From: Micromonospora sp. CCTCC AA 2012012
Lineage (GTDB): Bacteria > Actinomycetota > Actinomycetes > Mycobacteriales > Micromonosporaceae
Assembly: GCF_040499845.1 (NCBI RefSeq)
Contig: NZ_CP159342.1
Span: forward strand, 1,426,001-1,490,000
Direction: 5' to 3'
DNA length: 64,000 nt
In this document: positions 1-64,000 of the stretch, piece by piece
Layout: every line of letters starts with the position of its first letter
Position numbering within the stretch: position 1 is the first letter of the stretch
Notes under the pieces: model-generated
What the model saw: the letters and a program-made list of their open reading frames with translations, nothing else
Told to the model about the DNA's origin: nothing
Databases searched by the model: none
Translations under genes and position numbers: made by a program

Positions 1-11
1 TGGTGCCCGGG

Positions 12-1013
12 TCAGGTCTGGCGGGCCTCCTGGTCCACCGGCCGGTCGTCCTCGTCCTGGGTGCGTCGGGCCCGGCCGCCGGTGCCGGGCATCGACCGGG
101 TGGGGTCGAGGAAGACGTACCCGATCTCGGGGTAGCGCTCGGTGAGGCGGCGTTCGGCCTCGTCGGCGGCGGCCTCGATGTCGGCGCCGGTGGCGTCGTC
201 CAGGAAGTCGACCTTGGCGGCGACGAGGATGTCGTCCGGGCCGAGCTGCATGGTCAGCAGGGTGTCGATCCGGTCGACGGTCGGCAGCCCGGCCAGGTCG
301 TGCTCGATCTCCCGGTGCAGCCGCTCGGGGACGGCCCGGCCGACCAGCAGCGAGATGTTGCTCTTGGCCAGGACGACGGCGACCACCAGCAGCAGCAGGC
401 CGATCAGGATGGAGGCGATGCCGTCGTAGAGCTCGTCGCCGGTGAGCTGGGACAGGCCGAGGCCGACGCCGGCGATGAGCAGGCCGGTCAGCGCGGCGCT
501 GTCCTCGAGGAAGACGGCCTTGACGGCGGTGTCGGCGGTCAGCCGCAGGAACCGGCGCGGGGTGGTCCGCCAGCGGCGGGACTCGCCGCGGACCTGCTTG
601 ACCGCCCGGGCCAGGGAGATCGACTCGATCGCGAAGGAGATGCCCAGCACGATGTACGACACCAGGTAGTTGCCGCTGTGTTCGTGCACGAGGATCGTGG
701 TGACGCCGTGGGTGATGGCGAAGCCCGCCCCGGCCACGAAGGTGAACAGTGCGGCGAGGAACGCCCAGACGTAGCTCTCCTTGCCGTACCCGAAGGGGTG
801 GCGGGTGTCGGCGGGCTTGGCGCCGCGGCGCAGCGCCAGGTAGAGCAGCACCTCGGTGGTGGTGTCGGCGACGGAGTGGGCGGCCTCGGAGAGCATCGCC
901 GCGGAGCCGGAGATGAGCCCGGCGACCAGCTTGGCGACCGCGATGGCGAGGTTCGCCGCGCCGGCCACGACGACGGTGCCGACGCTCTCGGTCTTGACTT
1001 CCGCTTCCGACAT
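12..1013 (-). CDS. Cation diffusion facilitator (CDF) family metal transporter
   Basis: This 333-residue membrane protein fits the CDF family, which exports divalent cations such as Zn, Fe, Mn or Co from the cytoplasm by proton antiport. The first helix region carries the family-typical stretch GSAAMLSEAAHSVADT (residues about 35-50), where the H/D pair binds metal, and HPFGYGKE follows near residue 70. About six hydrophobic segments are followed by a soluble C-terminal domain (about residues 215-315) that normally dimerises and senses metal. The ATG start at 1013 follows a GGTGAG ribosome site; the frame stays open further upstream, but that part is Arg/Pro-rich and not family-like. It diverges from pafB across 149 bp. 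The metal cannot be told from sequence. Confidence 0.9.
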   Translation of the reverse strand: MSEAEVKTESVGTVVVAGAANLAIAVAKLVAGLISGSAAMLSEAAHSVADTTTEVLLYLALRRGAKPADTRHPFGYGKESYVWAFLAALFTFVAGAGFAITHGVTTILVHEHSGNYLVSYIVLGISFAIESISLARAVKQVRGESRRWRTTPRRFLRLTADTAVKAVFLEDSAALTGLLIAGVGLGLSQLTGDELYDGIASILIGLLLLVVAVVLAKSNISLLVGRAVPERLHREIEHDLAGLPTVDRIDTLLTMQLGPDDILVAAKVDFLDDATGADIEAAADEAERRLTERYPEIGYVFLDPTRSMPGTGGRARRTQDEDDRPVDQEARQT

Positions 1014-1162
1014 GCGCTCACCATATGGCCGTGACCGGCGGGCCGCGCGGCGAGCGGGGCCCGGCCGTGCCGGTGTGGCGCAGCTCGCCCCGGGTGCGGA
1101 CGTCAGGCGCGCCGCGCGGCGCGGGTGCACGCCCACGCGGCGCGGGCTGCTAGCGTTCACCC

Positions 1163-2161
1163 GTGTCGCGGACCCGCACCGAACGCCTGGTCAACCTGGT
1201 GATCTGCCTGCTGTCCACGCGACGGTTCCTGACCGCCGCGCAGATCGCCGCGACCGTGCCCGGTTACGAGCACGATCCGGACGACGCGAAGGACCACGAG
1301 GCCTTCCAGCGCAAGTTCGAACGCGACAAGGCCGAGCTGCGCGAGCTCGGGGTGCCGCTGGAGACCGGGACGGCGAGCGTCTTCGACGCCGAGCCGGGCT
1401 ACCGGATCGCCCACCGGGAGTACGCGTTGCCCGACATCCCCCTCGAACCGGACGAGGCCGCCGCCGTGGGCATCGCCGCCCGGCTCTGGCAGCACGCCGG
1501 CCTGGCCGCCGCCGCCTCGTCCGGGCTGGCGAAGCTGCGTGCCGCCGGGGTCGACGTGGACCCGCAGGCCACCCTGGGGCTGGAGCCGATGGTGACGGTC
1601 GACCCGGCGTTCGCCCCGCTGACTGCCGCCGCCCGGGACCGGCGTGAGGTCAACTTCGACTACCGCGTGCCGGACCGCGACGCGCCGACCCGCCGGCGGC
1701 TCCAGCCGTGGGGCGTGGTCTGCTGGCGCGGCCGGTGGTATGTGGTCGGCCACGACCTGGACCGGGCGGCGACCCGCTGCTTCCGGCTGTCCCGGGTGGT
1801 CGGCACGGTCCGGGTGACCGGCCGACCGGGCGCGTACGAGCCACCCGTCGGCGTCGACCTGATCAGCCATGTCGCCCGCTGGTCGGGGCCGGTGGAGCGG
1901 TCCGGGCGGGCCACCGTCCTGGTGGCTGCGGGGCGCGCGGCCGGGCTGCGCCGCTGGGCGGTGGAGACGACGTCGGGCCCGGAGGACGACCGGCTCGTCC
2001 TGCCCTACGCCGACGCCGACTACCTGGCCGGTCAGCTCGTGGGCTACGGCCCGGACGTGCGGGTGGTGGAGCCGCCGGAGGTGCGGGACGCGGTGATCCA
2101 GCGGTTGAAGGAGATCGCCGCCCGGCACGACGACCTCGCGGTGGCCGGGGGTGCCCGGTGA
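1163..2161 (+). CDS. pafB: WYL-domain transcriptional regulator, PafB-like
   Basis: The protein has an N-terminal winged-helix region (residues about 1-95, starting TRTERLVNLVICLLSTRRFLT) and a central WYL domain (RLQPWGVVCWRGRWYVVGHD near residues 178-197) with a C-terminal WCX extension. PafB and PafC together activate the mycobacterial DNA-damage response independently of LexA/RecA. The GTG start at 1163 sits just before the conserved RTERLVNL segment. Its stop overlaps the next gene's GTG start (GTGA), so the two are translationally coupled, as expected for partners. The usual upstream neighbour pafA (Pup ligase) is absent here; a CDF transporter diverges instead. Confidence 0.88.
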   Translation: MSRTRTERLVNLVICLLSTRRFLTAAQIAATVPGYEHDPDDAKDHEAFQRKFERDKAELRELGVPLETGTASVFDAEPGYRIAHREYALPDIPLEPDEAAAVGIAARLWQHAGLAAAASSGLAKLRAAGVDVDPQATLGLEPMVTVDPAFAPLTAAARDRREVNFDYRVPDRDAPTRRRLQPWGVVCWRGRWYVVGHDLDRAATRCFRLSRVVGTVRVTGRPGAYEPPVGVDLISHVARWSGPVERSGRATVLVAAGRAAGLRRWAVETTSGPEDDRLVLPYADADYLAGQLVGYGPDVRVVEPPEVRDAVIQRLKEIAARHDDLAVAGGAR

Positions 2162-3165
2162 CCCGCCCGGCGGCCCGGGGCGGTCGCGCGTCGGCGGACC
2201 GGTTGGCCCGGCTGCTCAACCTGGTGCCCTACCTGCTGGCCCGCCCCGGCATCGAGATCGCCGAGGCGGCCGTCGACCTGGGCGTGACCGAGCGGCAGTT
2301 GCGCGAGGACCTGGAGCTGCTCTGGGTGTGCGGGTTGCCCGGTTACGGCCCGGGTGACCTGATCGACATGGCGTTCGACGGCGACCGGGTGACCATCACC
2401 TACGACGCGGGCATCGACCGGCCGCTGCGGCTCACCCCGGACGAGGCGCTGGCGCTGGTGGTGGCGCTGCGGATGCTCGCCGAGACGCCCGGGGTGGCGA
2501 ACCGGGAGGCCGTCGAGCGGGCCCTCGCCAAGATCGAGGACGCGGCGGGTGACCTGGTGGGCGCCCCGGTGGCGGTGCGCCTGCCCGGGGACACCGAGCG
2601 GGTGCGTCAGCTGCGCGCGGCCGTGGAGCGTGGCCGGGCCCTGCGGATCACCTACTACACGGCCGCCCGCGACGAGACGACCGACCGGACCATCGACCCG
2701 ATGCGGATGCTGATGGTCGGCGGCCGGGCGTACGTGGAGGCGTGGTGCCGCCGCGCGGAGGGGATGCGGCTGTTCCGGGCCGACCGGATCGACGCGGTCA
2801 CCGAGCTGGACGAGCCGGCGGCGGTGCCGCCGCAGGCCCGGCCGCACGACCTCTCCGACGGGGTGTTCCGCCCGTCGGCGGAACTGCCGCTGATCACGCT
2901 GCGGATCGGTCGGGGGGAGCGGTGGATCACCGAGTACTACCCCTGTGAGCGGGTCGAGGCCGACGGCGAGCAGTGGCTGGTGTCGCTGCGGGTGACCGAC
3001 CTGGGCTGGGCCCGCCGGTTCGTGCTCGGGCTGGGGTCGGAGGTCACCGTGGTGGCCCCGGTCGAGCTGGCCGAGCAGGTGCGGGCCCAGGCCGTCGCCG
3101 CGCTGGAGGCGTACGCGACGCCGGTGGCCCCCGCCGACCCGGCGCTGCCGGCGGGCTCCCGGTAG
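2158..3165 (+). CDS. pafC: WYL-domain transcriptional regulator, PafC-like
   Basis: This is the second WYL regulator of the pair, 335 residues from a GTG that overlaps the pafB stop. It starts with a helix-turn-helix region ([20 protein letters not shown], then TERQLREDLELLWVCGLPGY) and has a WYL segment around residues 160-215 (LRITYYTAARDETTDRTIDP then GRAYVEAWCRRAEGMRLFRA). The C-terminal WCX part runs to the end. It would act with PafB as a heteromeric activator of DNA-damage genes. An in-frame upstream extension within pafB is not used, because the coupled GTG at 2158 aligns with the family N-terminus. Confidence 0.88.
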   Translation: MTRPAARGGRASADRLARLLNLVPYLLARPGIEIAEAAVDLGVTERQLREDLELLWVCGLPGYGPGDLIDMAFDGDRVTITYDAGIDRPLRLTPDEALALVVALRMLAETPGVANREAVERALAKIEDAAGDLVGAPVAVRLPGDTERVRQLRAAVERGRALRITYYTAARDETTDRTIDPMRMLMVGGRAYVEAWCRRAEGMRLFRADRIDAVTELDEPAAVPPQARPHDLSDGVFRPSAELPLITLRIGRGERWITEYYPCERVEADGEQWLVSLRVTDLGWARRFVLGLGSEVTVVAPVELAEQVRAQAVAALEAYATPVAPADPALPAGSR

Positions 3166-3175
3166 GCTCTCGGCC

Positions 3176-3424
3176 GTGGTGACGTGGATCGTGGTCGCGG
3201 TGGTGCTGTTCGCGCTCGTCGTGCTGGGCCTGGCGGTCCGGCCGGTGCTGGCGCGGTTGCCCCGGCTGCGCCGGGCGGCGGTGGCGTTGCAGCGCCGTCA
3301 GGCCGAGGCGGAGGCGTTGCGGTCCACCGCCGAGGCGCTCCAGGAGCGGGCCGAGGCGTTGCAGGCGCAGGCCGCCACCACCCAGCAGCGGGTCGCCTTG
3401 ATCAAGGCCAAGCGGGGCGGTTGA
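3176..3424 (+). CDS. Small membrane-anchored coiled-coil protein of unknown function
   Basis: This 82-residue protein has one N-terminal membrane helix (WIVVAVVLFALVVLGLAV, residues about 4-21). It is followed by an Arg/Ala/Glu/Gln-rich amphipathic helix with repeated AEAL and ALQ units that should form a coiled coil. It begins 10 bp after pafC, with two possible GTG starts (3176 and 3179), and lies just before tatA. Small proteins with this layout occur between pafC and tatA in related actinobacteria as far as I recall, but no function is known to me. The Tat neighbourhood suggests an envelope role; that is inference only. Confidence 0.7.
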   Translation: MVTWIVVAVVLFALVVLGLAVRPVLARLPRLRRAAVALQRRQAEAEALRSTAEALQERAEALQAQAATTQQRVALIKAKRGG

Positions 3425-3640
3425 TCGATCCCGATCGGTCCGACGCGCGGTAGCTGCGCGTTCGGTGGCCGTTACGCGCACGAACGCGCTGCGGCAGAGT
3501 GTTGACGGGACACTCGGGGTTGGTCGAGACTTCACCGGCCGGGCCGCACGAGCAGGCCCGGCGGGGTGGCAACGGCTCCGGGCGCACGTACGATGGGCTG
3601 CGACCACCCCCTCACCGACACAGAGCGACTGGAGCTTCCC

Positions 3641-3988
3641 ATGGGTGCCCTCAAGCCGTGGCACATCGCCGTACTCGTGGTCGTGCTGATCCTGCTGTTC
3701 GGCGCGAAGCGGCTCCCCGACGCGGCCCGCTCGCTGGGCCGCTCGCTGCGGATCATCAAGGCCGAGACGAAGAGCCTGCACGACGACGACCGTGACCTGG
3801 CCGAGAAGGCCGACGCGCAGGCCGGCTACCAGCCGCTGCCGCCGTACGCCGGTCAGCAGCCGCAGCAGGGTTACGCGCCGCAGCAGCCTCCGCAGCAGCA
3901 GTACGCCCAGCCGCAGCAGCAGTACGCTCAGCCGCAGCAGCCGGTCGCCCCGCCGGTGGACCCGGTGCAGCGCGTCCGCGAGAACTGA
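3641..3988 (+). CDS. tatA: Sec-independent translocase subunit TatA
   Basis: TatA forms the pore-like assembly of the twin-arginine system that exports folded proteins. The 115-residue protein shows the family layout: a short N-terminus with a single membrane helix (HIAVLVVVLILLFGAKRLPD, residues about 8-27, including the hinge FGAKRLPD), an amphipathic helix (ARSLGRSLRIIKAETK), then an unstructured tail rich in Pro, Gln and Tyr with imperfect YAQPQQ repeats. The ATG at 3641 is preceded by GGAG six bases away. It is followed 18 bp later by tatC, so the two are one operon. Confidence 0.95.
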   Translation: MGALKPWHIAVLVVVLILLFGAKRLPDAARSLGRSLRIIKAETKSLHDDDRDLAEKADAQAGYQPLPPYAGQQPQQGYAPQQPPQQQYAQPQQQYAQPQQPVAPPVDPVQRVREN

Positions 3989-4006
3989 CGCGAAGGGCCC
4001 AGCACC

Positions 4007-4960
4007 GTGGCCTTCGCGCTGAAGAAGCGCGGCCCGAGCACCTTCGAGCGGGCCGCCGACGGCTCGATGACGCTCATGGAACACATCCGTGAGCTGCGTA
4101 CCCGCCTGTTCCGCGCCTCCCTGGCGGTCGTGGCCGGTCTGATGGCCGGTTTCTGGCTGGCCGACCCGGCCTTCCTGGTGTTGAAGCGGCCGTACTGCCG
4201 GCTGCCCGGCACGACGGATGCGTTGGGGCACTGTCAGGACCTGCTGGCCCTGGCACCGACGACCGGTTTCGTCCTGAAGCTGAAGCTGGCGCTCTGGCTC
4301 GGCCTGATCATCGGTGGCCCGATCTGGCTCTACCAGCTCTGGGCGTTCGTCGCCCCGGGTCTGCACCGGCACGAACGCAAGTGGGCGTACGCCTTCGTGT
4401 CGATCGCCGCACCGCTGTTCGCGGCCGGCGCGATGTTGGCCTACTTCGTGGTCGACAAGGGCCTCGGGTTCCTGATGGACTCCGGGGTAGGCGGGCTGTC
4501 CAAGCAGTTCGAGGTCACCGCCTACATCGGCTTCGTCACCAACATGATCCTGCTGTTCGGTGTGGCGTTCGAGTTCCCGTTGATCCTGCTCATGCTCAAC
4601 TTCGCGGGGGTGGCCAGCGGGAAGCGCCTGCTGAGCTGGTGGCGGGCAGTGATCTTCATTTCGTTCGCGTTCGCCGCGATCGCCACCCCCGACCCGGGGC
4701 CGTTCGGCATGACGCTGCTGGCCGCCGCGCTCTCCCTGCTCTACTTCGTCGCGGTAGGGGTGGCCTTGCTCAACGACAAGCGACGCGGCCGGGGCCGGGA
4801 GATCTATTCGGACTTCAGCGACGACGAGGTGTCGCCGCTGGACCTGACCCCCGAGCCGGTCGAGGCCGGTGCGCGGGTGGAGACGGTGGCGCCGATCGGG
4901 GTGCCGGAGCCGGTCGCCGCGCCCGCGCCGATCGAGCGCCGCTACGACGACATGACCTGA
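4007..4960 (+). CDS. tatC: Sec-independent translocase subunit TatC
   Basis: TatC is the six-helix membrane receptor for twin-arginine signal peptides. This 317-residue protein starts at a GTG and contains the family hallmarks MEHIRELRTRLFRA near residue 25, the motif region PIWLYQLWAFVAPGLHRHERK near residue 105, and several hydrophobic helices ending around residue 260. The C-terminal tail (about 55 residues, acidic then Pro/Val-rich) extends past the usual core, as is common in actinobacteria. tatA lies directly upstream. A strong GC hairpin follows the stop. Confidence 0.96.
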   Translation: MAFALKKRGPSTFERAADGSMTLMEHIRELRTRLFRASLAVVAGLMAGFWLADPAFLVLKRPYCRLPGTTDALGHCQDLLALAPTTGFVLKLKLALWLGLIIGGPIWLYQLWAFVAPGLHRHERKWAYAFVSIAAPLFAAGAMLAYFVVDKGLGFLMDSGVGGLSKQFEVTAYIGFVTNMILLFGVAFEFPLILLMLNFAGVASGKRLLSWWRAVIFISFAFAAIATPDPGPFGMTLLAAALSLLYFVAVGVALLNDKRRGRGREIYSDFSDDEVSPLDLTPEPVEAGARVETVAPIGVPEPVAAPAPIERRYDDMT

Positions 4961-4976
4961 CCGGTCGTCCGAGACG

Positions 4977-5012
4977 GAAGAACGCCGCCCCCCCCCCGGG
5001 GCGGCGTTCTTC
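4977..5012. terminator. Intrinsic-type terminator between tatC and the response regulator
   Basis: A near-perfect inverted repeat (GAAGAACGCCGCCCC against its complement, with a C-run loop) lies 17 bp after tatC and between two convergent genes. The arms end in TTCTTC on the + strand. It could stop transcription from both sides. Confidence 0.8.
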
Positions 5013-5040
5013 GTTCCCGGTCGGGTGAGGGCCGACCGGT

Positions 5041-5709
5041 TCACGGCAGGGGCGGCATGAGCCCGGTCCGGTAGGCGGCGGCGACGGCCTGCGCCCGGTC
5101 GCGCAGGCCGAGCTTCATCAGCACCCGGCCCAGGTGGGTCTTCACGGTCGCCTCGCCGATGTGCAGCCGCCCGGCGATCTCGGTGTTCGACAGTCCGTGC
5201 GCCACCTGCACCAGCACCTCCCGCTCGCGGTCGGTGAGTCGGGCCAGGTCGGCGCTGCCCGGCCCGGCGGGCGCGCCGAGGGTGGCGAAGTCGGTCAGCA
5301 GTGACCGGGCGACCGCCGGGTCGAGCCACGCCTCGCCCGCCGCCACCGCGCGGACCGCCATGGTCAGCTCGGCGGGGGCGGCGTCCTTGAGCACGAACCC
5401 GGAGGCGCCGGCTCGCAGGGCGGCCCGGACCGCGTCGTCCACGTGGTAGGTGGTCAGGATCAGCACCCGGACGACGGGACCGGGTCCGCTGTCGTCGGCG
5501 GTGATCACCCGGGTGGCCGCCACCCCGTCGGTGCCGGGCATCCGGACGTCCATCAGCAGCACGTCGGGGCGGACCGCGCGGGCCAGCTCGACGGCGGCGG
5601 CGCCGTCGGCGCACTCGCCGACCACCGTGATGTCCGGTTCGGCGGCGAGCAGCATGGCGATGCCGGAGCGGACCAGCGGCTGGTCGTCGGCGAGCACGAC
5701 CCGGATCAC
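5041..5709 (-). CDS. NarL/LuxR-family two-component response regulator
   Basis: This 222-residue DNA-binding regulator is paired with the histidine kinase encoded just upstream on the same strand. The receiver domain (residues 1-120) shows the acidic pocket DDQ near residue 8, the phospho-acceptor Asp in LLMDVRMPG near residue 54, and the conserved Lys in FVLKDA near residue 105. The C-terminal LuxR-type helix-turn-helix has LTDREREVLVQVAHGLSN and IGEATVKTHLGRVLMKLGL. The start overlaps the kinase stop by 4 bp, so they are coupled. The target genes and the signal are unknown. Confidence 0.94.
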   Translation of the reverse strand: MIRVVLADDQPLVRSGIAMLLAAEPDITVVGECADGAAAVELARAVRPDVLLMDVRMPGTDGVAATRVITADDSGPGPVVRVLILTTYHVDDAVRAALRAGASGFVLKDAAPAELTMAVRAVAAGEAWLDPAVARSLLTDFATLGAPAGPGSADLARLTDREREVLVQVAHGLSNTEIAGRLHIGEATVKTHLGRVLMKLGLRDRAQAVAAAYRTGLMPPLP

Positions 5710-6932
5710 GGGGTCGCCCCCACCGGGACGGGCGTGGCCAGGGGCAGCCGGGCGACGACCTGGAAACCGCCGTCGGGCAGTGCAGCGGTGGTCAGCTCAC
5801 CCCCGACGACGGTGAGCCGTTCCCGCAGGCCGAGCAGGCCGTGCCCGGTGGAGAGGGCGGCGGCCGGCTCCGGGGCGGCGCCCTCCGGGCCGGCGTCGCG
5901 GACCTCGACGGTCAGCTCGTCGCCCCAGCGCAGCAGCACCGTGGCCCGGGCCTCGCCACCGGCGTGGCGGGAGACGTTGGTCAGCGCCTCCTGCACCGTC
6001 CGGTACGCGGCCAACCCGACGCTCGGGTCCACCGGGCGGGGCGTACCGGAGACGGTCAGCGTGACGCGCAGGCCGCCGGCGCGCATCCGGTCCACCAAAT
6101 CGGCGACGTCGGCGGCACCGGGGTGGGTGGGCGTGGCGTCGGCCGGCCCGGCGGCGTGGGCGCCCAGCGCGGTGAGCATCCGGCGCAGCTCCTCGACGGC
6201 CTGCTGGCCGGCCCGCACGATGTGGTCCAGCGCCTCGGCGGCCCGTGACGGGTCGGTCGGCAGCACCCGCCGGGCCCCGCCGGCCTGGAGCACCATCACC
6301 GTCACCGAGTGCGCCACGATGTCGTGCAGTTCCCGGGAGACGCGGGCCCGTTCGGCGGCGACGGCCCGGGTCGCCGCCTCCGCCCGGCGGCGTTCCGCCG
6401 TGGCGAGCCGCCGCCGGCTGGCGCCCGCCCACCGGCCCACCGCCCAGACCCCGGTGACGACGACGGCGTACGTCAGGGCCAGGCCGACGAAGACGGCCGT
6501 CCGCCGGCCGGGGTCGGTCTGTCCGGCGAGCCACGCCTCGTTCGCGGCGATCACCAGGTACGGGGCGAGGGCGGGCGCGATCAACCATGACCACCGGGCC
6601 GGCGCGTACGCCCCGACCGCGTAGAGCGCGGCGAGCGCGCCCAGCACCGGCTGGTAGCCGGACACGAGGGCGGCGCCGACGACCGCGTGCACCCACACCA
6701 GGGCGAAGACGAGCGCGGGCGCCCTGCGGCGCCACAGCAGGGCCACCGGCCCGAGCAGGGCGTACCCGAGCAGGAGCAGCAGCCCCGACGAGGCGGCGCC
6801 GGCGTGCGCGAGGTCGCTGCCGGCGGTGGAGAAGAGGGCGAGGTCGAGCAGCCAGACCGCCGCCGCGACGAGCACGTCGGCGCGGGCCGGGCGGCCGGGC
6901 CGGGCCCGGGTCGGCGCGGTCACGGTGCTCAT
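5706..6932 (-). CDS. Two-component sensor histidine kinase (HisKA_3 type)
   Basis: This 408-residue kinase has four to five N-terminal membrane helices (residues about 20-165). A dimerisation/phosphoacceptor region follows, with ERARVSRELHDIVAHSVTVM (phospho-His in ELHD near residue 210), then an HATPase domain with QEALTNVSRHAGG and a G-box ending in GHGLLGLRERL. This is the NarL-partner type of kinase. The ATG at 6932 is chosen because it overlaps the upstream gene's stop (ATGA) and begins just before the membrane part. The ligand is unknown; the protein has almost no extracytoplasmic domain, so it may sense membrane state or a hydrophobic molecule. Confidence 0.92.
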   Translation of the reverse strand: MSTVTAPTRARPGRPARADVLVAAAVWLLDLALFSTAGSDLAHAGAASSGLLLLLGYALLGPVALLWRRRAPALVFALVWVHAVVGAALVSGYQPVLGALAALYAVGAYAPARWSWLIAPALAPYLVIAANEAWLAGQTDPGRRTAVFVGLALTYAVVVTGVWAVGRWAGASRRRLATAERRRAEAATRAVAAERARVSRELHDIVAHSVTVMVLQAGGARRVLPTDPSRAAEALDHIVRAGQQAVEELRRMLTALGAHAAGPADATPTHPGAADVADLVDRMRAGGLRVTLTVSGTPRPVDPSVGLAAYRTVQEALTNVSRHAGGEARATVLLRWGDELTVEVRDAGPEGAAPEPAAALSTGHGLLGLRERLTVVGGELTTAALPDGGFQVVARLPLATPVPVGATP

Positions 6933-7498
6933 CGCGGGCCGTGCGGCTCGCAGAAGCAGAACAGGATGCAGAGCCCGTCGGTCAACGCCCCGACGGACTC
7001 GAAGCGGTGGTCGGCGCGGCGGGGCTCCCGCTGGGCTCGTTCCAGCTCCCCGGCCCGGATGAGCAGGTCGGGCTCGACCGCCCAGAGTTCCGCGGTGATG
7101 ATCCGCTGCTCCTTCAGCGCCGCCCAGCAGCCGCCGTCGGTGGCCTCGATCGCGGCGGCGAGCGCGGACGCGTCGGCGCGTCCGATCTGGGCGCTGTAGA
7201 CCGACGTGCGGCCGAGCTTGGCGGTGGCGGCGAGGGGTGCCCGGTCGCCGACGGCGAACCGGCCCCACTTCCACACCGGTGGCGTCTCCACCGGCAGCCG
7301 TTCCGCCAGGTCGGTCGGGAAGATCAGCACCTCCAGGTCGAGCGCGGGGTCGAAGAGCCGCTCCGGCGGATCGGGCACCAGCACCAGGTCCCCGTCGACC
7401 AGCACCCCGGCGGCGACGTGGCCGGCGGCGCGGTCCGGCGCGGCGCGGTCCTGAATGGACACCCGGATGTCGGCGCGGATCGCGGTCTCGATGCACAT
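6929..7498 (-). CDS. Conserved hypothetical protein, first gene of the two-component operon
   Basis: The 189-residue soluble protein has no signal peptide or membrane helix. It opens with MCIETAIRADIRVSI, contains GHVAAGVLVDGDLVLVPDPPERLF (beta-rich, faintly like the start of a trypsin-fold barrel), and ends with a Cys-containing segment (GLCILFCFCEP). I do not recognise a family or a catalytic triad. Its stop overlaps the kinase start (ATGA), so it is co-translated with the kinase and regulator and may be an input or accessory protein for that system. It diverges from the secreted protease gene across 243 bp. Confidence 0.72.
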   Translation of the reverse strand: MCIETAIRADIRVSIQDRAAPDRAAGHVAAGVLVDGDLVLVPDPPERLFDPALDLEVLIFPTDLAERLPVETPPVWKWGRFAVGDRAPLAATAKLGRTSVYSAQIGRADASALAAAIEATDGGCWAALKEQRIITAELWAVEPDLLIRAGELERAQREPRRADHRFESVGALTDGLCILFCFCEPHGPR

Positions 7499-7741
7499 GG
7501 TTCGCCTCCGGCAAGTGACGGTGCCCGCAGGCTAGCCGCCATCGATCGACCCGACAGTCAGGTAACCGGCTCGGCGGGTCCCCCCGGACGGCGGATCCGG
7601 GCCGCCGCGTACGCCCCGGGGTGGACCTTCGGGGTCGGCTCCCGGGTGGACGACCGCAGCCCGGGACTACCCGACTCTGGGGTCACCGCCGTCGCGGCGG
7701 TACGGGACCCGAGTCCCGCCGTTTCGTCTCCGGAGGATCCG

Positions 7742-8971
7742 ATGACATCCCTGCTCACCCGCCGGCTGGCGGCGGCCGGCGTGGCCCTGGTGGCGCTGAC
7801 CGGCCTGCTCGCCGTGCAGCCGGTCCCGGCCGGCGCGGCCGACAAGCCGCAATGGACCAGTGACCAGCCCGAGGACGGCTCGAACACCGCCGCCGAGGTG
7901 ATGGCGGCGCAGGAGCCGCTGGTGGACCTCGCCACCCGGATCACCGCGCTCGACCCGGACGGCAAGGGGCTCGGCGGGATCCGGCTGCGGGTCGCCGACC
8001 GGGCGGTCGACCTGTGGTGGAAGGGCGACGTGCCGCCCGAGGTGAAGGAGGAGATCAACCGGGCGGTCGACGCCGGGATCGGCGTGGAGCTGGGCGAGTC
8101 GGCGTACACCCAGCGGGAGCTGGTCGACGTGACGGAGGCGCTGCCGGACCGGTGGAAGGAGTTCCCCGGCATGGTCGACGTCAGCCCGGCGGTGGACGGC
8201 AGCGGCCTGCTGGTCGGGGTGGCGAAGGACGTCGACACCAAGGGCTGGGACTTCGGGGTGCCGGCGACCGTGGTGCCGAGCGAGCAGGTCCAGCAGACGA
8301 GCCGGCAGAACGACAACGCACCCTGGTGGGGCGGTGCGGCGCTGCGTACCCCGTCGGGGTCGTGCAGCACCGGCTTCGCCGTGGTGCGCCGCACCCTGTG
8401 GTGGGAGTCCAGCCGGGGCATCCTCACCGCCGAGCACTGCGCGCCCGGCGGCGGCGTGGCGATCACCGACCCGACGGGAGAGCTGGTCGGCAGGGCCGAG
8501 CCGGCACCGGCCCGCCGGCTGTCGGACTCGCTCTACGTGCCCACCCGGTCGGGCAACCGGATCTATGACGGCGGCGTCGGGGTCGGGGAGTTCTCCAAGC
8601 CGGTGGTCGGCGCGGTCGGCAACTTCCCCGGCCAGTTCGTCTGCACCTCGGGCGCCTTCACCGGGGTGCACTGCAACATCGTGACCACCCGGATCAACGC
8701 GCTCTTCCTGCTCTCCGGTGGGTCGTTCGTCAGCAGCGGCGCCCTCGGCACCCAGATCGACGGGCGGGCCGCCGCGGGATCGGGCGACAGCGGGGGGCCG
8801 GTCTTCACGCTGACCGGCGGGTTCAGCCAGACCCGGGCCGCCGGGCTGATCGTGGGTGGGATCGCCCCGGTGGGCTGCGGTCAGTTCGGCAGCGGCTGCT
8901 TCAACCAGGTCGCCTTCGTCGACATCGGCTTCGTGCTGCTGGCCACGGAGTCGAGCATCCTCACCTCGTGA
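7742..8971 (+). CDS. Secreted trypsin-like serine protease with pro-region (S1/alpha-lytic type)
   Basis: The 409-residue protein starts with a Sec signal peptide (residues 1-33, cleavage near AGAADK). Next come a pro-region of about 160 residues and a chymotrypsin-fold domain. The catalytic residues can be placed: His in LTAEHC near 231, a likely Asp in LSDSLYVP near 262 and Ser350 in GSGDSGGPV. Several Cys could form disulphides (SCSTGF, HCAPG, FVCTSG, VHCN, GCGQFGSGCF). The ATG follows a GGAGG site. A convergent gene and a hairpin lie downstream. It probably works outside the cell; the substrate is unknown. Confidence 0.88.
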   Translation: MTSLLTRRLAAAGVALVALTGLLAVQPVPAGAADKPQWTSDQPEDGSNTAAEVMAAQEPLVDLATRITALDPDGKGLGGIRLRVADRAVDLWWKGDVPPEVKEEINRAVDAGIGVELGESAYTQRELVDVTEALPDRWKEFPGMVDVSPAVDGSGLLVGVAKDVDTKGWDFGVPATVVPSEQVQQTSRQNDNAPWWGGAALRTPSGSCSTGFAVVRRTLWWESSRGILTAEHCAPGGGVAITDPTGELVGRAEPAPARRLSDSLYVPTRSGNRIYDGGVGVGEFSKPVVGAVGNFPGQFVCTSGAFTGVHCNIVTTRINALFLLSGGSFVSSGALGTQIDGRAAAGSGDSGGPVFTLTGGFSQTRAAGLIVGGIAPVGCGQFGSGCFNQVAFVDIGFVLLATESSILTS

Positions 8972-8976
8972 CACCC

Positions 8977-9009
8977 GTCGCGGGCCGGCCGTCCGGGTCG
9001 GCCCGCGAC
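8977..9009. terminator. Hairpin between convergent genes
   Basis: Ten-base arms GTCGCGGGCC and GGCCCGCGAC, 13 bp apart, fill most of the 57 bp between the protease stop and the end of the convergent binding-protein gene. There is no T-run, so this is a probable bidirectional terminator of GC-rich type. Confidence 0.6.
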
Positions 9010-9028
9010 CGCGTCCGTCGGGCGGGCC

Positions 9029-9913
9029 TCAGGCCACCCGGCGGACGCTGCCGTCCGGCGCGGCGGGCACCGCGTCCGGGTGCAGGATCGCGGCGATCGC
9101 CGCGACGCCGTCGACCAGCCGGGGACCGGCCCGCACGATCAGCGCGTCCGCGTCGAGGGCCCACACCTGCGCGCCGGGGAAGTGCGGGACCACCGTGGCG
9201 GCCTGCTCCGCCGCCCCGTCGAGGCCGAAGCCGCACGGGGCGACCAGCACGACCTGCGGCGCGGCGGCCCGCAGCGCTTCCCAGGTGGTCGGCGCGGACC
9301 GGGCGCCCGGGTGGCCGGCCACCGGTTCGCCGCCGGCGGCCTCGACCAGGTCGGGGATCCAGTGCCCGCCGCCGAACGGCGGGTCCACCCACTCCACCAC
9401 CGCGACCCGGGCGCGGGGCCGCCCGGCGACCGCCGCCGACACCGCGGCCAGCCGGGCCCGCAGCCCGTCCACCAGGGCCGCCGCCCGCGCCGGCACGCCG
9501 GCCGCCGCGCCGACCGCGAGGATCGTGCCCAGAACCTCCTCCAGGGTGTACGGATCCAGCGACAGCACCTCGGCGCGGCAGCCCAGGTGCGTCACCGCCT
9601 CGTCGACCCGGTCGGCGGGGAGCGCGCAGACCCGGCACAGGTCCTGGGTGAGGATGAGGTCCGGGTCGAGGCCCGCGAGCGCCCCGGCGTGCAGCGTGTA
9701 GAGGTCCGCGCCGGCCGCGAGCTGCCCCTTGACGTACGCGTCGATCTCGCCGGGGCTCATGCCCCGGGTGTCCCGCCCGCCGACGACGACGGTCGGGCCG
9801 GCCCGGTCGGCGACCGGCACCTGGCACTCGAAGGTGACGCCGACCAGCTCGTCGCCGAGGCCGAGGGCGTAGACGATCTCCGTGGCGGAGGGCAGCAGGG
9901 ACACCAGACGCAT
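9029..9913 (-). CDS. BtuF/FecB-type ABC substrate-binding-like protein (cobalamin or ferric ligand)
   Basis: This 294-residue protein matches the type III periplasmic-binding fold of BtuF and siderophore-binding proteins: RLVSLLPSATEIVYALGLGDELVGVTFEC at the start, DLILTQDLCRVCALP, and a C-terminal PRLVDGVAAIAAILHP. It lacks a signal peptide or lipobox, unlike true transport proteins, and no permease or ATPase is adjacent. It may be a cytoplasmic relative that binds cobalamin. The ATG at 9913 is the natural start; the longer open frame upstream would run into the iron-box region. It diverges from a lipoprotein gene across that box. Confidence 0.8.
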   Translation of the reverse strand: MRLVSLLPSATEIVYALGLGDELVGVTFECQVPVADRAGPTVVVGGRDTRGMSPGEIDAYVKGQLAAGADLYTLHAGALAGLDPDLILTQDLCRVCALPADRVDEAVTHLGCRAEVLSLDPYTLEEVLGTILAVGAAAGVPARAAALVDGLRARLAAVSAAVAGRPRARVAVVEWVDPPFGGGHWIPDLVEAAGGEPVAGHPGARSAPTTWEALRAAAPQVVLVAPCGFGLDGAAEQAATVVPHFPGAQVWALDADALIVRAGPRLVDGVAAIAAILHPDAVPAAPDGSVRRVA

Positions 9914-9994
9914 GCCGCCATCCTTCCCGCTCCCGCCGCGGGGACGACGACCGGGCCGGTGCGCCGATCGGAGGAGCGCCACCCGCCGCCGACG

Positions 9995-10013
9995 GCAGGT
10001 AAGGCTTACCTTA
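9995..10013 (+). promoter_or_regulatory. Iron-box-like (IdeR/DmdR) operator
   Basis: The 19 bases here match 14 of 19 positions of the IdeR/DtxR-family consensus (TTAGGTTAGGCTAACCTAA). The core GGTAAGGCTTACC is a perfect palindrome. The site lies between the divergent BtuF-like and cupredoxin-lipoprotein genes, 65 bp before the latter's ATG, so iron repression of one or both is likely. Confidence 0.7.
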
Positions 10014-10077
10014 TTCTCTGGGCGTCGACGGGGCGTCTCGTCGATGCCCACACCCGAGCCCCTCAACCGGAGAGCCC

Positions 10078-10767
10078 ATGAGCCGCCGTACCGCTGTCGT
10101 CGCCGTCGCCCTCTGCGCCGCGGCCGCCCTCACCGCCTGCGGTGACGACTCCGCCAAGGCCGAGGCGGTGGCGGTCACCGCCACCGACAGCAGCTGCGCG
10201 GTCGCCAAGACCAGCTTCACGCCCGGCGAGGCGACCTTCGCGGTCACCAACAAGGGCAAGCAGACCACCGAGGTGTACGTCTACGGCCGGCAGGGCGACG
10301 CGTACACCCAGGTGATCGCCGAGGTGGAGAACGTGGCACCCGGACTGACCCGGAACGTGACCGCGAGCCTCGCCAACGGCACGTACGAGGTGGCCTGCAA
10401 GCCGGGGCAGACCGGCGACGGCATCCGGACCCGGATCACCGTCTCCGGCGGCTCGGCCCCCGCCGAGGAGCCGGAGGCCGCGTACGACCGGGAGGTCGAG
10501 GTGGCGGTCACCGCGACCGGCGTGACCGGCGCCGACGGCCTGATCGCCGAGTCCGGCGACAAGATCGAGTTCAAGCTGGAGAACAAGGCGGGAGCGGCCC
10601 GTTCGCTGGAGATCGTCGACCCGTCCGGCAAGGTCGTCGCCGAGATCGAGGCCAAGCCGAACGCCACCGCCGAGAAGATCGTGCCGCTGAAGACCCCCGG
10701 CGCGTGGACCCTGAAGATCGAGGGCGACGGCACGGCCGACGTCGTCAAGCCGCTCCGCGTCGCCTGA
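10078..10767 (+). CDS. Cupredoxin-domain lipoprotein, EfeO-like without the M75 domain
   Basis: This exported lipoprotein has a signal ending in a lipobox (AALTAC, Cys about residue 21). Two cupredoxin-like beta domains follow: residues about 33-125, with GTYEVACKPGQ, and about 140-229, with APGAW-like TPGAWTLKIEGDG. EfeO proteins of the ferrous-iron uptake system have such a cupredoxin domain followed by an M75 peptidase-like domain; the latter is missing here, and no efeU or efeB is adjacent. An iron-box-like site lies 65 bp upstream. It is probably an envelope metal-handling protein; the exact job is not certain. Confidence 0.78.
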   Translation: MSRRTAVVAVALCAAAALTACGDDSAKAEAVAVTATDSSCAVAKTSFTPGEATFAVTNKGKQTTEVYVYGRQGDAYTQVIAEVENVAPGLTRNVTASLANGTYEVACKPGQTGDGIRTRITVSGGSAPAEEPEAAYDREVEVAVTATGVTGADGLIAESGDKIEFKLENKAGAARSLEIVDPSGKVVAEIEAKPNATAEKIVPLKTPGAWTLKIEGDGTADVVKPLRVA

Positions 10768-10778
10768 GGGGTGAGCAC

Positions 10779-10815
10779 GGGCCCCTTCTCCCCGCCGCCG
10801 CCGCAGGAGGGGCCC
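10779..10815 (+). terminator. Hairpin after the cupredoxin lipoprotein gene
   Basis: GGGCCCCT and AGGGGCCC arms are separated by a C-rich loop, starting 12 bp after the stop. This is a plausible GC-type terminator without a T-run. Confidence 0.5.
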
Positions 10816-10938
10816 ATGCTGGAACCGGTGAGGCGGGCCACGTCGGCGGCGCGGCGGGCGAGCGGCGGCGACACCGGGGTCTAGCGTTCGCCCCGGCACC
10901 CGACCAGCTCGACGTCATCACCTTCGGAGGAGACCGCC

Positions 10939-11982
10939 ATGCGCGCCACCGTGATCCACGGCCCGAACGACATCCGGGTCGAGGAGGTGCCGGACGCCAC
11001 CGTCCGGACCCCCACCGACGCCGTCGTACGGGTGGTGCTCGCCTGCATCTGCGGCAGCGACCTGTGGGCGTACCGGGGGGTGGCGAAGCGGCAGCCCGGC
11101 CAGCGGATCGGCCACGAGTTCCTCGGCGTGGTCGAGGCGGTCGGCGCCGAGGTCGGCTCGGTCGCGGTGGGCGACCTGGTGGTGGCGCCCTTCGTCTGGT
11201 CCGACGGGGTCTGCGACTTCTGCCGGGAAGGCCTCCAGACGTCCTGCCCGCACGGCGGGTTCTGGGGCGAGCCCGGCTCCGACGGCGGCCAGGGCGAGGC
11301 CGTCCGCGTCCCGTACGCCGACGGCACGCTGGTGCGGCTGCCCGCCGAGGCGGCCGGCGACGAGCGGCTGCTGACCGCCCTGCTCGCCCTCTCCGACGTC
11401 ATGGCCACCGGTCACCACGCCGCGCTGGCCGCCCGGGTGCGTCCCGGTGCCACCGTCGCCGTGGTCGGTGACGGCGCGGTCGGCCTCTGCGGGGTGCTCG
11501 CCGCGAAGCGGCTCGGCGCCGAGCAGATCATCGCGCTGGGCCGGCACACCGCCCGCACCGACATCGCCCGCTCCTTCGGCGCGACCGACGTGGTGGCCGA
11601 GCGCGGCGAGGCGGCGATCGCGGCGGTGCGGGAGCTGACCGGCGGCCAGGGCGCGCACGCCGTGCTGGAGGCCGTCGGCACCGAGGAGTCGATGCGGACG
11701 GCGATCTCCATCGCCCGCGACGGCGGGGCGGTCGGCTACGTCGGGGTGCCGCACGGCGGCAGCGCGGGTGTCGACATCGGCCAGATGTTCGGCCGCAACA
11801 TCGCCGTCGGCGGTGGCGTCGCGCCGGCCCGCGCGTACATCCCGGAGCTGCTGGCCGACGTCCTCGCCGGCACCATCGACCCGTCGCCGGTCTTCGACCG
11901 CAGCGTGACCCTGGACCAGGTGCCGGACGGCTACCGGGCGATGGACGAGCGCACCGCCCTGAAGGTCCGCATCACCTTCTGA
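10939..11982 (+). CDS. Zinc-dependent medium-chain alcohol dehydrogenase
   Basis: This 347-residue NAD(P)-dependent oxidoreductase has the MDR layout. The catalytic zinc site includes CICGSDLW near residue 36 and GHEFLGVVE near residue 58. The structural-zinc segment is shortened (CDFCREGLQTSC), and the Rossmann motif reads VAVVGDGAVGLCGVLAA near residue 175. The ATG follows a GGAGGA site. It stands alone between a hairpin and a convergent small gene. The alcohol or aldehyde substrate cannot be named. It is not linked to the peptide cluster 15 kb away by any feature I can see. Confidence 0.9.
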   Translation: MRATVIHGPNDIRVEEVPDATVRTPTDAVVRVVLACICGSDLWAYRGVAKRQPGQRIGHEFLGVVEAVGAEVGSVAVGDLVVAPFVWSDGVCDFCREGLQTSCPHGGFWGEPGSDGGQGEAVRVPYADGTLVRLPAEAAGDERLLTALLALSDVMATGHHAALAARVRPGATVAVVGDGAVGLCGVLAAKRLGAEQIIALGRHTARTDIARSFGATDVVAERGEAAIAAVRELTGGQGAHAVLEAVGTEESMRTAISIARDGGAVGYVGVPHGGSAGVDIGQMFGRNIAVGGGVAPARAYIPELLADVLAGTIDPSPVFDRSVTLDQVPDGYRAMDERTALKVRITF

Positions 11983-12026
11983 CGGGTGGTTCCCGGCTCC
12001 CGAAGGCGGGGCTCGGGCTCACGGCT

Positions 12027-12287
12027 TCAGTGCTCGCGCACCAGCTCCTCCAGCCCGTCCAGCGACTCCTCCATGCCGACCTCGGGGGCGATCGCGACGA
12101 GCCGTTCGTAGAAGGAGCGGCTGATCGGAAGATCGTCCTCATGGATCGACGAACACAACGTGTCGAAGGCCAGGCCCTCCTCGCCGACGTGGACGAACTC
12201 CCGGACGAGCTCGATGACGTCGGGTGAGGCGATGGGCGAGTCCGCGAGCAGGCGCAGCAGTTCCGCCTTCACCTCGCTGATGTACAT
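12027..12287 (-). CDS. Small acidic protein, possibly MafI-type immunity protein
   Basis: The 86-residue acidic helical protein contains ELVREFVHVGEEGLAFDTLCSSIHEDDLPIS. This resembles the family of small immunity proteins that includes MafI, with a conserved hydrophobic-helix-then-GE-GLAF pattern. No toxin gene with an obvious nuclease or deaminase domain is next to it, so it would be an orphan. The ATG is preceded by GGAGG. The match is by eye and the function is tentative. Confidence 0.65.
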   Translation of the reverse strand: MYISEVKAELLRLLADSPIASPDVIELVREFVHVGEEGLAFDTLCSSIHEDDLPISRSFYERLVAIAPEVGMEESLDGLEELVREH

Positions 12288-12481
12288 CGGTGCCTCCCGG
12301 CCTGCCGTGGCCGTCGCCGCAGGCCACGATGATCATATCGGTGTGGCGGGCGGCACCGGGGCGGCCGGTCCGGTGGATCCGGAAAACAGTGCACTGAGGA
12401 TGCATCCACCCGGTGAGGTGCGGGCGAAGCAATGGTCGTGACGACAGTCACGGATTCTTCGCCCCGACGAAAGGTCCACCG

Positions 12482-13126
12482 ATGAAGATCACCCGACTCG
12501 CCGCCCGCCTGGCCGTGGGGGCCATGGCCACCGCCGTGGCCACCGCCGCCGTCGCCGTCCCGGCGCAGGCCTCCGGCACCGGCAGCCGGTCGCTCGCCGC
12601 GGTGCTGACGAAGGACACCAGCGGCTTCGACCGCAACTCGCGGGACTTCGACGTGCTCACCGCCGCCGTGCTGGCCGTGCTGGAGGCCAAGCCGAACTCC
12701 CCGGTGAAGGTCCTCACCGACGGCTCGGTCGCGCTGACCGCGTTCATCCCCACCGACGGCGCGTTCCGGGAGCTGGTCCGCGACATCACCCACGCCCGTA
12801 CGCTGCCCAGCGAGCAGGCCGCCTTCACCGCCGTCGCCGGCCTCGGCATCGACACCGTGGAGAACGTGCTGCTCTACCACGTGGTGCCGGGTGCCACGAT
12901 CGACCGGAAGGCGGCGCTGAAGGCCGACGGGGCGGACCTCACCACCGCCCTCGGCAGCACCGTCGAGGTGGACGTGCGGCACTGCTGGTACGGCCGGCAG
13001 GTCCGCCTGATCGACGCCGACACCAACGACCGCAACGCCCGCGTGGTGGTCTTCGACATCAACAAGGGCAACAAGCAGATCGCGCACGCCGTCGACCGGG
13101 TGCTCCGCCCGATCGACCTGCCCTGA
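12482..13126 (+). CDS. Secreted fasciclin (FAS1) domain protein
   Basis: The 214-residue exported protein begins with a twin-basic N-terminus and signal peptide (residues 1-30, ending AVPAQASG). One FAS1 domain covers most of the mature part: the first conserved block is VALTAFIPTDGAFRELV and the second is VENVLLYHVVPGATI, followed by AHAVDRVLRPIDLP. FAS1 domains mediate adhesion or ligand binding at the cell surface. There is no lipobox or membrane anchor, so it is released or loosely wall-bound. The ATG at 12482 is used because it starts the signal peptide; the frame is open 23 codons further. A strong hairpin follows. Confidence 0.88.
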   Translation: MKITRLAARLAVGAMATAVATAAVAVPAQASGTGSRSLAAVLTKDTSGFDRNSRDFDVLTAAVLAVLEAKPNSPVKVLTDGSVALTAFIPTDGAFRELVRDITHARTLPSEQAAFTAVAGLGIDTVENVLLYHVVPGATIDRKAALKADGADLTTALGSTVEVDVRHCWYGRQVRLIDADTNDRNARVVVFDINKGNKQIAHAVDRVLRPIDLP

Positions 13127-13140
13127 TCCGACCGACGGCA

Positions 13141-13172
13141 CGGACGGCACCCGGGTTTCCGGGTGCCGTCCG
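13141..13172. terminator. Strong hairpin terminator between convergent genes
   Basis: A 14-bp perfect stem (CGGACGGCACCCGG and its complement) with a GTTT loop lies between the fasciclin gene and the convergent kynureninase gene. It is probably bidirectional. Confidence 0.8.
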
Positions 13173-13187
13173 CGTCCGTACGGGGAC

Positions 13188-14450
13188 TCAGGTGACCCGG
13201 GGCGCCTCGCGCGGCAGGCGCTCGTACGAGCGGCGTTCGGCGATGTCCCGCAGCCGGTCCATGGCGTCCCAGACGTCGACGAAGCGGGTGTACAGCGGGG
13301 CCGGCCCGAGCCGCAGCCGGTCCGGGGTGCGGTAGTCACCGACGACCCGTCCCTGCTCGGCCAGCGCCCGGCTGATCCGCAGCGCCTCCGGGTGGTGCAG
13401 CGAGACGTGGCTGCCCCGGCGGGCCGGGTCGCGGGGCGAGGCGAGCGTGAAGCCGTACGGGGTCAGCCACGCGTCGGCGAGGGAGACCATCAGCTCGGTG
13501 AGGCGGACGCCCTTCTCGCGTACCCGCTCGATGCCGGCGTCGGCCAGGACGTCCAGCGCCGGGTCGAGGGCGGCCATGCCGAGGACGGGTGGCGTGCCGA
13601 CCTGGAACCGGTCGAGGTCCGGTGCGGGATCGTAGTCGGCGCCCATCCGGAACTGGTCCCGCTGGCCGAACCAGCCCTGGATCGGCTGGCGCAGCCGGGA
13701 CTGGAGTTCCCGGCGTACGTAGAGGAAGGCCGGCGCGCCCGGTCCGCCGTTGAGGTACTTGTAGGTGCAGCCGACGGCGAGGTCCGCGCCGGAGGCGGTC
13801 AGCTCGACCGGCACCGACCCGACCGCGTGCGACAGGTCCCACAGCACGTACGCGCCGACCCGCCGGGCGGCGTCGTTGACCGCCGCCATGTCCAGCAGCG
13901 CCCCGGACCGGTAGGAGACCGCGGAGAGCACCACCAGCGCCACGTCCTCGCTCAGCGCCGCCCGCAGGTCCGCCGGGTCCAGCCCCTGGTCGAGGTCGCT
14001 GGGCAGCACCCGGAGGGTGAGCCCCCGGGCCTCGGCCAGCCCCTGGAGGATGTACCGGTCGGTGGGGAAGTCCCCGCCGTCGACCAGCACGGTCCGCCGG
14101 TCCCCGGCGGCGTCGAGCGCGGCGGCGGCGAGCTTGTAGAGGTTCACCGAGGTCGAGTCGGAGACGGCCACCTCACCGGGGCGGGCCCCGAGCGCGTGGG
14201 TGGCGAGCCGGTCCCCGATCCGCCGGGACCACTCGATCCAGGTCGGCCAGCCGCGCACCAGTTGCTCACCCCAGCCCTCGCGGACCAGCCGGGCCAGGTG
14301 GTCCGGGGTGGCCGCCGGCAGCCGGCCCAGCGAGTTGCCGTCGAGGTAGATGAGGTCGTCGTCGACGAAGACGAACCGGTCGCGCAGGTCGGCGAGCGGG
14401 TCGGCGGCGTCCATCTCCTTGCACAGATAGCGGGGGATCTCGTCGGGCAC
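13188..14450 (-). CDS. kynU: Kynureninase
   Basis: This PLP enzyme (420 residues, normal family length) splits kynurenine to anthranilate and alanine. Visible landmarks are YLDGNSLGRLP near residue 36, the substrate/PLP segment DSTSVNLYKL, VLWDLSHAVGSVP (the Asp that pairs with the PLP nitrogen) and the Schiff-base lysine in GCTYKYLNGGPGAP near residue 231. No tryptophan dioxygenase or kynurenine formamidase gene lies next to it, so it may serve catabolism with genes elsewhere. It diverges from the lipid kinase gene across 136 bp. Confidence 0.95.
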   Translation of the reverse strand: MPDEIPRYLCKEMDAADPLADLRDRFVFVDDDLIYLDGNSLGRLPAATPDHLARLVREGWGEQLVRGWPTWIEWSRRIGDRLATHALGARPGEVAVSDSTSVNLYKLAAAALDAAGDRRTVLVDGGDFPTDRYILQGLAEARGLTLRVLPSDLDQGLDPADLRAALSEDVALVVLSAVSYRSGALLDMAAVNDAARRVGAYVLWDLSHAVGSVPVELTASGADLAVGCTYKYLNGGPGAPAFLYVRRELQSRLRQPIQGWFGQRDQFRMGADYDPAPDLDRFQVGTPPVLGMAALDPALDVLADAGIERVREKGVRLTELMVSLADAWLTPYGFTLASPRDPARRGSHVSLHHPEALRISRALAEQGRVVGDYRTPDRLRLGPAPLYTRFVDVWDAMDRLRDIAERRSYERLPREAPRVT

Positions 14451-14586
14451 GCGGGCACTCCAATCACCGGGTCACGGCCGGGCGGGCGGCCGGGACCAGC
14501 CTAGGTGGGCGTGATCGCGCGCCGGTCGGCCGGACCCGGTGATCTCCCCTGGTGGGCGGCGCGGCCGTCGGCGTACGGTGCTCGCC

Positions 14587-15507
14587 GTGACCGCGCACGA
14601 TCATGTCCCGACCGGCCCCGTCGCCGTGCTCGCCAACCCGACCGCCGGGCGGGGGCGGCACCGGGGACTGCTGCCCGAGCTGCTGGCGCGCCTGGGCACC
14701 GCGGGTCACCCCGTTCGGCTGCTGGAGGCCCGTACGCCGGACGAGGCGGAGGCGGCCTGCCACGCGGCGGTCGCCGACGGCGCCGGCGCGCTGGTCGCCG
14801 TGGGCGGCGACGGCACCATCCACCGGGCGTTGCAGGCGGTCGCCGGGACGGACGTGCCGTTCGGTCCGGTGCCCGCCGGCACCGGCAACGACTTCGCCGT
14901 CGACACCGGCTTCCCGGCCGACCCCCTGGCCGCCGCCGAGGTGATCGCCGCCGCGCTGCGCGAGGGTCGTCGGCACCCGGTCGACCTGGCCCGGCTGACC
15001 GCCGCCGACGGTGGCCCCGACCGCTGGTACGGGGCGGTCCTGGCGGCCGGCTTCGACGCGATCGTCAACGAGCGGGCCAACCGGATGCGCCGGCCGCGCG
15101 GCCCGCGCCGCTACGACCTGGCGATCCTGGTGGAGCTGGCCCGGCTGCGCCCGCGCCGCTACCGGTTGCGCCTCGACGGCGTGCCGCACGAGGTCGACGC
15201 CGTGCTGGTCGCGGTGGGCAACTGCGCCAGCTACGGCGGCGGGATGCGGATCTGCCCCGACGCCGACCCCACCGACGGGCTGCTGGACGTGGTGGTCGGC
15301 GGGCGGTTCGACCGGCGCACCCTGATGCGGGTGAAGCCGCAGATCTATCGGGGCACCCACGTCACGCACCCGCTGGTGCGCAGCTACCGGGCGCGGACGG
15401 TGGAGCTGTGGGCCGAGGGCATCACCAGCTACGCCGACGGGGAGCGGGCGCTGGAGCTGCCGGTACGGATCACCGCCGAGCCGCAGGCGGTGCGGCTGCT
15501 GCGCTGA
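14587..15507 (+). CDS. Diacylglycerol/lipid kinase family protein
   Basis: The 306-residue protein has the DAGK catalytic domain: LANPTAGRGR near residue 17, the nucleotide-binding VAVGGDGTIHRAL near residue 75 and PAGTGNDFAVD near residue 98. The C-terminal part ends with the family block DGLLDVVVGG and SYADGERALELP. It likely phosphorylates diacylglycerol or a related lipid at the membrane. The GTG at 14587 is the first start giving a normal N-terminus. It overlaps the convergent EamA gene by 38 bp. Confidence 0.88.
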   Translation: MTAHDHVPTGPVAVLANPTAGRGRHRGLLPELLARLGTAGHPVRLLEARTPDEAEAACHAAVADGAGALVAVGGDGTIHRALQAVAGTDVPFGPVPAGTGNDFAVDTGFPADPLAAAEVIAAALREGRRHPVDLARLTAADGGPDRWYGAVLAAGFDAIVNERANRMRRPRGPRRYDLAILVELARLRPRRYRLRLDGVPHEVDAVLVAVGNCASYGGGMRICPDADPTDGLLDVVVGGRFDRRTLMRVKPQIYRGTHVTHPLVRSYRARTVELWAEGITSYADGERALELPVRITAEPQAVRLLR

Positions 15508-16441
15508 GCTGCCCGTCCGGCCCCTCGGCCACCGGCCCGGCCGGCTCACCGGGCTCGTCCGTCCGGGGCGCGGCGGCCCGTACGGCGCCGACGCTGGCCA
15601 CGATCACCAGGCCGATCGCCAGCAGCTCCACCGCCCGCAGGTCCTGGTGCAGCACCAGCCAGCCGGCGAGCGTCGCGAGCGCCGGGCCGAGACTCATCAG
15701 CACCGCGAAGGTCGAGGTCGGCAGCCGGCGCAGCGCCAGCAGCTCCAGGGTGTACGGCAGCACCGACGCGAGCAGCGCCAGCCCGGCGCCGAGCGCCAGC
15801 GTGCCCGGGTGCCACAGCCGCGTCCCCGCGTCCAGCAGGCCGAACGGCAGCGTGATCACGGCCGCCACCGCGAGGGCGAGGGCCAGCCCGTCCGCGCGGG
15901 GGAAGCGGCCCCCGACCCGGGCCGAGCAGACGATGTACGCCGCCCAGAGCGCCCCGGCGGTCAGCGCGAGGCCGGCGCCCACCGGGTTCAGCCGGTCGAA
16001 GCCCCCCTGACCGAGCAGGGCCACCCCGGCCAGTGCCAGGCCGGCCCAGCACCAGGCGGTCCAGCGGTGCGCGGTCAACACCGACAGGGTGAGCGGTCCC
16101 AGCACCTCCAGGGTGACGGCCGGGCCCAGCGGAATGCGGTCGATGGCCTGGTAGAAGACCGAGTTCATGCCGGCCAGGGCCAGCCCGAACGCGACGACGG
16201 AGAGCCAGGCGGCCCGGTCGTGCCCGCGCAGCCGGGGCCGGCACGCCAGCAGCATCAGCAGCGCGCCCAGGGTCAGCCGCAGCGTCACCGTGCCGGCCAC
16301 CCCGGCCCGGGGGAAGAGCAGTGCGGCGACCGCCGAGCCGAAGTGCACCGACAGCGCGCCGCCCAGCACCAGCCCGACCGCACCGAGCCGGCCGCCGCAG
16401 CGGCGGGGAGCGCGTACGGGGATCGGTGCGGTGCTGGTCAT
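15470..16441 (-). CDS. EamA (DMT) family transporter, RhtA-like
   Basis: The 323-residue membrane protein has ten hydrophobic helices in two EamA repeats (residues about 20-150 and 160-290). LRLTLGALLMLLACRP and the second-repeat VLMSLGPALATLAGWLVLHQ are typical of RhtA-type threonine/homoserine exporters. The C-terminal 30 residues are a Pro/Ala/Glu tail, and their coding sequence overlaps the convergent lipid kinase gene. The substrate is unknown. The TetR gene directly downstream on the same strand is separated by the opposite-end gap, so co-regulation is not shown. Confidence 0.85.
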   Translation of the reverse strand: MTSTAPIPVRAPRRCGGRLGAVGLVLGGALSVHFGSAVAALLFPRAGVAGTVTLRLTLGALLMLLACRPRLRGHDRAAWLSVVAFGLALAGMNSVFYQAIDRIPLGPAVTLEVLGPLTLSVLTAHRWTAWCWAGLALAGVALLGQGGFDRLNPVGAGLALTAGALWAAYIVCSARVGGRFPRADGLALALAVAAVITLPFGLLDAGTRLWHPGTLALGAGLALLASVLPYTLELLALRRLPTSTFAVLMSLGPALATLAGWLVLHQDLRAVELLAIGLVIVASVGAVRAAAPRTDEPGEPAGPVAEGPDGQLSAAAAPPAARR

Positions 16442-16496
16442 GGCCCTGACGCTAGCCCGTGGCCCGGGACGCGCCGCACCGGCGGTGGCGGGTGGT

Positions 16497-17210
16497 TCAG
16501 GCCGCCCCGGCGGCGCGGGAGGGGTGGACGCCGACCAGGCGGTCCAGCCACTCGGCGAGCAGCGCCCGCTCGGCGGGGGACAGGTCGGCGGCCACCTCCG
16601 GCAGCGCGGCGCGCAGCGCCACCGCGTGGCGTACCGGTCGGTCGGGTGGGCGCAGGGTGCGGGCGGCGGGACTGTCTGCGCAGACGGCGGTGAGCAGGGC
16701 CTCCCGGACGGCGGTGGAGAGGGCGGGGTCGCCTCCCGCGATCAGGGTCAGGGTGACGCCGCAGTTCGCCGCGTGCACCATCTCGGCCGCCCGGTCCACG
16801 TCGACCCGGAGCCGGCCCGCCTCGGCCACCCGGTGGACGAGCTGACGGAGGATGTCGGCGGCCACCCGGGCGGCGGTGGGACGCTCCCCGGGACGCGGGT
16901 CGCCGTACATCAGGGTGTGGCAGGCGGGCTGCGCGACGCCGAACGCGACCAGCGTGTCCCAGCCGTGCCGCAGGTCGTCGACCGGATCGGCGGCCTCCGG
17001 GGCGGCCTGGTCGTGCAGCCAGGTGGCGAAGCGGAAGCTGGCCGCCGCGTCCAGCAGCCCGCGCAGGTCGCCGAACTGCCGGTAGAGGGTCGGCGCCTGC
17101 ACCCCGGCGGCACGGCTGACCGCCCGGGTGGTGACCGCGTCCCGGCCGCCCTCGGCGAGCAGCGCGGCGGCGGCGCGGACGATCCGGTCCCGGGGCGACA
17201 TCTCGATCAT
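16497..17210 (-). CDS. TetR/AcrR family transcriptional regulator
   Basis: The 237-residue repressor-type protein has an N-terminal helix-turn-helix (RDRIVRAAAALLAEGGRDAVT, then RAVSRAAGVQAPTLYRQFGD) and a ligand-binding C-terminal region (residues about 70-235). The ATG at 17210 is the first codon; a second in-frame ATG three codons on (at 17201) is also possible. An 11-bp palindrome lies 25 bp upstream and is a candidate autoregulatory site. The likely target is itself or a neighbour such as the EamA exporter; the ligand is unknown. Confidence 0.9.
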   Translation of the reverse strand: MIEMSPRDRIVRAAAALLAEGGRDAVTTRAVSRAAGVQAPTLYRQFGDLRGLLDAAASFRFATWLHDQAAPEAADPVDDLRHGWDTLVAFGVAQPACHTLMYGDPRPGERPTAARVAADILRQLVHRVAEAGRLRVDVDRAAEMVHAANCGVTLTLIAGGDPALSTAVREALLTAVCADSPAARTLRPPDRPVRHAVALRAALPEVAADLSPAERALLAEWLDRLVGVHPSRAAGAA

Positions 17211-17235
17211 GACTGCGACGATAAGCCGGACCGGT

Positions 17236-17246
17236 TAGCGCCGCTA
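17236..17246. promoter_or_regulatory. Candidate TetR operator palindrome
   Basis: TAGCGCCGCTA is a perfect palindrome about a central C, located 25 bp upstream of the TetR start. A related half (GTTAGCGGCGG) occurs about 30 bp further. Position and symmetry suggest an operator; the site is short. Confidence 0.35.
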
Positions 17247-17289
17247 CGTGACGCGCTCACCGGCCGGTGTTAGCGGCGGAAACCGCAGC

Positions 17290-18063
17290 TCAGGACGACA
17301 GGGCCAGATCCAGTACGGCGCCGAGCCCGCTGGCCCGACCCGGCTCAGCGGCGGGCAGCACCAGCACCGCGCACCCGGCCGCCGCCGCGCCCGCGTCGGC
17401 CGGCGTGTCACCCACCATCAGCGTGTGCTCCGGGTCGACGCCGAGCAGGCCGCAGGCGCGCAGGAAGATCCCCGGGTCGGGCTTGCAGCGCCCCACCTCG
17501 TACGACAGCGCGTACGCGTCGACCAGGTCGGCCAGCCCCCAGGCGGCGAACAGCGGCCGGATGTCGAAGCCGATGTTGCTGACCACCGCCACCTTCACCC
17601 CGCCCTGCCGCAGCGCCTTGAGCACCGCCTCGGTGTCCGGGTACGGCACCCAGCCGTCGGGGATCAGCAGCCGCTCGTAGAGGGCGTCGGCGAAGCCGTC
17701 GATGCCGGCGTCCACCGTCTCGGCCAGACCCGTGTAGGCCGCCCGGTGGGCGTGCTCGTAGAGATCACGGTCGGCCCACAGCTCGGCCAGCCGGGGCGGC
17801 ACCCGGGCCGGCAGCGGCCCACCGGCCCGCCCGGCGGTGAGCAGCCGGTCGGCCAGCGAGGTGGCCTTCACCCGGTCCAGTTCCACCCCGCACGCCGCGG
17901 CGGCCTGGAGCACCCACTCGCGGGGCTCCTCCACCTGGGCGAGGGTGCCGTGGAAGTCGAAGAGCACCGCCTCCACGGGCCGACGGGACGGGCTCGGGCG
18001 GACGGCGTCGTCGGCGCCGCTCGAGGTGTGGGGCGGTTCGGCATGGTCCGGCACGTCGTGCAC
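17290..18063 (-). CDS. HAD-superfamily hydrolase
   Basis: The 257-residue phosphatase-like protein has motif I as LFDFHGTLAQVE (nucleophile Asp near residue 36), a helical cap (residues about 45-140), motif II in VVSNIGFD, motif III Lys in RCKPDPGIF and motif IV in LMVGDTPADAGAAAAGC. The second Asp of the usual DxD motif I is His here (DFHGT). That residue normally acts as general acid, so the chemistry may differ, but this variant does occur in HAD proteins. The substrate is unknown. It diverges from the helicase gene. Confidence 0.88.
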   Translation of the reverse strand: MHDVPDHAEPPHTSSGADDAVRPSPSRRPVEAVLFDFHGTLAQVEEPREWVLQAAAACGVELDRVKATSLADRLLTAGRAGGPLPARVPPRLAELWADRDLYEHAHRAAYTGLAETVDAGIDGFADALYERLLIPDGWVPYPDTEAVLKALRQGGVKVAVVSNIGFDIRPLFAAWGLADLVDAYALSYEVGRCKPDPGIFLRACGLLGVDPEHTLMVGDTPADAGAAAAGCAVLVLPAAEPGRASGLGAVLDLALSS

Positions 18064-18139
18064 CCTACCGATCCCCTCCGACCTTCCTGCCGGATGGCCT
18101 TACCCGGTGGTCGTCGGACCCAGCGATTAATCTTGAGAC

Positions 18140-20941
18140 ATGTCGAGCCCCGCCGAGCGGTACGCCGCGGCACGCCGCCGGGCCGCGCAGGCCTCCGCCT
18201 TCCCGGCCCTGGACGAATTCGCCCGCGATCTCGGGTTCGACCTGGACGACTTCCAGCGGGAGGCGTGCGAGTCCCTGGAGCGGGGCAGCGGCGTGCTGGT
18301 CTGCGCCCCGACCGGCGCCGGCAAGACCGTGGTCGGCGAGTTCGCCGTACATCTGGCCCTGCGGGGCGCGCCGGGGCAGCCGGCGGCGGCCGACGCTGCG
18401 CCCGGGCCCACGACCCGGCGCAAGTGTTTCTACACCACGCCGATCAAGGCGCTCTCCAACCAGAAGTACCACGACCTCGTCGACCGGTACGGTGCCGAGC
18501 AGGTCGGCCTGCTCACCGGCGACAACGCGATCAACGGCGACGCGCCCGTGGTGGTGATGACCACCGAGGTGCTGCGCAACATGCTCTACGCCGGCTCCAG
18601 CACGTTGCAGGGCCTGGCCTACGTGGTGATGGACGAGGTGCACTATCTCGCCGACCGGTTCCGGGGCGGCGTCTGGGAAGAGGTGATCATCCACCTGCCC
18701 GCCTCGGTCACCCTGGTCTCCCTCTCGGCGACGGTCTCCAACGCCGAGGAGTTCGCCGACTGGCTGGTCACCGTCCGGGGCGAGACCGCGGTGGTGGTCA
18801 GCGAGCACCGGCCGGTGCCGCTGTGGCAGCACATGCTGGTCGGCAAGCGGATGTTCGACCTGTTCCACGACGCCGACGCCGCCCGCAAGCACGACGTCCA
18901 CCCCGAGCTGCTGCGCTACACCCGGGACACGGTGCGTCGGCTGGAGCTGGGGGAGGGGCGCAGCGCCGGCCCCGGCGCCGGACGACGCGGCCCCCGCTGG
19001 CGCGGCCCGCTGCGCCCGGACATCGTCGAGCGGCTCGACCGGGAGAACCTGCTCCCGGCGATCCTGTTCATCTTCAGCCGCGCCGGCTGCCAGGCGGCGG
19101 TGCAGCAGTGCCTCGCCGCCGGCCTGCGCCTCACCTCCGCCGAGGAACGCGCGGAGATCCGCGAGGTGGTCGAGTCGAGGATCACCGCCATCCCCGGCGA
19201 GGACCTCACCGTGCTCGGCTACTGGGAGTGGCTCGACGGCCTGGAGCGCGGCCTCGCCGCCCACCACGCGGGCATGCTGCCGGCCTTCAAGGAGGTCGTC
19301 GAGGAGCTCTTCGTGCGCGGCCTGGTCAAGGCGGTCTTCGCCACCGAGACCCTGGCGCTCGGCATCAACATGCCGGCCCGCTGCGTGGTGCTGGAACGCC
19401 TGGTCAAGTTCAACGGGGAGGCGCACGTCGACCTGACCCCGGGGGAGTACACCCAGCTCACCGGGCGGGCCGGCCGGCGCGGCATCGACGTCGAGGGGCA
19501 CGCCGTCGTGGTCTGGTCGCCGGAGACCGACCCCCGGCACGTGGCCGGCCTGGCCTCCACCCGCACCTATCCGCTGCGGTCCAGCTTCCGGCCGTCGTAC
19601 AACATGGCGGTCAACCTGGTCGGCACGGTCGGCGCGGAGCCGGCCCGGGCGCTGCTGGAGTCCTCGTTCGCGCAGTTCCAGGCGGACCGGTCGGTGGTCG
19701 GCCTGGCCCGGCAGGTGCAGCGCAACACCGAGACGATCGAGGCGTACGGCGCGGAGGCGGCCTGCCACCAGGGCGACTTCGACGAGTACTTCGCGCTGCG
19801 GGTGGCCATCGCCGACCGGGAACGCGCGATCGCCCGGCAGGGGCAGACCCAGCGCAAGGCCGCCGCGGTGGCCTCCCTGGAGCGACTGCGGATCGGTGAC
19901 GTGATCCGGGTGCCGTCGGGGCGGCGGGCCGGTCTCGCGGTGGTGCTCGACCCGGCCACCGGGGGCTTCGGTGAGCCCCGGCCGCTGGTGCTCACCCAGG
20001 ACCGGTGGGCCGGGCGGGTCACCCCCGGCGACTTCACCACCCCGGCCGAGGTGCTGGCCCGGATCCGGGTGCCGAAGCACTTCAACCACCGCTCCCCGGC
20101 CGCCCGGAGGGACCTCGCCGCCGAGGTCAGCGGCACCGGGCTGGACCGGCACGGCGGGCGACGCGGCGGCCGGTCCCGACAGGCCGCCGGGGAGGACCAC
20201 CGGCTCAGCCAGCTCCGCTCCGAGCTGCGCCGGCACCCCTGCCACGCCTGCGCCGAGCGGGAGGAGCACGCCCGCTGGGCGGAGCGCCGGCGTCGGCTGG
20301 AACGCGACACCGAGGAGCTGCGGGAGCGGGTGGCCGGCCGCACCGGCTCCCTGGCCCGGACCTTCGACCGGATCGTCGCGCTGCTCACCGCCCGGGGCTA
20401 CCTCTCCGCCGACGGCGAGGTCACCGACGCCGGCCGGATGCTCGGCCGGATCTGGACCGAGGCGGACCTGCTGGTCGCCGAGTGCCTGCGCCGGGGGGTC
20501 TGGGACGGGCTCTCCCCGGCCGAGCTGGCCGCCGCCGTCTCCGTGGTGGTCTTCGAGGCCCGCCGGGACGTCGACGAGCGGGCGTCGCTGCCGCGCGGCC
20601 CGGTCTCCGAGGCGGTCGAGGCGACCCTCAAGCTCTGGGGGGAGATCGAGGCGGACGAGGCGGCCCGGGGCCTCACCGTCACCCGCGAGCCGGACCTCGG
20701 CTTCGCCTGGCCGATCTATCGCTGGGCGAAGGGCGAGACCCTGGCGAAGGTGCTCGCGAGCGGACACCAGATCGACGGGGAGATGCCGGCCGGGGACTTC
20801 GTCCGCTGGTCCCGGCAGGTCGTCGACCTGCTCGGTCAGCTCGCCGACTCCGGCGGCGCCTCGGCCGAGCTGCGCGCCACCGCGCGGCAGGCCATCGGGA
20901 CCGTCAACCGGGGTGTGCTGGCCTACCACGCCACCGCCTGA
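18140..20941 (+). CDS. helY: Ski2-like DEAD/DEAH-box RNA helicase, HelY family
   Basis: This 933-residue superfamily-2 helicase has two RecA domains. Motif I is APTGAGKTVVGEFAV near residue 56 and motif II is VVMDEVHYLADRFRGGVWEE near residue 160. Motif III is SLSATVSNAEEFADW. Motifs IV-VI include LAAHHAGMLPAFKEVVEELF, ETLALGINMPAR and QLTGRAGRRGID. An rRNA-processing-arch-like middle and a C-terminal DSHCT domain (residues about 760-930) follow, as in Mtr4/Ski2 and mycobacterial HelY. It likely unwinds structured RNA in the cytoplasm. It sits 13 kb from tatC, whereas in many actinobacteria it is adjacent. A hairpin terminator follows. Confidence 0.93.
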   Translation: MSSPAERYAAARRRAAQASAFPALDEFARDLGFDLDDFQREACESLERGSGVLVCAPTGAGKTVVGEFAVHLALRGAPGQPAAADAAPGPTTRRKCFYTTPIKALSNQKYHDLVDRYGAEQVGLLTGDNAINGDAPVVVMTTEVLRNMLYAGSSTLQGLAYVVMDEVHYLADRFRGGVWEEVIIHLPASVTLVSLSATVSNAEEFADWLVTVRGETAVVVSEHRPVPLWQHMLVGKRMFDLFHDADAARKHDVHPELLRYTRDTVRRLELGEGRSAGPGAGRRGPRWRGPLRPDIVERLDRENLLPAILFIFSRAGCQAAVQQCLAAGLRLTSAEERAEIREVVESRITAIPGEDLTVLGYWEWLDGLERGLAAHHAGMLPAFKEVVEELFVRGLVKAVFATETLALGINMPARCVVLERLVKFNGEAHVDLTPGEYTQLTGRAGRRGIDVEGHAVVVWSPETDPRHVAGLASTRTYPLRSSFRPSYNMAVNLVGTVGAEPARALLESSFAQFQADRSVVGLARQVQRNTETIEAYGAEAACHQGDFDEYFALRVAIADRERAIARQGQTQRKAAAVASLERLRIGDVIRVPSGRRAGLAVVLDPATGGFGEPRPLVLTQDRWAGRVTPGDFTTPAEVLARIRVPKHFNHRSPAARRDLAAEVSGTGLDRHGGRRGGRSRQAAGEDHRLSQLRSELRRHPCHACAEREEHARWAERRRRLERDTEELRERVAGRTGSLARTFDRIVALLTARGYLSADGEVTDAGRMLGRIWTEADLLVAECLRRGVWDGLSPAELAAAVSVVVFEARRDVDERASLPRGPVSEAVEATLKLWGEIEADEAARGLTVTREPDLGFAWPIYRWAKGETLAKVLASGHQIDGEMPAGDFVRWSRQVVDLLGQLADSGGASAELRATARQAIGTVNRGVLAYHATA

Positions 20942-20996
20942 TCATCACTTTCGGTCACCTACCGCCGAGAATCGACGCATCGGAACGTCACCGCCA

Positions 20997-21027
20997 CGGC
21001 ACCCCCCGGATTTCCCGGGGGGTGCCG
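20997..21027 (+). terminator. Hairpin terminator after the helicase gene
   Basis: A 13-bp stem (CGGCACCCCCCGG and its complement) with a short ATTT-C loop lies 56 bp after the stop. Confidence 0.75.
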
Positions 21028-21107
21028 TCGTGCCTGTTCAGGGCCTCCACGATCATGGCGAGGGCGCACTTGTTACGCGCCGGTAGCTCTTTGGGGGAAA
21101 GGCCGTC

Positions 21108-21992
21108 ATGGCGGAAATCAATCACTTTGAGTACGGGTGGATCACGCCCGCGCTCAGCTACGCGCTCTCGGTGCTCGGCTCGGCCCTCGGGCTGGTCTGC
21201 GCCGGCCGGATCCGGACCGCCACCACCGGCGGGCAGCGGGCCCGGTGGGGGCTGCTCGCCGCCTGGGCGCTCGGCGGCACGGCCATCTGGGCGATGCACT
21301 TCATGGCGATGCTCGGCTTCGCCGTCCAGGGCACCCGGATCCGCTACGACGTGCCGATCACCGCGGCCAGCACGGCGATCGCCGTCGCGGCCGTCGGCAT
21401 CGGCCTGGCCATCGTCGGCACCGGCCGGCTCTCGGTGGTCCGGCTCCTCGCCGGTGGGCTCTTCACCGGCCTCGGCGTGGCCGCCATGCACTACACCGGC
21501 ATGGCCGCGATGCGGCTGGACGGCACCCTCGCCTACGACCCCACCCGGGTGGCCCTGTCGGTGCTCATCGCGGTGGTCGCCGCGACGGTGGCGCTCTGGC
21601 TGTCGATGACCGTCCGGCGCGGCCTCGCCATCGCCGCCTCCGCGCTGGTCATGGGCATCGCCGTCAACGGGATGCACTTCACCGGCATGAGCGCGCTGTC
21701 GGTGCACGTGCACGACCGGCAGGGCGAGCTGGCCGGCACCGAGGTCAGCGGCCTGCTGGTGCCGATCGTGCTGGCCGTGGTCTTCGGTGTGGTCGGGCTG
21801 GTCTACGCGCTGCTCGCCGCGCCGACCGAGGACGACCTGGCCGGGGCGGCGTACCTCGACGCGCGGCGGAGCCCGGAGCACAGCCGTCCGACGCCGGAGC
21901 CGACGCCGGACCCGGTGGGCCTGCGCGGGCGGACCACCCTCGGCTCGCCGGGCACGCCCTTCCCGTCCCGGCGCGACACGTCGTCCCGCTGA
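21108..21992 (+). CDS. MHYT-domain membrane sensor protein
   Basis: The 294-residue integral membrane protein carries three copies of the metal-binding MHYT-type motif: AMHFMAM (about residue 64), AMHYTGM (about 126) and GMHFTGM (about 187). Seven or so helices span residues 10-235. The MHYT domain is thought to bind copper and sense oxygen, CO or NO. Here it has no attached GGDEF, EAL or kinase output domain; the C-terminal 60 residues are a Pro/Arg/Thr-rich cytoplasmic tail. The ATG follows GGGGGAAAGG. No partner gene is obvious nearby. Confidence 0.9.
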   Translation: MAEINHFEYGWITPALSYALSVLGSALGLVCAGRIRTATTGGQRARWGLLAAWALGGTAIWAMHFMAMLGFAVQGTRIRYDVPITAASTAIAVAAVGIGLAIVGTGRLSVVRLLAGGLFTGLGVAAMHYTGMAAMRLDGTLAYDPTRVALSVLIAVVAATVALWLSMTVRRGLAIAASALVMGIAVNGMHFTGMSALSVHVHDRQGELAGTEVSGLLVPIVLAVVFGVVGLVYALLAAPTEDDLAGAAYLDARRSPEHSRPTPEPTPDPVGLRGRTTLGSPGTPFPSRRDTSSR

Positions 21993-22010
21993 CGGCCGCG
22001 TCGCCGCGGC

Positions 22011-22107
22011 GCCGGCCCGACCGGGTCGGACGGTGCTGAACTCAGAGTCGCCGGCCCGACCGGGTCGGCCTGTTCTGAACTCAGAGTCGCCGGCCCGACC
22101 GGGTCGG
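22011..22107. repeat. 39-bp tandem repeat, two and a half copies
   Basis: A 19-bp GC-rich segment (GCCGGCCCGACCGGGTCGG) occurs at 22011, 22050 and 22089, exactly 39 bp apart. CTGAACTCAGAGTC lies between copies. Each copy contains the palindromic CCGACC/GGTCGG and can fold. It sits between the MHYT gene and the convergent exonuclease gene and may act as a terminator array. Confidence 0.85.
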
Positions 22108-22118
22108 CCGACTCCCAC

Positions 22119-23039
22119 TCAGTCCCGGGTGGCGAGGGCGTCGACGAGGCGGCGGCAGGAGCCGGCCAGGTTCCACTGCTCGGCCAGCTCCAGCAACCGG
22201 TCCGGGTCCGCCGGCGCCGTCGGCAGCGCGGTGGGCAGCGGCGGCAGCGGCACGTCGGTGGCGACCCGGACCACCTTCGGCGCGACGGCCAGATAGTCCC
22301 GGGCCGCGTCCAGCTTGGCCCGCAGCCCGGGGGCGAACCCGGACGTCGGGTCGTCGAGCGCGTCGAGGATGCCGGCGAGGCCGCCGTACCGGTCGATCAG
22401 CCGGGCGGCGGTCTTCTCGCCCACCCCGGGCACCCCGGGCAGCCCGTCGCTCGGGTCGCCGCGCAGCGCCGCGAAGTCGGCGTACCGGTCGGCGGGGACG
22501 CCGTACCGGGCCCGGACCGCGGCGTCGTCGCAGTCGTCCAGCTTCGCCACGCCCCGGCCGACGTAGAGCAGCCGCACCCGGCGGGTGTCGTCGATCAGCT
22601 GGAACAGGTCGCGGTCGCCGGAGACCACCTCGACCGGGCCGGGCTGGGTCACCGAGAGCGTGCCGAGCACGTCGTCGGCCTCGTAGCCGGTGGCGCCGAC
22701 GGCGGTGACGCCGATCGCGGCGAGGACCTCCAGGATCATCGGCACCTGGGGGGAGAGCGTGTCGGGCACCACCTCGCCGCCCTCCGGCGCGACCCGGTGC
22801 GCCTTGTACGACGGCAGCAGCTCCACCCGCCAGGCCGGCCGCCAGTCGTGGTCGAGCGCGCAGACCATCCGGTCCGGCCGACGGGTGCGGACGAGCTGGG
22901 CCAGCATGTCGAGGAAGCCGCGGACGGCGTTGACGGGCTGGCCCGCCGCCGTCCGCGCGGCCGACTCGGGAATGCCGAAGTAGGCCCGGAAATAGAGGCT
23001 GGGGGCGTCGATCAGCAGGATCGGGGGTTGCTCTGCCAC
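22119..23039 (-). CDS. 5'-3' exonuclease (Pol I N-terminal-domain type, FEN-like)
   Basis: This 306-residue protein is a stand-alone version of the 5'-3' exonuclease domain of DNA polymerase I. Conserved acidic metal ligands are visible in LLIDAPSLYFRAYFG, CALDHDW, TGYEADDVLGTL and VVSGDRDLFQLID, and a helix-hairpin-helix block reads GLPGVPGVGEKTAARLIDRYGG. It likely removes RNA primers or flaps. The GTG at 23039 fits the family N-terminus (AEQPPILLIDAPS); an ATG at 23084 would add 15 residues. Its location near the helY gene matches the gene order of mycobacteria. Confidence 0.9.
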   Translation of the reverse strand: MAEQPPILLIDAPSLYFRAYFGIPESAARTAAGQPVNAVRGFLDMLAQLVRTRRPDRMVCALDHDWRPAWRVELLPSYKAHRVAPEGGEVVPDTLSPQVPMILEVLAAIGVTAVGATGYEADDVLGTLSVTQPGPVEVVSGDRDLFQLIDDTRRVRLLYVGRGVAKLDDCDDAAVRARYGVPADRYADFAALRGDPSDGLPGVPGVGEKTAARLIDRYGGLAGILDALDDPTSGFAPGLRAKLDAARDYLAVAPKVVRVATDVPLPPLPTALPTAPADPDRLLELAEQWNLAGSCRRLVDALATRD

Positions 23040-23152
23040 GCCGACAGCCTGGCACAGCGGTACGACGTCGTGGGGGACCGGCACGGCCCGGTCCAGGCTG
23101 GTGGCGGGGCGGCGGTCCCCCGTCCGGCGGGTGACCCGGGCAGACTGCGGGG

Positions 23153-24226
23153 ATGACGTTCGTACCCGGGTTGGTCCTCGCCCGGCGCTTCCACGACGAG
23201 GTGCTGGCCCCGCTGCTGGCCCGGCGCCGGCCCGGGCTGCGGTACGCGGCCGGCCTGCTCGACGGCGGCTCGGAGCTGCTCGGCCTGGACACCGCGCGTT
23301 CCACCGACCACGACTGGGGTCCCCGGGCGCTGCTCCTGGTCGACGACCCGGCCGAGGTGGCCCCGCTGCTCAGGCTGCTGGACGCGGAGCTGCCGGCCCG
23401 GTTCCTCGACTGGCCGACCCGGTTCCGGGGTGGGCCGGAGGTCCGCCTCGGTGTCGCCGACCCGGCCGGTGAGCGGCACGGGGTGCAGGTGGCCGAGCTG
23501 GGCGGTTGGCTGCGCGACCGGCTCGGCTTCGACCCGCGTGGCGGGGTGGGGACGGCGGACTGGCTGGCCACGCCCACCCAGCGGCTGGCCGAGCTGACCG
23601 GGGGCGCGGTCTTCCACGACGGTCTCGGCGGGGCGCTGCACACCGTCCGGGCCCGCCTGGCCTGGTATCCGGACGACGTGTGGCGGCACGTGCTGGCCGC
23701 CGCGTGGGCCCGCGTCGCGCAGGCCGAGCACCTGGTCGGACGTTGCGCGGAGGTGGGTGACGAGCTGGGCAGCCGGGTGGTCGCCGCCGGGGTCGCCCGG
23801 GACCTGATGCGGCTGGGGCTGCTGCTGCACCGCCGCTGGCCCCCGTACGCCAAGTGGCTCGGCACGGTCTTCGCCGGCCTGCCCGCGGCCGGGCCGGTGG
23901 TCGCGGCGCTGGTCGACGCCCTCGGCCCCGCCGGCTGGGCGGACCGGCAGGCCGGCCTGGTCCGGGCCCTGGAGACGGTCGCCGGCTGGACCAACGACAC
24001 CGGCCTGGCCGAGGCGGTCGACCCGACGGCCCGCCCCTTCCACCAGCGGCCCTTCCTGGTGCTCGACGCCGGCCGGTTCGCCGCCGCGCTGCGGGCCGGG
24101 ATCACCGACCCGGTGCTGCGGGCCCGGCCGCCGCTCGGGGCGGTCGACCAGTACGTCGACAGCGTCGACGTGCTCACCCACCCCGAGCGGGTCCGTCGGG
24201 TGGCCGGGGCCCTGCCGCCCGGGTGA
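23153..24226 (+). CDS. DUF4037-type nucleotidyltransferase-like protein
   Basis: The 357-residue soluble protein starts TFVPGLVLARRFHDEVLAPLL and has GGSELLGLDTARSTDHDWGPRALLLV near residue 38. This resembles a nucleotidyltransferase GS...DxD region (Asp-His-Asp pair). Later blocks HTVRARLAWYPDDVWRHVLAAAW and ARPFHQRPFLVLDAGRFAAAL are typical of the DUF4037 family. No experimentally known role is available to me. The fold suggests nucleotide transfer to a small molecule or RNA. Confidence 0.8.
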   Translation: MTFVPGLVLARRFHDEVLAPLLARRRPGLRYAAGLLDGGSELLGLDTARSTDHDWGPRALLLVDDPAEVAPLLRLLDAELPARFLDWPTRFRGGPEVRLGVADPAGERHGVQVAELGGWLRDRLGFDPRGGVGTADWLATPTQRLAELTGGAVFHDGLGGALHTVRARLAWYPDDVWRHVLAAAWARVAQAEHLVGRCAEVGDELGSRVVAAGVARDLMRLGLLLHRRWPPYAKWLGTVFAGLPAAGPVVAALVDALGPAGWADRQAGLVRALETVAGWTNDTGLAEAVDPTARPFHQRPFLVLDAGRFAAALRAGITDPVLRARPPLGAVDQYVDSVDVLTHPERVRRVAGALPPG

Positions 24227-24245
24227 GGGCGGTCCGCGGGGTCGG

Positions 24246-25505
24246 TCAGCCGACCGGCGCGGGCACCGGGGGCGGCCCGTCGACCCGCAGGTCGGTGAGG
24301 TCGCGCAGGCGCCGCACGGGGGACAGCAGCAGGGCCAGCGGGGCGAGCGCCGCCGCGCCGGCGAAGAGCAGCAGGGTGACCCGGGTGCCGACGACCCCGG
24401 CGAGGGCACCGGCGACCAGGCCGCCGACCGGGATCGCGCCCCAGGAGACGAACCGGACGGTGGCCATCACCCGGGAGAGCAGCTCGGGCGGGCTGGCGGT
24501 CTGCCGGTAGGTGCGGGTGGTGACGCTCAGCACCACCACCCCGCCGGCGAAGGCCACGTTGCCGGCGGCGAACGCCAGGTAGGCCGGCCAGCCCACCCCG
24601 AGCGGGACGACGGCCGCGCCGAGGACGGCGACCGCGCAGGCGACCAGCAGCGAGCGTGCGGTGCCCCACCGGCCGGTGATCCACGGCGTCAGCGCCGCGC
24701 CGAGCACGGAACCGACGCCCTCGACCGCGAGCAGCACGCCGACCAGGGCGGCCGGGGCGTGCAGCTCCCGGACCAGGTGGAGCGGATAGACGGCGAGCTG
24801 CGCCCCGCAGACGACGTTGACCGCCGTGGCGGCCCACATCGTCGGGCCCAGCACCGGATGGCGGGTGACGTAGCGCCAGCCCTCCCCGATCAGCTCCCGG
24901 ACCGGGGGCCACCGGTCGGGGGCGTCGACCCGGCGGGCGGGCAGCGAGCGCAGCAGCGCCGCCGAGACGAGGTAGCCGGCCGCGTCGACCAGCACCGTCG
25001 GGACCGCGCCGAGGGCCTGCGCCGCCAGCCCGCCCAGGGACGGCCCGCTGAGCTGGGTGGCGGCATGCGTGGCGGAGGTGAGGCTGTTGCGGGCGTGCAG
25101 CTGCTCGCGGGCGACGATCTCCGGGAGGAAAGTGGCGTTGGCGACGTCGAAGAGCACGGTGGCGAAGCCCACCACCAGCGCCACGACCACGAGCTGGGCG
25201 ACGCTCAACCAACCCCACCACCAGGCCAGCGGAACGGACGCGATCGCCCCGGCGCGGGCCAGGTCGGCGCCGACCTGCGCGCCGCGCAGCGGCAGCCGCT
25301 GCACGATCACCCCGGCGGGCAGCCCGATCACCAGCCAGGCGGCGAAGCTCGCCGCGGTGATCAGGCCCATCTCGAAGGCGCTCGCGTCGAGCACGGTCAG
25401 TGCGGTCAGCGGCAGCGCCACGGCGCCGACCGCCGACCCGACCGAGCTGGTCGTGCCGGCGGCCCACCATCGCCAGAACACCCCGGCTCCCTGAACGACG
25501 GCCAT
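24246..25505 (-). CDS. MFS transporter (enterobactin exporter/MefA-like)
   Basis: This 419-residue protein has twelve hydrophobic helices of the major facilitator family. The start FWRWWAAGTTSSVGSAVGAVALPLTALTVL and middle DVANATFLPEIVAREQLHARNSL match the proton-driven drug or siderophore exporters of the MefA/EntS type. The ATG at 25505 is preferred because the longer open frame covers the divergent promoter and operator. It diverges from an HxlR-family fusion gene, whose product probably represses it through the palindrome between them. Confidence 0.88.
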   Translation of the reverse strand: MAVVQGAGVFWRWWAAGTTSSVGSAVGAVALPLTALTVLDASAFEMGLITAASFAAWLVIGLPAGVIVQRLPLRGAQVGADLARAGAIASVPLAWWWGWLSVAQLVVVALVVGFATVLFDVANATFLPEIVAREQLHARNSLTSATHAATQLSGPSLGGLAAQALGAVPTVLVDAAGYLVSAALLRSLPARRVDAPDRWPPVRELIGEGWRYVTRHPVLGPTMWAATAVNVVCGAQLAVYPLHLVRELHAPAALVGVLLAVEGVGSVLGAALTPWITGRWGTARSLLVACAVAVLGAAVVPLGVGWPAYLAFAAGNVAFAGGVVVLSVTTRTYRQTASPPELLSRVMATVRFVSWGAIPVGGLVAGALAGVVGTRVTLLLFAGAAALAPLALLLSPVRRLRDLTDLRVDGPPPVPAPVG

Positions 25506-25536
25506 GCCGCCCACCCCCGTACGCGCGAGCCAGTGA

Positions 25537-25551
25537 GTTCCAATCTGGAAC
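25537..25551. promoter_or_regulatory. Operator candidate between the MFS and HxlR genes
   Basis: GTTCCA-ATC-TGGAAC is a perfect 6-bp inverted repeat centred in the 86-bp divergent region. Two bases further, GACTATAGTC (25553-25562) is another palindrome containing a TATAGT -10-like hexamer for the HxlR gene. A repressor bound here would cover both promoters. Confidence 0.6.
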
Positions 25552-25591
25552 GGACTATAGTCGGCGGGACGGGTCGAGCGGGAGGTGGGAC

Positions 25592-26491
25592 GTGCGACGG
25601 GCCGACCTCGGCGACGCGGACTGTGGCATCGCGCAGGCACTCGGCGTGCTCGGCGACTGGTGGACCGTGCTGATCGTCCGCGAGGTCGCCGGAGGCACCA
25701 CCCGGTTCGACGCCCTCCAGCGGGAGCTGGGCGTGAGCCGGCGCGCCCTGACCGAGCGGCTCGGCGCGCTGGTGGCGAACGGGGTGCTGCGCCGTGAGCC
25801 GTACTCGCGGCATCCGCCGCGCCACGACTACCTGCTCACCGCGAAGGGCGAGGGGCTGCTGCCGGTGCTGGTCGCGCTCCAGGACTGGGGCACCCGGCAC
25901 GTGCTGGGCCAGGGTGACCTCACCGCCACCGCCGAACCCGGCTCCGCCGAGGCGCGCCGGGTGCACGGTCTCGTCGGGCGCCGGCTCCCCCCGGTGCTGC
26001 TGCCCCGGCACGACGGCGGCGCGGAGCCACCGGCCGGGACCGGCCGATGGACCGTGCTGTACCTCTTCCCGGGGGCGTTCGCCCCCGCCGCCCAGGGCCT
26101 CCCACCGGGCTGGGCGGACATTCCCGGCGCCGTCGGGTGCACGCTGGAATCCCGGACGTACGCCGACCGGCACGCCCGCTTCAGGGACGCCGGTGCGGAG
26201 GTACGCGGGGTGAGCACCCAGCGCCCCGACCAGCTCGCCGCCTTCGCCGCGCACGCCCGACTGCCCTACCCGCTCCTGTCCGACCAGGACGGCCGGCTCG
26301 CCGCCGGGCTGCTCCTGCCGACCTTCCGGGCCGGCGGGGTGGACCGGTTCAAGCGGCTCACCCTGCTGGTGGACCCGGAGACGGTGATCCGGGAGGTGCA
26401 GTTCCCGGTCACCGACCCGGCCGGCTCGGTGGACGAGATGCTCGACCTGGTCCGGCGCCGGTCCCGCCCTCAGGCGGGCGCGACGAAGTAG
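25592..26491 (+). CDS. HxlR-family regulator fused to a peroxiredoxin domain
   Basis: The first 115 residues are a winged-helix HxlR domain (CGIAQALGVLGDWWTVLIVREVAGGTTRF, then SRRALTERLGALVANGVL and RHDYLLTAKG). Residues about 150-290 form a thioredoxin-fold AhpC/TSA-like domain: VLYLFPGAF, the probable peroxidatic Cys in GAVGCTLES near residue 190, then VRGVSTQ, PYPLLSDQDG and RLTLLVDPE. HxlR proteins often sense redox or electrophile stress through a Cys. The only other Cys is near the N-terminus (CGIAQ), so the fusion may be a redox sensor with its own peroxidase. The GTG start follows GGAGG. Confidence 0.88.
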   Translation: MRRADLGDADCGIAQALGVLGDWWTVLIVREVAGGTTRFDALQRELGVSRRALTERLGALVANGVLRREPYSRHPPRHDYLLTAKGEGLLPVLVALQDWGTRHVLGQGDLTATAEPGSAEARRVHGLVGRRLPPVLLPRHDGGAEPPAGTGRWTVLYLFPGAFAPAAQGLPPGWADIPGAVGCTLESRTYADRHARFRDAGAEVRGVSTQRPDQLAAFAAHARLPYPLLSDQDGRLAAGLLLPTFRAGGVDRFKRLTLLVDPETVIREVQFPVTDPAGSVDEMLDLVRRRSRPQAGATK

Positions 26492-26856
26492 AAGCGCCGG
26501 TAGCCCAGCAGCATCCCCTCGTCGGTCAGCGTGAACACGTCGACGAAGTCCAGGTCGGTCCGGCTCGACGAGCCGGTGTAGCGGCCCGTCACCGCCACCC
26601 CGTCGCCGTCCGCGATGACCTTGAAGATCTGGTGCCGGGTCGGCGGGCCGGCGACCTGGGCGTGGATCCGGAGCACCTCGGCCCGGCCCCGGCCCTGCGC
26701 CAGGTCCGGCCGCCGCACCTGCACGTGCTCGTCGAGCAGCGAGGCGTAGCCGTCGATGTCGCCCGTGTCGAGATAGTGGTACGACAGTCGCACGTGGTCG
26801 ACTCCGGCCGCGGTGGCGACAGCGCTGCGCGTCCGTGAACCCCGGTGGCTGATCAT
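26470..26856 (-). CDS. SnoaL/NTF2-like nuclear-transport-factor-fold protein
   Basis: This 128-residue protein has the NTF2-like cone fold pattern: HVRLSYHYLDTGDIDGYASLLDEHVQVRRPD (helices then beta), HQIFKVIADGDGVAVTGRY and DVFTLTDEGMLLGYRRFY. Members include polyketide cyclases, isomerases and proteins with no known enzyme activity; I cannot assign a reaction. The ATG at 26856 follows AGGAGA. Its 3' end overlaps the HxlR fusion gene by 22 bp, and it is divergent from the SARP gene, so it may mark the left edge of the biosynthetic cluster or belong to it. Confidence 0.78.
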   Translation of the reverse strand: MISHRGSRTRSAVATAAGVDHVRLSYHYLDTGDIDGYASLLDEHVQVRRPDLAQGRGRAEVLRIHAQVAGPPTRHQIFKVIADGDGVAVTGRYTGSSSRTDLDFVDVFTLTDEGMLLGYRRFYFVAPA

Positions 26857-27173
26857 CCGGCGGTCTCCTCTGCCTGGTTCCCCGTTGTCCACACTGGGTG
26901 GCTGTGCAGACAACTGTCGACCGACCAGGCAACTCCGGCCTATCACGGCGCTTTCCCCGTTGGTCGCCTGCCATTCACCGCCCGAACGGCAGCCGCCTCG
27001 GACCGGGTGCCGGCCGGGCTGCGACGCTCCACTTGACCATCCCGGAACGGGATTGCGCAACCTACGGACGGGTCGACAAGGTTGGTCGCGCGCGGCTGGA
27101 CAACGGGCACCCCGATGAAGTGAAGTTGTTTTCAGAAACGCCATTCCTGAATAGCTGTCGGCCCTGGAGACTC
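26857..27173. other. 317-bp divergent intergenic region before the SARP gene
   Basis: This gene-free stretch separates the NTF2-like gene from the SARP gene. It holds one promoter of the cluster type (box at 26913, -10-like hexamer at 26941), giving a leader of about 220 bases. An open frame running into the SARP gene from 26898 has no SARP-like sequence. The AT-richer part just before the gene (around 27120-27160) may hold a second promoter. Confidence 0.6.
26913..26946 (+). promoter_or_regulatory. Cluster-type promoter of the SARP gene
   Basis: Box ACTGTCGAC, 19 bases, then TATCAC. The box agrees at six of nine positions with the ACTGCCGCT box of the other four cluster promoters, and the spacing is identical. 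A second CAACTCCGG lies within the spacer. It would allow the SARP to act on its own gene. Confidence 0.5.
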
Positions 27174-30100
27174 ATGCCCGACTTGACCCTCGCCCGCCCG
27201 GTCGCACCGCCCGGAATCGTCTTCCGGGTCCTGGGCCCCCTGCAGGTGGAAGGGGCCACCGGGACGGTTCGGATCCCGCCGGGACGCCAGGAGATCATTC
27301 TCGCCTGCCTGCTGATGGAGGCGGGACGGGTGGTCGGCACCGACCGGCTGCTCGACCTGATCTGGCACGAGGAACCACCGGACACCGCCCGTACCCAGAT
27401 CCAGATCTGCGTGTCCCGGTTGCGCAAGAGCTTCGTCGCGGCGGGCGTCGCCGCGTCCGTGGTGTCCCGTGCTCCCGGCTACCTGCTGCGTACCGACGAC
27501 GACGCGGTCGACCTGCACGTGTTCAACCGGCAGGTGATGGCCTCCCGGGTGCTGGTCAAGGAGGGCCGGGTCGCCGAGGCGGCGGAGACCCTGCGGGCCG
27601 CCGTGGCGCTGTGGCGGGGGCCGTGCCTCAGCGGCATCCCCAGCGAGGCGCTGCGTACCCGGGGGGTGCGGCTGGACGAGGACCGGCTGACCGCCGTCGA
27701 GACCTATCTGGAGCTGGAGCTGAGCCTCGGGCGCAGCCACGAGCTGGTCGGCGAGATCAGCCGGCTGGTGCACGAGCATCCGCTGCGGGAGCGGCTGCGC
27801 GGGCAGCTGATGCTGGCCCTGCACCGCTCCGGCCGGCAGGCCGAGGCGCTGGACGTCTACCGGGCGGGCCGGCAGCTGCTCGCCGACGAGCTGGGTCTGG
27901 AGCCGGGGGAGGAGCTGCGCCAGCTGGAGGCCGCCATCCTCGCCGGGGATCCGGCGCTGCACGCCGCCGGCCCGGCGCCGCACCGACCGGAGGCCGCCCG
28001 CCCGGCGCCGGCCGTCGCGCCGGCACCGGCGTACGGCGAGGAGAAGCCGCACCAGCTCCCGGCCGACACGGCGGACTTCGTCGCCAGCGAGCCGGTGCTG
28101 CGGACGGTGGAGGCCGCGCTGCTCGGCGGCGACGGGCAGCGGGCGCTCGGTCTGGTGGTGATCGCCGGCAAGCCCGGCATCGGCAAGAGCGCGATGGCCA
28201 CCCACGTCGCGCACCGGCTGGGCGGCAGCCGCTTCCCCGACGGTCAGCTCTACTGCGACCTGCGGGGCGCCGGCACCGAGCCGGTCAGCGCGCGGGACGC
28301 CCTCGGCCGGTTCCTGCGGGCGCTCGGCATCCCCGGCCCGGTGATCCCCGACGGCACCGACGAACGCGCCGAGATGTACCGGACCCTGCTGGCCTCGCGC
28401 CGGATGCTGGTGGTCCTCGACGACGCGGCGAACGAGCGCCAGATCAGCCCGCTGCTGCCGGGCAGCAGCAGCTGCGCCGTCGTGGTCACCAGCCGCTCCC
28501 GGCTGACCGCGCTGCCCGGCGCGCAGCGGGTCGAGCTGGACGTGCTGGACCAGGCGCAGGCCTTGGAGCTGCTGGGCCGGGTGATCGGCGTGGAGCGGGT
28601 CGCCCGGGAACCGGAGGCGGCGGGCGCGCTGGTGCGTACGGTGGGGGGACTGCCGCTGGCGCTGCGGATCGTGGCCGCCCGGCTGGCCGCCCGCCCGCAC
28701 TGGACGCTGGCGTCGATGGTGCACCGGCTGGCCAACGAGCGGCACCGCCTCGACGAGCTGGCGCACGGCGAGATGACGATGCGGGCCAGCCTCTCGCTCA
28801 CCCACGACGGGCTCAACCGCGCCGACCGGCGGCTGCTGCGCCTGTTCAGCCTGGCGGAGGGGCCGACGGTGCCGGGCTGGATCGCCGGCGCGCTGCTCGA
28901 CGACCACCGCCCGTTCCCGTCCGACCTGGTCGAGCCGCTGGTCGACGTGCAGATGCTGGACGCGGTGGCGGTGGAGCGCACCGGCGAGTTCCGCTACCGG
29001 TTCCACGAGGTGATCCGGCTGTTCGCCCGCGAGCAGCTCACCCTGCACGACAGCCCCGCCGTCCAGCTCGCCGCGACCGAGCGGATGGTCGGCGGCTGGC
29101 TGGCGATCGCCGAGCAGGCCCACGCCCGGATCTACGGCGGCGACTACACCGTGCTGCGCGGCGACGGACCGCGCTGGCAGCCGCCGGCCTCCTACGTGGA
29201 GAGCCTGCTGGCCGAGCCGATGGAGTGGCTGGACAGCGAACATCCCAGCCTCTGCCTCGCCGTCGAGCAGGCCGCCCAGGCCGGGCTGCACGAACTCTGC
29301 TGGGACCTGGCCACCACGCTGGTGACCCTCTTCGAGGCGCGCGGCTATTTCGACCACTGGGAGCGGACCCACCGGCGGGCGCTGGAGGCGACCCGCGCGG
29401 CCGACAACCGCCGCGGCACCGCGGCCGTGCTCAGCTCGCTGGGCACCATGCACCTGAGCCGGCAGCAGCCGGAGGAGGCGCGGCGGGCGCTCGGCGCGGC
29501 GCTGGAGATCTTCGACGACCTGGGCGACCCGCACGGGCTGGCCCTGTGCCGCCGCGACCTCGCCCTGCTCGACCGGCAGATCGGCGAGGACGACCGGGCC
29601 CTGCTCCTCTACGAGCAGGCCGCGCGGGACTTCGAACGGGTCGACGACGTGGTCGGCCGGGCGACCGTGCTGACCCAGAGCGCGTACATCTGGATGCGGC
29701 GGGGGCACACCGCCGTCGCGCACGACCAGCTCGAGGAGGCGCTGACCATCTTTCGCTCGGTGGGGTACGCCCACGGCGAGGCGCACGCCCTCCGCCGGGC
29801 CGGTCAGGTGCTGCTGCGACGCGGCGAGCACGTCCAGGCGGAACGGACGTTGACCGGCGTGCTGGAGATGGTGCGCCGGGGTCGCGACATCATCGGCGAG
29901 GGGCACCTGCTGCGCAACCTCGGTGAGGTGCACGAGGCCAGCGGACGTTACGAGCAGGCCCGGGACGCCTTCGCGCAGGCCCTCTCGGTGCGGGAACAGA
30001 TCATGGACCACGGCGGCGCGGCGGTGGTCCGTCTGGACCTGGCCCGGGTGCTGTCCCGCTGCGGTGAGACCACCGCCGCCGGCGCGCTGCTGGAGCAGGC

Positions 30101-30197
30101 GGCGGCGAGCTTCCGGTCCCGGGGGATGCGGCACGAACTGCGGGAGGCGGAGCGGCTGTCGGAGGAGCTGGCCACCCGACGTCCGTCCGCCTCCTGA
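27174..30197 (+). CDS. AfsR-like SARP transcriptional regulator (wHTH-BTAD-NB-ARC-TPR)
   Basis: The 1007-residue regulator has an OmpR-type winged helix (residues about 12-95, with LGPLQVEG and TQIQICVSRLRKSF), a bacterial transcriptional activation domain (about 105-250) and an NB-ARC ATPase. Walker A is AGKPGIGKSAM near 330 and Walker B is MLVVLDDA near 409. A TPR-rich C-terminal third follows. Large SARPs of this layout activate antibiotic clusters by binding direct repeats over the -35 region. The ATG at 27174 follows GGAG; the 92-codon open extension upstream is not family-like. It is the first cluster gene on the + strand and the most likely activator of the shared promoter box found in front of the biosynthetic operons. 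Confidence 0.93.
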   Translation: MPDLTLARPVAPPGIVFRVLGPLQVEGATGTVRIPPGRQEIILACLLMEAGRVVGTDRLLDLIWHEEPPDTARTQIQICVSRLRKSFVAAGVAASVVSRAPGYLLRTDDDAVDLHVFNRQVMASRVLVKEGRVAEAAETLRAAVALWRGPCLSGIPSEALRTRGVRLDEDRLTAVETYLELELSLGRSHELVGEISRLVHEHPLRERLRGQLMLALHRSGRQAEALDVYRAGRQLLADELGLEPGEELRQLEAAILAGDPALHAAGPAPHRPEAARPAPAVAPAPAYGEEKPHQLPADTADFVASEPVLRTVEAALLGGDGQRALGLVVIAGKPGIGKSAMATHVAHRLGGSRFPDGQLYCDLRGAGTEPVSARDALGRFLRALGIPGPVIPDGTDERAEMYRTLLASRRMLVVLDDAANERQISPLLPGSSSCAVVVTSRSRLTALPGAQRVELDVLDQAQALELLGRVIGVERVAREPEAAGALVRTVGGLPLALRIVAARLAARPHWTLASMVHRLANERHRLDELAHGEMTMRASLSLTHDGLNRADRRLLRLFSLAEGPTVPGWIAGALLDDHRPFPSDLVEPLVDVQMLDAVAVERTGEFRYRFHEVIRLFAREQLTLHDSPAVQLAATERMVGGWLAIAEQAHARIYGGDYTVLRGDGPRWQPPASYVESLLAEPMEWLDSEHPSLCLAVEQAAQAGLHELCWDLATTLVTLFEARGYFDHWERTHRRALEATRAADNRRGTAAVLSSLGTMHLSRQQPEEARRALGAALEIFDDLGDPHGLALCRRDLALLDRQIGEDDRALLLYEQAARDFERVDDVVGRATVLTQSAYIWMRRGHTAVAHDQLEEALTIFRSVGYAHGEAHALRRAGQVLLRRGEHVQAERTLTGVLEMVRRGRDIIGEGHLLRNLGEVHEASGRYEQARDAFAQALSVREQIMDHGGAAVVRLDLARVLSRCGETTAAGALLEQAAASFRSRGMRHELREAERLSEELATRRPSAS

Positions 30198-30209
30198 CCC
30201 GCTGCGGGG

Positions 30210-30386
30210 TCAGTCCCAGGGGTTGTTGCTGCTCGGGCTGGGGGTCGGGGTCGGGCTGATGGTCACCGTGACCGACGCGTCCGGGGCCGGGGCGTCCGCG
30301 GCCTGCGCCGCCGTGGCGCCGAGGGCGACCAGACCGGCGGTGGCGGCGGCGAGAGCGAACATCTTGACAGCGGTGCTGCGGCCCAT
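30210..30386 (-). CDS. Small secreted peptide of unknown function
   Basis: This 58-residue product has a clear Sec signal (MGRSTAVKMFALAAATAGLV, cleavage near AAQAAD). The mature peptide of about 28 residues is acidic, then rich in Thr, Pro and Ser, and ends SSNNPWD. The ATG is preceded by AAGGAG at good spacing. It lies convergent with the SARP gene, 12 bp from its stop, and divergent from the XRE regulator gene. There is no Cys and no RiPP-like core, so it may be an extracellular or wall peptide. I do not recognise a family. Confidence 0.7.
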   Translation of the reverse strand: MGRSTAVKMFALAAATAGLVALGATAAQAADAPAPDASVTVTISPTPTPSPSSNNPWD

Positions 30387-30731
30387 TGTCGACTCCTTGT
30401 CGGCGTTTCCCTGCGGTGTTGGGCTGAACGCTAACGACGGGCGGAATCTCGGCCTTATCCCAGCATGTATCTCGGCGCTATCACCATTGTCGACGGCCGG
30501 TGATAGCGCGGCCGTGCGGCGCCGCCGGAGATTTAGCGACGCACCGCCGGAGGGCGGGAGAACTGTTCTGAACTGCGGTTATCCGATGCTTGGCCGGGTG
30601 ATGCCCGGCCGATAGCGGAGTCCGGACGATAGCGGTGACGAGGAAATCCCGGCGACGGGATCGACGGCGGACACGAGCCGCCCGCGCTGAATTTCCCCGC
30701 GCCGTGACACCGGAGAAGTGGAGACCGCAAC
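30387..30731. other. 345-bp divergent regulatory region before the XRE-type regulator
   Basis: No gene is visible here. The region contains a perfect 11-bp inverted repeat (30475-30485 and 30499-30509) and further GATAGCGG copies at 30611 and 30628, 17 bp apart. It separates the small secreted peptide gene from the NB-ARC regulator gene and probably carries both promoters. The cluster-type ACTGCCGCT box with 19-base spacing is not found. Confidence 0.6.
30475..30509. promoter_or_regulatory. Long inverted repeat, candidate operator
   Basis: GCGCTATCACC and GGTGATAGCGC form a perfect 11-bp inverted repeat with a 13-bp spacer (24 bp between equivalent positions, near two helical turns). The half-site core GATAGCG recurs at 30611 and 30628. 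It is likely bound by a dimeric regulator controlling the divergent genes. Confidence 0.55.
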
Positions 30732-32051
30732 ATGAGCATCGACGTACGGAGCGGCGAGGACGTGCCGCGGTTCGGCCTACTGGTCCGCCAGCACCGGACC
30801 CGCATCGGATTGACCCAGCGGGAACTGGCGGACTTCTCCACGGTCAGCGTCCGGGCGATCCGGGACCTGGAGCAGGGGCGGGCGCGCCGGCCGCGGCAGG
30901 ACACCGTACGACTGATCGCCGACGGCCTGCGGCTCGGGCTGCGGGCCCGCGCGGACCTGGAGTCCGCGGCCAACGAGGGCCGGACCAGCTGGGCGGTGAA
31001 GGCCGGCTACGAGGCCGACCCGCCGGCCCCGCCCTTCGCCACCGACGTGCAGCTCGGCCGGGAGGCCGAGACCGGCGTCATCCTCGACGAGCTGACCGGC
31101 GGCGCGGAACGGCTGCTGACCATCGTCGGCATCGACGGCGTCGGTCGGACCCGGCTCGCCCTAGAGGTCGCCACCCGGCTGCACACCGCCGAGCGGACCC
31201 CGGTGCTCTGGTGCCCGGTGACCACCGTCGGCCCGCGCCCCGGCGGCGACCGGCTCGCCGCCCTGGTCCGCGCCGCCGTCGACCAGCTCCTCGACAGCGG
31301 CGACGGCGGGACGGACGACGTCGCCGCGTTCGTGGAGACCGTCGCCGACCGTCCGCCGCTGCTGGTGCTGGACGGGGTGACCGGGACCGGCGTACGTGGG
31401 GACCGCCTCGCCGAGCTGCTGCGCGACTGCCCCGGCCTGCGGATCCTGGTCACCGCCGCGCAGCCGCTGCGGGTGCCGGGGGAGCGGACCTTCCTGCTCA
31501 CCCCGCTGGCCGTCCCGGAGGCGGGTGAACCGGTCGACCCGCAGTCGCCGGCCGTGCGGCTCTTCGTCGAGCGGGCCCGCCGGGCCCGCCCCGACTTCCA
31601 TCTCACCGCGGCCGACGCCGGCCTCGTCGGCGACATCTGCCGCCGGCTCGACGGGGTGCCGCAGGCGCTGCACGCGGCGGCGTCCTGGCTCGTCGTGTAC
31701 GACATCCCGACGCTGCACCGGTGCCTGCACGACGACCCGGCGGGGCTGCTGCACCACCTCGCCGGCGCCGAGGGCGGCGGCGGCCTGCGGGAGGCGCTGG
31801 CGCGCCGGCTGGCCGACCTGCCCACCGCCGCGCGGGACCTGCTGGCCGCGCTCTGCGTCCGGGGCGACGACTTCGGCCTGCCCGAGGTGATGACGCTGAC
31901 CGGCGGCAGCCTGCCCGACAGCGGCCGGGCCGTCCGCGACCTGGTGCTGCACGGTCTGGTCCGGCCCAGCTACGCGGCCGGGCAGTCCCGGTTCCGGATC
32001 CTGCACCTGGTCCGGGCCGCCCAGCTCTGCGCCCTGGCCGCCCGGGTCTGA
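30732..32051 (+). CDS. XRE-type helix-turn-helix regulator with NB-ARC-like ATPase domain
   Basis: The 439-residue protein starts with a Cro/C1-type helix-turn-helix (residues about 12-68: LVRQHRTRIGLTQRELADFS, VSVRAIRDLEQGRARRP). An AP-ATPase-like domain follows, with a Walker-A-like IVGIDGVGRTRLALE near residue 130 and Walker B-like LLVLDGV near 215. The invariant Walker A lysine is Arg here, so ATP hydrolysis may be weak or lost. The last third holds a winged-helix-like region but no TPR array. It lies between the SARP and the biosynthetic genes and is probably a second pathway regulator. The ATG follows GGAGA. Confidence 0.85.
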   Translation: MSIDVRSGEDVPRFGLLVRQHRTRIGLTQRELADFSTVSVRAIRDLEQGRARRPRQDTVRLIADGLRLGLRARADLESAANEGRTSWAVKAGYEADPPAPPFATDVQLGREAETGVILDELTGGAERLLTIVGIDGVGRTRLALEVATRLHTAERTPVLWCPVTTVGPRPGGDRLAALVRAAVDQLLDSGDGGTDDVAAFVETVADRPPLLVLDGVTGTGVRGDRLAELLRDCPGLRILVTAAQPLRVPGERTFLLTPLAVPEAGEPVDPQSPAVRLFVERARRARPDFHLTAADAGLVGDICRRLDGVPQALHAAASWLVVYDIPTLHRCLHDDPAGLLHHLAGAEGGGGLREALARRLADLPTAARDLLAALCVRGDDFGLPEVMTLTGGSLPDSGRAVRDLVLHGLVRPSYAAGQSRFRILHLVRAAQLCALAARV

Positions 32052-32052
32052 C

Positions 32053-32077
32053 CACCCCCGCAACTGCTGCGTGGGTG
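32053..32077 (+). terminator. Hairpin after the XRE regulator gene
   Basis: Ten-base arms (CACCCCCGCA and TGCGTGGGTG, one mismatch) with an ACTGC loop start 1 bp after the stop. They end eight bases before the first cluster promoter box. Confidence 0.5.
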
Positions 32078-32085
32078 CCGGAACA

Positions 32086-32119
32086 ACTGCCGCTCGGCGC
32101 GTACGGGCGCCGGTTGAAT
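32086..32119 (+). promoter_or_regulatory. Cluster-type promoter of the fabH-ACP-NRPS1 unit
   Basis: Box ACTGCCGCT, 19 bases, then TTGAAT, ending 77 bp before the ketosynthase start. CAACTGCTGCG at 32061 is a partial second copy of the box, 23 bp upstream. CGGCGC directly after the box is shared with the mutase-operon promoter. Confidence 0.65.
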
Positions 32120-32196
32120 GACTGCACACCGAGCAGGAAGCGGTCCGGCGGAGAGCCCGTCGGACCGCCGGACGACGGTACGAGGAGGGACGACCT

Positions 32197-33243
32197 TTGT
32201 CGGCGAATGTCGAGCACACGAGGAACACCAGGACGGCCGTCATCGCCGGCCTCGGCGCGTACGTGCCGGAGCAGGTGGTGAAGAACGACGAGATCGCCGC
32301 GCGGCTCGGCGTCACCACGGACTGGATCCGGGACCGGACCGGCATCGAGCAGCGGTTCGTCCTCGAACCCACGGGGGCCACCTCCGACCTGGCCGTGGAG
32401 GCCGGTCGGCGGGCCCTCGACTCCTGCGGGAACCCGGAGATCGATTTCCTGATCCTGGCGACCTGCACCCCGGACCACCCCTTCCCGGCCACCGCGCCGG
32501 CGGTCGCCGCCCGGCTGGGCCTGAAGGGCATCGCCGCCTTCGACCTCAACGCGGCCTGCTCCGGGTTCGTCTACGCGCTGTCGGTCAGCGCCGGCATGCT
32601 CGCCTCCGGGGCGTACCGCACCGGGCTGGTGATCGGCGCCGACGCGATCTCCACCATCCTCGACAACGACGACCAGATCACCGCGCCGATCTTCGGTGAC
32701 GGCGCCGGTGCCGTGGTCGTCCGGGCCGGCGGCACCGACGAGCCGGGCAGTGTCACCGCGCACGTCCTAGGCAGCGACGGCGACCTGCTGGACATCATGA
32801 AGACGCCGGCCGGCGGCTCCCGGCAGCGCTCCGCCGGCGTCGGCACCGACGTCGCGCAGAGCTACTTCACGATGGCCGGCCGATCCGTCTACAAGCACGC
32901 CATCAACCGGATGACGCTGGCCTCGACGTCGGTGCTGGAGCGGATGGGCTGGGGCGTCGACGACGTCGACTGGCTCGTCGCCCATCAGGCCAACCGGCGC
33001 ATCCTCACCGCCACCGCCGAGGCGATCGGCATCCCGGCCGAGAAGGCGGTGATCAACGTGGACAAGGTGGCCAACACCTCCGCCGCGTCCATCCCGCTGG
33101 CCTTCGTCGACGCGGTGGAGTCCGGCGCGTTCACCGCCGGCGACAAGGTGCTCCTGGCCGCGTTCGGCGGGGGCGCCACCTGGGCCGCCGCGGCCCTGAC
33201 CTGGCCCGACCTGACGCTCGCGGCCCCGCACGTCACCCGCTGA
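32197..33243 (+). CDS. Beta-ketoacyl-ACP synthase III (FabH family)
   Basis: This 348-residue thiolase-fold enzyme joins an acyl-CoA to malonyl-ACP to start a fatty-acyl chain. The triad is intact: Cys in DLNAACSGFVYAL near residue 123, His in WLVAHQANRRI near 263 and Asn in KVANTSAASIPLAF near 293. The start is TTG, eight bases after a GGAGGG site; no ATG or GTG fits the frame here. It is followed by an ACP and an NRPS with a starter-type C domain, so it probably makes or extends the acyl group that caps the peptide. Other fatty-acid enzymes would come from primary metabolism. No acyl-AMP ligase is present in the window. Confidence 0.93.
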   Translation: MSANVEHTRNTRTAVIAGLGAYVPEQVVKNDEIAARLGVTTDWIRDRTGIEQRFVLEPTGATSDLAVEAGRRALDSCGNPEIDFLILATCTPDHPFPATAPAVAARLGLKGIAAFDLNAACSGFVYALSVSAGMLASGAYRTGLVIGADAISTILDNDDQITAPIFGDGAGAVVVRAGGTDEPGSVTAHVLGSDGDLLDIMKTPAGGSRQRSAGVGTDVAQSYFTMAGRSVYKHAINRMTLASTSVLERMGWGVDDVDWLVAHQANRRILTATAEAIGIPAEKAVINVDKVANTSAASIPLAFVDAVESGAFTAGDKVLLAAFGGGATWAAAALTWPDLTLAAPHVTR

Positions 33244-33316
33244 CCGTTCCACCCGCCGCGACCGCACCACCGCACCACCGATCACACAGGCGAGGCACTC
33301 ACCCGAGGGCCCGACG

Positions 33317-33562
33317 ATGGGAGACACCGTGCTGAACACCCTGGAGAAGGTCAACGAGATCGTCCTGGAACAGGTGCCGGACCTGGAGGTCCGCATCGGC
33401 CCGGCACACCGGCTCAGCCAGGACCTGGGCATCGACTCGCTCACCTTCGTCGACATCCTGGTGAAGGTCGAGAAGAGCTTCGACATCGAGATCACCGACG
33501 ACGAGCTGGCCGCCGTCCAGAGCGTCCAGGACATCCTGGACCTCATCGAGCGGAAGCAGTGA
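33317..33562 (+). CDS. Acyl carrier protein
   Basis: The 81-residue acidic protein has the phosphopantetheine site in LGIDSLTFVDILVKVEK (Ser near residue 41) and the usual four-helix ACP pattern. It lies 73 bp after the ketosynthase and 139 bp before NRPS1. It is probably a dedicated carrier that holds the acyl chain made with the ketosynthase and offers it to the first C domain of NRPS1. It could also serve general fatty-acid synthesis, but its place in the operon argues for the pathway. Confidence 0.93.
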   Translation: MGDTVLNTLEKVNEIVLEQVPDLEVRIGPAHRLSQDLGIDSLTFVDILVKVEKSFDIEITDDELAAVQSVQDILDLIERKQ

Positions 33563-33608
33563 CCCGTACCCCGGTCCGTCCCACCGCCGTCCGTCATCAC
33601 GTCGTCGG

Positions 33609-33646
33609 CCCACCGCGCACACGTACCTGAAGGGTGCCGCGGTGGG
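33609..33646 (+). other. Inverted repeat between the ACP and NRPS1 genes
   Basis: Nine-base arms (CCCACCGCG and CGCGGTGGG) with a 20-base loop, 47 bp after the ACP stop. It may be an mRNA structure that changes the ratio of ACP to NRPS1; it is not a clear terminator. Confidence 0.35.
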
Positions 33647-33701
33647 TCGGTGACGCCTGTCCCACCGCTCCGCCTTCCGTGTGCACAGATGGGGGTCCAC
33701 C

Positions 33702-36700
33702 ATGTCCGATCCGTCGACCGACACCCGCCCGCTCAACGCGGCACAGCTCGGTGTCTGGTACGCCCAGCGGATCGACCCGGGCAATCCGGTCCACAACATG
33801 GGCGGCTACCTGGAGATCCTCGGCCCGCTCGACGGGGGAGCGCTCATCGCCACGGTGCGCGCCCTGGTCGCCGAGGACGAGACGCTGCGGCTGCGCTTCA
33901 CCGAGGTCGACGGCGTCCCCGTGCAGTACGTCGGGCCGGCGCCGGACTTCGCCCCCCGGGTGCGGGACCTCAGCGGCGAGGCGGACCCGCTCGGGGTGGC
34001 GCTGGCGTGCATGCGCGACGACATGGAGACCGCACCGGACCTGGAACACGACCGGCTGTTCCATCACGAGATCTTCCGGCTCGGGCCGGAGCACCATCTC
34101 TGGTACAACCGGGCCCACCACCTGATCCACGACGGCTACACCTCCACCGTGGTGCGCCGCCGGGGCGCCGAGCTGTACACCGCCCTGGTGGCGGGCCGCC
34201 CGGCCGCCGGGGCGCCGCTCGGCTCGTTCACCGCCATGCTCGACGAGCAGGCCCGGTACGCGGGCTCCCGCGCCCAGCAGCGGGACGGCGCGTACTGGCG
34301 GAAGCTGATGGCCGACGTGACCTACCCGCCGCCGCCCGTCGCGGCGGGGAAGGCCGCCAACCGGGTCACCCGGCAGGTGTCCCGGCTGGACGCCGCAGGG
34401 CTGGCCGGGCTGCGCCGCTTCGCCGAGCGGGCCGGGGTCACCTGGCAGCAGGCCCTGATCGCCGCCGCCGTCCTGCACCGGCAGGTGTGGACCGGCGACA
34501 GCGACGTGCTGCTCAGCCTGCCGGTGCCGGGCCGACTGGATCCGCGTTCGGTCGGCGCGCCCGGCATGATGGCGAACGTCCTGCCGCTGCGCTGCCGGAT
34601 CGACCCGGCGGAGTCGGTCGAGGACCTCGCCGGTCGGGTCGCCCGGCAGACCCTGCGTGCCCAGTGGCACCAGCGCTACGACTCCGCCGACCTGCGGCGG
34701 GACCTGGACTGGCCGACCGACGGCCGGCGCGAGTTCGGCCCGGTGGTGAACCTCGTCGCCGGTGACGAGCACGACGACTTCGCCGGGCTGCCGGCCCGGC
34801 ACCACCTGATCTCCACCGGCGGCACGGTCGAGGATCTCGCCCTCACCGTCACCCACCATCCCGACGGCGGCCTGCGGATCGACGTCAGTGTCGACACCGC
34901 CCACCGGGACGCGGTGGACCTCGACGCCTACCAGCGCACCCTGCACCAGGTCCTCGCGGCGATGACCGGCCGGCCGGGCCGACCGGTGGGGGAGCTGGAC
35001 CTGCTCGACCCGACCGAACGCCACCGGGTGCTGCACGACTGGAACGCCACCGCCGTGGAGGTGCCGGACGAGTCGTTGGCGGGGTTGTTCGCCGCGCGGG
35101 TGGCGGTGGACCCGGAGGCGGTGGCGCTGGTGTGTGACGGCGTCGCGGTGTCGTACGGGGAGTTGGGGGCGCGGGCGAACCGGTTGGCGGCGCATCTGCG
35201 GTCGCTCGGGGTGCGGCGGGGCGACATGGTGGGGGTGTTGCTGGAGCGGGGGATCGACTTCGCGGTCGCGTTGTTGGCGACGGTGAAGGTCGGTGCGGGG
35301 TATTCGGTGCTGGACCCGGAGTTCCCCGACGAGCGGCTGGGCTGGGTGCTCACCGAGACCGGCGCGGCGGTGGTCGTCACCCGCGCCGCCCTGGCCGCGC
35401 GGCTCGACGCCGCCGGTCGGCACGTCGTCCGGGTCGACACCGACGCCGCCGCGGTCGCCGCGCTGCCGGACGCCGATCCGGGCGTACGGGTCGATCCGGG
35501 TGACGTGGCGTGCGTGATGTTCACGTCCGGGTCCACCGGGGTGCCGAAGGGGGTGGTGTCGTCGCACCGGGCCCTGGTGGGTTCGGTGGCGGGGCAGTCG
35601 TACGCGCAGTTCGGGCCGGGTGAGGTGTTCCTCCAGTGCTCCCCGGTGTCCTGGGACGCGTTCTCGTTGGAGTTCTGGGGGGCGCTGCTGTTCGGCGGGA
35701 CCTGCGTGCTCCAGCCCGGTCAACGGCCCGAACCGGCGCTGATCGCGGCCCTCGTGGCCGAGCACGGGGTGACGATGCTGCAACTGTCGTCGGGGCTGTT
35801 CAACCTGCTGGTCGACGAGTACCCGGAGGCGTTCGACGGGGTGCGGGTCGCGTTCACCGGTGGTGAGCCGGCGTCGGGGCCGCACGTGGCGCGGATCCTC
35901 ACCCGCTGCCCCGACCTGCGGGTCGCCAACGGCTACGGCCCGGCCGAGTCGATGGGCTTCACCACCACCTACGACGTGCCCGCCGACATCGGTGGGGTGA
36001 GCGTGCCGGTGGGTCGGGCGGTGGCCAACAAGCGGGCGTACCTCCTCGATGCGCGCATGCGCCCGGTCCCCGTCGGCGTGGTCGGGGAGGTGTACCTGGC
36101 CGGGGTAGGTCTGGCGCACGGGTATCTGAACCGGCCCGGTCTGACCGCGCAGCGGTTCGTGGCAGATCCGTTCGGTGGTCCGGGGGAGCGGTTGTACCGG
36201 ACGGGGGACCTGGCCCGTTGGACGTCCGACGGGGTCCTGGACTTCGTGGGGCGGGTCGACGGGCAGGTCAAGGTGCGCGGGTTCCGGGTGGAGCCCGGCG
36301 AGATCGAGACCGTGCTGCTCGGCCACCCGCAGGTCGCCCAGGCCGCGGTGATCGCCGCACCGGACCCGACCGGCACGCTGCGGCTGATCGCCTACCTGGT
36401 CCCCGACACCACCGGGACCGTCGACGGTGGACAGGTGCGGGGGTGGCTGCGGGAGCGGCTGCCGGAGCACATGGTCCCCACCGCCGTGCTGGTCCTCGAC
36501 CGGATGCCGCTGACCGCCAACGGCAAACTCGACCGCCGCGCCCTGCCCGCCCCCGACTTCGGCACCACCACCGCCACGGGTGGCGGACGCGCACCCCGGG
36601 ACGCCCGCGAGGAGATCCTCGCCGGCCTCTACGCCGAGGTGCTGGGCGTGTCGACGGTCAGCGTCGACGACAACTTCTTCGACCTGGGCGGGCACTCGCT

Positions 36701-39700
36701 GCTCGCCGCGCGGCTGGCCGCCCGGGCCCGCGCCGTCCTCGGCGTGGAACTGACCATCCGGGACATCTTCCAGGCCCCCACCATCGCCGCGCTCACCGAC
36801 CACCTGGCCGACACCGGCCGCGCCCGACCGCGCCCCGCCGTCACCGCCGGGCCGCGCGGGGAGCGCATCCCGCTGTCGTACGCGCAGCGCCGGCTCTGGC
36901 TGATCGACTCCCTCCAGGGACAGGGCAGCAGCTACCATGTACCGCTCGCCGTCCGGCTCACCGGCGATCTCGACGTCGACGCCCTCGGGCGGGCGCTGAC
37001 CGACCTGGTGGACCGGCACGAGGTGCTGCGCACCGTCATCGCCGCCGTCGACGGCGAGCCCTACCAGCGGATCCTCGACCCGGCACCGGTCGCCGTGGCC
37101 CGCCGACGGGCCACCCCGGACACCCTCGACCGGCTGCTGGCCGAGGCGGCCACCGAGGGCTTCGACCTCGCCGCCGCGCCGCCGCTCCGGGTCACCCTCT
37201 TCGACCTCGCCGACGACGACCACGTGCTGCTGATCCTGCTGCACCACATCGCCACCGACGGGCAGTCGCTCCGCCCGCTCTTCGCCGACCTGACCACCGC
37301 GTACGCGGCCCGGCGCGCCGGCCACGCCCCCGACTGGCCGCCGCTGCCCGTCCAGTACGCCGACTACGCCCGCTGGCAGCGCGACATGCTCGGCGACCCC
37401 GCCGACCCGACCAGCGTGCACGCCACCGAACTCGACCACTGGCGTACCGCGCTCGCCGGGCTGCCCGAGGAGATCGCGCTGCCCCGGGACCGGCCCCGGC
37501 CGGCGGAGGCCGACCACTCCGGCGGCGCCGTGGCCGTCCGGATCGACCCGGAGCTGACCCGCCGCATCCGGGAACTGGCCCGGGAACAGCGCTGCACCCC
37601 GTTCATGGTGCTCCAGGCCGCGCTCGCACTGACCCTCACCCGGTACGGCGCCGGCACCGACGTACCCCTCGGCACGCCCGTCGCGGGCCGCTCCGACCCG
37701 GCGCTGGACGACCTGGTCGGGTTCTTCGTCAACACCGTCGTGCTGCGCACCGACACCTCCGGGAACCCGTCCTTCGCCGAGCTGCTGGCCCGGGTACGCG
37801 CCGCCGACCTGGACGCCCTCGCCCACCAGGAACTCCCCTTCGACCTGCTCCTGGAGGCGCTCAACCCGGTCCGCTCGCTCGCCCGGCACCCGCTGTTCCA
37901 GGTCTGCCTGGCCCTCGACAGCGCCGCCGACGCGGAGCTGCGGCTGCCCGGGCTGCGCTGCGGCCGGGGCGGCGTGGTCGACACCGGCACCGCCAAGTTC
38001 GACCTGGAGTTCCTGCTCCGCGACGAGGGGGACGCCGGTATCGGCGGCGCCCTGCTCTACCGCGCCGCCCTCTTCGACCCGGCCACCGTGCAACGCCTCG
38101 TCGCCGCCCTGCTGCGGGTGCTCGGCCAGGTGCTCGCCGACCCGGCCCGACCCGTCGACGCGGTCGAGGTCCTCGACCCGGCCGAACGCGCCGCGGTCCT
38201 GCACGACTGGAACGCCACCGCCGTGGACGTCCCCGACGAGTCGTTGGCCGGGTTGTTCGCCGCGCGGGTGGCGGCCGATCCGGACGCGGTTGCCCTGGTG
38301 AGTGACGGGGTGGCGGTGTCCTACGGGGAGTTGGACGGGCGCGCCAACCGGTTGGCCGTGCACCTGCGGTCGCTGGGGGTGCGGCGCGGGAACATGGTGG
38401 GCGTCCTGCTGGAGCGAGGGGTCGACTTCGCGGTCGCGTTGCTGGCGACGGTGAAACTCGGTGCCGGCTATTCGGTGCTGGACCCCGAGTTCCCCGACGA
38501 GCGCCTGGCGTGGGTGCTGACGGAGACCCGCGCCTCCGCGCTGGTGACCCGCGCCCCGCTCGCCTCCCGCGTCGCCGCCACCTGCCCGGTCGTCCGGGTG
38601 GACACGGACGCCGCCGCGATCGCCGCGCTGCCAGCCACCGATCCGGGTGTCCACGTCGATCCGGGTGACGTGGCGTGCGTGATGTTCACGTCGGGGTCCA
38701 CCGGGGTGCCGAAGGGGGTGGTGTCGTCGCACCGGGCCCTGGTGGGTTCGGTGGCGGGGCAGTCGTACGCGCAGTTCGGGCCGGGTGAGGTGTTCCTGCA
38801 GTGCTCGCCGGTGTCGTGGGACGCGTTCTCGTTGGAGTTCTGGGGTGCGCTGCTGTTCGGCGGGACCTGCGTGCTGCAACCCGGTCAACGGCCCGAACCC
38901 GGCCTGATCACGGAGCTGGTCCGCGCGCACCGCGTGTCGATGCTCCAGTTGTCGTCGGGACTGTTCAACCTGCTGGTCGACGAGTACCCGGAGGCGTTCG
39001 ACGGAGTCCGGGTCGCGTTCACCGGCGGTGAGGCCGCCTCCGCCGCCCACGTGGCACGGATCCTCACCCGGTGTCCCCAGCTGCGGGTCGCCAACGGCTA
39101 CGGCCCGGCCGAGTCGATGGGCTTCACCACCACCCACGACGTGCCGGCCGACATCAGCGGTGCCTCGGTGCCCGTCGGCCGGGCGGTGGCGAACAAGCGG
39201 GCGTACCTGCTGGACGACCGGCTGCGGCCGGTGCCGGTGGGTGTGGTGGGTGAGGTCTACCTGGCCGGAGTGGGTCTGGCGCACGGGTATCTGAACCGGC
39301 CCGGTCTGACCGCGCAGCGGTTCGTCGCGGATCCGTTCGGTGGTCCGGGGGAGCGGCTGTACCGGACCGGGGACCTGGCCCGCTGGACGTCCGACGGGGT
39401 CCTCGACTTCGTGGGGCGGGTCGACGGGCAGGTCAAGGTGCGCGGGTTCCGGGTGGAGCCCGGCGAGATCGAGACCGTGCTGCTCGGCCACCCGCAGGTC
39501 GCCCAGGCCGCGGTGGTCGCCGCACCCGACCCGACCGGCACCCTGCGGCTGATCGCCTACCTGGTCCCCGACGCCGACGTGACCGTCGACGGTGGGCAGG
39601 TGCGGGGGTGGCTGCGGGAGCGGCTGCCCGAGCACATGGTCCCCACCGCCGTGCTGGTCCTCGACCGGATGCCGCTGACCGCCAACGGCAAACTCGACCG

Positions 39701-40055
39701 GCGCGCCCTGCCCGAGCCGGAGTTCACCCCCACCGCCGGCACCGGCCGGCCCGCCCGCGACGCCCGCGACGAAATCCTCTGCGGCCTCTACGCGGAAATA
39801 CTCGGGGTGCCGACGGTGAGCATCGACGACAATTTCTTCGACCTCGGCGGGCATTCGCTGCTCGCCGCCCGGCTGGCCGCCCGGGCCCGCGCCGTCCTCG
39901 GCGTGGAACTGAGCATCCGGGACATCTTCCAGGCCCCCAGCATCGCCGTCCTCACCGAGCGGCTGCCCGCCGCCAAGCCGGCCCGTACCCGGCCGGTGCT
40001 GCGGCGACGCACCGAGGCGGGGGCGCCACTGCCCACCGGACAGCCCGGCCCGTGA
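33702..40055 (+). CDS. Nonribosomal peptide synthetase NRPS1, C-A-T-C-A-T
   Basis: The 2117-residue enzyme has two complete modules. The first C domain (residues 8-430, HHLIHDG near 139) resembles starter types that accept an acyl group (LNAAQLGVWYAQRIDPGNP), fitting the FabH and ACP encoded upstream. A1 (about 443-955) and A2 (about 1500-2010) are almost the same sequence and give one ten-residue code by my alignment, D-A-L-Q-F-G-G-G-F-K, which I cannot match to an amino acid. T1 has its Ser in [10 protein letters not shown] near 998 and T2 near 2051. The second C domain (1056-1480) has HHIATDG. There is no epimerase or TE domain, so the dipeptide passes on. The ATG at 33702 follows a GGGGG site; a GTG seven codons earlier is less likely. 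Confidence 0.95.
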   Translation: MSDPSTDTRPLNAAQLGVWYAQRIDPGNPVHNMGGYLEILGPLDGGALIATVRALVAEDETLRLRFTEVDGVPVQYVGPAPDFAPRVRDLSGEADPLGVALACMRDDMETAPDLEHDRLFHHEIFRLGPEHHLWYNRAHHLIHDGYTSTVVRRRGAELYTALVAGRPAAGAPLGSFTAMLDEQARYAGSRAQQRDGAYWRKLMADVTYPPPPVAAGKAANRVTRQVSRLDAAGLAGLRRFAERAGVTWQQALIAAAVLHRQVWTGDSDVLLSLPVPGRLDPRSVGAPGMMANVLPLRCRIDPAESVEDLAGRVARQTLRAQWHQRYDSADLRRDLDWPTDGRREFGPVVNLVAGDEHDDFAGLPARHHLISTGGTVEDLALTVTHHPDGGLRIDVSVDTAHRDAVDLDAYQRTLHQVLAAMTGRPGRPVGELDLLDPTERHRVLHDWNATAVEVPDESLAGLFAARVAVDPEAVALVCDGVAVSYGELGARANRLAAHLRSLGVRRGDMVGVLLERGIDFAVALLATVKVGAGYSVLDPEFPDERLGWVLTETGAAVVVTRAALAARLDAAGRHVVRVDTDAAAVAALPDADPGVRVDPGDVACVMFTSGSTGVPKGVVSSHRALVGSVAGQSYAQFGPGEVFLQCSPVSWDAFSLEFWGALLFGGTCVLQPGQRPEPALIAALVAEHGVTMLQLSSGLFNLLVDEYPEAFDGVRVAFTGGEPASGPHVARILTRCPDLRVANGYGPAESMGFTTTYDVPADIGGVSVPVGRAVANKRAYLLDARMRPVPVGVVGEVYLAGVGLAHGYLNRPGLTAQRFVADPFGGPGERLYRTGDLARWTSDGVLDFVGRVDGQVKVRGFRVEPGEIETVLLGHPQVAQAAVIAAPDPTGTLRLIAYLVPDTTGTVDGGQVRGWLRERLPEHMVPTAVLVLDRMPLTANGKLDRRALPAPDFGTTTATGGGRAPRDAREEILAGLYAEVLGVSTVSVDDNFFDLGGHSLLAARLAARARAVLGVELTIRDIFQAPTIAALTDHLADTGRARPRPAVTAGPRGERIPLSYAQRRLWLIDSLQGQGSSYHVPLAVRLTGDLDVDALGRALTDLVDRHEVLRTVIAAVDGEPYQRILDPAPVAVARRRATPDTLDRLLAEAATEGFDLAAAPPLRVTLFDLADDDHVLLILLHHIATDGQSLRPLFADLTTAYAARRAGHAPDWPPLPVQYADYARWQRDMLGDPADPTSVHATELDHWRTALAGLPEEIALPRDRPRPAEADHSGGAVAVRIDPELTRRIRELAREQRCTPFMVLQAALALTLTRYGAGTDVPLGTPVAGRSDPALDDLVGFFVNTVVLRTDTSGNPSFAELLARVRAADLDALAHQELPFDLLLEALNPVRSLARHPLFQVCLALDSAADAELRLPGLRCGRGGVVDTGTAKFDLEFLLRDEGDAGIGGALLYRAALFDPATVQRLVAALLRVLGQVLADPARPVDAVEVLDPAERAAVLHDWNATAVDVPDESLAGLFAARVAADPDAVALVSDGVAVSYGELDGRANRLAVHLRSLGVRRGNMVGVLLERGVDFAVALLATVKLGAGYSVLDPEFPDERLAWVLTETRASALVTRAPLASRVAATCPVVRVDTDAAAIAALPATDPGVHVDPGDVACVMFTSGSTGVPKGVVSSHRALVGSVAGQSYAQFGPGEVFLQCSPVSWDAFSLEFWGALLFGGTCVLQPGQRPEPGLITELVRAHRVSMLQLSSGLFNLLVDEYPEAFDGVRVAFTGGEAASAAHVARILTRCPQLRVANGYGPAESMGFTTTHDVPADISGASVPVGRAVANKRAYLLDDRLRPVPVGVVGEVYLAGVGLAHGYLNRPGLTAQRFVADPFGGPGERLYRTGDLARWTSDGVLDFVGRVDGQVKVRGFRVEPGEIETVLLGHPQVAQAAVVAAPDPTGTLRLIAYLVPDADVTVDGGQVRGWLRERLPEHMVPTAVLVLDRMPLTANGKLDRRALPEPEFTPTAGTGRPARDARDEILCGLYAEILGVPTVSIDDNFFDLGGHSLLAARLAARARAVLGVELSIRDIFQAPSIAVLTERLPAAKPARTRPVLRRRTEAGAPLPTGQPGP
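35053..36790 (+). repeat. Duplicated A-T segment, copy 1
   Basis: This A-T region of NRPS1 is nearly the same as that starting at 38224. The segment from about 35510 to 35640 is almost base-identical to 38665-38800. The match covers the A domain and the T domain but not the C domains. Confidence 0.8.
38224..39950 (+). repeat. Duplicated A-T segment, copy 2
   Basis: This is the second copy of the NRPS1 A-T segment. Differences cluster around the less conserved stretch at 38520-38640, while the substrate-pocket positions are identical to copy 1. That suggests recent duplication or gene conversion. Confidence 0.8.
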
Positions 40056-40056
40056 G

Positions 40057-40075
40057 GCGGGGAAACCTGCCCCGC
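40057..40075 (+). terminator. Short hairpin after NRPS1
   Basis: GCGGGG and CCCCGC arms lie directly after the NRPS1 stop, three bases before the next cluster promoter box. The similar hairpin after NRPS3 has the same distance to its box. Confidence 0.5.
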
Positions 40076-40077
40076 GT

Positions 40078-40111
40078 ACTGCCGCTCCGGCCGGAAAACC
40101 GTCGATAGCCT
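40078..40111 (+). promoter_or_regulatory. Cluster-type promoter of the thioesterase-dioxygenase-A-T unit
   Basis: Box ACTGCCGCT, 19 bases, then TAGCCT. A transcript from here would start near 40118, which supports the thioesterase start at 40214 (or 40202) rather than the ATG at 40115. Confidence 0.65.
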
Positions 40112-40213
40112 CCAATGAACGGGGTGTCAGATCCGTGGCCGGGTCGGCCGTCGGCTCCCCTTTCCCCCTTTTTTCTGATCCGACCTGACGCGCGTCGAAG
40201 AATGGAGCGCACC

Positions 40214-41023
40214 GTGGACTCTGCCCGACCGTTCGACCCCACCGGCGCAATGCCGGCCCCCGACGACGTGGTCTGGGTGCTGCCCGGCGGCGACGGGACC
40301 GCCCCGCACCGCACCTCGCTGCTGGTGCTGCCGCACTCCGGCGGCAACGCCCACGCGTACGCGCCGTGGCGGGCCCTGCTGCCCGACGACGTACGCCTGC
40401 TCATCGGCCAGTACCCCGGCCGGGGCGCCCGGTTCAGCGAGCCGCTGCCCGAGCGGATGGCCGACCTGGTCGACCCGATCCTGGCCAGCCTGCCCGCCGA
40501 CACCGACGACCTGGTGGTGCTCGGGCACAGCATGGGCTCGCTGGTGGCGTACGAGGTCACCCGCGCCCTGACCGACGCCGGCCGCGCGCCGCGCGCCCTG
40601 GTCGTCTCCGCCTGCCGGGCGCCGTTCCTGGCCAACCCCAGCCCGGTGCACCCGGAGGCGCTGGACGACGACGCGCTGGTCGCCGCCATCAAGGCGCGCG
40701 GCGGCACCGACGACGGCATCCTCGACGAGCCGGAACTGCGGGAGCTGGTGCTGCCCTCGATCCGGGCCGACTTCGCCCTCGACGACGCCTACCGCTCGGC
40801 CGTGGCCGCGCCGCTGGCCTGCCCGGTCACCGTCGTCGGCGGCAGCACCGACCCGGTGGTGCCGGCCGAGGCGCTCGACCGCTGGGCCGAGGTCACCGCC
40901 GGCCCCGTCGCCACCCACGTCCTGCCGGGCGGCCACTTCTATTTCCAGCAGCAGCTCGAGGAGTTCCTGTCCCTCGTCACCGGGGTCCTCGACGGCGACA
41001 CCGTCCGGCCCGAATTCGCCTGA
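40214..41023 (+). CDS. Type II thioesterase (alpha/beta hydrolase)
   Basis: This 269-residue editing enzyme removes wrong or stalled acyl groups from T domains of the NRPS. The family signature is clear: LLVLPHSGGNAHAYAPWRAL at the start, IGQYPGRG, nucleophile Ser in VLGHSMGSLVAYEV, an Asp in GGSTDPVVP and His in LPGGHFYFQQQ. The GTG at 40214 follows GGAG by six bases and fits the start of similarity; ATG 40202 would add four residues. It begins the second biosynthetic transcription unit and is followed 27 bp later by the dioxygenase. It might also pass aminoacyl groups between carriers, but that is speculation. Confidence 0.93.
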   Translation: MDSARPFDPTGAMPAPDDVVWVLPGGDGTAPHRTSLLVLPHSGGNAHAYAPWRALLPDDVRLLIGQYPGRGARFSEPLPERMADLVDPILASLPADTDDLVVLGHSMGSLVAYEVTRALTDAGRAPRALVVSACRAPFLANPSPVHPEALDDDALVAAIKARGGTDDGILDEPELRELVLPSIRADFALDDAYRSAVAAPLACPVTVVGGSTDPVVPAEALDRWAEVTAGPVATHVLPGGHFYFQQQLEEFLSLVTGVLDGDTVRPEFA

Positions 41024-41050
41024 CCCACCCGACCCTCCAGGAGGACCCTG

Positions 41051-42085
41051 ATGTCACCCACCGCCCAGGCGGTCCCCGCCGCCGCCCTCGACGTGCGGTA
41101 CGAGCCCGGCAAGCCGGCCGTCCTCGTCGTCCCGCCGGTCGACGACCTCGACGCGGGCGTCGCGTGGGTCACCGCGCACCGCGCGGCGATCCGCGCCGAG
41201 CTGCTCCGCTCCGGCAGCCTGATGATCCGTGGCCTGCCGGTGACCGACACCGCCGACTTCGCCCGGGTCCGGGACGTGCTGATGCCGCAGCGCACCGGCT
41301 ACCGGGAGAAGGCCACCCCGCGCACCGACTTCGGCGAGGGCGTCTTCTCCTCCACCGACCTGCCGGCCGCCCAGCCGATCCGGCTGCACAACGAGAACAG
41401 CTACACCCTGGACTTCCCCGGCACCCTCCTCTTCGGCTGCGTCACCGCCCCGGAGACCGGCGGCGCCACCACCGTCGGCGACATGCGCGAGGCGCTGCGG
41501 CAGATCCCCGCCGAGCTGCGCGAGCGGTTCGCCACGTACGGCTGGCTGCTGGTCCGTAACTTCTCCGAGCTGGCCGGGCTGCCCTGGCACAAGAGCTTCG
41601 GCACCGAGGACCCGGCCGGGGTGGAGGAGTACTGCCGGGAGAACGTGATCGGCCACGAGTGGCTGCCCGACGGGGAGCTGCGCACCCGGCAGCGCCGCTC
41701 GGCGATCGTCACCCACCCGCTGACCGGCGAGGAGTCCTGGTTCAACCACTACGCCTTCTGGAACCGGCACACCCTCGACCCGGACGTGCGCGAGGTGCTC
41801 CAGGAGACGTACGGCGAGGACGGGCTGCCGTTCGACACGTACCTGGGGGACGGGTCGGCACTGACCGCCGACGAGGTCGCCGCGATCAACGCGGTCTACG
41901 ACCGGGTGACGGTCCGGGAGACCTGGCAGGAGGGGGACCTGCTGATGGTCGACAACATCTCCTGCGCGCACGGGCGGGAGGCGTTCACCGGCGCCCGCAA
42001 GATCCTGGTGGCGATGGGCGACCCGGTGGCGCTCGCCGACTGCGCCCCGCGGACCGCCCCGGCGGCCACGCCGTACGGGAAGTGA
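41051..42085 (+). CDS. Fe(II)/2-oxoglutarate dioxygenase, TauD/SyrP-like hydroxylase
   Basis: The 344-residue enzyme has the TauD-family iron triad: His113 and Glu115 in LHNENSY and a distal His near 307 in SCAHGREAF. The 2-oxoglutarate Arg is just after, in GARKILVAMGD. The pattern FGCVTAPETGGATTVGDMREAL is typical of SyrP/clavaminate-synthase-like enzymes that hydroxylate the beta carbon of carrier-bound amino acids. It lies 7 bp before the stand-alone A-T gene, so the aminoacyl group on that T domain is the likely substrate. An AGGAGG site precedes the ATG. A free amino acid substrate is also possible. Confidence 0.92.
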   Translation: MSPTAQAVPAAALDVRYEPGKPAVLVVPPVDDLDAGVAWVTAHRAAIRAELLRSGSLMIRGLPVTDTADFARVRDVLMPQRTGYREKATPRTDFGEGVFSSTDLPAAQPIRLHNENSYTLDFPGTLLFGCVTAPETGGATTVGDMREALRQIPAELRERFATYGWLLVRNFSELAGLPWHKSFGTEDPAGVEEYCRENVIGHEWLPDGELRTRQRRSAIVTHPLTGEESWFNHYAFWNRHTLDPDVREVLQETYGEDGLPFDTYLGDGSALTADEVAAINAVYDRVTVRETWQEGDLLMVDNISCAHGREAFTGARKILVAMGDPVALADCAPRTAPAATPYGK

Positions 42086-42092
42086 GCCGGCC

Positions 42093-43898
42093 ATGACCAG
42101 CGTCCTCGTCGACCCCACGCTCACCGTCCCGCCGGCCGCCGCCCGGGACCTGCTCGACCGGCTGGCCGACGCGCCCGCCGACCGGATCGCCGTGGTCAGC
42201 GGCGACACCCGGCTCACCTTCGCCGAGCTGCGCGAGCGGGCCGGCCGGATCGCCCGCCGGCTCGCCGCGCACGGCGTCGGACCGGAGACCGTGGTGGCGC
42301 TCTGCCTGCCCCGCGGCGTCGACCTGGTCGCTGCGCTGTTCGGCACGCTGACCGCCGGGGCGGCGTACCTGCCGGTGGACCCGCGGCTGCCCGTCGAGCG
42401 GCGTCGCTACCTGGTCGACGACGCCCGCGCCGACCTGGTGGTCGTCGCCGACGCGACGACCGGGCCGCTGGTGGAGGACGTACCCCAGGTGCCGGTGGCG
42501 GCGCTGGCCGCGCCGGACGGCACCCCGGCCGGCGGGTACCGGCCGGTGCCGGTCACCCCCGACACCCTCGCGTACGTCATCTACACCTCCGGCTCCACCG
42601 GCCGGCCGAAGGGCGTCGAGGTCAGCCGGGGCGCGGTCGCCGCGTTCCTGGCCGAGCTGGAGTCCACCGGCATCGTCCGCGGGGACGCGGGCACGGTCGG
42701 CTGGAACGCCTCGCCCTCCTTCGACGCCTCCGTCCAGCAGTGGGTACGGATGTGCCGCGGCGACACCGTCGTGCTGCTGGACGAGCAGACCCGCACCGAC
42801 CCGGCGCTGCTCGGCGCGCTGGTCGAGCAGGCCGCGCTGACCGACCTGGACATCACCCCGTCGCACGCCGACCCGCTGCTGGAACACCTCGCCGCGTCAC
42901 CCCGGGGCGCCGAGGGACGGCCGCTGACCCTGCTCGTCGGCGGCGAGGCGATCAGCCCGTCGCTGTGGGAGCGGCTCGCCGCCCTGGTGGAGTCGGGCGT
43001 GCTCCGCGCGGTCAACGTCTACGGCCCCACCGAGTGCACCGTGGACGCCACCGCCGGCTGGATCACCGCCGACCGGGCCCCGCACATCGGCACCGTCCTG
43101 CCCGGCCTGGGCCTGCGGCTGCTCGACGACGCGCTGCGCCCGGTCGCCGCCGGGGAGGCGGGTGAGCTCTACCTGGCCGGTACGCGCGTCGCCCGGGGCT
43201 ACCGCCGCCGCCCCGGCCTGACCGCCGAACGCTTCGTCGCCGACCCGGAGTCCGCCGACGGGGCGCGGATGTACCGCACCGGCGACCGCTGCCGGCAGCT
43301 GCCCGACGGCCGGCTGGAGTTCCTCGGCCGGGTCGACGGCCAGGTGAAGGTGCGCGGCCACCGGATCGAACTGGGCGAGATCGAGGCCCTCCTGGCGGGC
43401 CACCCGGCGGTCGCCGAGACGGCCGTGGTGGTCCGCGAGGACCAGGGCGAGCCGATGCTCGTGGCCTACTACCGGGCGACCGGACCGGTGGAGCCGGCCG
43501 AGCTGCGGGACCGGGCGGCGGAGAGCCTGCCGGCGTACATGGTGCCCGCCGCGTTCGTCGCGCTGGAGCGCTTCCCGCTGACCAACAGCGGCAAGCTCGA
43601 CCGGGCGGCGCTGCCCGCCCCCACCGTCGCCCCGACGCCGGCCACGCCGGCGGGGGAGCGGCCGACCGGCCGGGTCGAGGAGTTGATCGCCACGGTCTGG
43701 TCGCAGGTGCTCGGCGCGCCGTCGATCAGCGCCGACGACAACTTCTTCAAGCTGGGCGGCCACTCGCTGCTGGCGATCAAGCTGGTCTCCCGGGTCCGCG
43801 CCGAGCTGGGGCTGAGCCTGCCCGTCAGGACGGTGTACGAGAACCCGAAGCTGCGGGACCTCGCCCGGGCCATCGAGGCCCGACTGACGTCGGCCTGA
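42093..43898 (+). CDS. Stand-alone NRPS A-T didomain with glutamine-type code
   Basis: The 601-residue protein contains a complete A domain (A3 [12 protein letters not shown] near residue 165, A5 NVYGPTECT, A7 YRTGD, A10 SGKLDR near 500) and a T domain (Ser in [11 protein letters not shown] near 560), with no C or TE. The ten-residue code I read is D-A-Q-D-L-G-V-V-D-K, the code known for Gln in lichenysin synthetase; Glu or a close relative is possible. The dioxygenase gene is directly upstream, suggesting that Gln or Glu is hydroxylated while bound here. The residue would then be delivered to an A-less module such as the C-T module at the start of NRPS3. Confidence 0.93.
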   Translation: MTSVLVDPTLTVPPAAARDLLDRLADAPADRIAVVSGDTRLTFAELRERAGRIARRLAAHGVGPETVVALCLPRGVDLVAALFGTLTAGAAYLPVDPRLPVERRRYLVDDARADLVVVADATTGPLVEDVPQVPVAALAAPDGTPAGGYRPVPVTPDTLAYVIYTSGSTGRPKGVEVSRGAVAAFLAELESTGIVRGDAGTVGWNASPSFDASVQQWVRMCRGDTVVLLDEQTRTDPALLGALVEQAALTDLDITPSHADPLLEHLAASPRGAEGRPLTLLVGGEAISPSLWERLAALVESGVLRAVNVYGPTECTVDATAGWITADRAPHIGTVLPGLGLRLLDDALRPVAAGEAGELYLAGTRVARGYRRRPGLTAERFVADPESADGARMYRTGDRCRQLPDGRLEFLGRVDGQVKVRGHRIELGEIEALLAGHPAVAETAVVVREDQGEPMLVAYYRATGPVEPAELRDRAAESLPAYMVPAAFVALERFPLTNSGKLDRAALPAPTVAPTPATPAGERPTGRVEELIATVWSQVLGAPSISADDNFFKLGGHSLLAIKLVSRVRAELGLSLPVRTVYENPKLRDLARAIEARLTSA

Positions 43899-43912
43899 CC
43901 TGCCCGTACCGC

Positions 43913-43949
43913 CGGCGTGCGGGCCGCCCCGACGGCGGCCCGCACGCCG
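43913..43949 (+). terminator. Strong hairpin between the A-T and NRPS3 genes
   Basis: Sixteen-base arms (CGGCGTGCGGGCCGCC and its complement) with a short loop, 14 bp after the A-T stop. There is no T-run. No cluster-type promoter box follows, so NRPS3 may depend on read-through or processing here. Confidence 0.6.
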
Positions 43950-44021
43950 ACCCGCACCCCGATTTCGTGGATTCCACGGCGCCGACCGACGGTCAGTCGT
44001 GGTCGAGCAGGAGGAGTTTCC

Positions 44022-47000
44022 GTGATCCCGCTGTCGTACGCGCAACGCCGGTTGTGGTTCCTGAACCGGCTGGAGGGGCCCTCGTCGACGTACAACGCGC
44101 CGGTGGTGCTGGCCCTGGCCGGGGTGCCGGACCTGGCGGCGCTGGGCGGGGCCCTCGCCGACGTGGTGGCGCGGCACGAGGTGCTGCGGACGGTCTTCCC
44201 GTCGGTGGACGGCGAGCCGGTGCAGCACGTCCTGCCCGGGACCGCTGTAGAGGTGTCGGTGCGGGACTGCGTGCCCGACCAGGTGGACGAGCTGGTGGCC
44301 GAGTTCACCGCCGGCACCTTCGACATCGCCGTGCAGCCGCCGCTGCGGGCCCGGCTGCTGGTCACCGGGCCGGACCGGTCGGTGCTGGTGCTGCTGCTGC
44401 ACCACGTCGCCACCGACGGCGCGTCCACCGGGCCGCTGCTGCGGGACCTCTCCGAGGCGTACGCGGCCCGGCGGGCCGGGGCGGCGCCGCAGTGGGAGCC
44501 GCTGCCGGTGCAGTACGCCGACTACACGCTCTGGCAGCGGGAGCTGCTGGGGGAGGAGTCCGACCCGGAGAGCGTGCTGAGCACCCAGCTCGCCTGGTGG
44601 CGGGAAGCCCTCGCCGACCTGCCGCCGGTGCTGGACCTGCCGCTGGACCGGCCGCGCGCCGTCGAGGCCACCCGGCGCGGCGGCACCGTCACCGGCTGGC
44701 TCGACGCCGGCACCCACCGCCGCCTCGCCGACCTGGGCCGCACCCGTCGGGCCAGCATGTTCATGACGCTCCAGGCGGGGCTGGCGGCCACCCTCACCCG
44801 GCTCGGCGCCGGGACGGACGTGCCGATCGGTGCGCCGGTCGCCGGCCGGCCCGACGAGGCGCTGCACGACCTGGTGGGCTTCTTCGTCAACACGGTGGTG
44901 CTGCGGACCGACGTCTCCGGGGATCCGGCCTTCGCCGACCTGGTGGAGCGGGTGCGGGACGCCGACCTCGCCGCGTACGCCCACGAGGAGGTGCCGTTCG
45001 ACCTCGTGGTGGAGCGGCTGAACCCCGACCGGTCGCTGGGCCACCACCCGTTCTTCCAGGTGATGCTGACCGTCGACACCGCGCCACCGGCCGGGCTGCG
45101 CCTCGGTGACCTGGCCGCCACCGTCCGGCCGGCCACCCTCGACTCCGCGAAGTTCGACCTGACCGTCTTCTGCACCGAGGTCCGCGACGACGACGGCGCG
45201 CCCGCCGGGGTGGAGGTGTGGTTCCAGTACGCGACCGACCTCTTCGACGAGGCCACCGCGCGGCTGCTGCTGGAGGTGTACCTGCGGCTGCTGCGGGCCG
45301 TCGCCGCCGACCCGGCCACCCCGATCGACGCCCTCGACGTGCTCACCGCCGCCGAGCACAGCGGCCTGGCCGAGCGCCGCGCCCGGCTGGTGGCCGCCCC
45401 GACCGTCGACGCGGCGGCTCCGACCGGCGACGGACCGCTCAGCGCGCGGGAGGAGATCCTCGCCGGCCTCTTCGCCGCCGCGCTCGGCACCGACCGGATC
45501 GGCCGGCACGACAACTTCTTCCGCTCCGGCGGGCACTCCCTGCTCGCCACCAAGCTGGTCAACCGGGTGCGGGCGGTGCTCGGCGTGGAGGTGGGCCTGC
45601 GGGACTTCTTCGTCGACCCGACCGTCGCCGGGCTGGACCGCCGGATCGGCGAGCTGACCGGGCTCGGGGTGCGTCCGCCGCTCACCCCGGCCCGCCGACC
45701 GGACCTGGTGCCGCTGTCGTACGCCCAGCGGCGGCTGTGGTTCCTCACCGAGATGGACGGGTCCCACCGGATCTACAACATCCCGGTGGTGCTGCGACTG
45801 GACCGGCCTCTCGACCCGGCGGCACTGACCGCCGCCGCGCGGGACGTGACCGACCGGCACGAGGTGCTGCGGACCGTCTACGCCGCCGTCGACGGCGAAC
45901 CGTTCCAGGTGGTCCTGGACGAGGCGACGCCGACCGTGACGGTGCGGGACGTGCCGGCCGCCGAGCTGTCCCGGGCGGTCGACGCGGCCACCGGGCACGT
46001 CTTCGACCTGGCCGGGGAGATCCCGTTCCGGGTGTGGCTGCTGCGGGTGGACGACGGCTCCCAGGTGCTGGTGGTGCTGGTGCACCACATCGCCGGGGAC
46101 GGCTGGTCCACCGGCCCGCTGCTGCGCGACCTCGGCACCGCCTACCAGGCCCGGCTGGCCGGCACCGCCCCCGACTGGGCGCCGCTGCCGGTGCAGTACG
46201 CCGACTACACGCTCTGGCAGCGCGAGTCCCTCGGCGAGCCCGACGACCCGGCCAGCCCGCTGGGCCGGCAGCTCGCCCACTGGCGGACGACCCTCGACGG
46301 CGCACCGGAGGTGCTGGAACTCCCGGTCGACCGGCCCCGCCCGGCGGTCGCCAGCCACCGGGGCGACCTGGTGCCCTTCGCGCTGGACGCCCGGACGCAC
46401 GAGGCGGTGCTGCGGGTGGCCCGGGACACCGGGGCGACGGTGTTCATGGTGCTCCAGGCGGCCCTCGCCGCGTTGCTGTCCCGACTCGGTGCGGGCACCG
46501 ACATTCCGATCGGGACGGTCATCGCCGGTCGGGGGGACGAGGCCCTGGACGACCTGGTCGGGTTCTTCGTCAACACCCTCGTGCTGCGTACCGACGTCTC
46601 CGGTGACCCGACCTTCGCCGAGTTGGTGACCCGGGTCCGGGACGCGGACCTGGCCGCGTACGACCACCAGGACCTGCCCTTCGAACGGCTGGTGGAGGAG
46701 CTGAACCCGACCCGCTCCACCGCCCACCACCCGTTGATCCAGGTCACCCTGGTGCTCCAGAACACCGGCGGGGCACAGCCCACCCGCAACGCGCTGGCCG
46801 GCGTCGACGTGCCCTTCGACACCGGCACCGCGAAGTTCGACCTGACCCTGGCGGTCCGCGAGGAGCACGACGGCACCACCCCGCGCGGCATCCGCGGCGT
46901 CCTGGAGTACGCCACCGACCTCTTCGACCCGGCCAGCGCCGACCTGATCGCCGACCGGCTCGGCCGGCTGCTGCGGGCCGTCACCGCCGACCCCGACACC

Positions 47001-48818
47001 ACCGTCGGCGATGTCGACCTCTTCACCCCCGCCGAGCAGCGGCGGAACACCGGCGGGCATCCGCAGGCCCCGGCGGCCGGGATCGCCGACCTCGTCGCCG
47101 CCCACGCCGCCACCACCCCGACCGCCGTCGCCGTGGTCGCCGGGCAGCGGCGGATGACGTACGCCGAACTGGACGCCGACGCGAACCGCCTGGCCCGGCA
47201 GCTGGCCGCGGCCGGCGTGCGCCGGGGCGACGTGGTGGGGGTGCTGCTGCCGCCCGGCCCGGCACTGCCGGTGGCCGCGCTCGCCGCGCTGCGGGCCGGC
47301 GCCGCGTACCTGCCGCTCGACCCGGCGCTGCCGGACGGGCCGCTGGCGGCCCGGGCCGCCACCGTCACCCTCGCCGCCCTGCTCACCGAGACCGCGCACT
47401 CCGGCCGGCTGGTCGGGCTGCCCCGCACCGTGCTGGTCGACGCCGACGGCTGGCGTGACCGGCCCGCCGACCCGCCGGCCGTACCGGGCCACCCCGGCGA
47501 CGCGGCGGTGGTGCTGGTGGACGACACCGGGCGTACGCCCCGGGCGGTGCTGCACCCGCACCGGGCGCTCGTCGACGCCGTGGCCCGGCTGGGCACCGCC
47601 GCCGACCAGGTGTGGCTGCCGTGGGCGCCGCCGTCGACCGGCGACTTCGTGGCGCCGTTCTGGGCCGCGCTGACCACCGGGGCCCGCTGCGTGCTGCCGG
47701 ACCGACTCCCACCGACCCCCGACGCGCTGGCCGCCCTCGTCGCCAGGCACGGCGTCACCGCCGTCGCGCTGCCCGCCGCGCTCCTCGCGCTCCTCGCCGA
47801 CGAGCACCCCACCGTCCTGACCGGACTGCGTCACCTGGTCACCGGCGGCGAGCCGCCGTCCGTCGCGCACCTGGCCGAGCTGCGCCGCCGGCATCCCGGG
47901 CTGCGGCTGGTGCACGCGTACGGGGGCGCGGAGGCGGGGCCGTGGGCGCTCAGCCACCCGGTCGACGCCCCGCCCACCGGGCCGGCCGTGCCGGTCGCCG
48001 GGGACGGCCACCGCTGCCACGTCCTCGACGAGCGGCTGCGGCCGGTGCCCACCGGCGTCCCCGGCGAGCTGTACCTGTGCGGCCCCGGCCTGGCCGAGGG
48101 CTGGCCGAACCGGCCCGGCGCCACCGCCGCCCGGTTCGTCGCCGACCCGTGCGACCCGACCGGCGGGCGGATGCTGCGCACCGGAGAGCGGGCGAGCTGG
48201 GCCGCCGACGGCACGCTGCGGCTGCACGGGCCCGTCGACCGGCCGACCCTCGGGGGCGTACCCGTGGAACCGGAGCGGGTGGCGGCGACGCTCACCGCGC
48301 ACCCGGCGGTCCGGCGGGCCGCGGTGGTCGTGCGGGACGGCACCCAGCTGGTCGGGTACGTGGTTCCGGCACCCGGCGCGGCGCCCGCCGTCGCCGAGCT
48401 GCGTCGGCACGCCGCGCGGACCCTGCCGGAGCACCTGGTGCCGGCGGAGCTGGTGGTGCTGGCGACGCTGCCGCTCACCCCGGACGGCCGGCTCGACCGC
48501 GCCGCCCTGCCCGCCCCGGCGGACCCGACCGCCACCACCCGCGACCCGCGCGAGGCGCGACTGCGCGAACTCTTCGCCGAGGTGCTCGACGGGCGGCCGG
48601 TCGACGTGCACGACAACTTCTTCCGGATCGGCGGGCACTCGCTGCTCGCCGTGCGGCTGGTGAACCGGATCCGCGCCGCGCTGTCGGTGGAGGTCACCAT
48701 CCGGGACGTGTTCCAGGCCCCGTCGGTGGCCGCGCTCGCCGAGCGCCTCGCCGCCGCCACGAGCGCCGCGCCGGCCCGACCCACCCTGCGCCGCCGCGCC
48801 GGCGCCGGCACCCGGTAA
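44022..48818 (+). CDS. Nonribosomal peptide synthetase NRPS3, C-T-C-A*-T with degenerate A domain
   Basis: The 1598-residue enzyme starts with a C domain (HHVATDG near 127) followed directly by a T domain (Ser near 506, [12 protein letters not shown]), with no A domain between. A second C domain (562-1000, HHIAGDG near 687), an A-like domain (about 1020-1500) and a T domain (Ser near 1539) follow. The A-like domain has lost its motifs: A3 reads LVDDTGRTPRAV instead of TSGSTGxPKG, A5 is AYGGAEA, A7 LRTGERASW, A8 lacks the QVKIRG block, and the A10 lysine is Arg (TPDGRLDR). It is very likely inactive, so both T domains must be charged in trans. The GTG at 44022 follows a GAGGAG site. Confidence 0.94.
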   Translation: MIPLSYAQRRLWFLNRLEGPSSTYNAPVVLALAGVPDLAALGGALADVVARHEVLRTVFPSVDGEPVQHVLPGTAVEVSVRDCVPDQVDELVAEFTAGTFDIAVQPPLRARLLVTGPDRSVLVLLLHHVATDGASTGPLLRDLSEAYAARRAGAAPQWEPLPVQYADYTLWQRELLGEESDPESVLSTQLAWWREALADLPPVLDLPLDRPRAVEATRRGGTVTGWLDAGTHRRLADLGRTRRASMFMTLQAGLAATLTRLGAGTDVPIGAPVAGRPDEALHDLVGFFVNTVVLRTDVSGDPAFADLVERVRDADLAAYAHEEVPFDLVVERLNPDRSLGHHPFFQVMLTVDTAPPAGLRLGDLAATVRPATLDSAKFDLTVFCTEVRDDDGAPAGVEVWFQYATDLFDEATARLLLEVYLRLLRAVAADPATPIDALDVLTAAEHSGLAERRARLVAAPTVDAAAPTGDGPLSAREEILAGLFAAALGTDRIGRHDNFFRSGGHSLLATKLVNRVRAVLGVEVGLRDFFVDPTVAGLDRRIGELTGLGVRPPLTPARRPDLVPLSYAQRRLWFLTEMDGSHRIYNIPVVLRLDRPLDPAALTAAARDVTDRHEVLRTVYAAVDGEPFQVVLDEATPTVTVRDVPAAELSRAVDAATGHVFDLAGEIPFRVWLLRVDDGSQVLVVLVHHIAGDGWSTGPLLRDLGTAYQARLAGTAPDWAPLPVQYADYTLWQRESLGEPDDPASPLGRQLAHWRTTLDGAPEVLELPVDRPRPAVASHRGDLVPFALDARTHEAVLRVARDTGATVFMVLQAALAALLSRLGAGTDIPIGTVIAGRGDEALDDLVGFFVNTLVLRTDVSGDPTFAELVTRVRDADLAAYDHQDLPFERLVEELNPTRSTAHHPLIQVTLVLQNTGGAQPTRNALAGVDVPFDTGTAKFDLTLAVREEHDGTTPRGIRGVLEYATDLFDPASADLIADRLGRLLRAVTADPDTTVGDVDLFTPAEQRRNTGGHPQAPAAGIADLVAAHAATTPTAVAVVAGQRRMTYAELDADANRLARQLAAAGVRRGDVVGVLLPPGPALPVAALAALRAGAAYLPLDPALPDGPLAARAATVTLAALLTETAHSGRLVGLPRTVLVDADGWRDRPADPPAVPGHPGDAAVVLVDDTGRTPRAVLHPHRALVDAVARLGTAADQVWLPWAPPSTGDFVAPFWAALTTGARCVLPDRLPPTPDALAALVARHGVTAVALPAALLALLADEHPTVLTGLRHLVTGGEPPSVAHLAELRRRHPGLRLVHAYGGAEAGPWALSHPVDAPPTGPAVPVAGDGHRCHVLDERLRPVPTGVPGELYLCGPGLAEGWPNRPGATAARFVADPCDPTGGRMLRTGERASWAADGTLRLHGPVDRPTLGGVPVEPERVAATLTAHPAVRRAAVVVRDGTQLVGYVVPAPGAAPAVAELRRHAARTLPEHLVPAELVVLATLPLTPDGRLDRAALPAPADPTATTRDPREARLRELFAEVLDGRPVDVHDNFFRIGGHSLLAVRLVNRIRAALSVEVTIRDVFQAPSVAALAERLAAATSAAPARPTLRRRAGAGTR

Positions 48819-48825
48819 CACCGCC

Positions 48826-48850
48826 GCGAGGCGGGACCATCCTGCCTCGC
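48826..48850 (+). terminator. Hairpin after NRPS3
   Basis: GCGAGGC and GCCTCGC arms, extended by three more pairs, start seven bases after the NRPS3 stop and end three bases before a cluster promoter box. This is the same layout as after NRPS1. Confidence 0.5.
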
Positions 48851-48852
48851 CG

Positions 48853-48886
48853 ACTGCCGCTGCCCCGGCGGCGCGCTGACTAACCT
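48853..48886 (+). promoter_or_regulatory. Cluster-type promoter of NRPS4-mbtH
   Basis: Box ACTGCCGCT, 19 bases, then TAACCT. The -10-like hexamer falls in the loop of a long dyad (48860-48910). The NRPS4 ATG is 139 bp further, after an AGGAGGAAG site. Confidence 0.65.
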
Positions 48887-48910
48887 GAGGTCAGCGCGTC
48901 GCCGGGGCAG
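48860..48910. promoter_or_regulatory. 21-bp inverted repeat overlapping the NRPS4 promoter
   Basis: Arms at 48860-48880 and 48890-48910 are complementary at 20 of 21 positions, with a 9-base loop TAACCTGAG. The left arm overlaps the end of the promoter box and the loop holds the -10-like hexamer. It may be a repressor operator or an mRNA/DNA structure that limits NRPS4 expression. Confidence 0.6.
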
Positions 48911-49024
48911 TTGTCATCCGGCGACCACCCCGCCACCGCCCGCCGACGGCCCGGCGCCCCGGCACCAGCACCGTCCACAAGGGACGGTTTTGGTACCCAC
49001 CCGAACCCCGCAGGAGGAAGTTCG

Positions 49025-52000
49025 ATGCCATCGATCGACCACGCCGGGTCAGCGACCGACCCCCGGTCGGACCGGGACGGCCACCGGCCCAGCGCGATCC
49101 TCGACGGCGAGCCGCTCGCCGGGCCGGTCGTCCCGGTGGTGGCGGCGTTCGCCGCGCGGGTCGTCGCCGCCCCGGAGCACCCCGCCCTCACCGCCGGGTC
49201 GACGAGTCTCAGCTACGCCGCGCTCGACGCCGCTGTCGCGGAACGGGCCGCCCGGCTGACCGCCGAGGGCGCCGGCCCGGGCCGGCTGGTGACGGTCTGC
49301 CGGCCGCGCGGGGTGGACGCGATCGTGGCGATCCTGGCGGTGCTGCGCACCGGGGCCGCGTACCTGCCGCTCGATCCGGGGGCGCCGGTCGCCCGCAACG
49401 AGGCGATCCTCGCCGACGCCGGGGCCGGCGCGCCGCCCGCCCTGGCCGAGGTGGTCGACCGGGGCGAGGTGGTGCTGACCGCCGCGACCGTGCCGGTCGA
49501 CACCGCGTACGTCATCTACACCTCCGGCTCCACCGGCACCCCCAACGGCGTGCTGGTCGGCCGGGCCGCCCTCGCGCACTTCGTGGCCGGGGCCACCCGC
49601 CGCTACGGCGTCGGCGCCGACGACCGGGTCCTCCAGTTCGCCCCGCTGCACTTCGACGCCAGCGTCGAGGAGATCTTCGTGACGCTCTGCGCGGGCGGCA
49701 CGCTGGTGCTGCGCGGCGACGACATGCTCGACGTGCCGGCGCTGCTGGCCGGCTGCGCCCGGTACGGCATCACCGTGCTGGACCTGCCCACCGCCTACTG
49801 GCACGAGCTGGCGTACGCGCTCTCCACCGGGGTGGTCACGCTGCCGCCGACGCTGCGCACCGTGGTCATCGGCGGGGAGGCGGCGCTGCCCGAGCGGGTG
49901 GCCCGCTGGTGCTCGGCCGTCGGTGCCACCGTCCGGCTGCTCAACACGTACGGGCCGACCGAGGCCACGGTCGTGGCCACCGTCGCCGACCTGTCCACCC
50001 ACGACGGTGGGGAGGTGCCGATCGGGCTGCCGCTGCCCGGGGTGCGGGCCGCCATCGTCGACGGTGAGCTGTGGCTGCTCGGCGGGGGACTCGCCGACGG
50101 CTACCTGGGTCGTGCCGAGCTGACCGCCCGCCGGTTCACCACCCTCGACGGGGCACCGGCGTACCGCACCGGCGACCGGGTGCGGGTCCGTCCCGACGGG
50201 CAGCTCGGCTACCTCGGCCGGTTCGACGACGAAGTCAAGATCAACGGGCACCGGATCGACCCGGCGGCGGTGGAGTCGGTGCTGCTGGGCCACCCGGAGG
50301 TGCGCGAGACCGCCGTCGTCGCCCAGGAACTCGCCGACGGGGTCAAGCGGCTCGTCGCGTACGTCGTCGGCCCGGTCACCGCCGAGGACGTCCGGGCGTA
50401 CCTGTCGCAGCGGCTGCCCGCCGCGGCCGTGCCCGGCGTGGTCAGCCCGGTACGCGCGCTGCCGCGCAGCAGCACCGGCAAGATCGACCGGTCGTTGCTG
50501 CGCACCATGTCCCCGACCCGGGCCGCCACCACGGCCGAGCCGGAGCTGCCCGACTACCGCCCCGAGCCCGGCGAGGAGCTGATCCCGCTCTCCTACGCGC
50601 AGCGCCGGCTCTGGTTCCTCAACCGCCTCGAAGGACCGTCGGCCACCTACAACGTGCCGGTGGTGCTCGACCTGGCCGGCGTGCCGGACCGGACGGCGCT
50701 GGCCGCCGCCGTCGCCGACGTGGTGCAGCGGCACGAGGTGCTGCGCACCGTCTGTCCCTCCGTCGACGGCGAACCCGTGCAGCGGGTCCTCGCCACCGCC
50801 GGGGACGGCCTCTCCGTGGTGGAGTGCCCGGCCGACCAGGTCGACGCCCGGGTGGCCGAGTTCGCCGCCGGCACCTTCGACATCGCGGTCCAGCCACCGC
50901 TGCGGGTCCGTCTCGTCGTGGCCGGCCCGGACCGCTCGGTGCTGGTGCTGCTGCTGCACCACGTCGCCACCGACGGCTGGTCGATGGCGCCGCTGCTGCG
51001 CGACCTGGCCACCGCCTACCAGGCCCGGCTCGGCGGCGCGGCCCCCGACTGGGAGCCGCTGCCCGTCCAGTACGCCGACTACACCCTCTGGCAGCAGGAG
51101 CTGCTCGGCGACGTCGACGACCCGGCGAGCCTGCTCGCTCGGCAGCTCGCCTGGTGGCGGGACACCCTCGCCGACGCCCCGGCCGTGCTCGACCTGCCGC
51201 TGGACCGGCCCCGCCCCACCGAACCCAGCCACCGGGGTACCTCGATCCGGGCACTGCTCGACGCCGACACCCACCGGCGGCTGCGCCGGCTCGGCGACCA
51301 GCGGCAGGCCAGCCCGTTCATGCTCTTCCACGCCGCGCTCGCGGCCACCCTCACCCGGCTCGGCGCCGGCACCGACGTGCCGATCGGCACGCCCGTCGCC
51401 GGCCGCTCCGACGAGGCGCTGCACGACCTGGTGGGCTTCTTCGTCAACACCGTCGTGCTGCGGACCGACCTGTCGGACGACCCGGCCTTCGCCGACCTGG
51501 TGGAGCGGGTGCGGGACGCCGACCTGGCCGCGTACGCCCACGAGGAGGTGCCGTTCGACCTGGTGGTGGAGCGGCTCAACCCGGCCCGGTCGCTGGGGCA
51601 CCACCCGTTCTTCCAGGTGATGCTGACCGTCGACACCGCCGTGCCGGACGAGCTGCGGATCTTCGACCTGGACGGGCGGATCGCCCCCGCCGGCCTGGAC
51701 ACCGCCAAGTTCGACCTCAGCGTCTCCTGCGTCGCCGCCCCCGACGGCGGGGACGTCGAGATCTGGCTCCAGTACGCGGCCGACCTCTTCGACGAGGAAA
51801 CCGCGCAGCTGCTGCTGGAGGTGTACCTGCGGCTGCTGCGGGCCGTCGCCGCCGACCCGGCCCGCCCGGTCGGCGCCCTGGACGTGCTCAGCGACGCCGA
51901 ACGGGAGAGCCTCGACGGGCGGCGCGCCGCCGCCCGTACCCGGACCGGCGCCGCCGTCGCGGTGACCGGCGGGCGCGCCGGCTCGCCCCGGACCGAGATC

Positions 52001-55000
52001 CTGCGCGGGCTCTTCGCCGAGGTGCTGAGCCTCCCCGCGGTGGCCGCCGCCGACGACTTCTTCGCCCTCGGCGGGCACTCCATGCTCGCCGTCCGGCTGG
52101 TCAACCGGATCCGCTCGGTGCTCGGCGCCGAGGTCGGCATCCGGGACCTCTTCCTCGCCCCCACCCCCGCCGCGCTGGACCGGCGGATCGGTGAGCTGAC
52201 CGCCGCCGCCCGACCCGCCCTCGTACCGGCCGCCACCGCCGAACGGGTGCCGCTCTCCTACGCGCAGCGCCGGCTGTGGTTCCTCAACGAACTCGGCGGG
52301 CCGAGCGCCGTCTACAACCTGCCCGTCGCGCTGCGGCTGGACCGGCACCTCGACCCGGCCGTGCTGGCCGGGGCGCTCGCCGACGTGGCCGACCGGCACG
52401 AGGTGCTGCGCACCGTCCACCGGGTGGTCGACGGCGAGCCCTGCCAGGTCGTCCTGGCGGGCGTACGCCCCGAACTGACCGTGCGGGACGTCCCCGCCGA
52501 CGGTCTCGGCGCGGCGGTCGACGCGGCGGCCGGGCACGTCTTCGACCTGGCCGGGGAGATCCCGTTCCGGGGGTGGCTGCTGCGGGTGGACGACGGCTCC
52601 CAGGTGCTGGTGGTGCTGGTGCACCACATCGCCGGGGACGGCTGGTCCACCGGCCCGCTCCTGCGCGACCTGGCGATCGCGTACGCCGCCCGCGACGCGG
52701 GCCACGCTCCCGACTGGGCGCCGCTGCCCGTGCAGTACGCCGACTACACCCTCTGGCAGCAGGACCTGCTCGGCGACCCGGCCGACCCGGCCAGCCTGTT
52801 GGCCCGGCAGCTCGACTTCTGGCGGACCGCCCTGGCCGGCGCGCCGCAGGTGCTGGAGCTGCCCGCCGACCGGCCCCGCCCCGCCGAGGCCACCCACCGG
52901 GGCGACCTGGTGCCCTTCACGCTGGACGCCCGGACGCACGAGGCGGTGCTGCGGGTGGCCCGGGACACCGGGGCGACGGTGTTCATGGTGCTCCAGGCGG
53001 CCCTGGCGGCGTTGCTGTCCCGACTCGGTGCGGGCACCGACATCCCGATCGGGACCGTCATCGCCGGTCGCGGTGACGAGGCCCTGGACGACCTGGTCGG
53101 GTTCTTCGTCAACACCCTGGTGCTGCGTACCGACGTCTCCGGCGACCCGACGTTCGCCGACCTGGTGGCGCGGGTGCGGGACGCCGACCTGGCCGCGTAC
53201 GACCATCAGGACCTGCCCTTCGAGCGGCTGGTGGAGGAGCTGAACCCGACCCGCTCCACCGCCCACCACCCGCTCGTGCAGGTCATGCTGGTGCTCCAGA
53301 ACGCCACCGGCGGCGACACCGAGCCCGACACGGTGCTGGCCGGCGAGGAGCTGTCCTTCCGGGCCGGGGTGGCGAAGTTCGACCTGACCCTCGCCGTGCA
53401 GGAACAGCACGACCCGACCGGCGCGCCCGTCGGCATCGTCGGCGCCGTCGAGTACGCCACCGACCTCTTCGACCCGCCCACCGTCACCCGGCTCGCCGCC
53501 ACCCTCGCCCGGCTGCTCGCCGCCGTCACCGCCCACCCCGACACCCCGGTCCGCGACGTCGACCTGCTCACCGCCGACGAGCGGCACGAGGTGCTGCACA
53601 CCTTCAACGACACCACCGGACCCGCGCCGGACCTGCGGGTCACCGAGGTCTTCGCCCGGCAGGTCGCCGCCCACCCCGACCGGGACGCGCTGGTCTGCGG
53701 CGCCGAACGGATGACGTACGCCCAGCTCGACGCGGCCGCCAACCGGCTCGCCCGGCACCTGGTCGACCTCGGCGTCCGGCGCGGCGACACCGTCGGCGTC
53801 CTGCTGGACCGCGGCCTCACCATGGCCGTCGCCGTGCTCGCCGCCCTCCAGTCCGGCGCCGCGTACGCCCTGCTCGACCCCGAGTTCCCGGACGCCCGGC
53901 TGGCCGACCTCATCGGCGACGCGGCGGTCGCCGCGCTGGTCAGCGACGGCACGCTGGTCGACCGGCTCGGCGCCGCCCGACCCGCCCGCACCGTGCTGCT
54001 CGACGAGGCCGCCGCCGGCCTGGACCGGCTGCCCGCCGGACCCCTCGACCTGCCCGGCGACCCCGGCGACCCGGCCTGCGTCATGTTCACCTCCGGCTCC
54101 ACCGGCCGACCCAAGGGGGCGCTGTCGGCCCACCGGGCCATCGTCGGCACCCTCACCGGGCAGCACTTCGTCGACTTCGGACCGGACCAGGTGTGGGTGC
54201 AGGCGGCGCCGGTCTCCTGGGACGCGTTCGCGCTGGAGTTCTGGGGGGCGCTGCTGAACGGGGCCACCTGCGTGCTCCAGCCCGGCCAGCGCCCCGAACC
54301 GGCCCGGATCGCCGAGCTGGTCACCGCGCACCAGGTCACCACCCTCTGGCTCTCGGCCGGCCTGTTCAACCTGATGCTCGACGAGCACCCCGACACCCTC
54401 GCCGCCGTCCGGCAGGTGGTCACCGGCGGCGAGGCGCCGTCGGTGGAACACCTGGCCCGGGCCCGCCGCCGCTTCCCCGAGCTGCGCCTGGTGCACGGGT
54501 ACGGCCCGGTGGAGAGCATGATCTTCACGAACTGCCACCCGGTCGACGCCCCGCCCCGGACCGCCCCCGTCCCGGTCGGCGCCCCGCTGGCCAACCGCCG
54601 CTGCTACGTCCTCGACGACCGGTTGCGGCCGGTCCCGGTCGGCGTCACCGGGGAGCTGTACGTCGCCGGCACCGGCCTGGCCGACGGCTACCTGCACCGG
54701 GCCGGGCTGACCGCCGCCGCGTTCGTCGCCGACCCGTTCGGCCCCACCGGCGCCCGGATGTACCGCACCGGTGACCTCGCCCGGTGGACCCGCGCCGGCA
54801 CCGTGGAGATCGTCGGCCGCGCCGACGACCAGGTGAAGATCCGCGGCTTCCGGATCGAGCCGGGGGAGGTCGCCGCCGTGCTGGCCCGCCGGCCCGGCGT
54901 CGGCGGGGTCACCGTCGTCGTCCGTGAGGACCGGCCGGGGGACAAGCGGCTGGTGGCGTACCTGACGCCGGCCGACCCGGACGACCACCTCGACGTGGTC

Positions 55001-58000
55001 GAGCTGCGCCGCGACGCCGCCGCCGCGCTCCCCGCGCACCTGGTGCCGGCCGCGTTCGTGGTGCTGGACCGGCTGCCGCTGACCGCCAACGGCAAGGTCG
55101 ACCGGGCCGCGCTGCCCGCCCCCGAGTACGGCCCGACCAGCGCGTACCGGGCCCCGCGCACCCCGGCCGAACAGCTGATGTGCGACCTGTTCGGCGCGGT
55201 GCTCGGCGTGCCGAAGGTCGGGGTGGACGACGACTTCTTCGCCCTCGGCGGGCACTCCCTGCTCGCCGCCAAGCTGGTCAACCGGATCCGCGCGGTCCAG
55301 GGGACCCAGGTCGGCGTCCGGGACCTGTTCCAGGCGCCCACCCCGGCCGGGCTGACCCGCCGGGTCGGCGAGCTGGGCGGCGGCACCGTCCGGCCCGCGC
55401 TGACGCCGACCGCGCCGACCGGCCGGGTGCCGCTGTCGTACGCCCAGCACCGGCTCTGGTTCCTCGGCGAGCTGGACGGGCCCGGCGCGGTCTACAACAT
55501 CCCGGTCGCGCTGCGGCTGGACCGGGACCTCGACCCGGACGTGCTGGCCGCCGCGCTGGCCGACGTCGCCGGCCGGCACGACGTGCTGCGCACCGTCTAC
55601 CGGGCGGTCGACGGCGAGCCGTACCAGGTGGTCCTCGCCGACGGTCGGCCGGAGCTGACGGTGCGCGACCTGCCCGCCGACGAGCTGACCCCGGCGATCG
55701 AGGCCGCCGCCGGGCACGTGTTCGACCTGGCCGCCGAGGTCCCGCTGCGGGCCTGGCTGCTGCGGCCGGCGGGCGAGCGTCAGGTGCTGGTGGTGCTGGT
55801 GCACCACATCGCCGGTGACGGCTGGTCGATGGGGCCGCTGCTGCGTGACCTGTCGACCGCGTACCGGGCGCGGGCGGCGGGCCGGGCACCGCAGTGGACG
55901 CCGCTGCCCGTCCAGTACGTCGACTACACCCTCTGGCAGCGCCGGCTGCTCGGCGACGCCGCCGACCCGACCAGCCTGCTCGCCCGGCAGCTCGACTTCT
56001 GGCGTACCGCCCTGGCCGGCGCGCCGCAGGTGCTGGAGCTGCCCGCCGACCGGCCCCGGCCGGCGGTGGCCAGCCATCGGGGCGACGTGGTGCCGTTCGG
56101 CCTCGACGCGGAGACCCACGCCGCCGTGCTGCGGCTCGCCCGCGGCAGCGGCGCGACCCTGTTCATGGTGCTCCAGGCCGCCTTCGCGGTGCTGCTGTCC
56201 CGGCTCGGCGCCGGCCCCGACATCCCGATCGGCACCGTGGTGGCGGGCCGGGGCGACGAGGCCCTCGACGACCTGGTCGGGTTCTTCGTCAACACCCTGG
56301 TGCTGCGCACCGACGTGTCGGGCGACCCCACCTTCGCCGACCTGGTGGCCCGGGTGCGGGACGCCGACCTGGCCGCGTACGACCACCAGGACCTGCCCTT
56401 CGAACGCCTGGTCGAGGAGCTGAACCCGGCCCGCTCCACCGCCCACCACCCGCTGTTCCAGGTGATGCTGCTGGTGCGCAACACCGCCGAGGTGGACCCG
56501 ACCGGCTCGCCGTTCGCCGGCACCGAGGTCCCCTTCGACCTCGGCACGGTCAAGTTCGACCTGACCCTCTCGGTCGGCGAACGGCAGGACGACGCGGGTG
56601 CCCCAACCGGCCTGGACGGGGTGCTGGAGTACGCCGCCGACCTGTTCGACCCGGGCACCGCCGCGCTGCTGGCCGACCGGCTGGCCCGGCTGCTCACCGC
56701 CGTCGCCACCGACCCGGACCAGCGGGTCGGCGACGTGGACCTGCTCGGCGCCGACGAGCGGCGGCGGTTGCTGGTCGACTACAACGACACGACCGTGCCG
56801 GCGACCCGGGGTGGGGTGCACGAGGCGTTCCAGGAGCAGGCCCGGCTCACCCCGGACGCGATCGCGGTCACCTTCGGCGACCGGCGACTGAGCTACGCCG
56901 AGCTGAACCGGCGGGCCAACGCGCTGGCCCGGCGACTCGTCGCGGCGGGCGTCAGGCCACAGTCGACGGTCGGGGTGCTGATGCGGCGCGGCGCCGACCT
57001 GATCGTGGCGAGCCTCGCGGTGCTCAAGTGCGGGGCCGCGTACGTCCCCGTCGGCACCACCCTGCCGCCCGCCCGGGTCCGGATGGTCATGGCGGACTCG
57101 GCGGCCACCGTCCTGCTCGTCGACGCCGACGCGGCGGCCCACCCGGCGCTGCCCGACGAGCGGGCGCACGGCACCCGGGTCGTACCCTTCGACGGGCCGG
57201 CCGGCGACCGCGACGACGACCTGGACCTGCCGCTGGACGACCGGTCCCTGATGTACGTCATGTTCACCTCCGGCTCCACCGGCCGGCCCAAGGGCGTCGG
57301 CGTCACCCACCGCAACGTGCGGGAACTCGTCGCCGACCGGTGCTGGAACGCCGAGCACCACCGCCGGATGCTGGTGCACTCGAACTACGGCTTCGACTCC
57401 TCCACCTATGAGATCTGGGTGCCGCTGCTCACCGGCGGGGAACTGGTGATCGCCGAGGGGGAGGGCGCCGACCTCGGCGAGCTGGCCCGGACCATCACCC
57501 GCCACGACGTGACCGCCGCCTACTTCACCATGGGCCTGTTCCACGTCATGGCCGACGAGGGCCTGGACACCCTGGCCCGGCTGAAGGAGGTGTGGACCGG
57601 CGGCGACGTCGCCTCCCCGGCGGCGGTACGCCGGGTGCTGGAGCACTGCCCCGACACGGTGCTGGTGCACAGCTACGGGCCCACCGAGGTCACCTTCGCC
57701 TCGCACCACCAACGGTTCGACACCGACCGCCGGGAGTTCACCGGCGTCCACCTGGGCCGGCCGCTGGACAACACGCGGACGTACGTGCTCGACGAGCGGC
57801 TGCACCCGGTGCCGCTGGGTGCCACCGGCGAGCTGTACCTGGCCGGCGACCAGGTCGCCCGCGGCTACCTGGGCCGGCCGGCGCTGACCGCCGAACGGTT
57901 CGTCGCCGACCCGTTCGACCCGGCCGGCGGCCGGATGTACCGCACCGGTGACCTGGTCGCCTGGACCGGCCGGGGTGAGCTGCGCTTCGTCGGCCGGGCC

Positions 58001-59347
58001 GACGGGCAGGTCAAGATCCGGGGCTTCCGGATCGAACCGGTCGAGGTGGAGGCGACCGTCGCCGCTCATCCCGGCGTCGGCCAGGTCGCCGTGGTCGTCC
58101 GCGAGGACCGGCCCGCGGACAAGCGCCTCGTGGCGTACGTGGTGCCGGCCGACGGCGCGACGGTGGACGAGGCGGCGCTGCGGGCGGACGCCGCCCGGAC
58201 CCTGCCCGGCTACATGGTGCCCTCGGCGGTGGTGCTGCTCGACCGGTTGCCGGTCACCGTCAACGGCAAGCTGGACCGTCGGGCCCTGCCCGCCCCCGCG
58301 CACGCCGGACCCGGCGGCCGGGCCCCGCGCACCCCGGACGAGCAGCGGATGTGCCAGCTCTTCGCCGACGTCCTCGGCGTCGACACGGTGGGCGTCGACG
58401 ACAACTTCTTCGACCTCGGCGGCCACTCCCTGCTGGCCACCCGCCTGGTCAGCCGGATCCGCACCACCTTCGGCCGGGACCTCGGGGTCCGCGACCTGTT
58501 CCAGCACCCGACCGTCGCCGGGCTGCTCGGCGAGCCCACCGGTGGCGACGCGCTGGGCGTGCTGCTGCCGCTGCACCCCGAGGGCACCCGCCGGCCGCTG
58601 TTCTGCGTCCACCCCGGCGCCGGGATGAGCTGGTCGTACGCGGGCCTCGCCGCGCACCTCGGCCCCGACCAGCCGCTCTACGGCCTGCAGACCCGCGCGT
58701 TGAGCACCCCCGGCTACCGGGCGACCGGCGTCGCGGAGCTGGCCGACGAATACCTGACCGAGATCCGGCGGGTGCAGCCGCACGGGCCGTACCGGCTGCT
58801 CGGCTGGTCCTTCGGCGGGGTGGTGGCGCACGCCATGGCCGTCGCCCTGCAACGGGCCGGGGAGCAGGTGGAGCTGCTGGCCATGATGGACGCCTACCCG
58901 GTGTCGGCGGAGGACGCCGCCCGGCCCCGCGACGACCGGGAGACCATGCGGATGCTGGTCGGCGACGACGACGGCGAGGCCGACGACCTGCCGCCCGGCT
59001 TCCTCGACCGGTACGACCCGCACGCCGTCGTCGAGGTGCTGCGCCGCCGGGACCCGGTGCTCGCCGGCTTCACCGCCGACGAGGTGCACGCATTGGTCCT
59101 GGCCGCGGTCAACCACGCCGAGATCATGGCGGCGTACCGGCCGGAGGTCTTCGCCGGTGACCTGCTCTTCTTCTCCGCCGGTCGGGCCGACTCCGCCGGC
59201 GTCACCTCGCCGAAACTGTGGGAGGAGCACATCGCCGGCGCGGTGGAATGCCACGACATCGACACCACTCATCTGCGGATGACCGAAAGGGAACCCCTCG
59301 CGGAAATCGGCGGCATCCTCGCCGGAAAGCTCGCCGACACCGCGTGA
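49025..59347 (+). CDS. Nonribosomal peptide synthetase NRPS4, A-C-T-C-A-T-C-A-T-TE
   Basis: This 3440-residue enzyme opens with an A domain (residues about 30-500; A3 near 164, GKIDR near 485) joined directly to a C domain (518-960) and T (Ser near 1019). Two full C-A-T modules and a thioesterase (about 3185-3440, Ser in [13 protein letters not shown] near 3261, His in DTTHLRM) follow. Ten-residue codes as I read them: first A D-A-E-D-V-G-T-V-V-K (Glu at the third position suggests a basic side chain such as Lys); second A D-A-L-W-V-G-G-I-F-K (close to Val codes); third A D-S-Y-Y-W-G-S-F-A-K (unassigned). All C domains keep HHxxxDG; no epimerase or methyltransferase domain is seen. TE releases or cyclises the peptide. 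Confidence 0.95.
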
Positions 59348-59383
59348 GAAACACGTCCGGAAACATCGAGAGAGGAAACTGAC

Positions 59384-59590
59384 ATGGCGAATCCGTTCGA
59401 CGACGCCGACGGCACCTTCCTGGTCCTGACCAACGACGAGGGACAGCACTCCCTGTGGCCCGTCTTCGCGGCGGTGCCGGGTGGCTGGCAGACCGCCTTC
59501 GGGCCCGCCGGCCGGCAGGAGTGCCTCGACCACATCGAGGGCGCCTGGACCGACATCCGCCCGAGGAGCCTGGTCGCCCAGTACGCGTGA
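59384..59590 (+). CDS. MbtH-family NRPS accessory protein
   Basis: The 68-residue protein has the conserved family residues: [33 protein letters not shown] and [17 protein letters not shown] (Ser and the three Trp of the family). MbtH proteins bind A domains and are needed for their folding or activity. It follows NRPS4 by 36 bp and closes that transcription unit before a strong terminator. It may serve every A domain of the cluster, including the stand-alone A-T protein. Confidence 0.96.
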
Positions 59591-59601
59591 GCCCAGCTCA
59601 G

Positions 59602-59633
59602 GACGGCCCCCCGCGACACCGCGGGGGGCCGTC
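59602..59633 (+). terminator. Strong terminator after the mbtH-like gene
   Basis: A perfect 14-bp stem (GACGGCCCCCCGCG and its complement) with an ACAC loop lies 11 bp after the stop. It separates the NRPS4 unit from the mutase operon. Confidence 0.85.
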
Positions 59634-59691
59634 GTCGTGTGTGGACAGGGTCGCCCGGCGGCTTTCGACTGCCCGCCTTCCTGCCTCTGCA

Positions 59692-59725
59692 ACTACCGTT
59701 CGGCGCCTCCGACCGCCCCTAGATT
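59692..59725 (+). promoter_or_regulatory. Cluster-type promoter of the mutase operon
   Basis: Box ACTACCGTT (seven of nine positions shared with ACTGCCGCT), 19 bases, then TAGATT. The 16 bases from AACTACCG to CGGCGC differ from the 32086 site at only two positions. The mutase ATG lies 80 bp downstream. Confidence 0.65.
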
Positions 59726-59805
59726 CGTCCTTGTGCAAAACGGAACCGCCGGATGCGTCGACCGCATCCGGAACGGGCGTCCCCCTGTCTGTTCGGAGAG
59801 CCTCG

Positions 59806-60255
59806 ATGGCGCTGTCGCAAGGCACAGGCACAGTCCTGTTGGCCGGTACCGTCTCTGATTCCCACACCTGGAACCTGGTGTTTCTCGAACTGTTTCTCCA
59901 GGAGCAGGGCCGGCGCGTGGTGAACCTCGGCCCGTGCGTACCGGAGGAGCTGCTGGTGCGGCACTGCCGCACCGACGCCCCCGACCTGGTGGTGATCAGC
60001 AGCGTCAACGGCCACGGCTGGACCGACGGCCTCGCCGCGATCACCCGGCTGCGGGCGGAGCCCGACCTGGCCGGCCTGCCGGTGGTCATCGGCGGCAAAC
60101 TCGGCCTCGACGGGCGCGACGACGCCGACGGGGTGGCGCGGCTGCGCGACGCCGGCTTCGACGCCGTCTTCGACGACGGCGACCTGGTCGCCTTCGAACG
60201 GTTCCTGACCGCGCTGACGGTGGCACCGTCGGCCGCTGCGGGGCGGCCGGCATGA
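59806..60255 (+). CDS. Methylaspartate (glutamate) mutase small subunit, B12-binding
   Basis: The 149-residue protein is the cobalamin-binding (S) component of glutamate mutase, which rearranges L-glutamate to (2S,3S)-3-methylaspartate using adenosylcobalamin. The Rossmann-type fold is clear: VLLAGTVSDSHTWN near the start with Asp18 and the cobalt-ligand His20, then VVISSVNGHGW and VVIGGKLGLDG. The usual DxHxxG motif reads DxHxxN here. The ATG is the first start after the promoter at 59692. It is translationally coupled to the large subunit (ATGA). Similar pairs supply methylaspartate for friulimicin, vicenistatin and streptolydigin. Confidence 0.93.
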   Translation: MALSQGTGTVLLAGTVSDSHTWNLVFLELFLQEQGRRVVNLGPCVPEELLVRHCRTDAPDLVVISSVNGHGWTDGLAAITRLRAEPDLAGLPVVIGGKLGLDGRDDADGVARLRDAGFDAVFDDGDLVAFERFLTALTVAPSAAAGRPA

Positions 60256-61505
60256 CCGCGCCGACCGGGCGGCCGGCGAGCCCCTTCGGCCGGTTCGTCG
60301 CCGACGCCGCCGCCGCCGGGCGGCTGGTCGTGCAGCCCCGGATGGGCTTCAGCGACCTGCGCCGGATGCGCGCCGGGCTGGAACGGACCAGGTTCGCCGC
60401 GGCCACCACGGTCGGCACCGTCACCATCGACAGCTACACCCGGGTCGGCGCCCACGCCGCCGCCCACCGGGCCCTCACCGAGGGCGTCCCGCTCAACGGC
60501 TACCCGATCGTGGCGTATCCGGTGGCGACCACCCGCGCGCTGCTGGACGGGGTGCACGACGACTCCTTCCCGGTGCAGGTGCGCCACGGGTCGTCCCGGC
60601 CGGAACCGATCATCCGGGCGCTGGTCGCCGCCGGCCTGCACGCCACCGAGGGCGGCCCGGTCTCCTACTGCCTGCCGTACGGGCGCACCCCGCTGGGCGA
60701 GTCGGTCCGCAACTGGGCGCACGCCTGCGAGCTGCTGGCCGAGCTGGCCCCGGGCACCGCACACCTGGAGAGCTTCGGTGGCTGCCTGCTCGGCCAGCTC
60801 TGCCCACCCGGGCTGCTGGTCGCGATCAGCCTCCTGGAGGGGATCTTCTTCGCCCGGCACGGGATCACCAGCGTCTCGCTGAGCTACGCCCAGCAGACCG
60901 ACCCCGGCCAGGACCTGGAGGCCGTCCGCGCGCTGCGCCGGCTGGCCGCCGAGTTCCTGCCGGCGCAGGTGGACCGGCACGTCGTGCTCTACACCTACAT
61001 GGGCGCCTTCCCCACCTCGCCGCGCGGCGCGCGCCGACTGCTGGCGGCCTCCGCCGAAATGGCGGTCCGCGCCGGGGCGGAACGGCTGATCGTCAAGACG
61101 GTCGCCGAGGCGCACCGGATCCCTACCGTGGAGGAGAACGTCCGGGCCCTGGAGACGGCCGCCGCGACGGCGGGCGTCACCGAGCCGTACGCGGGCGAGC
61201 CCGTCGACACCGGCGTGTACGCGGAGGCGCGGGCCCTCGTCGAGGCGGTGCTCGACCTGCACGACGACCCGGGCGAGGCGCTGCACGCGGCGTTCCGCCG
61301 GGGCCACCTCGACGTGCCGTACTGCCTGCATCCGGACAACGCCGGCCGGTCCCGAAGCTGGATCGACGACGCCGGCCGGCTGCGCTGGTCGGCGGTGGGC
61401 CGGATGCCCATCCCCACGCCCCCGCCGGGCCCCGACCGACCGGCGATGACTTCGACGCGACTGCTGTCCGCCCTGCACACCGTGGCGCGCAGGTACGACC
61501 AATGA
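60252..61505 (+). CDS. Methylaspartate (glutamate) mutase large subunit
   Basis: The 417-residue catalytic (E) subunit forms the TIM barrel that binds glutamate. Recognisable blocks are VQPRMGFSDLRRMRAGLERT, VGTVTIDSYTRVG, PLNGYPIVAYP, VQVRHGSSRPEPII, EGGPVSYCLPYGRTPL and YTYMGAFPTSP. It is some 60 residues shorter than the roughly 480-residue clostridial GlmE, with most of the difference at the C-terminal end. It overlaps the small-subunit gene by 4 bp and the next gene by 4 bp. With the B12 subunit it should make 3-methylaspartate for the peptide or its tailoring. B12 supply must come from elsewhere. Confidence 0.92.
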   Translation: MTAPTGRPASPFGRFVADAAAAGRLVVQPRMGFSDLRRMRAGLERTRFAAATTVGTVTIDSYTRVGAHAAAHRALTEGVPLNGYPIVAYPVATTRALLDGVHDDSFPVQVRHGSSRPEPIIRALVAAGLHATEGGPVSYCLPYGRTPLGESVRNWAHACELLAELAPGTAHLESFGGCLLGQLCPPGLLVAISLLEGIFFARHGITSVSLSYAQQTDPGQDLEAVRALRRLAAEFLPAQVDRHVVLYTYMGAFPTSPRGARRLLAASAEMAVRAGAERLIVKTVAEAHRIPTVEENVRALETAAATAGVTEPYAGEPVDTGVYAEARALVEAVLDLHDDPGEALHAAFRRGHLDVPYCLHPDNAGRSRSWIDDAGRLRWSAVGRMPIPTPPPGPDRPAMTSTRLLSALHTVARRYDQ

Positions 61506-62536
61506 GACCGGGAGGCGAGATGCACCAGACCGACCACCAGCCGGCGGTGACCGGGGCCGGACCCCGACCTGGACCGCTCGGCGAGCACCTGGTCGCTCCG
61601 GCGACCCGGGCCGCCATGGCGGTGCAGCAGGAGGCGCTGTACGCGGCGCGGGAGTTCCTGCGCGGCCGTGGCTTCACCGAACTCCTGCCGCCGCTGATCG
61701 GCCCGGTGACCGACCCGGGCGGGCGGGGCGCCAAGGCCCTCGACGTCGACTACTACGGCCACCCGTACAAGCTGATGACCAGCGCGATCCTCTACAAGCA
61801 GGCGTCGCTGCGCGGCTTCGGCAAGCTCTTCTACATCGCCCCGAACGTGCGGGTCGAGCCGCCGGAGACCGCCGGCACCGGCCGGCACCTGGTGGAGTTC
61901 CACCAGATCGACGTGGAGTGCGCCGGGGCCACCCGGGACGACGCCATGGAGATCGCCGCCGGGCTGCTCACCCACGTCGTGCGGCACGTGCTGGACGCCG
62001 TGCCGGACGTCCTCGGCGGGCTGGGCCGCGACCCGCTGGCCTTCACCGAGCTGCTCACCGGCAAGTTCGACACCTGCACCCACGCCGAGGCGGTCGACCG
62101 GCTGCGCGGCGGCGGCCACCCGCAGAGCGCCGACGCCGAGATCGACTGGGTGGGGGAGGAGACCCTGTCCCGGGAGGCGGACCGGCCGTTCTTCGTCACC
62201 GACTACCCGAAGGGCTCGCGCGGCTTCTACGACCGGGAGGACCCGGCCCGCCCCGGCGTGCTGCGCAACTTCGACCTGATTGCGCACGGCGGCTACGGCG
62301 AGCTGGTCAGCGGCAGCGAACGCGAGTCCGACTACGCCACCATCGTCACCCGGATGCGGGAGAGCGGCGAGAACCCGGCCAAGTACGACTGGTACCTGAA
62401 GCTGGCCCGCGACGGCATCCCGGCCAGCGCCGGGTTCGGCATGGGGGTGCAGCGGCTGGTCCGCTTCCTCACCGGCCTGGACGCGTTGTGGCAGGTCAGC
62501 GCGTACCCGAAGCTGCCCGGGGTGGTGGCCCCGTGA
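61502..62536 (+). CDS. Asparaginyl-tRNA-synthetase-like catalytic domain, probable asparagine-synthetase-type amide ligase
   Basis: The 344-residue protein is a class II synthetase core without an anticodon-binding domain. Motif 2 is FYIAPNVRVEPPETAGTGRH near residue 113 and the segment HLVEFHQIDVE follows. DLIAHGGYGELVSGSERESDY lies near 265 and motif 3 GFGMGVQRLVRFL near 312. It resembles the archaeal AsnRS-related enzyme AS-AR, which makes asparagine from aspartate and ammonia through an aspartyl-adenylate. Beside a methylaspartate mutase it could turn 3-methylaspartate into 3-methylasparagine or attach it to another amine. It starts at ATG 61502 overlapping the previous stop; ATG 61520 after GGAGG is an alternative. 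Confidence 0.85.
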   Translation: MRPGGEMHQTDHQPAVTGAGPRPGPLGEHLVAPATRAAMAVQQEALYAAREFLRGRGFTELLPPLIGPVTDPGGRGAKALDVDYYGHPYKLMTSAILYKQASLRGFGKLFYIAPNVRVEPPETAGTGRHLVEFHQIDVECAGATRDDAMEIAAGLLTHVVRHVLDAVPDVLGGLGRDPLAFTELLTGKFDTCTHAEAVDRLRGGGHPQSADAEIDWVGEETLSREADRPFFVTDYPKGSRGFYDREDPARPGVLRNFDLIAHGGYGELVSGSERESDYATIVTRMRESGENPAKYDWYLKLARDGIPASAGFGMGVQRLVRFLTGLDALWQVSAYPKLPGVVAP

Positions 62537-63825
62537 CCGGCGTGCACGCCCCGGGCTATCCCGAGGCGGCGGTCCGCGACCGGGCCCGGCAGGGCACCGC
62601 CGCGGTCTTCCCCCCGGTCGACGGCTACGGCCGGCAGCTCTACGGGGCCGCCGACGCCCCCGCCGGTGACCCGTCGGTCGCCGACGACCTGGACGCCGCC
62701 CGCCTCGTCCCCCCGATCTTCATGCCGCAGCGGCTGGAGAAGCTGATCGACCTCGGCCGCGAACCCACCTACGACGACGTGGAGCTGGCCACCACCATCG
62801 GCGGGTTCCGCTCGCCGCTGCCGGTCTACGTCTCGGCGTTCGGTTCGACCCGGATCGCCCAGGGCGACGCCGGGCTGGCCGCCAGCCGACAGGCCGGCCG
62901 CCTCGGCATCCCGATGGTGATCGGCGAGAACCTGGTGCCGGTCGGCGGCTACCGCCGCGCCGCCGGTGCCGAGTCGCCGATCCTGGCCCGCCTGCGGGCG
63001 TACGCCGCGCAGTGCCCGCCCGACCTCGGTGGGGTGGTGGTGCAGCAGAGCACCGAGGACGCCGACTCGGAGGTGTGGAACCTGGTCTACAGCGACCCGT
63101 CCGTGCGTGACCTCGTGGACTCCGGCCGGCTGGCGTTCGAGCTGAAGACCGGCCAGGGCGCCAAGCCCGGCCTCGGCGGGATGACCGTGGTCGACGCCGC
63201 CGACGCCCGGCGCCTGGCCGACCGGTTCGCCGTCCGGGACGTGCTCGGCGCGGACGCCTGGCTGCGCTGCGCCACCCCCGGCACCTTCACCGAGGAGATC
63301 CTGCGCCAGCAGGTGCGCTTCATGCGCAACAACTTCCCGCGTGCCCGGGTGTGGGTGAAGTTCCACCCCGGTCGGGACGTCGCGCACGCCGCCGCCACCG
63401 CCTGGCGGGCCGGCGCGGACGCGGTCACCGTCGACGGCGCGCAGGCCGGCACCGGTTGGGCGCCCCGGGCGTTCCTCGGCCAGGTCGGGCTGCCGCTCGG
63501 CGAGTGCCTGCGCCGCATCGGCCGCCCCGACGGGTGTCTGCTGGCGTCGGGCCGGATCTGGGAGGGCGGTCGGGCCGTCCGCGCCCTCGCGGCCGGCGCC
63601 ACCGCCGTCGGGCTGGGCCGTGCCGCGCTGCTGGCCGTCGACACCGACGCCGACGCCGGCCTGGTCCGGCTGGTCGAGGCCCTGGCGCTGGAGGCCCGCC
63701 TGCTGATCAGCGCGCTCGGCCGCTACACCGCCGACGCGCTCACCCCCGACGACCTGTGGTGGCCCGGCGCCGACGCCGTGGCCGTACCGGAGAACCACCC
63801 CGCACCGATCGGAGGCCGGGCATGA
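62533..63825 (+). CDS. Glutamate-synthase-type FMN-binding domain protein
   Basis: This 430-residue protein matches the central FMN/oxoglutarate TIM-barrel domain of glutamate synthase large subunits: TIGGFRSPLPVYVSAFGSTR, FELKTGQGAKPGLGG, VWVKFHPGRDVAHAAATAW, GADAVTVDGAQAGTGWAPRA and a final ALGRYTADALTPDDLWW. The N-terminal glutaminase domain and the Cys cluster for iron-sulphur binding of complete enzymes are not seen. It starts at GTG 62533 overlapping the previous stop (GTGA). It may perform a reductive amination or another FMN redox step on the amino acid made in this operon, or supply nitrogen; the reaction is not known. Confidence 0.87.
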   Translation: MTGVHAPGYPEAAVRDRARQGTAAVFPPVDGYGRQLYGAADAPAGDPSVADDLDAARLVPPIFMPQRLEKLIDLGREPTYDDVELATTIGGFRSPLPVYVSAFGSTRIAQGDAGLAASRQAGRLGIPMVIGENLVPVGGYRRAAGAESPILARLRAYAAQCPPDLGGVVVQQSTEDADSEVWNLVYSDPSVRDLVDSGRLAFELKTGQGAKPGLGGMTVVDAADARRLADRFAVRDVLGADAWLRCATPGTFTEEILRQQVRFMRNNFPRARVWVKFHPGRDVAHAAATAWRAGADAVTVDGAQAGTGWAPRAFLGQVGLPLGECLRRIGRPDGCLLASGRIWEGGRAVRALAAGATAVGLGRAALLAVDTDADAGLVRLVEALALEARLLISALGRYTADALTPDDLWWPGADAVAVPENHPAPIGGRA

Positions 63826-64000
63826 CCGCGCTGCTGGACGTCGGGTGCCACCTGCCCGACCTGAGCGTCGACGTCGGTGACGTCTGCGCCGCCGTCGACG
63901 CCGATCCCCGGCTGCTGTGGACCTTCCGCCGCTTCTACGGCCTGGAGTCGGTGCGCCGCGCCCCCGACCAGGATCTGCGCGACCTGATGAGCGCGGCGGT
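63822..64000 (+). CDS. Ketosynthase-III-like protein, N-terminal part (cut by window end)
   Basis: Only the first 59 residues are present. The start LLDVGCHLPDLSVDVGDVCA followed by LLWTFRRFYGLESVRRAPDQ fits the N-terminal region of KAS III-like (FabH/CerJ-type) thiolase-fold proteins, with a first strand, a HLP loop and the helix before the substrate tunnel. The catalytic Cys is beyond the window. The ATG overlaps the previous stop, so it belongs to the mutase operon. It would be the second KAS III-type gene of the cluster and may be an acyltransferase rather than a condensing enzyme. Confidence 0.6.
   Translation, partial: MTALLDVGCHLPDLSVDVGDVCAAVDADPRLLWTFRRFYGLESVRRAPDQDLRDLMSAA

Follow-up and report, generated by a model that had tools for sequence, protein, structure and literature searches.

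The NRPS gene cluster analysed here, of the kind that makes peptide antibiotics and located in a window of 64,000 nucleotides from the genome of Micromonospora sp. CCTCC AA 2012012, is likely to be controlled by a two-tier cascade that uses two distinct promoter codes and runs from a SARP via an XRE-NOD regulator to the biosynthetic genes. In the first tier, the SARP (27174) would bind direct repeats of the GATA type, with a period of 11 bp, immediately 5' of the -10 regions of the XRE-NOD gene and of a peptide gene named after its NPWD ending, and probably also upstream of its own gene. In the second tier, XRE-NOD would bind a 12-bp direct repeat, [C/G]TGCC-N7-CTRCCG, which lies between roughly -51 and -35 relative to the predicted transcription starts of four biosynthetic promoters, and would recruit RNA polymerase to these promoters, which are devoid of the usual -35 element. 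The CTGCC box probably belongs to the neighbouring second regulator, and the SARP seems to have a different box of its own.

Both elements, with their geometry, conservation and distribution, are directly observable in the DNA. The four biosynthetic promoters are on the forward strand and share the full bipartite CTGCC element, a 12-bp direct repeat that is followed by 19 nt and an ordinary, TAnnnT-like -10 sequence. The promoter of the FabH1 operon (32064..32119) contains the half-sites CTGCT at 32064, GTGCC at 32075 and CTGCC at 32087, with the -10 TTGAAT at 32114-32119, and is kept in 9/9 clusters. At the thioesterase II (TEII) operon (40067..40111) CTGCC is found at 40067 and 40079 upstream of TAGCCT (kept in 7/9 clusters), and at NRPS3 (48842..48886) it is found at 48842 and 48854 upstream of TAACCT (8/8 clusters, G087 left out). 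The promoter of the glutamate mutase (GlmS) operon (59669..59725), with CTGCC at 59669 and 59681, CTACC at 59693 and the -10 TAGATT, is also kept in 8/8 clusters, again with G087 left out. The half-site exactly 12 bp 5' of the box, present at all four promoters, was absent from the preliminary description, and a third copy is located 24 bp upstream of the box at 59692 (CTGCC) and 23 bp upstream of that at 32086 (CTGCT). The distances from box to start codon are 76 bp for TEII, 111 bp for FabH1 (if TTG 32197 is used), 114 bp for GlmS and 261 bp for the SARP gene. A putative hairpin that follows the stop codon is overlapped by the upstream half-site at 40078 and 48853 (by eye).

The 9-mer ACTGCCGCT alone is non-specific, because further exact copies are present in the window at 2883(+), 28649(+) and 2291(-). 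The genome-wide count suggested in the preliminary description, with a spacer of 17-21 nt and a hexamer (ACTGCCGCT-N{17,21}-TANNNT), gave two matches in 6.73 Mb, at 40078 and 48853, both in the cluster and both with a 19-nt gap, and none in the reversed control; this exact-string count excludes 32086 and 59692, which deviate from the pattern. A box-plus-hexamer scan with three mismatches yielded fewer matches (1096+1129) than its control (2399+2452) and was replaced by a weight matrix. The matrix was built from 32 orthologous sites; the TEII sites of G064 and G120 were assigned from the alignment, those of G139 and G040 were left out, and the site tables exclude G050 (TauD 55%), the cluster of which is not orthologous. 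As background, a 1.238-Mb sample of the same genome was used (18%; 2,466,576 positions on both strands). The four sites scored 29.2-32.2 bits, compared to a maximum of 14.0 bits in the sample, and the matrix scan detected nothing comparable to the CTGCC element plus hexamer in this 18% of the genome. Without the hexamer, the repeat stands out less, with a background maximum of 18.7 bits and 22 background positions of at least 14 bits.

When each promoter was left out of the matrix in turn, TEII, NRPS3 and GlmS still scored 23.0, 22.6 and 19.5 bits, with no background match each. The FabH1 site leans on its orthologues, since its leave-out score was 13.0 bits, with eight background matches, and the site ranked sixth within the 124-kb region. 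Shifting the hexamer by -6 to +6 lowered the score at all four sites, a result that is partly circular because the same matrix was used. In an independent test on 47 loci outside the matrix, 29 of 50 candidate repeats had 19 nt as their best gap.

Among nine clusters of the genus Micromonospora, the CTGCC element with the exact 19-nt gap is kept at 32 of the 34 promoter positions covered. The two misses are the TEII genes of G139 and G040, where there is no promoter gap, and in both clusters the mutase-operon box stands before AsnA. The element is found again in 36 of 47 related loci, most of which are from Streptomyces (L006-L008, whose contigs are identical with G120, G087 and G040, were excluded from this set). 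Eleven of the 47 loci gave no match that exceeded background; nine are shorter than 10 kb, and the longer two are L054 and L024. L054 has a site after all, with a 13-bp repeat gap and a 19-nt spacer.

The preliminary description had assigned one promoter geometry to five operons, and had suggested that they form a defined regulon driven by promoters of the activator type. The sequence does contain all five boxes with their 19-nt gaps and hexamers at the coordinates given, and the regulon is supported for the FabH1, TEII, NRPS3 and mutase operons, but the promoter of the SARP gene does not belong to it. Its site at 26913 is at background level, with a score of 9.7 bits that is equalled or exceeded at 65 background positions. 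At this site ACTSTCG is kept in 7/9 clusters and is absent in G139 and G040 (AATCTCCAC). The adjacent TATCAC, which had been taken as the hexamer, is kept in 9/9 clusters and is half of a different direct repeat, CTATCAC-N4-CTTTCCC (26940..26957, reverse strand), which is of the GATA type in reverse orientation. CTATCAC-N4-CTTTC is found upstream of the SARP gene in 9/9 clusters, and the upstream regions of distant SARP genes contain CTATC-N6-CTATC in five of six cases and a TTATC variant in the sixth (by eye).

The second element consists of 11-bp repeats of NNGATA in SARP geometry, and it is located upstream of the XRE-NOD gene (30732) and of the small secreted peptide gene, both of which adjoin the SARP gene. 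The XRE promoter (30600..30630, forward strand) contains the 11-bp repeat GATG-N7-GATAGC, followed after 8 nt by the weak -10-like GACGAT (GANNAT type; -10 by eye). GATG-N7-GATA/AATA is present at the XRE gene in 28 of 33 distinct clusters, 8-9 nt ahead of a weak -10-like hexamer (by eye). In G120, GGTG replaces GATG, and G519 and G246 contain both SARP and XRE, yet GATG-N7-GATA was not found at XRE. GATG-N7-GATAG occurs once in the 1.238-Mb background. These three exceptions, the weak -10 and the background match count against the proposed cascade. The peptide gene promoter (30428..30484, reverse strand) has four NNGATA/GATT repeats at intervals of 11, 12 and 11 bp, with 9 nt between GATTCC and the -10 TAGCGT; GATTCC/GAATCC-N9-hexamer was found in 19/19 among the sequences listed. 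Classical SARP sites are 11- or 22-bp repeats, the 3' repeat of which is 8 bp from the -10 region, as described in PMC10936776. The GATA element at XRE has this form, with an 11-bp repeat and about 8 nt to the -10 region. The CTGCC element deviates in both respects: its period is 12 bp at 4/4 sites, with a third copy at 23 or 24 bp at two of them, and 19 nt separate the 9-mer from the -10 region at 32/32 sites listed.

The SARP (27174..30197, forward strand, 1007 aa) is a large, AfsR-like protein with a winged helix, BTAD, NB-ARC and TPR in this order, and its best solved relatives are AfsR chains. It reaches 581 bits against a cut-off of 1430 for the AfsR equivalog (NCBIfam NF053617) and thus falls outside it. 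XRE-NOD (30732..32051, forward strand, 439 aa), the proposed reader of the CTGCC element, has an N-terminal lambda-repressor-like HTH of the XRE family (PF01381 and PF13560 above cut-off; helices at 13-82 in the model), and its recognition helix SVRAIRDLE is retained even by homologues that share an overall identity of 35-40%. The model points to an NB-ARC-type ATPase fold of the STAND/NOD class, with Apaf-1, CED-4 and plant NLRs as the best Foldseek matches (best E 3.5e-10, TM-scores only 0.2-0.3, pTM 0.46). A Pfam scan gave no NB-ARC match, and the P-loop lysine is replaced by Arg in the protein of the window. The domain scan gave no TPR match either; the TPRs are in the SARP instead, and XRE-NOD is thus not a receptor of the RRNPP type. 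The peptide gene (30210..30386, reverse strand) encodes 58 aa with the C-terminus NNPWD. The architecture is conserved, with a signal peptide, a variable linker and a C-terminal NNPWD or TNPWD; G422 has two SNPWD copies.

Which protein binds which element, and with what effect, we infer from comparison of genomes. The SARP and XRE genes are adjacent in 16 of 17 genomes checked for both, and the 17th (G170) is frameshift-ridden. G170/L051 was dropped as a case without XRE, its reading frames being broken up and its best SARP match a fragment. In G139 and G040, SARP and XRE were relocated together to the other end of the cluster, and the boxes stayed. In the main family, joint occurrence does not by itself tell the roles of SARP and XRE apart, and the comparison was therefore extended to distant homologues of XRE. 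G529 (XRE 39% identical) has a CTGCC element of 23.4 bits with 19 nt, no GATA repeat at XRE, and no SARP match on its contig at E <= 1e-20. L206 (XRE 36-38%) has an element of 25.3 bits with 19 nt and no GATA repeat at XRE, and a SARP was not found within 20 kb. Both represent one cluster type and are close to one event, and in G529 an unrelated SARP on another contig (best 41%) could act in trans. Two further loci speak against the cascade: G085 (XRE 35%) has just one half-site, with 19 nt, and L207 (SARP 34%, XRE 35%) has no CTGCC-element match of at least 12 bits. A further argument against the cascade is that HTH proteins of the XRE type as a rule recognise inverted and not direct repeats.

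Direct activation by the SARP, as put forward in the preliminary description, is not well supported. The SARP would have to bind the CTGCC element at an atypical distance, and XRE would have another role. The presence of the SARP wherever the main cluster family has the element would fit, and so would the tandem repeats, which are typical of SARPs, the PimR operator, which according to PMC5930380 is clear of the -35 region, and the TGCCG common to ACTGCCG and the complement of PimR's CGGCAAG heptamer. However, the repeat is 12 bp instead of 11 bp and 19 nt instead of 8 nt from the -10 region, a separate GATA element with proper SARP geometry exists, the CTGCC element persists in G529 and L206 although no SARP was found nearby, and it is missing from the SARP gene's own promoter. 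We therefore regard this explanation as rather unlikely.

That the box serves an alternative sigma factor as its -35 element is quite improbable. Further copies are present 12 bp and, at two sites, 23-24 bp further up, the -10 sequences are ordinary, and a Pfam scan of the cluster genes, some small ORFs excepted, detected no sigma factor domain, although the position of the box near -40 to -32 and its fixed distance to the -10 region would suit a sigma factor. Chance, or a shared non-regulatory sequence such as terminator hairpins at gene ends, could be invoked in view of the hairpin overlap at 40078 and 48853 (by eye) and the 22 background positions at which the repeat without hexamer reaches at least 14 bits. 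But 32/34 positions are conserved with fixed spacing, 32086 and 59692 among them, and the element is also present in other genera, which renders this extremely improbable.

The proposed cascade from SARP to XRE-NOD would provide readable promoter codes for an NRPS cluster family in Micromonospora and Streptomyces. It would also indicate which gene to overexpress for waking such clusters, namely the XRE gene, or the SARP domain. In addition, the NPWD peptide is a testable candidate signal feeding a large SARP. In RRNPP signalling of Bacillota, a short exported peptide gene lies beside a TPR-containing regulator, and the exported peptide gene of the window likewise adjoins a TPR-bearing regulator, although the receptor architecture and the host phylum differ. 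To our knowledge, TPR ligands of large SARPs have not been described. By analogy, the NPWD peptide might be a pheromone that, after processing and uptake, is sensed by the SARP TPR domain. The result would be a peptide-based autoinducing switch, the peptide gene itself bearing a SARP box, which fires the XRE-NOD activator and then the NRPS cluster. This speculative and somewhat doubtful scheme would amount to an RRNPP-like form of quorum sensing in which actinomycetes use SARP and STAND proteins.

The small gene of the window differs from afsS of Streptomyces coelicolor in that it encodes a secreted peptide ending in NPWD, which is not AfsS-like. The AfsR-afsS system resembles the first tier in its large SARP with NB-ARC and TPR and in the 11-bp repeats directly 5' of the target's -10 region, as described in PMC10936776. 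The cascade as a whole is similar to PimR-PimM, in which, according to PMC5930380, a SARP-LAL activates the gene of a PAS-LuxR activator, which in turn activates polyene genes; in both cases, a SARP with a repeat operator would control a second regulator, which controls the structural genes. In contrast to PimR-PimM, the SARP described here is AfsR-like with TPR instead of LAL, and the second tier would be formed by an XRE-NOD protein that has a separate direct repeat of 12 bp.

The window covers bases 1426001-1490000 of a contig of 6.73 Mb. The gene cluster, which extends beyond position 64000, includes from 27174 onward an AfsR-like SARP gene, a small minus-strand gene (30210-30386) and an XRE-type regulator gene (30732). 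These are followed by genes for FabH, an acyl carrier protein, NRPS1, thioesterase II (TEII), a TauD-type oxygenase, an A-PCP protein, NRPS2, NRPS3 with a thioesterase (the NRPS4 of the preliminary description), MbtH, both parts of glutamate mutase, an asparagine synthetase A-like protein and an FMN enzyme. Five promoters had been proposed to share one geometry, and the five boxes and their gaps of 19 nt are indeed literally present. However, only four of the sites, before FabH1 (32086), TEII (40078), NRPS3 (48853) and GlmS/AsnA (59692), are strongly conserved across aligned clusters, while the fifth, at 26913, scores at background level (9.7 bits).

The upstream alignment comprised the window and eight further genomes that carry this cluster (G123, G064, G120, G013, G156, G087, G139, and G040). 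The FabH1 site is kept in all nine clusters, the TEII site in seven (G139 and G040 lack a promoter gap ahead of TEII), and the NRPS3 and GlmS/AsnA sites in all eight with sequence, the G087 contig stopping short of both. At all 32 sites, from 34 positions with sequence, 19 nt lead to a hexamer with T as first and last base. The conserved core is larger than the box described before, as TGCC is equally conserved exactly 12 bp upstream, giving CTGCC-N7-CTRCCG, with a GTGCC variant in FabH1. A third half-site is found 24 bp upstream at 59692 (CTGCC) and 23 bp upstream at 32086 (CTGCT). A TTGACA-like -35 is not conserved at the sites. By eye, possible terminator hairpins after NRPS stops (40055-40075 and 48818-48850) overlap upstream half-sites. 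In G139 and G040 the glutamate mutase genes are absent from their usual place, and their promoter stays before AsnA.

The background for a matrix scan of repeat plus hexamer was 1.238 Mb of the same genome (an 18% sample of 59 evenly spaced and three chosen stretches). The four sites reached 29.2-32.2 bits, compared to a background maximum of 14.0. Held-out scores of TEII, NRPS3, and GlmS exceeded all background, but that of FabH1 did not (13.0, with 8 background hits in 1.238 Mb). When the hexamer is left out, the repeat is not unique: at least 14 bits are reached at 22 positions of the background, with a maximum of 18.7. The whole-genome scan proposed earlier, for the exact box with TANNNT at 17-21 nt, yielded two matches, both in the cluster. 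Among 47 further loci (L009-L055), mostly from Streptomyces and none used to build the matrix, 36 contain a match on the plus strand that exceeds the background maximum. For 29 of the 50 candidate repeats in these loci (14 bits or more) the best hexamer lies at exactly 19 nt, while any other spacing occurs at most 6 times. Where gene starts were examined, the matches directly precede NRPS1 or a later NRPS gene (e.g., L028, L042, L046, and L050). In one locus, L051 (CP042279.1), the cluster reading frames are broken up in the assembly, and gene absence there carries no meaning. The geometry at the four operons is real, and it is the signature of a regulon conserved across genera. Just beyond the window, a further candidate match above background (17.6 bits) is present at 71340 (L003:11340), within the coding-sequence end of a phosphopantetheinyl transferase-domain gene, 81 nt before the next ORF.

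The score at 26913 is equalled or exceeded at 65 background positions. Its ACTSTCG is kept in seven of the nine clusters and lost in G139 and G040; it may serve the divergent SnoaL-like gene. TATCAC, previously taken as the -10, is kept in all nine as part of CTATCAC-N4-CTTTC, and six distant SARP genes have, by eye, CTATC-N6-CTATC upstream, once as TTATC. It is therefore better read as half of a second element.

The SARP had been named as the best candidate activator of this regulon, which is probably wrong by one step of a cascade. SARP and XRE genes are adjacent in the main family; in G139 and G040 they are shifted as a pair to the far end of the cluster. The class-wide search of 394 genomes revealed XRE homologs (E <= 1e-50) in nine genomes, including the window's own, and a plasmid search added two (L206 and L207, related clusters on linear Streptomyces plasmids of 1.6 Mb and 155 kb). 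G529 and L206 belong to one cluster type and contain an XRE homolog but no SARP in the region covered; in G529 no SARP match was found on the XRE-bearing contig. Both retain CTGCC elements with 19 nt: in G529 one of 23.4 bits and another of 15.6 bits on the opposite strand, in L206 one of 25.3 bits, and in each a match of about 14 bits just after XRE. A minus-strand match of 16.1 bits also lies within the NRPS match region of L206, so that scores near 14-16 bits are unsafe alone. The GATA repeat is absent at XRE in both. G085 has a single half-site 19 nt from TAACGT, and its nearest SARP matches (34-39% identical) lie at a distance of at least about 25 kb. In L207, with a SARP of 34% identity, no CTGCC element reaches 12 bits. 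Across the XREs compared, including those at 35-40% identity, the HTH recognition region SVRAIRDLE hardly varies, which fits a constant DNA motif. Together, these sequence comparisons favor, with moderate confidence, the XRE protein as predicted reader of the CTGCC element and the SARP as predicted reader of the GATA element. The SARP would then act one step above the direct regulator of the four biosynthetic operons.

If transcription starts 7 nt past the hexamer, the repeat extends from about -51 to about -35, with its center near -43. Activators commonly touch sigma region 4 from such a position, e.g., lambda cI and class II CRP. In the XRE protein model (pLDDT 77, pTM 0.46), a NOD/STAND-type domain comes after the HTH domain, and the closest folds, at low TM-score, are Apaf-1, CED-4, and plant NLRs. 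Given this modeled domain, the protein may be a trigger-dependent switch.

The conserved small gene adjoins the SARP gene and has its own SARP-type promoter. It encodes a putatively secreted peptide that starts with a signal-peptide-like stretch, continues with a variable linker rich in Pro and Thr, and ends in PWD, mostly NNPWD or TNPWD among the clusters; G422 has two SNPWD units. Peptide genes are present in 9/9 Micromonospora clusters and 16 others (12 loci plus G175, G174, G551, and G422) and diverged in G519, G379, and G246. The search patterns had no match in G168 and G163, and the gene was not found in G529, G085, L206, and L207. The peptide gene accompanies SARP and not XRE, with L207 as the exception. 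A search for NNPWD gave no literature match, and titles and abstract openings held nothing on point about peptide signaling with SARPs. We hypothesize that the peptide acts as a signal.

The promoter of the small gene contains the repeats GTGATAG, GAGATAC, GGGATAA, and GAGATTC, spaced 11, 12, and 11 bp, and 9 nt between GATTCC and TAGCGT. GATTCC or GAATCC, 9 nt, and a hexamer occur in all 19 sequences listed (18 TANNNT, one CACTGT). The XRE promoter table has 35 rows with two duplicates, and GATG-N7-GATA (once AATA), followed after 8-9 nt by a weak -10-like hexamer, is present in 28 of the 33 distinct clusters; it is missing in G120 (GGTG replaces GATG), G519, G246, G529, and G085. The peptide-type pattern (two GATA, GATTCC, 9 nt, TANNNT) had no match in the background sample and GATG-N7-GATAG had one. 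SARP promoters are described as having repeats 11 or 22 bp apart, the 3' repeat lying 8 bp from the -10 (PMC10936776), and the GATA element at XRE and at the small gene agrees with this description.
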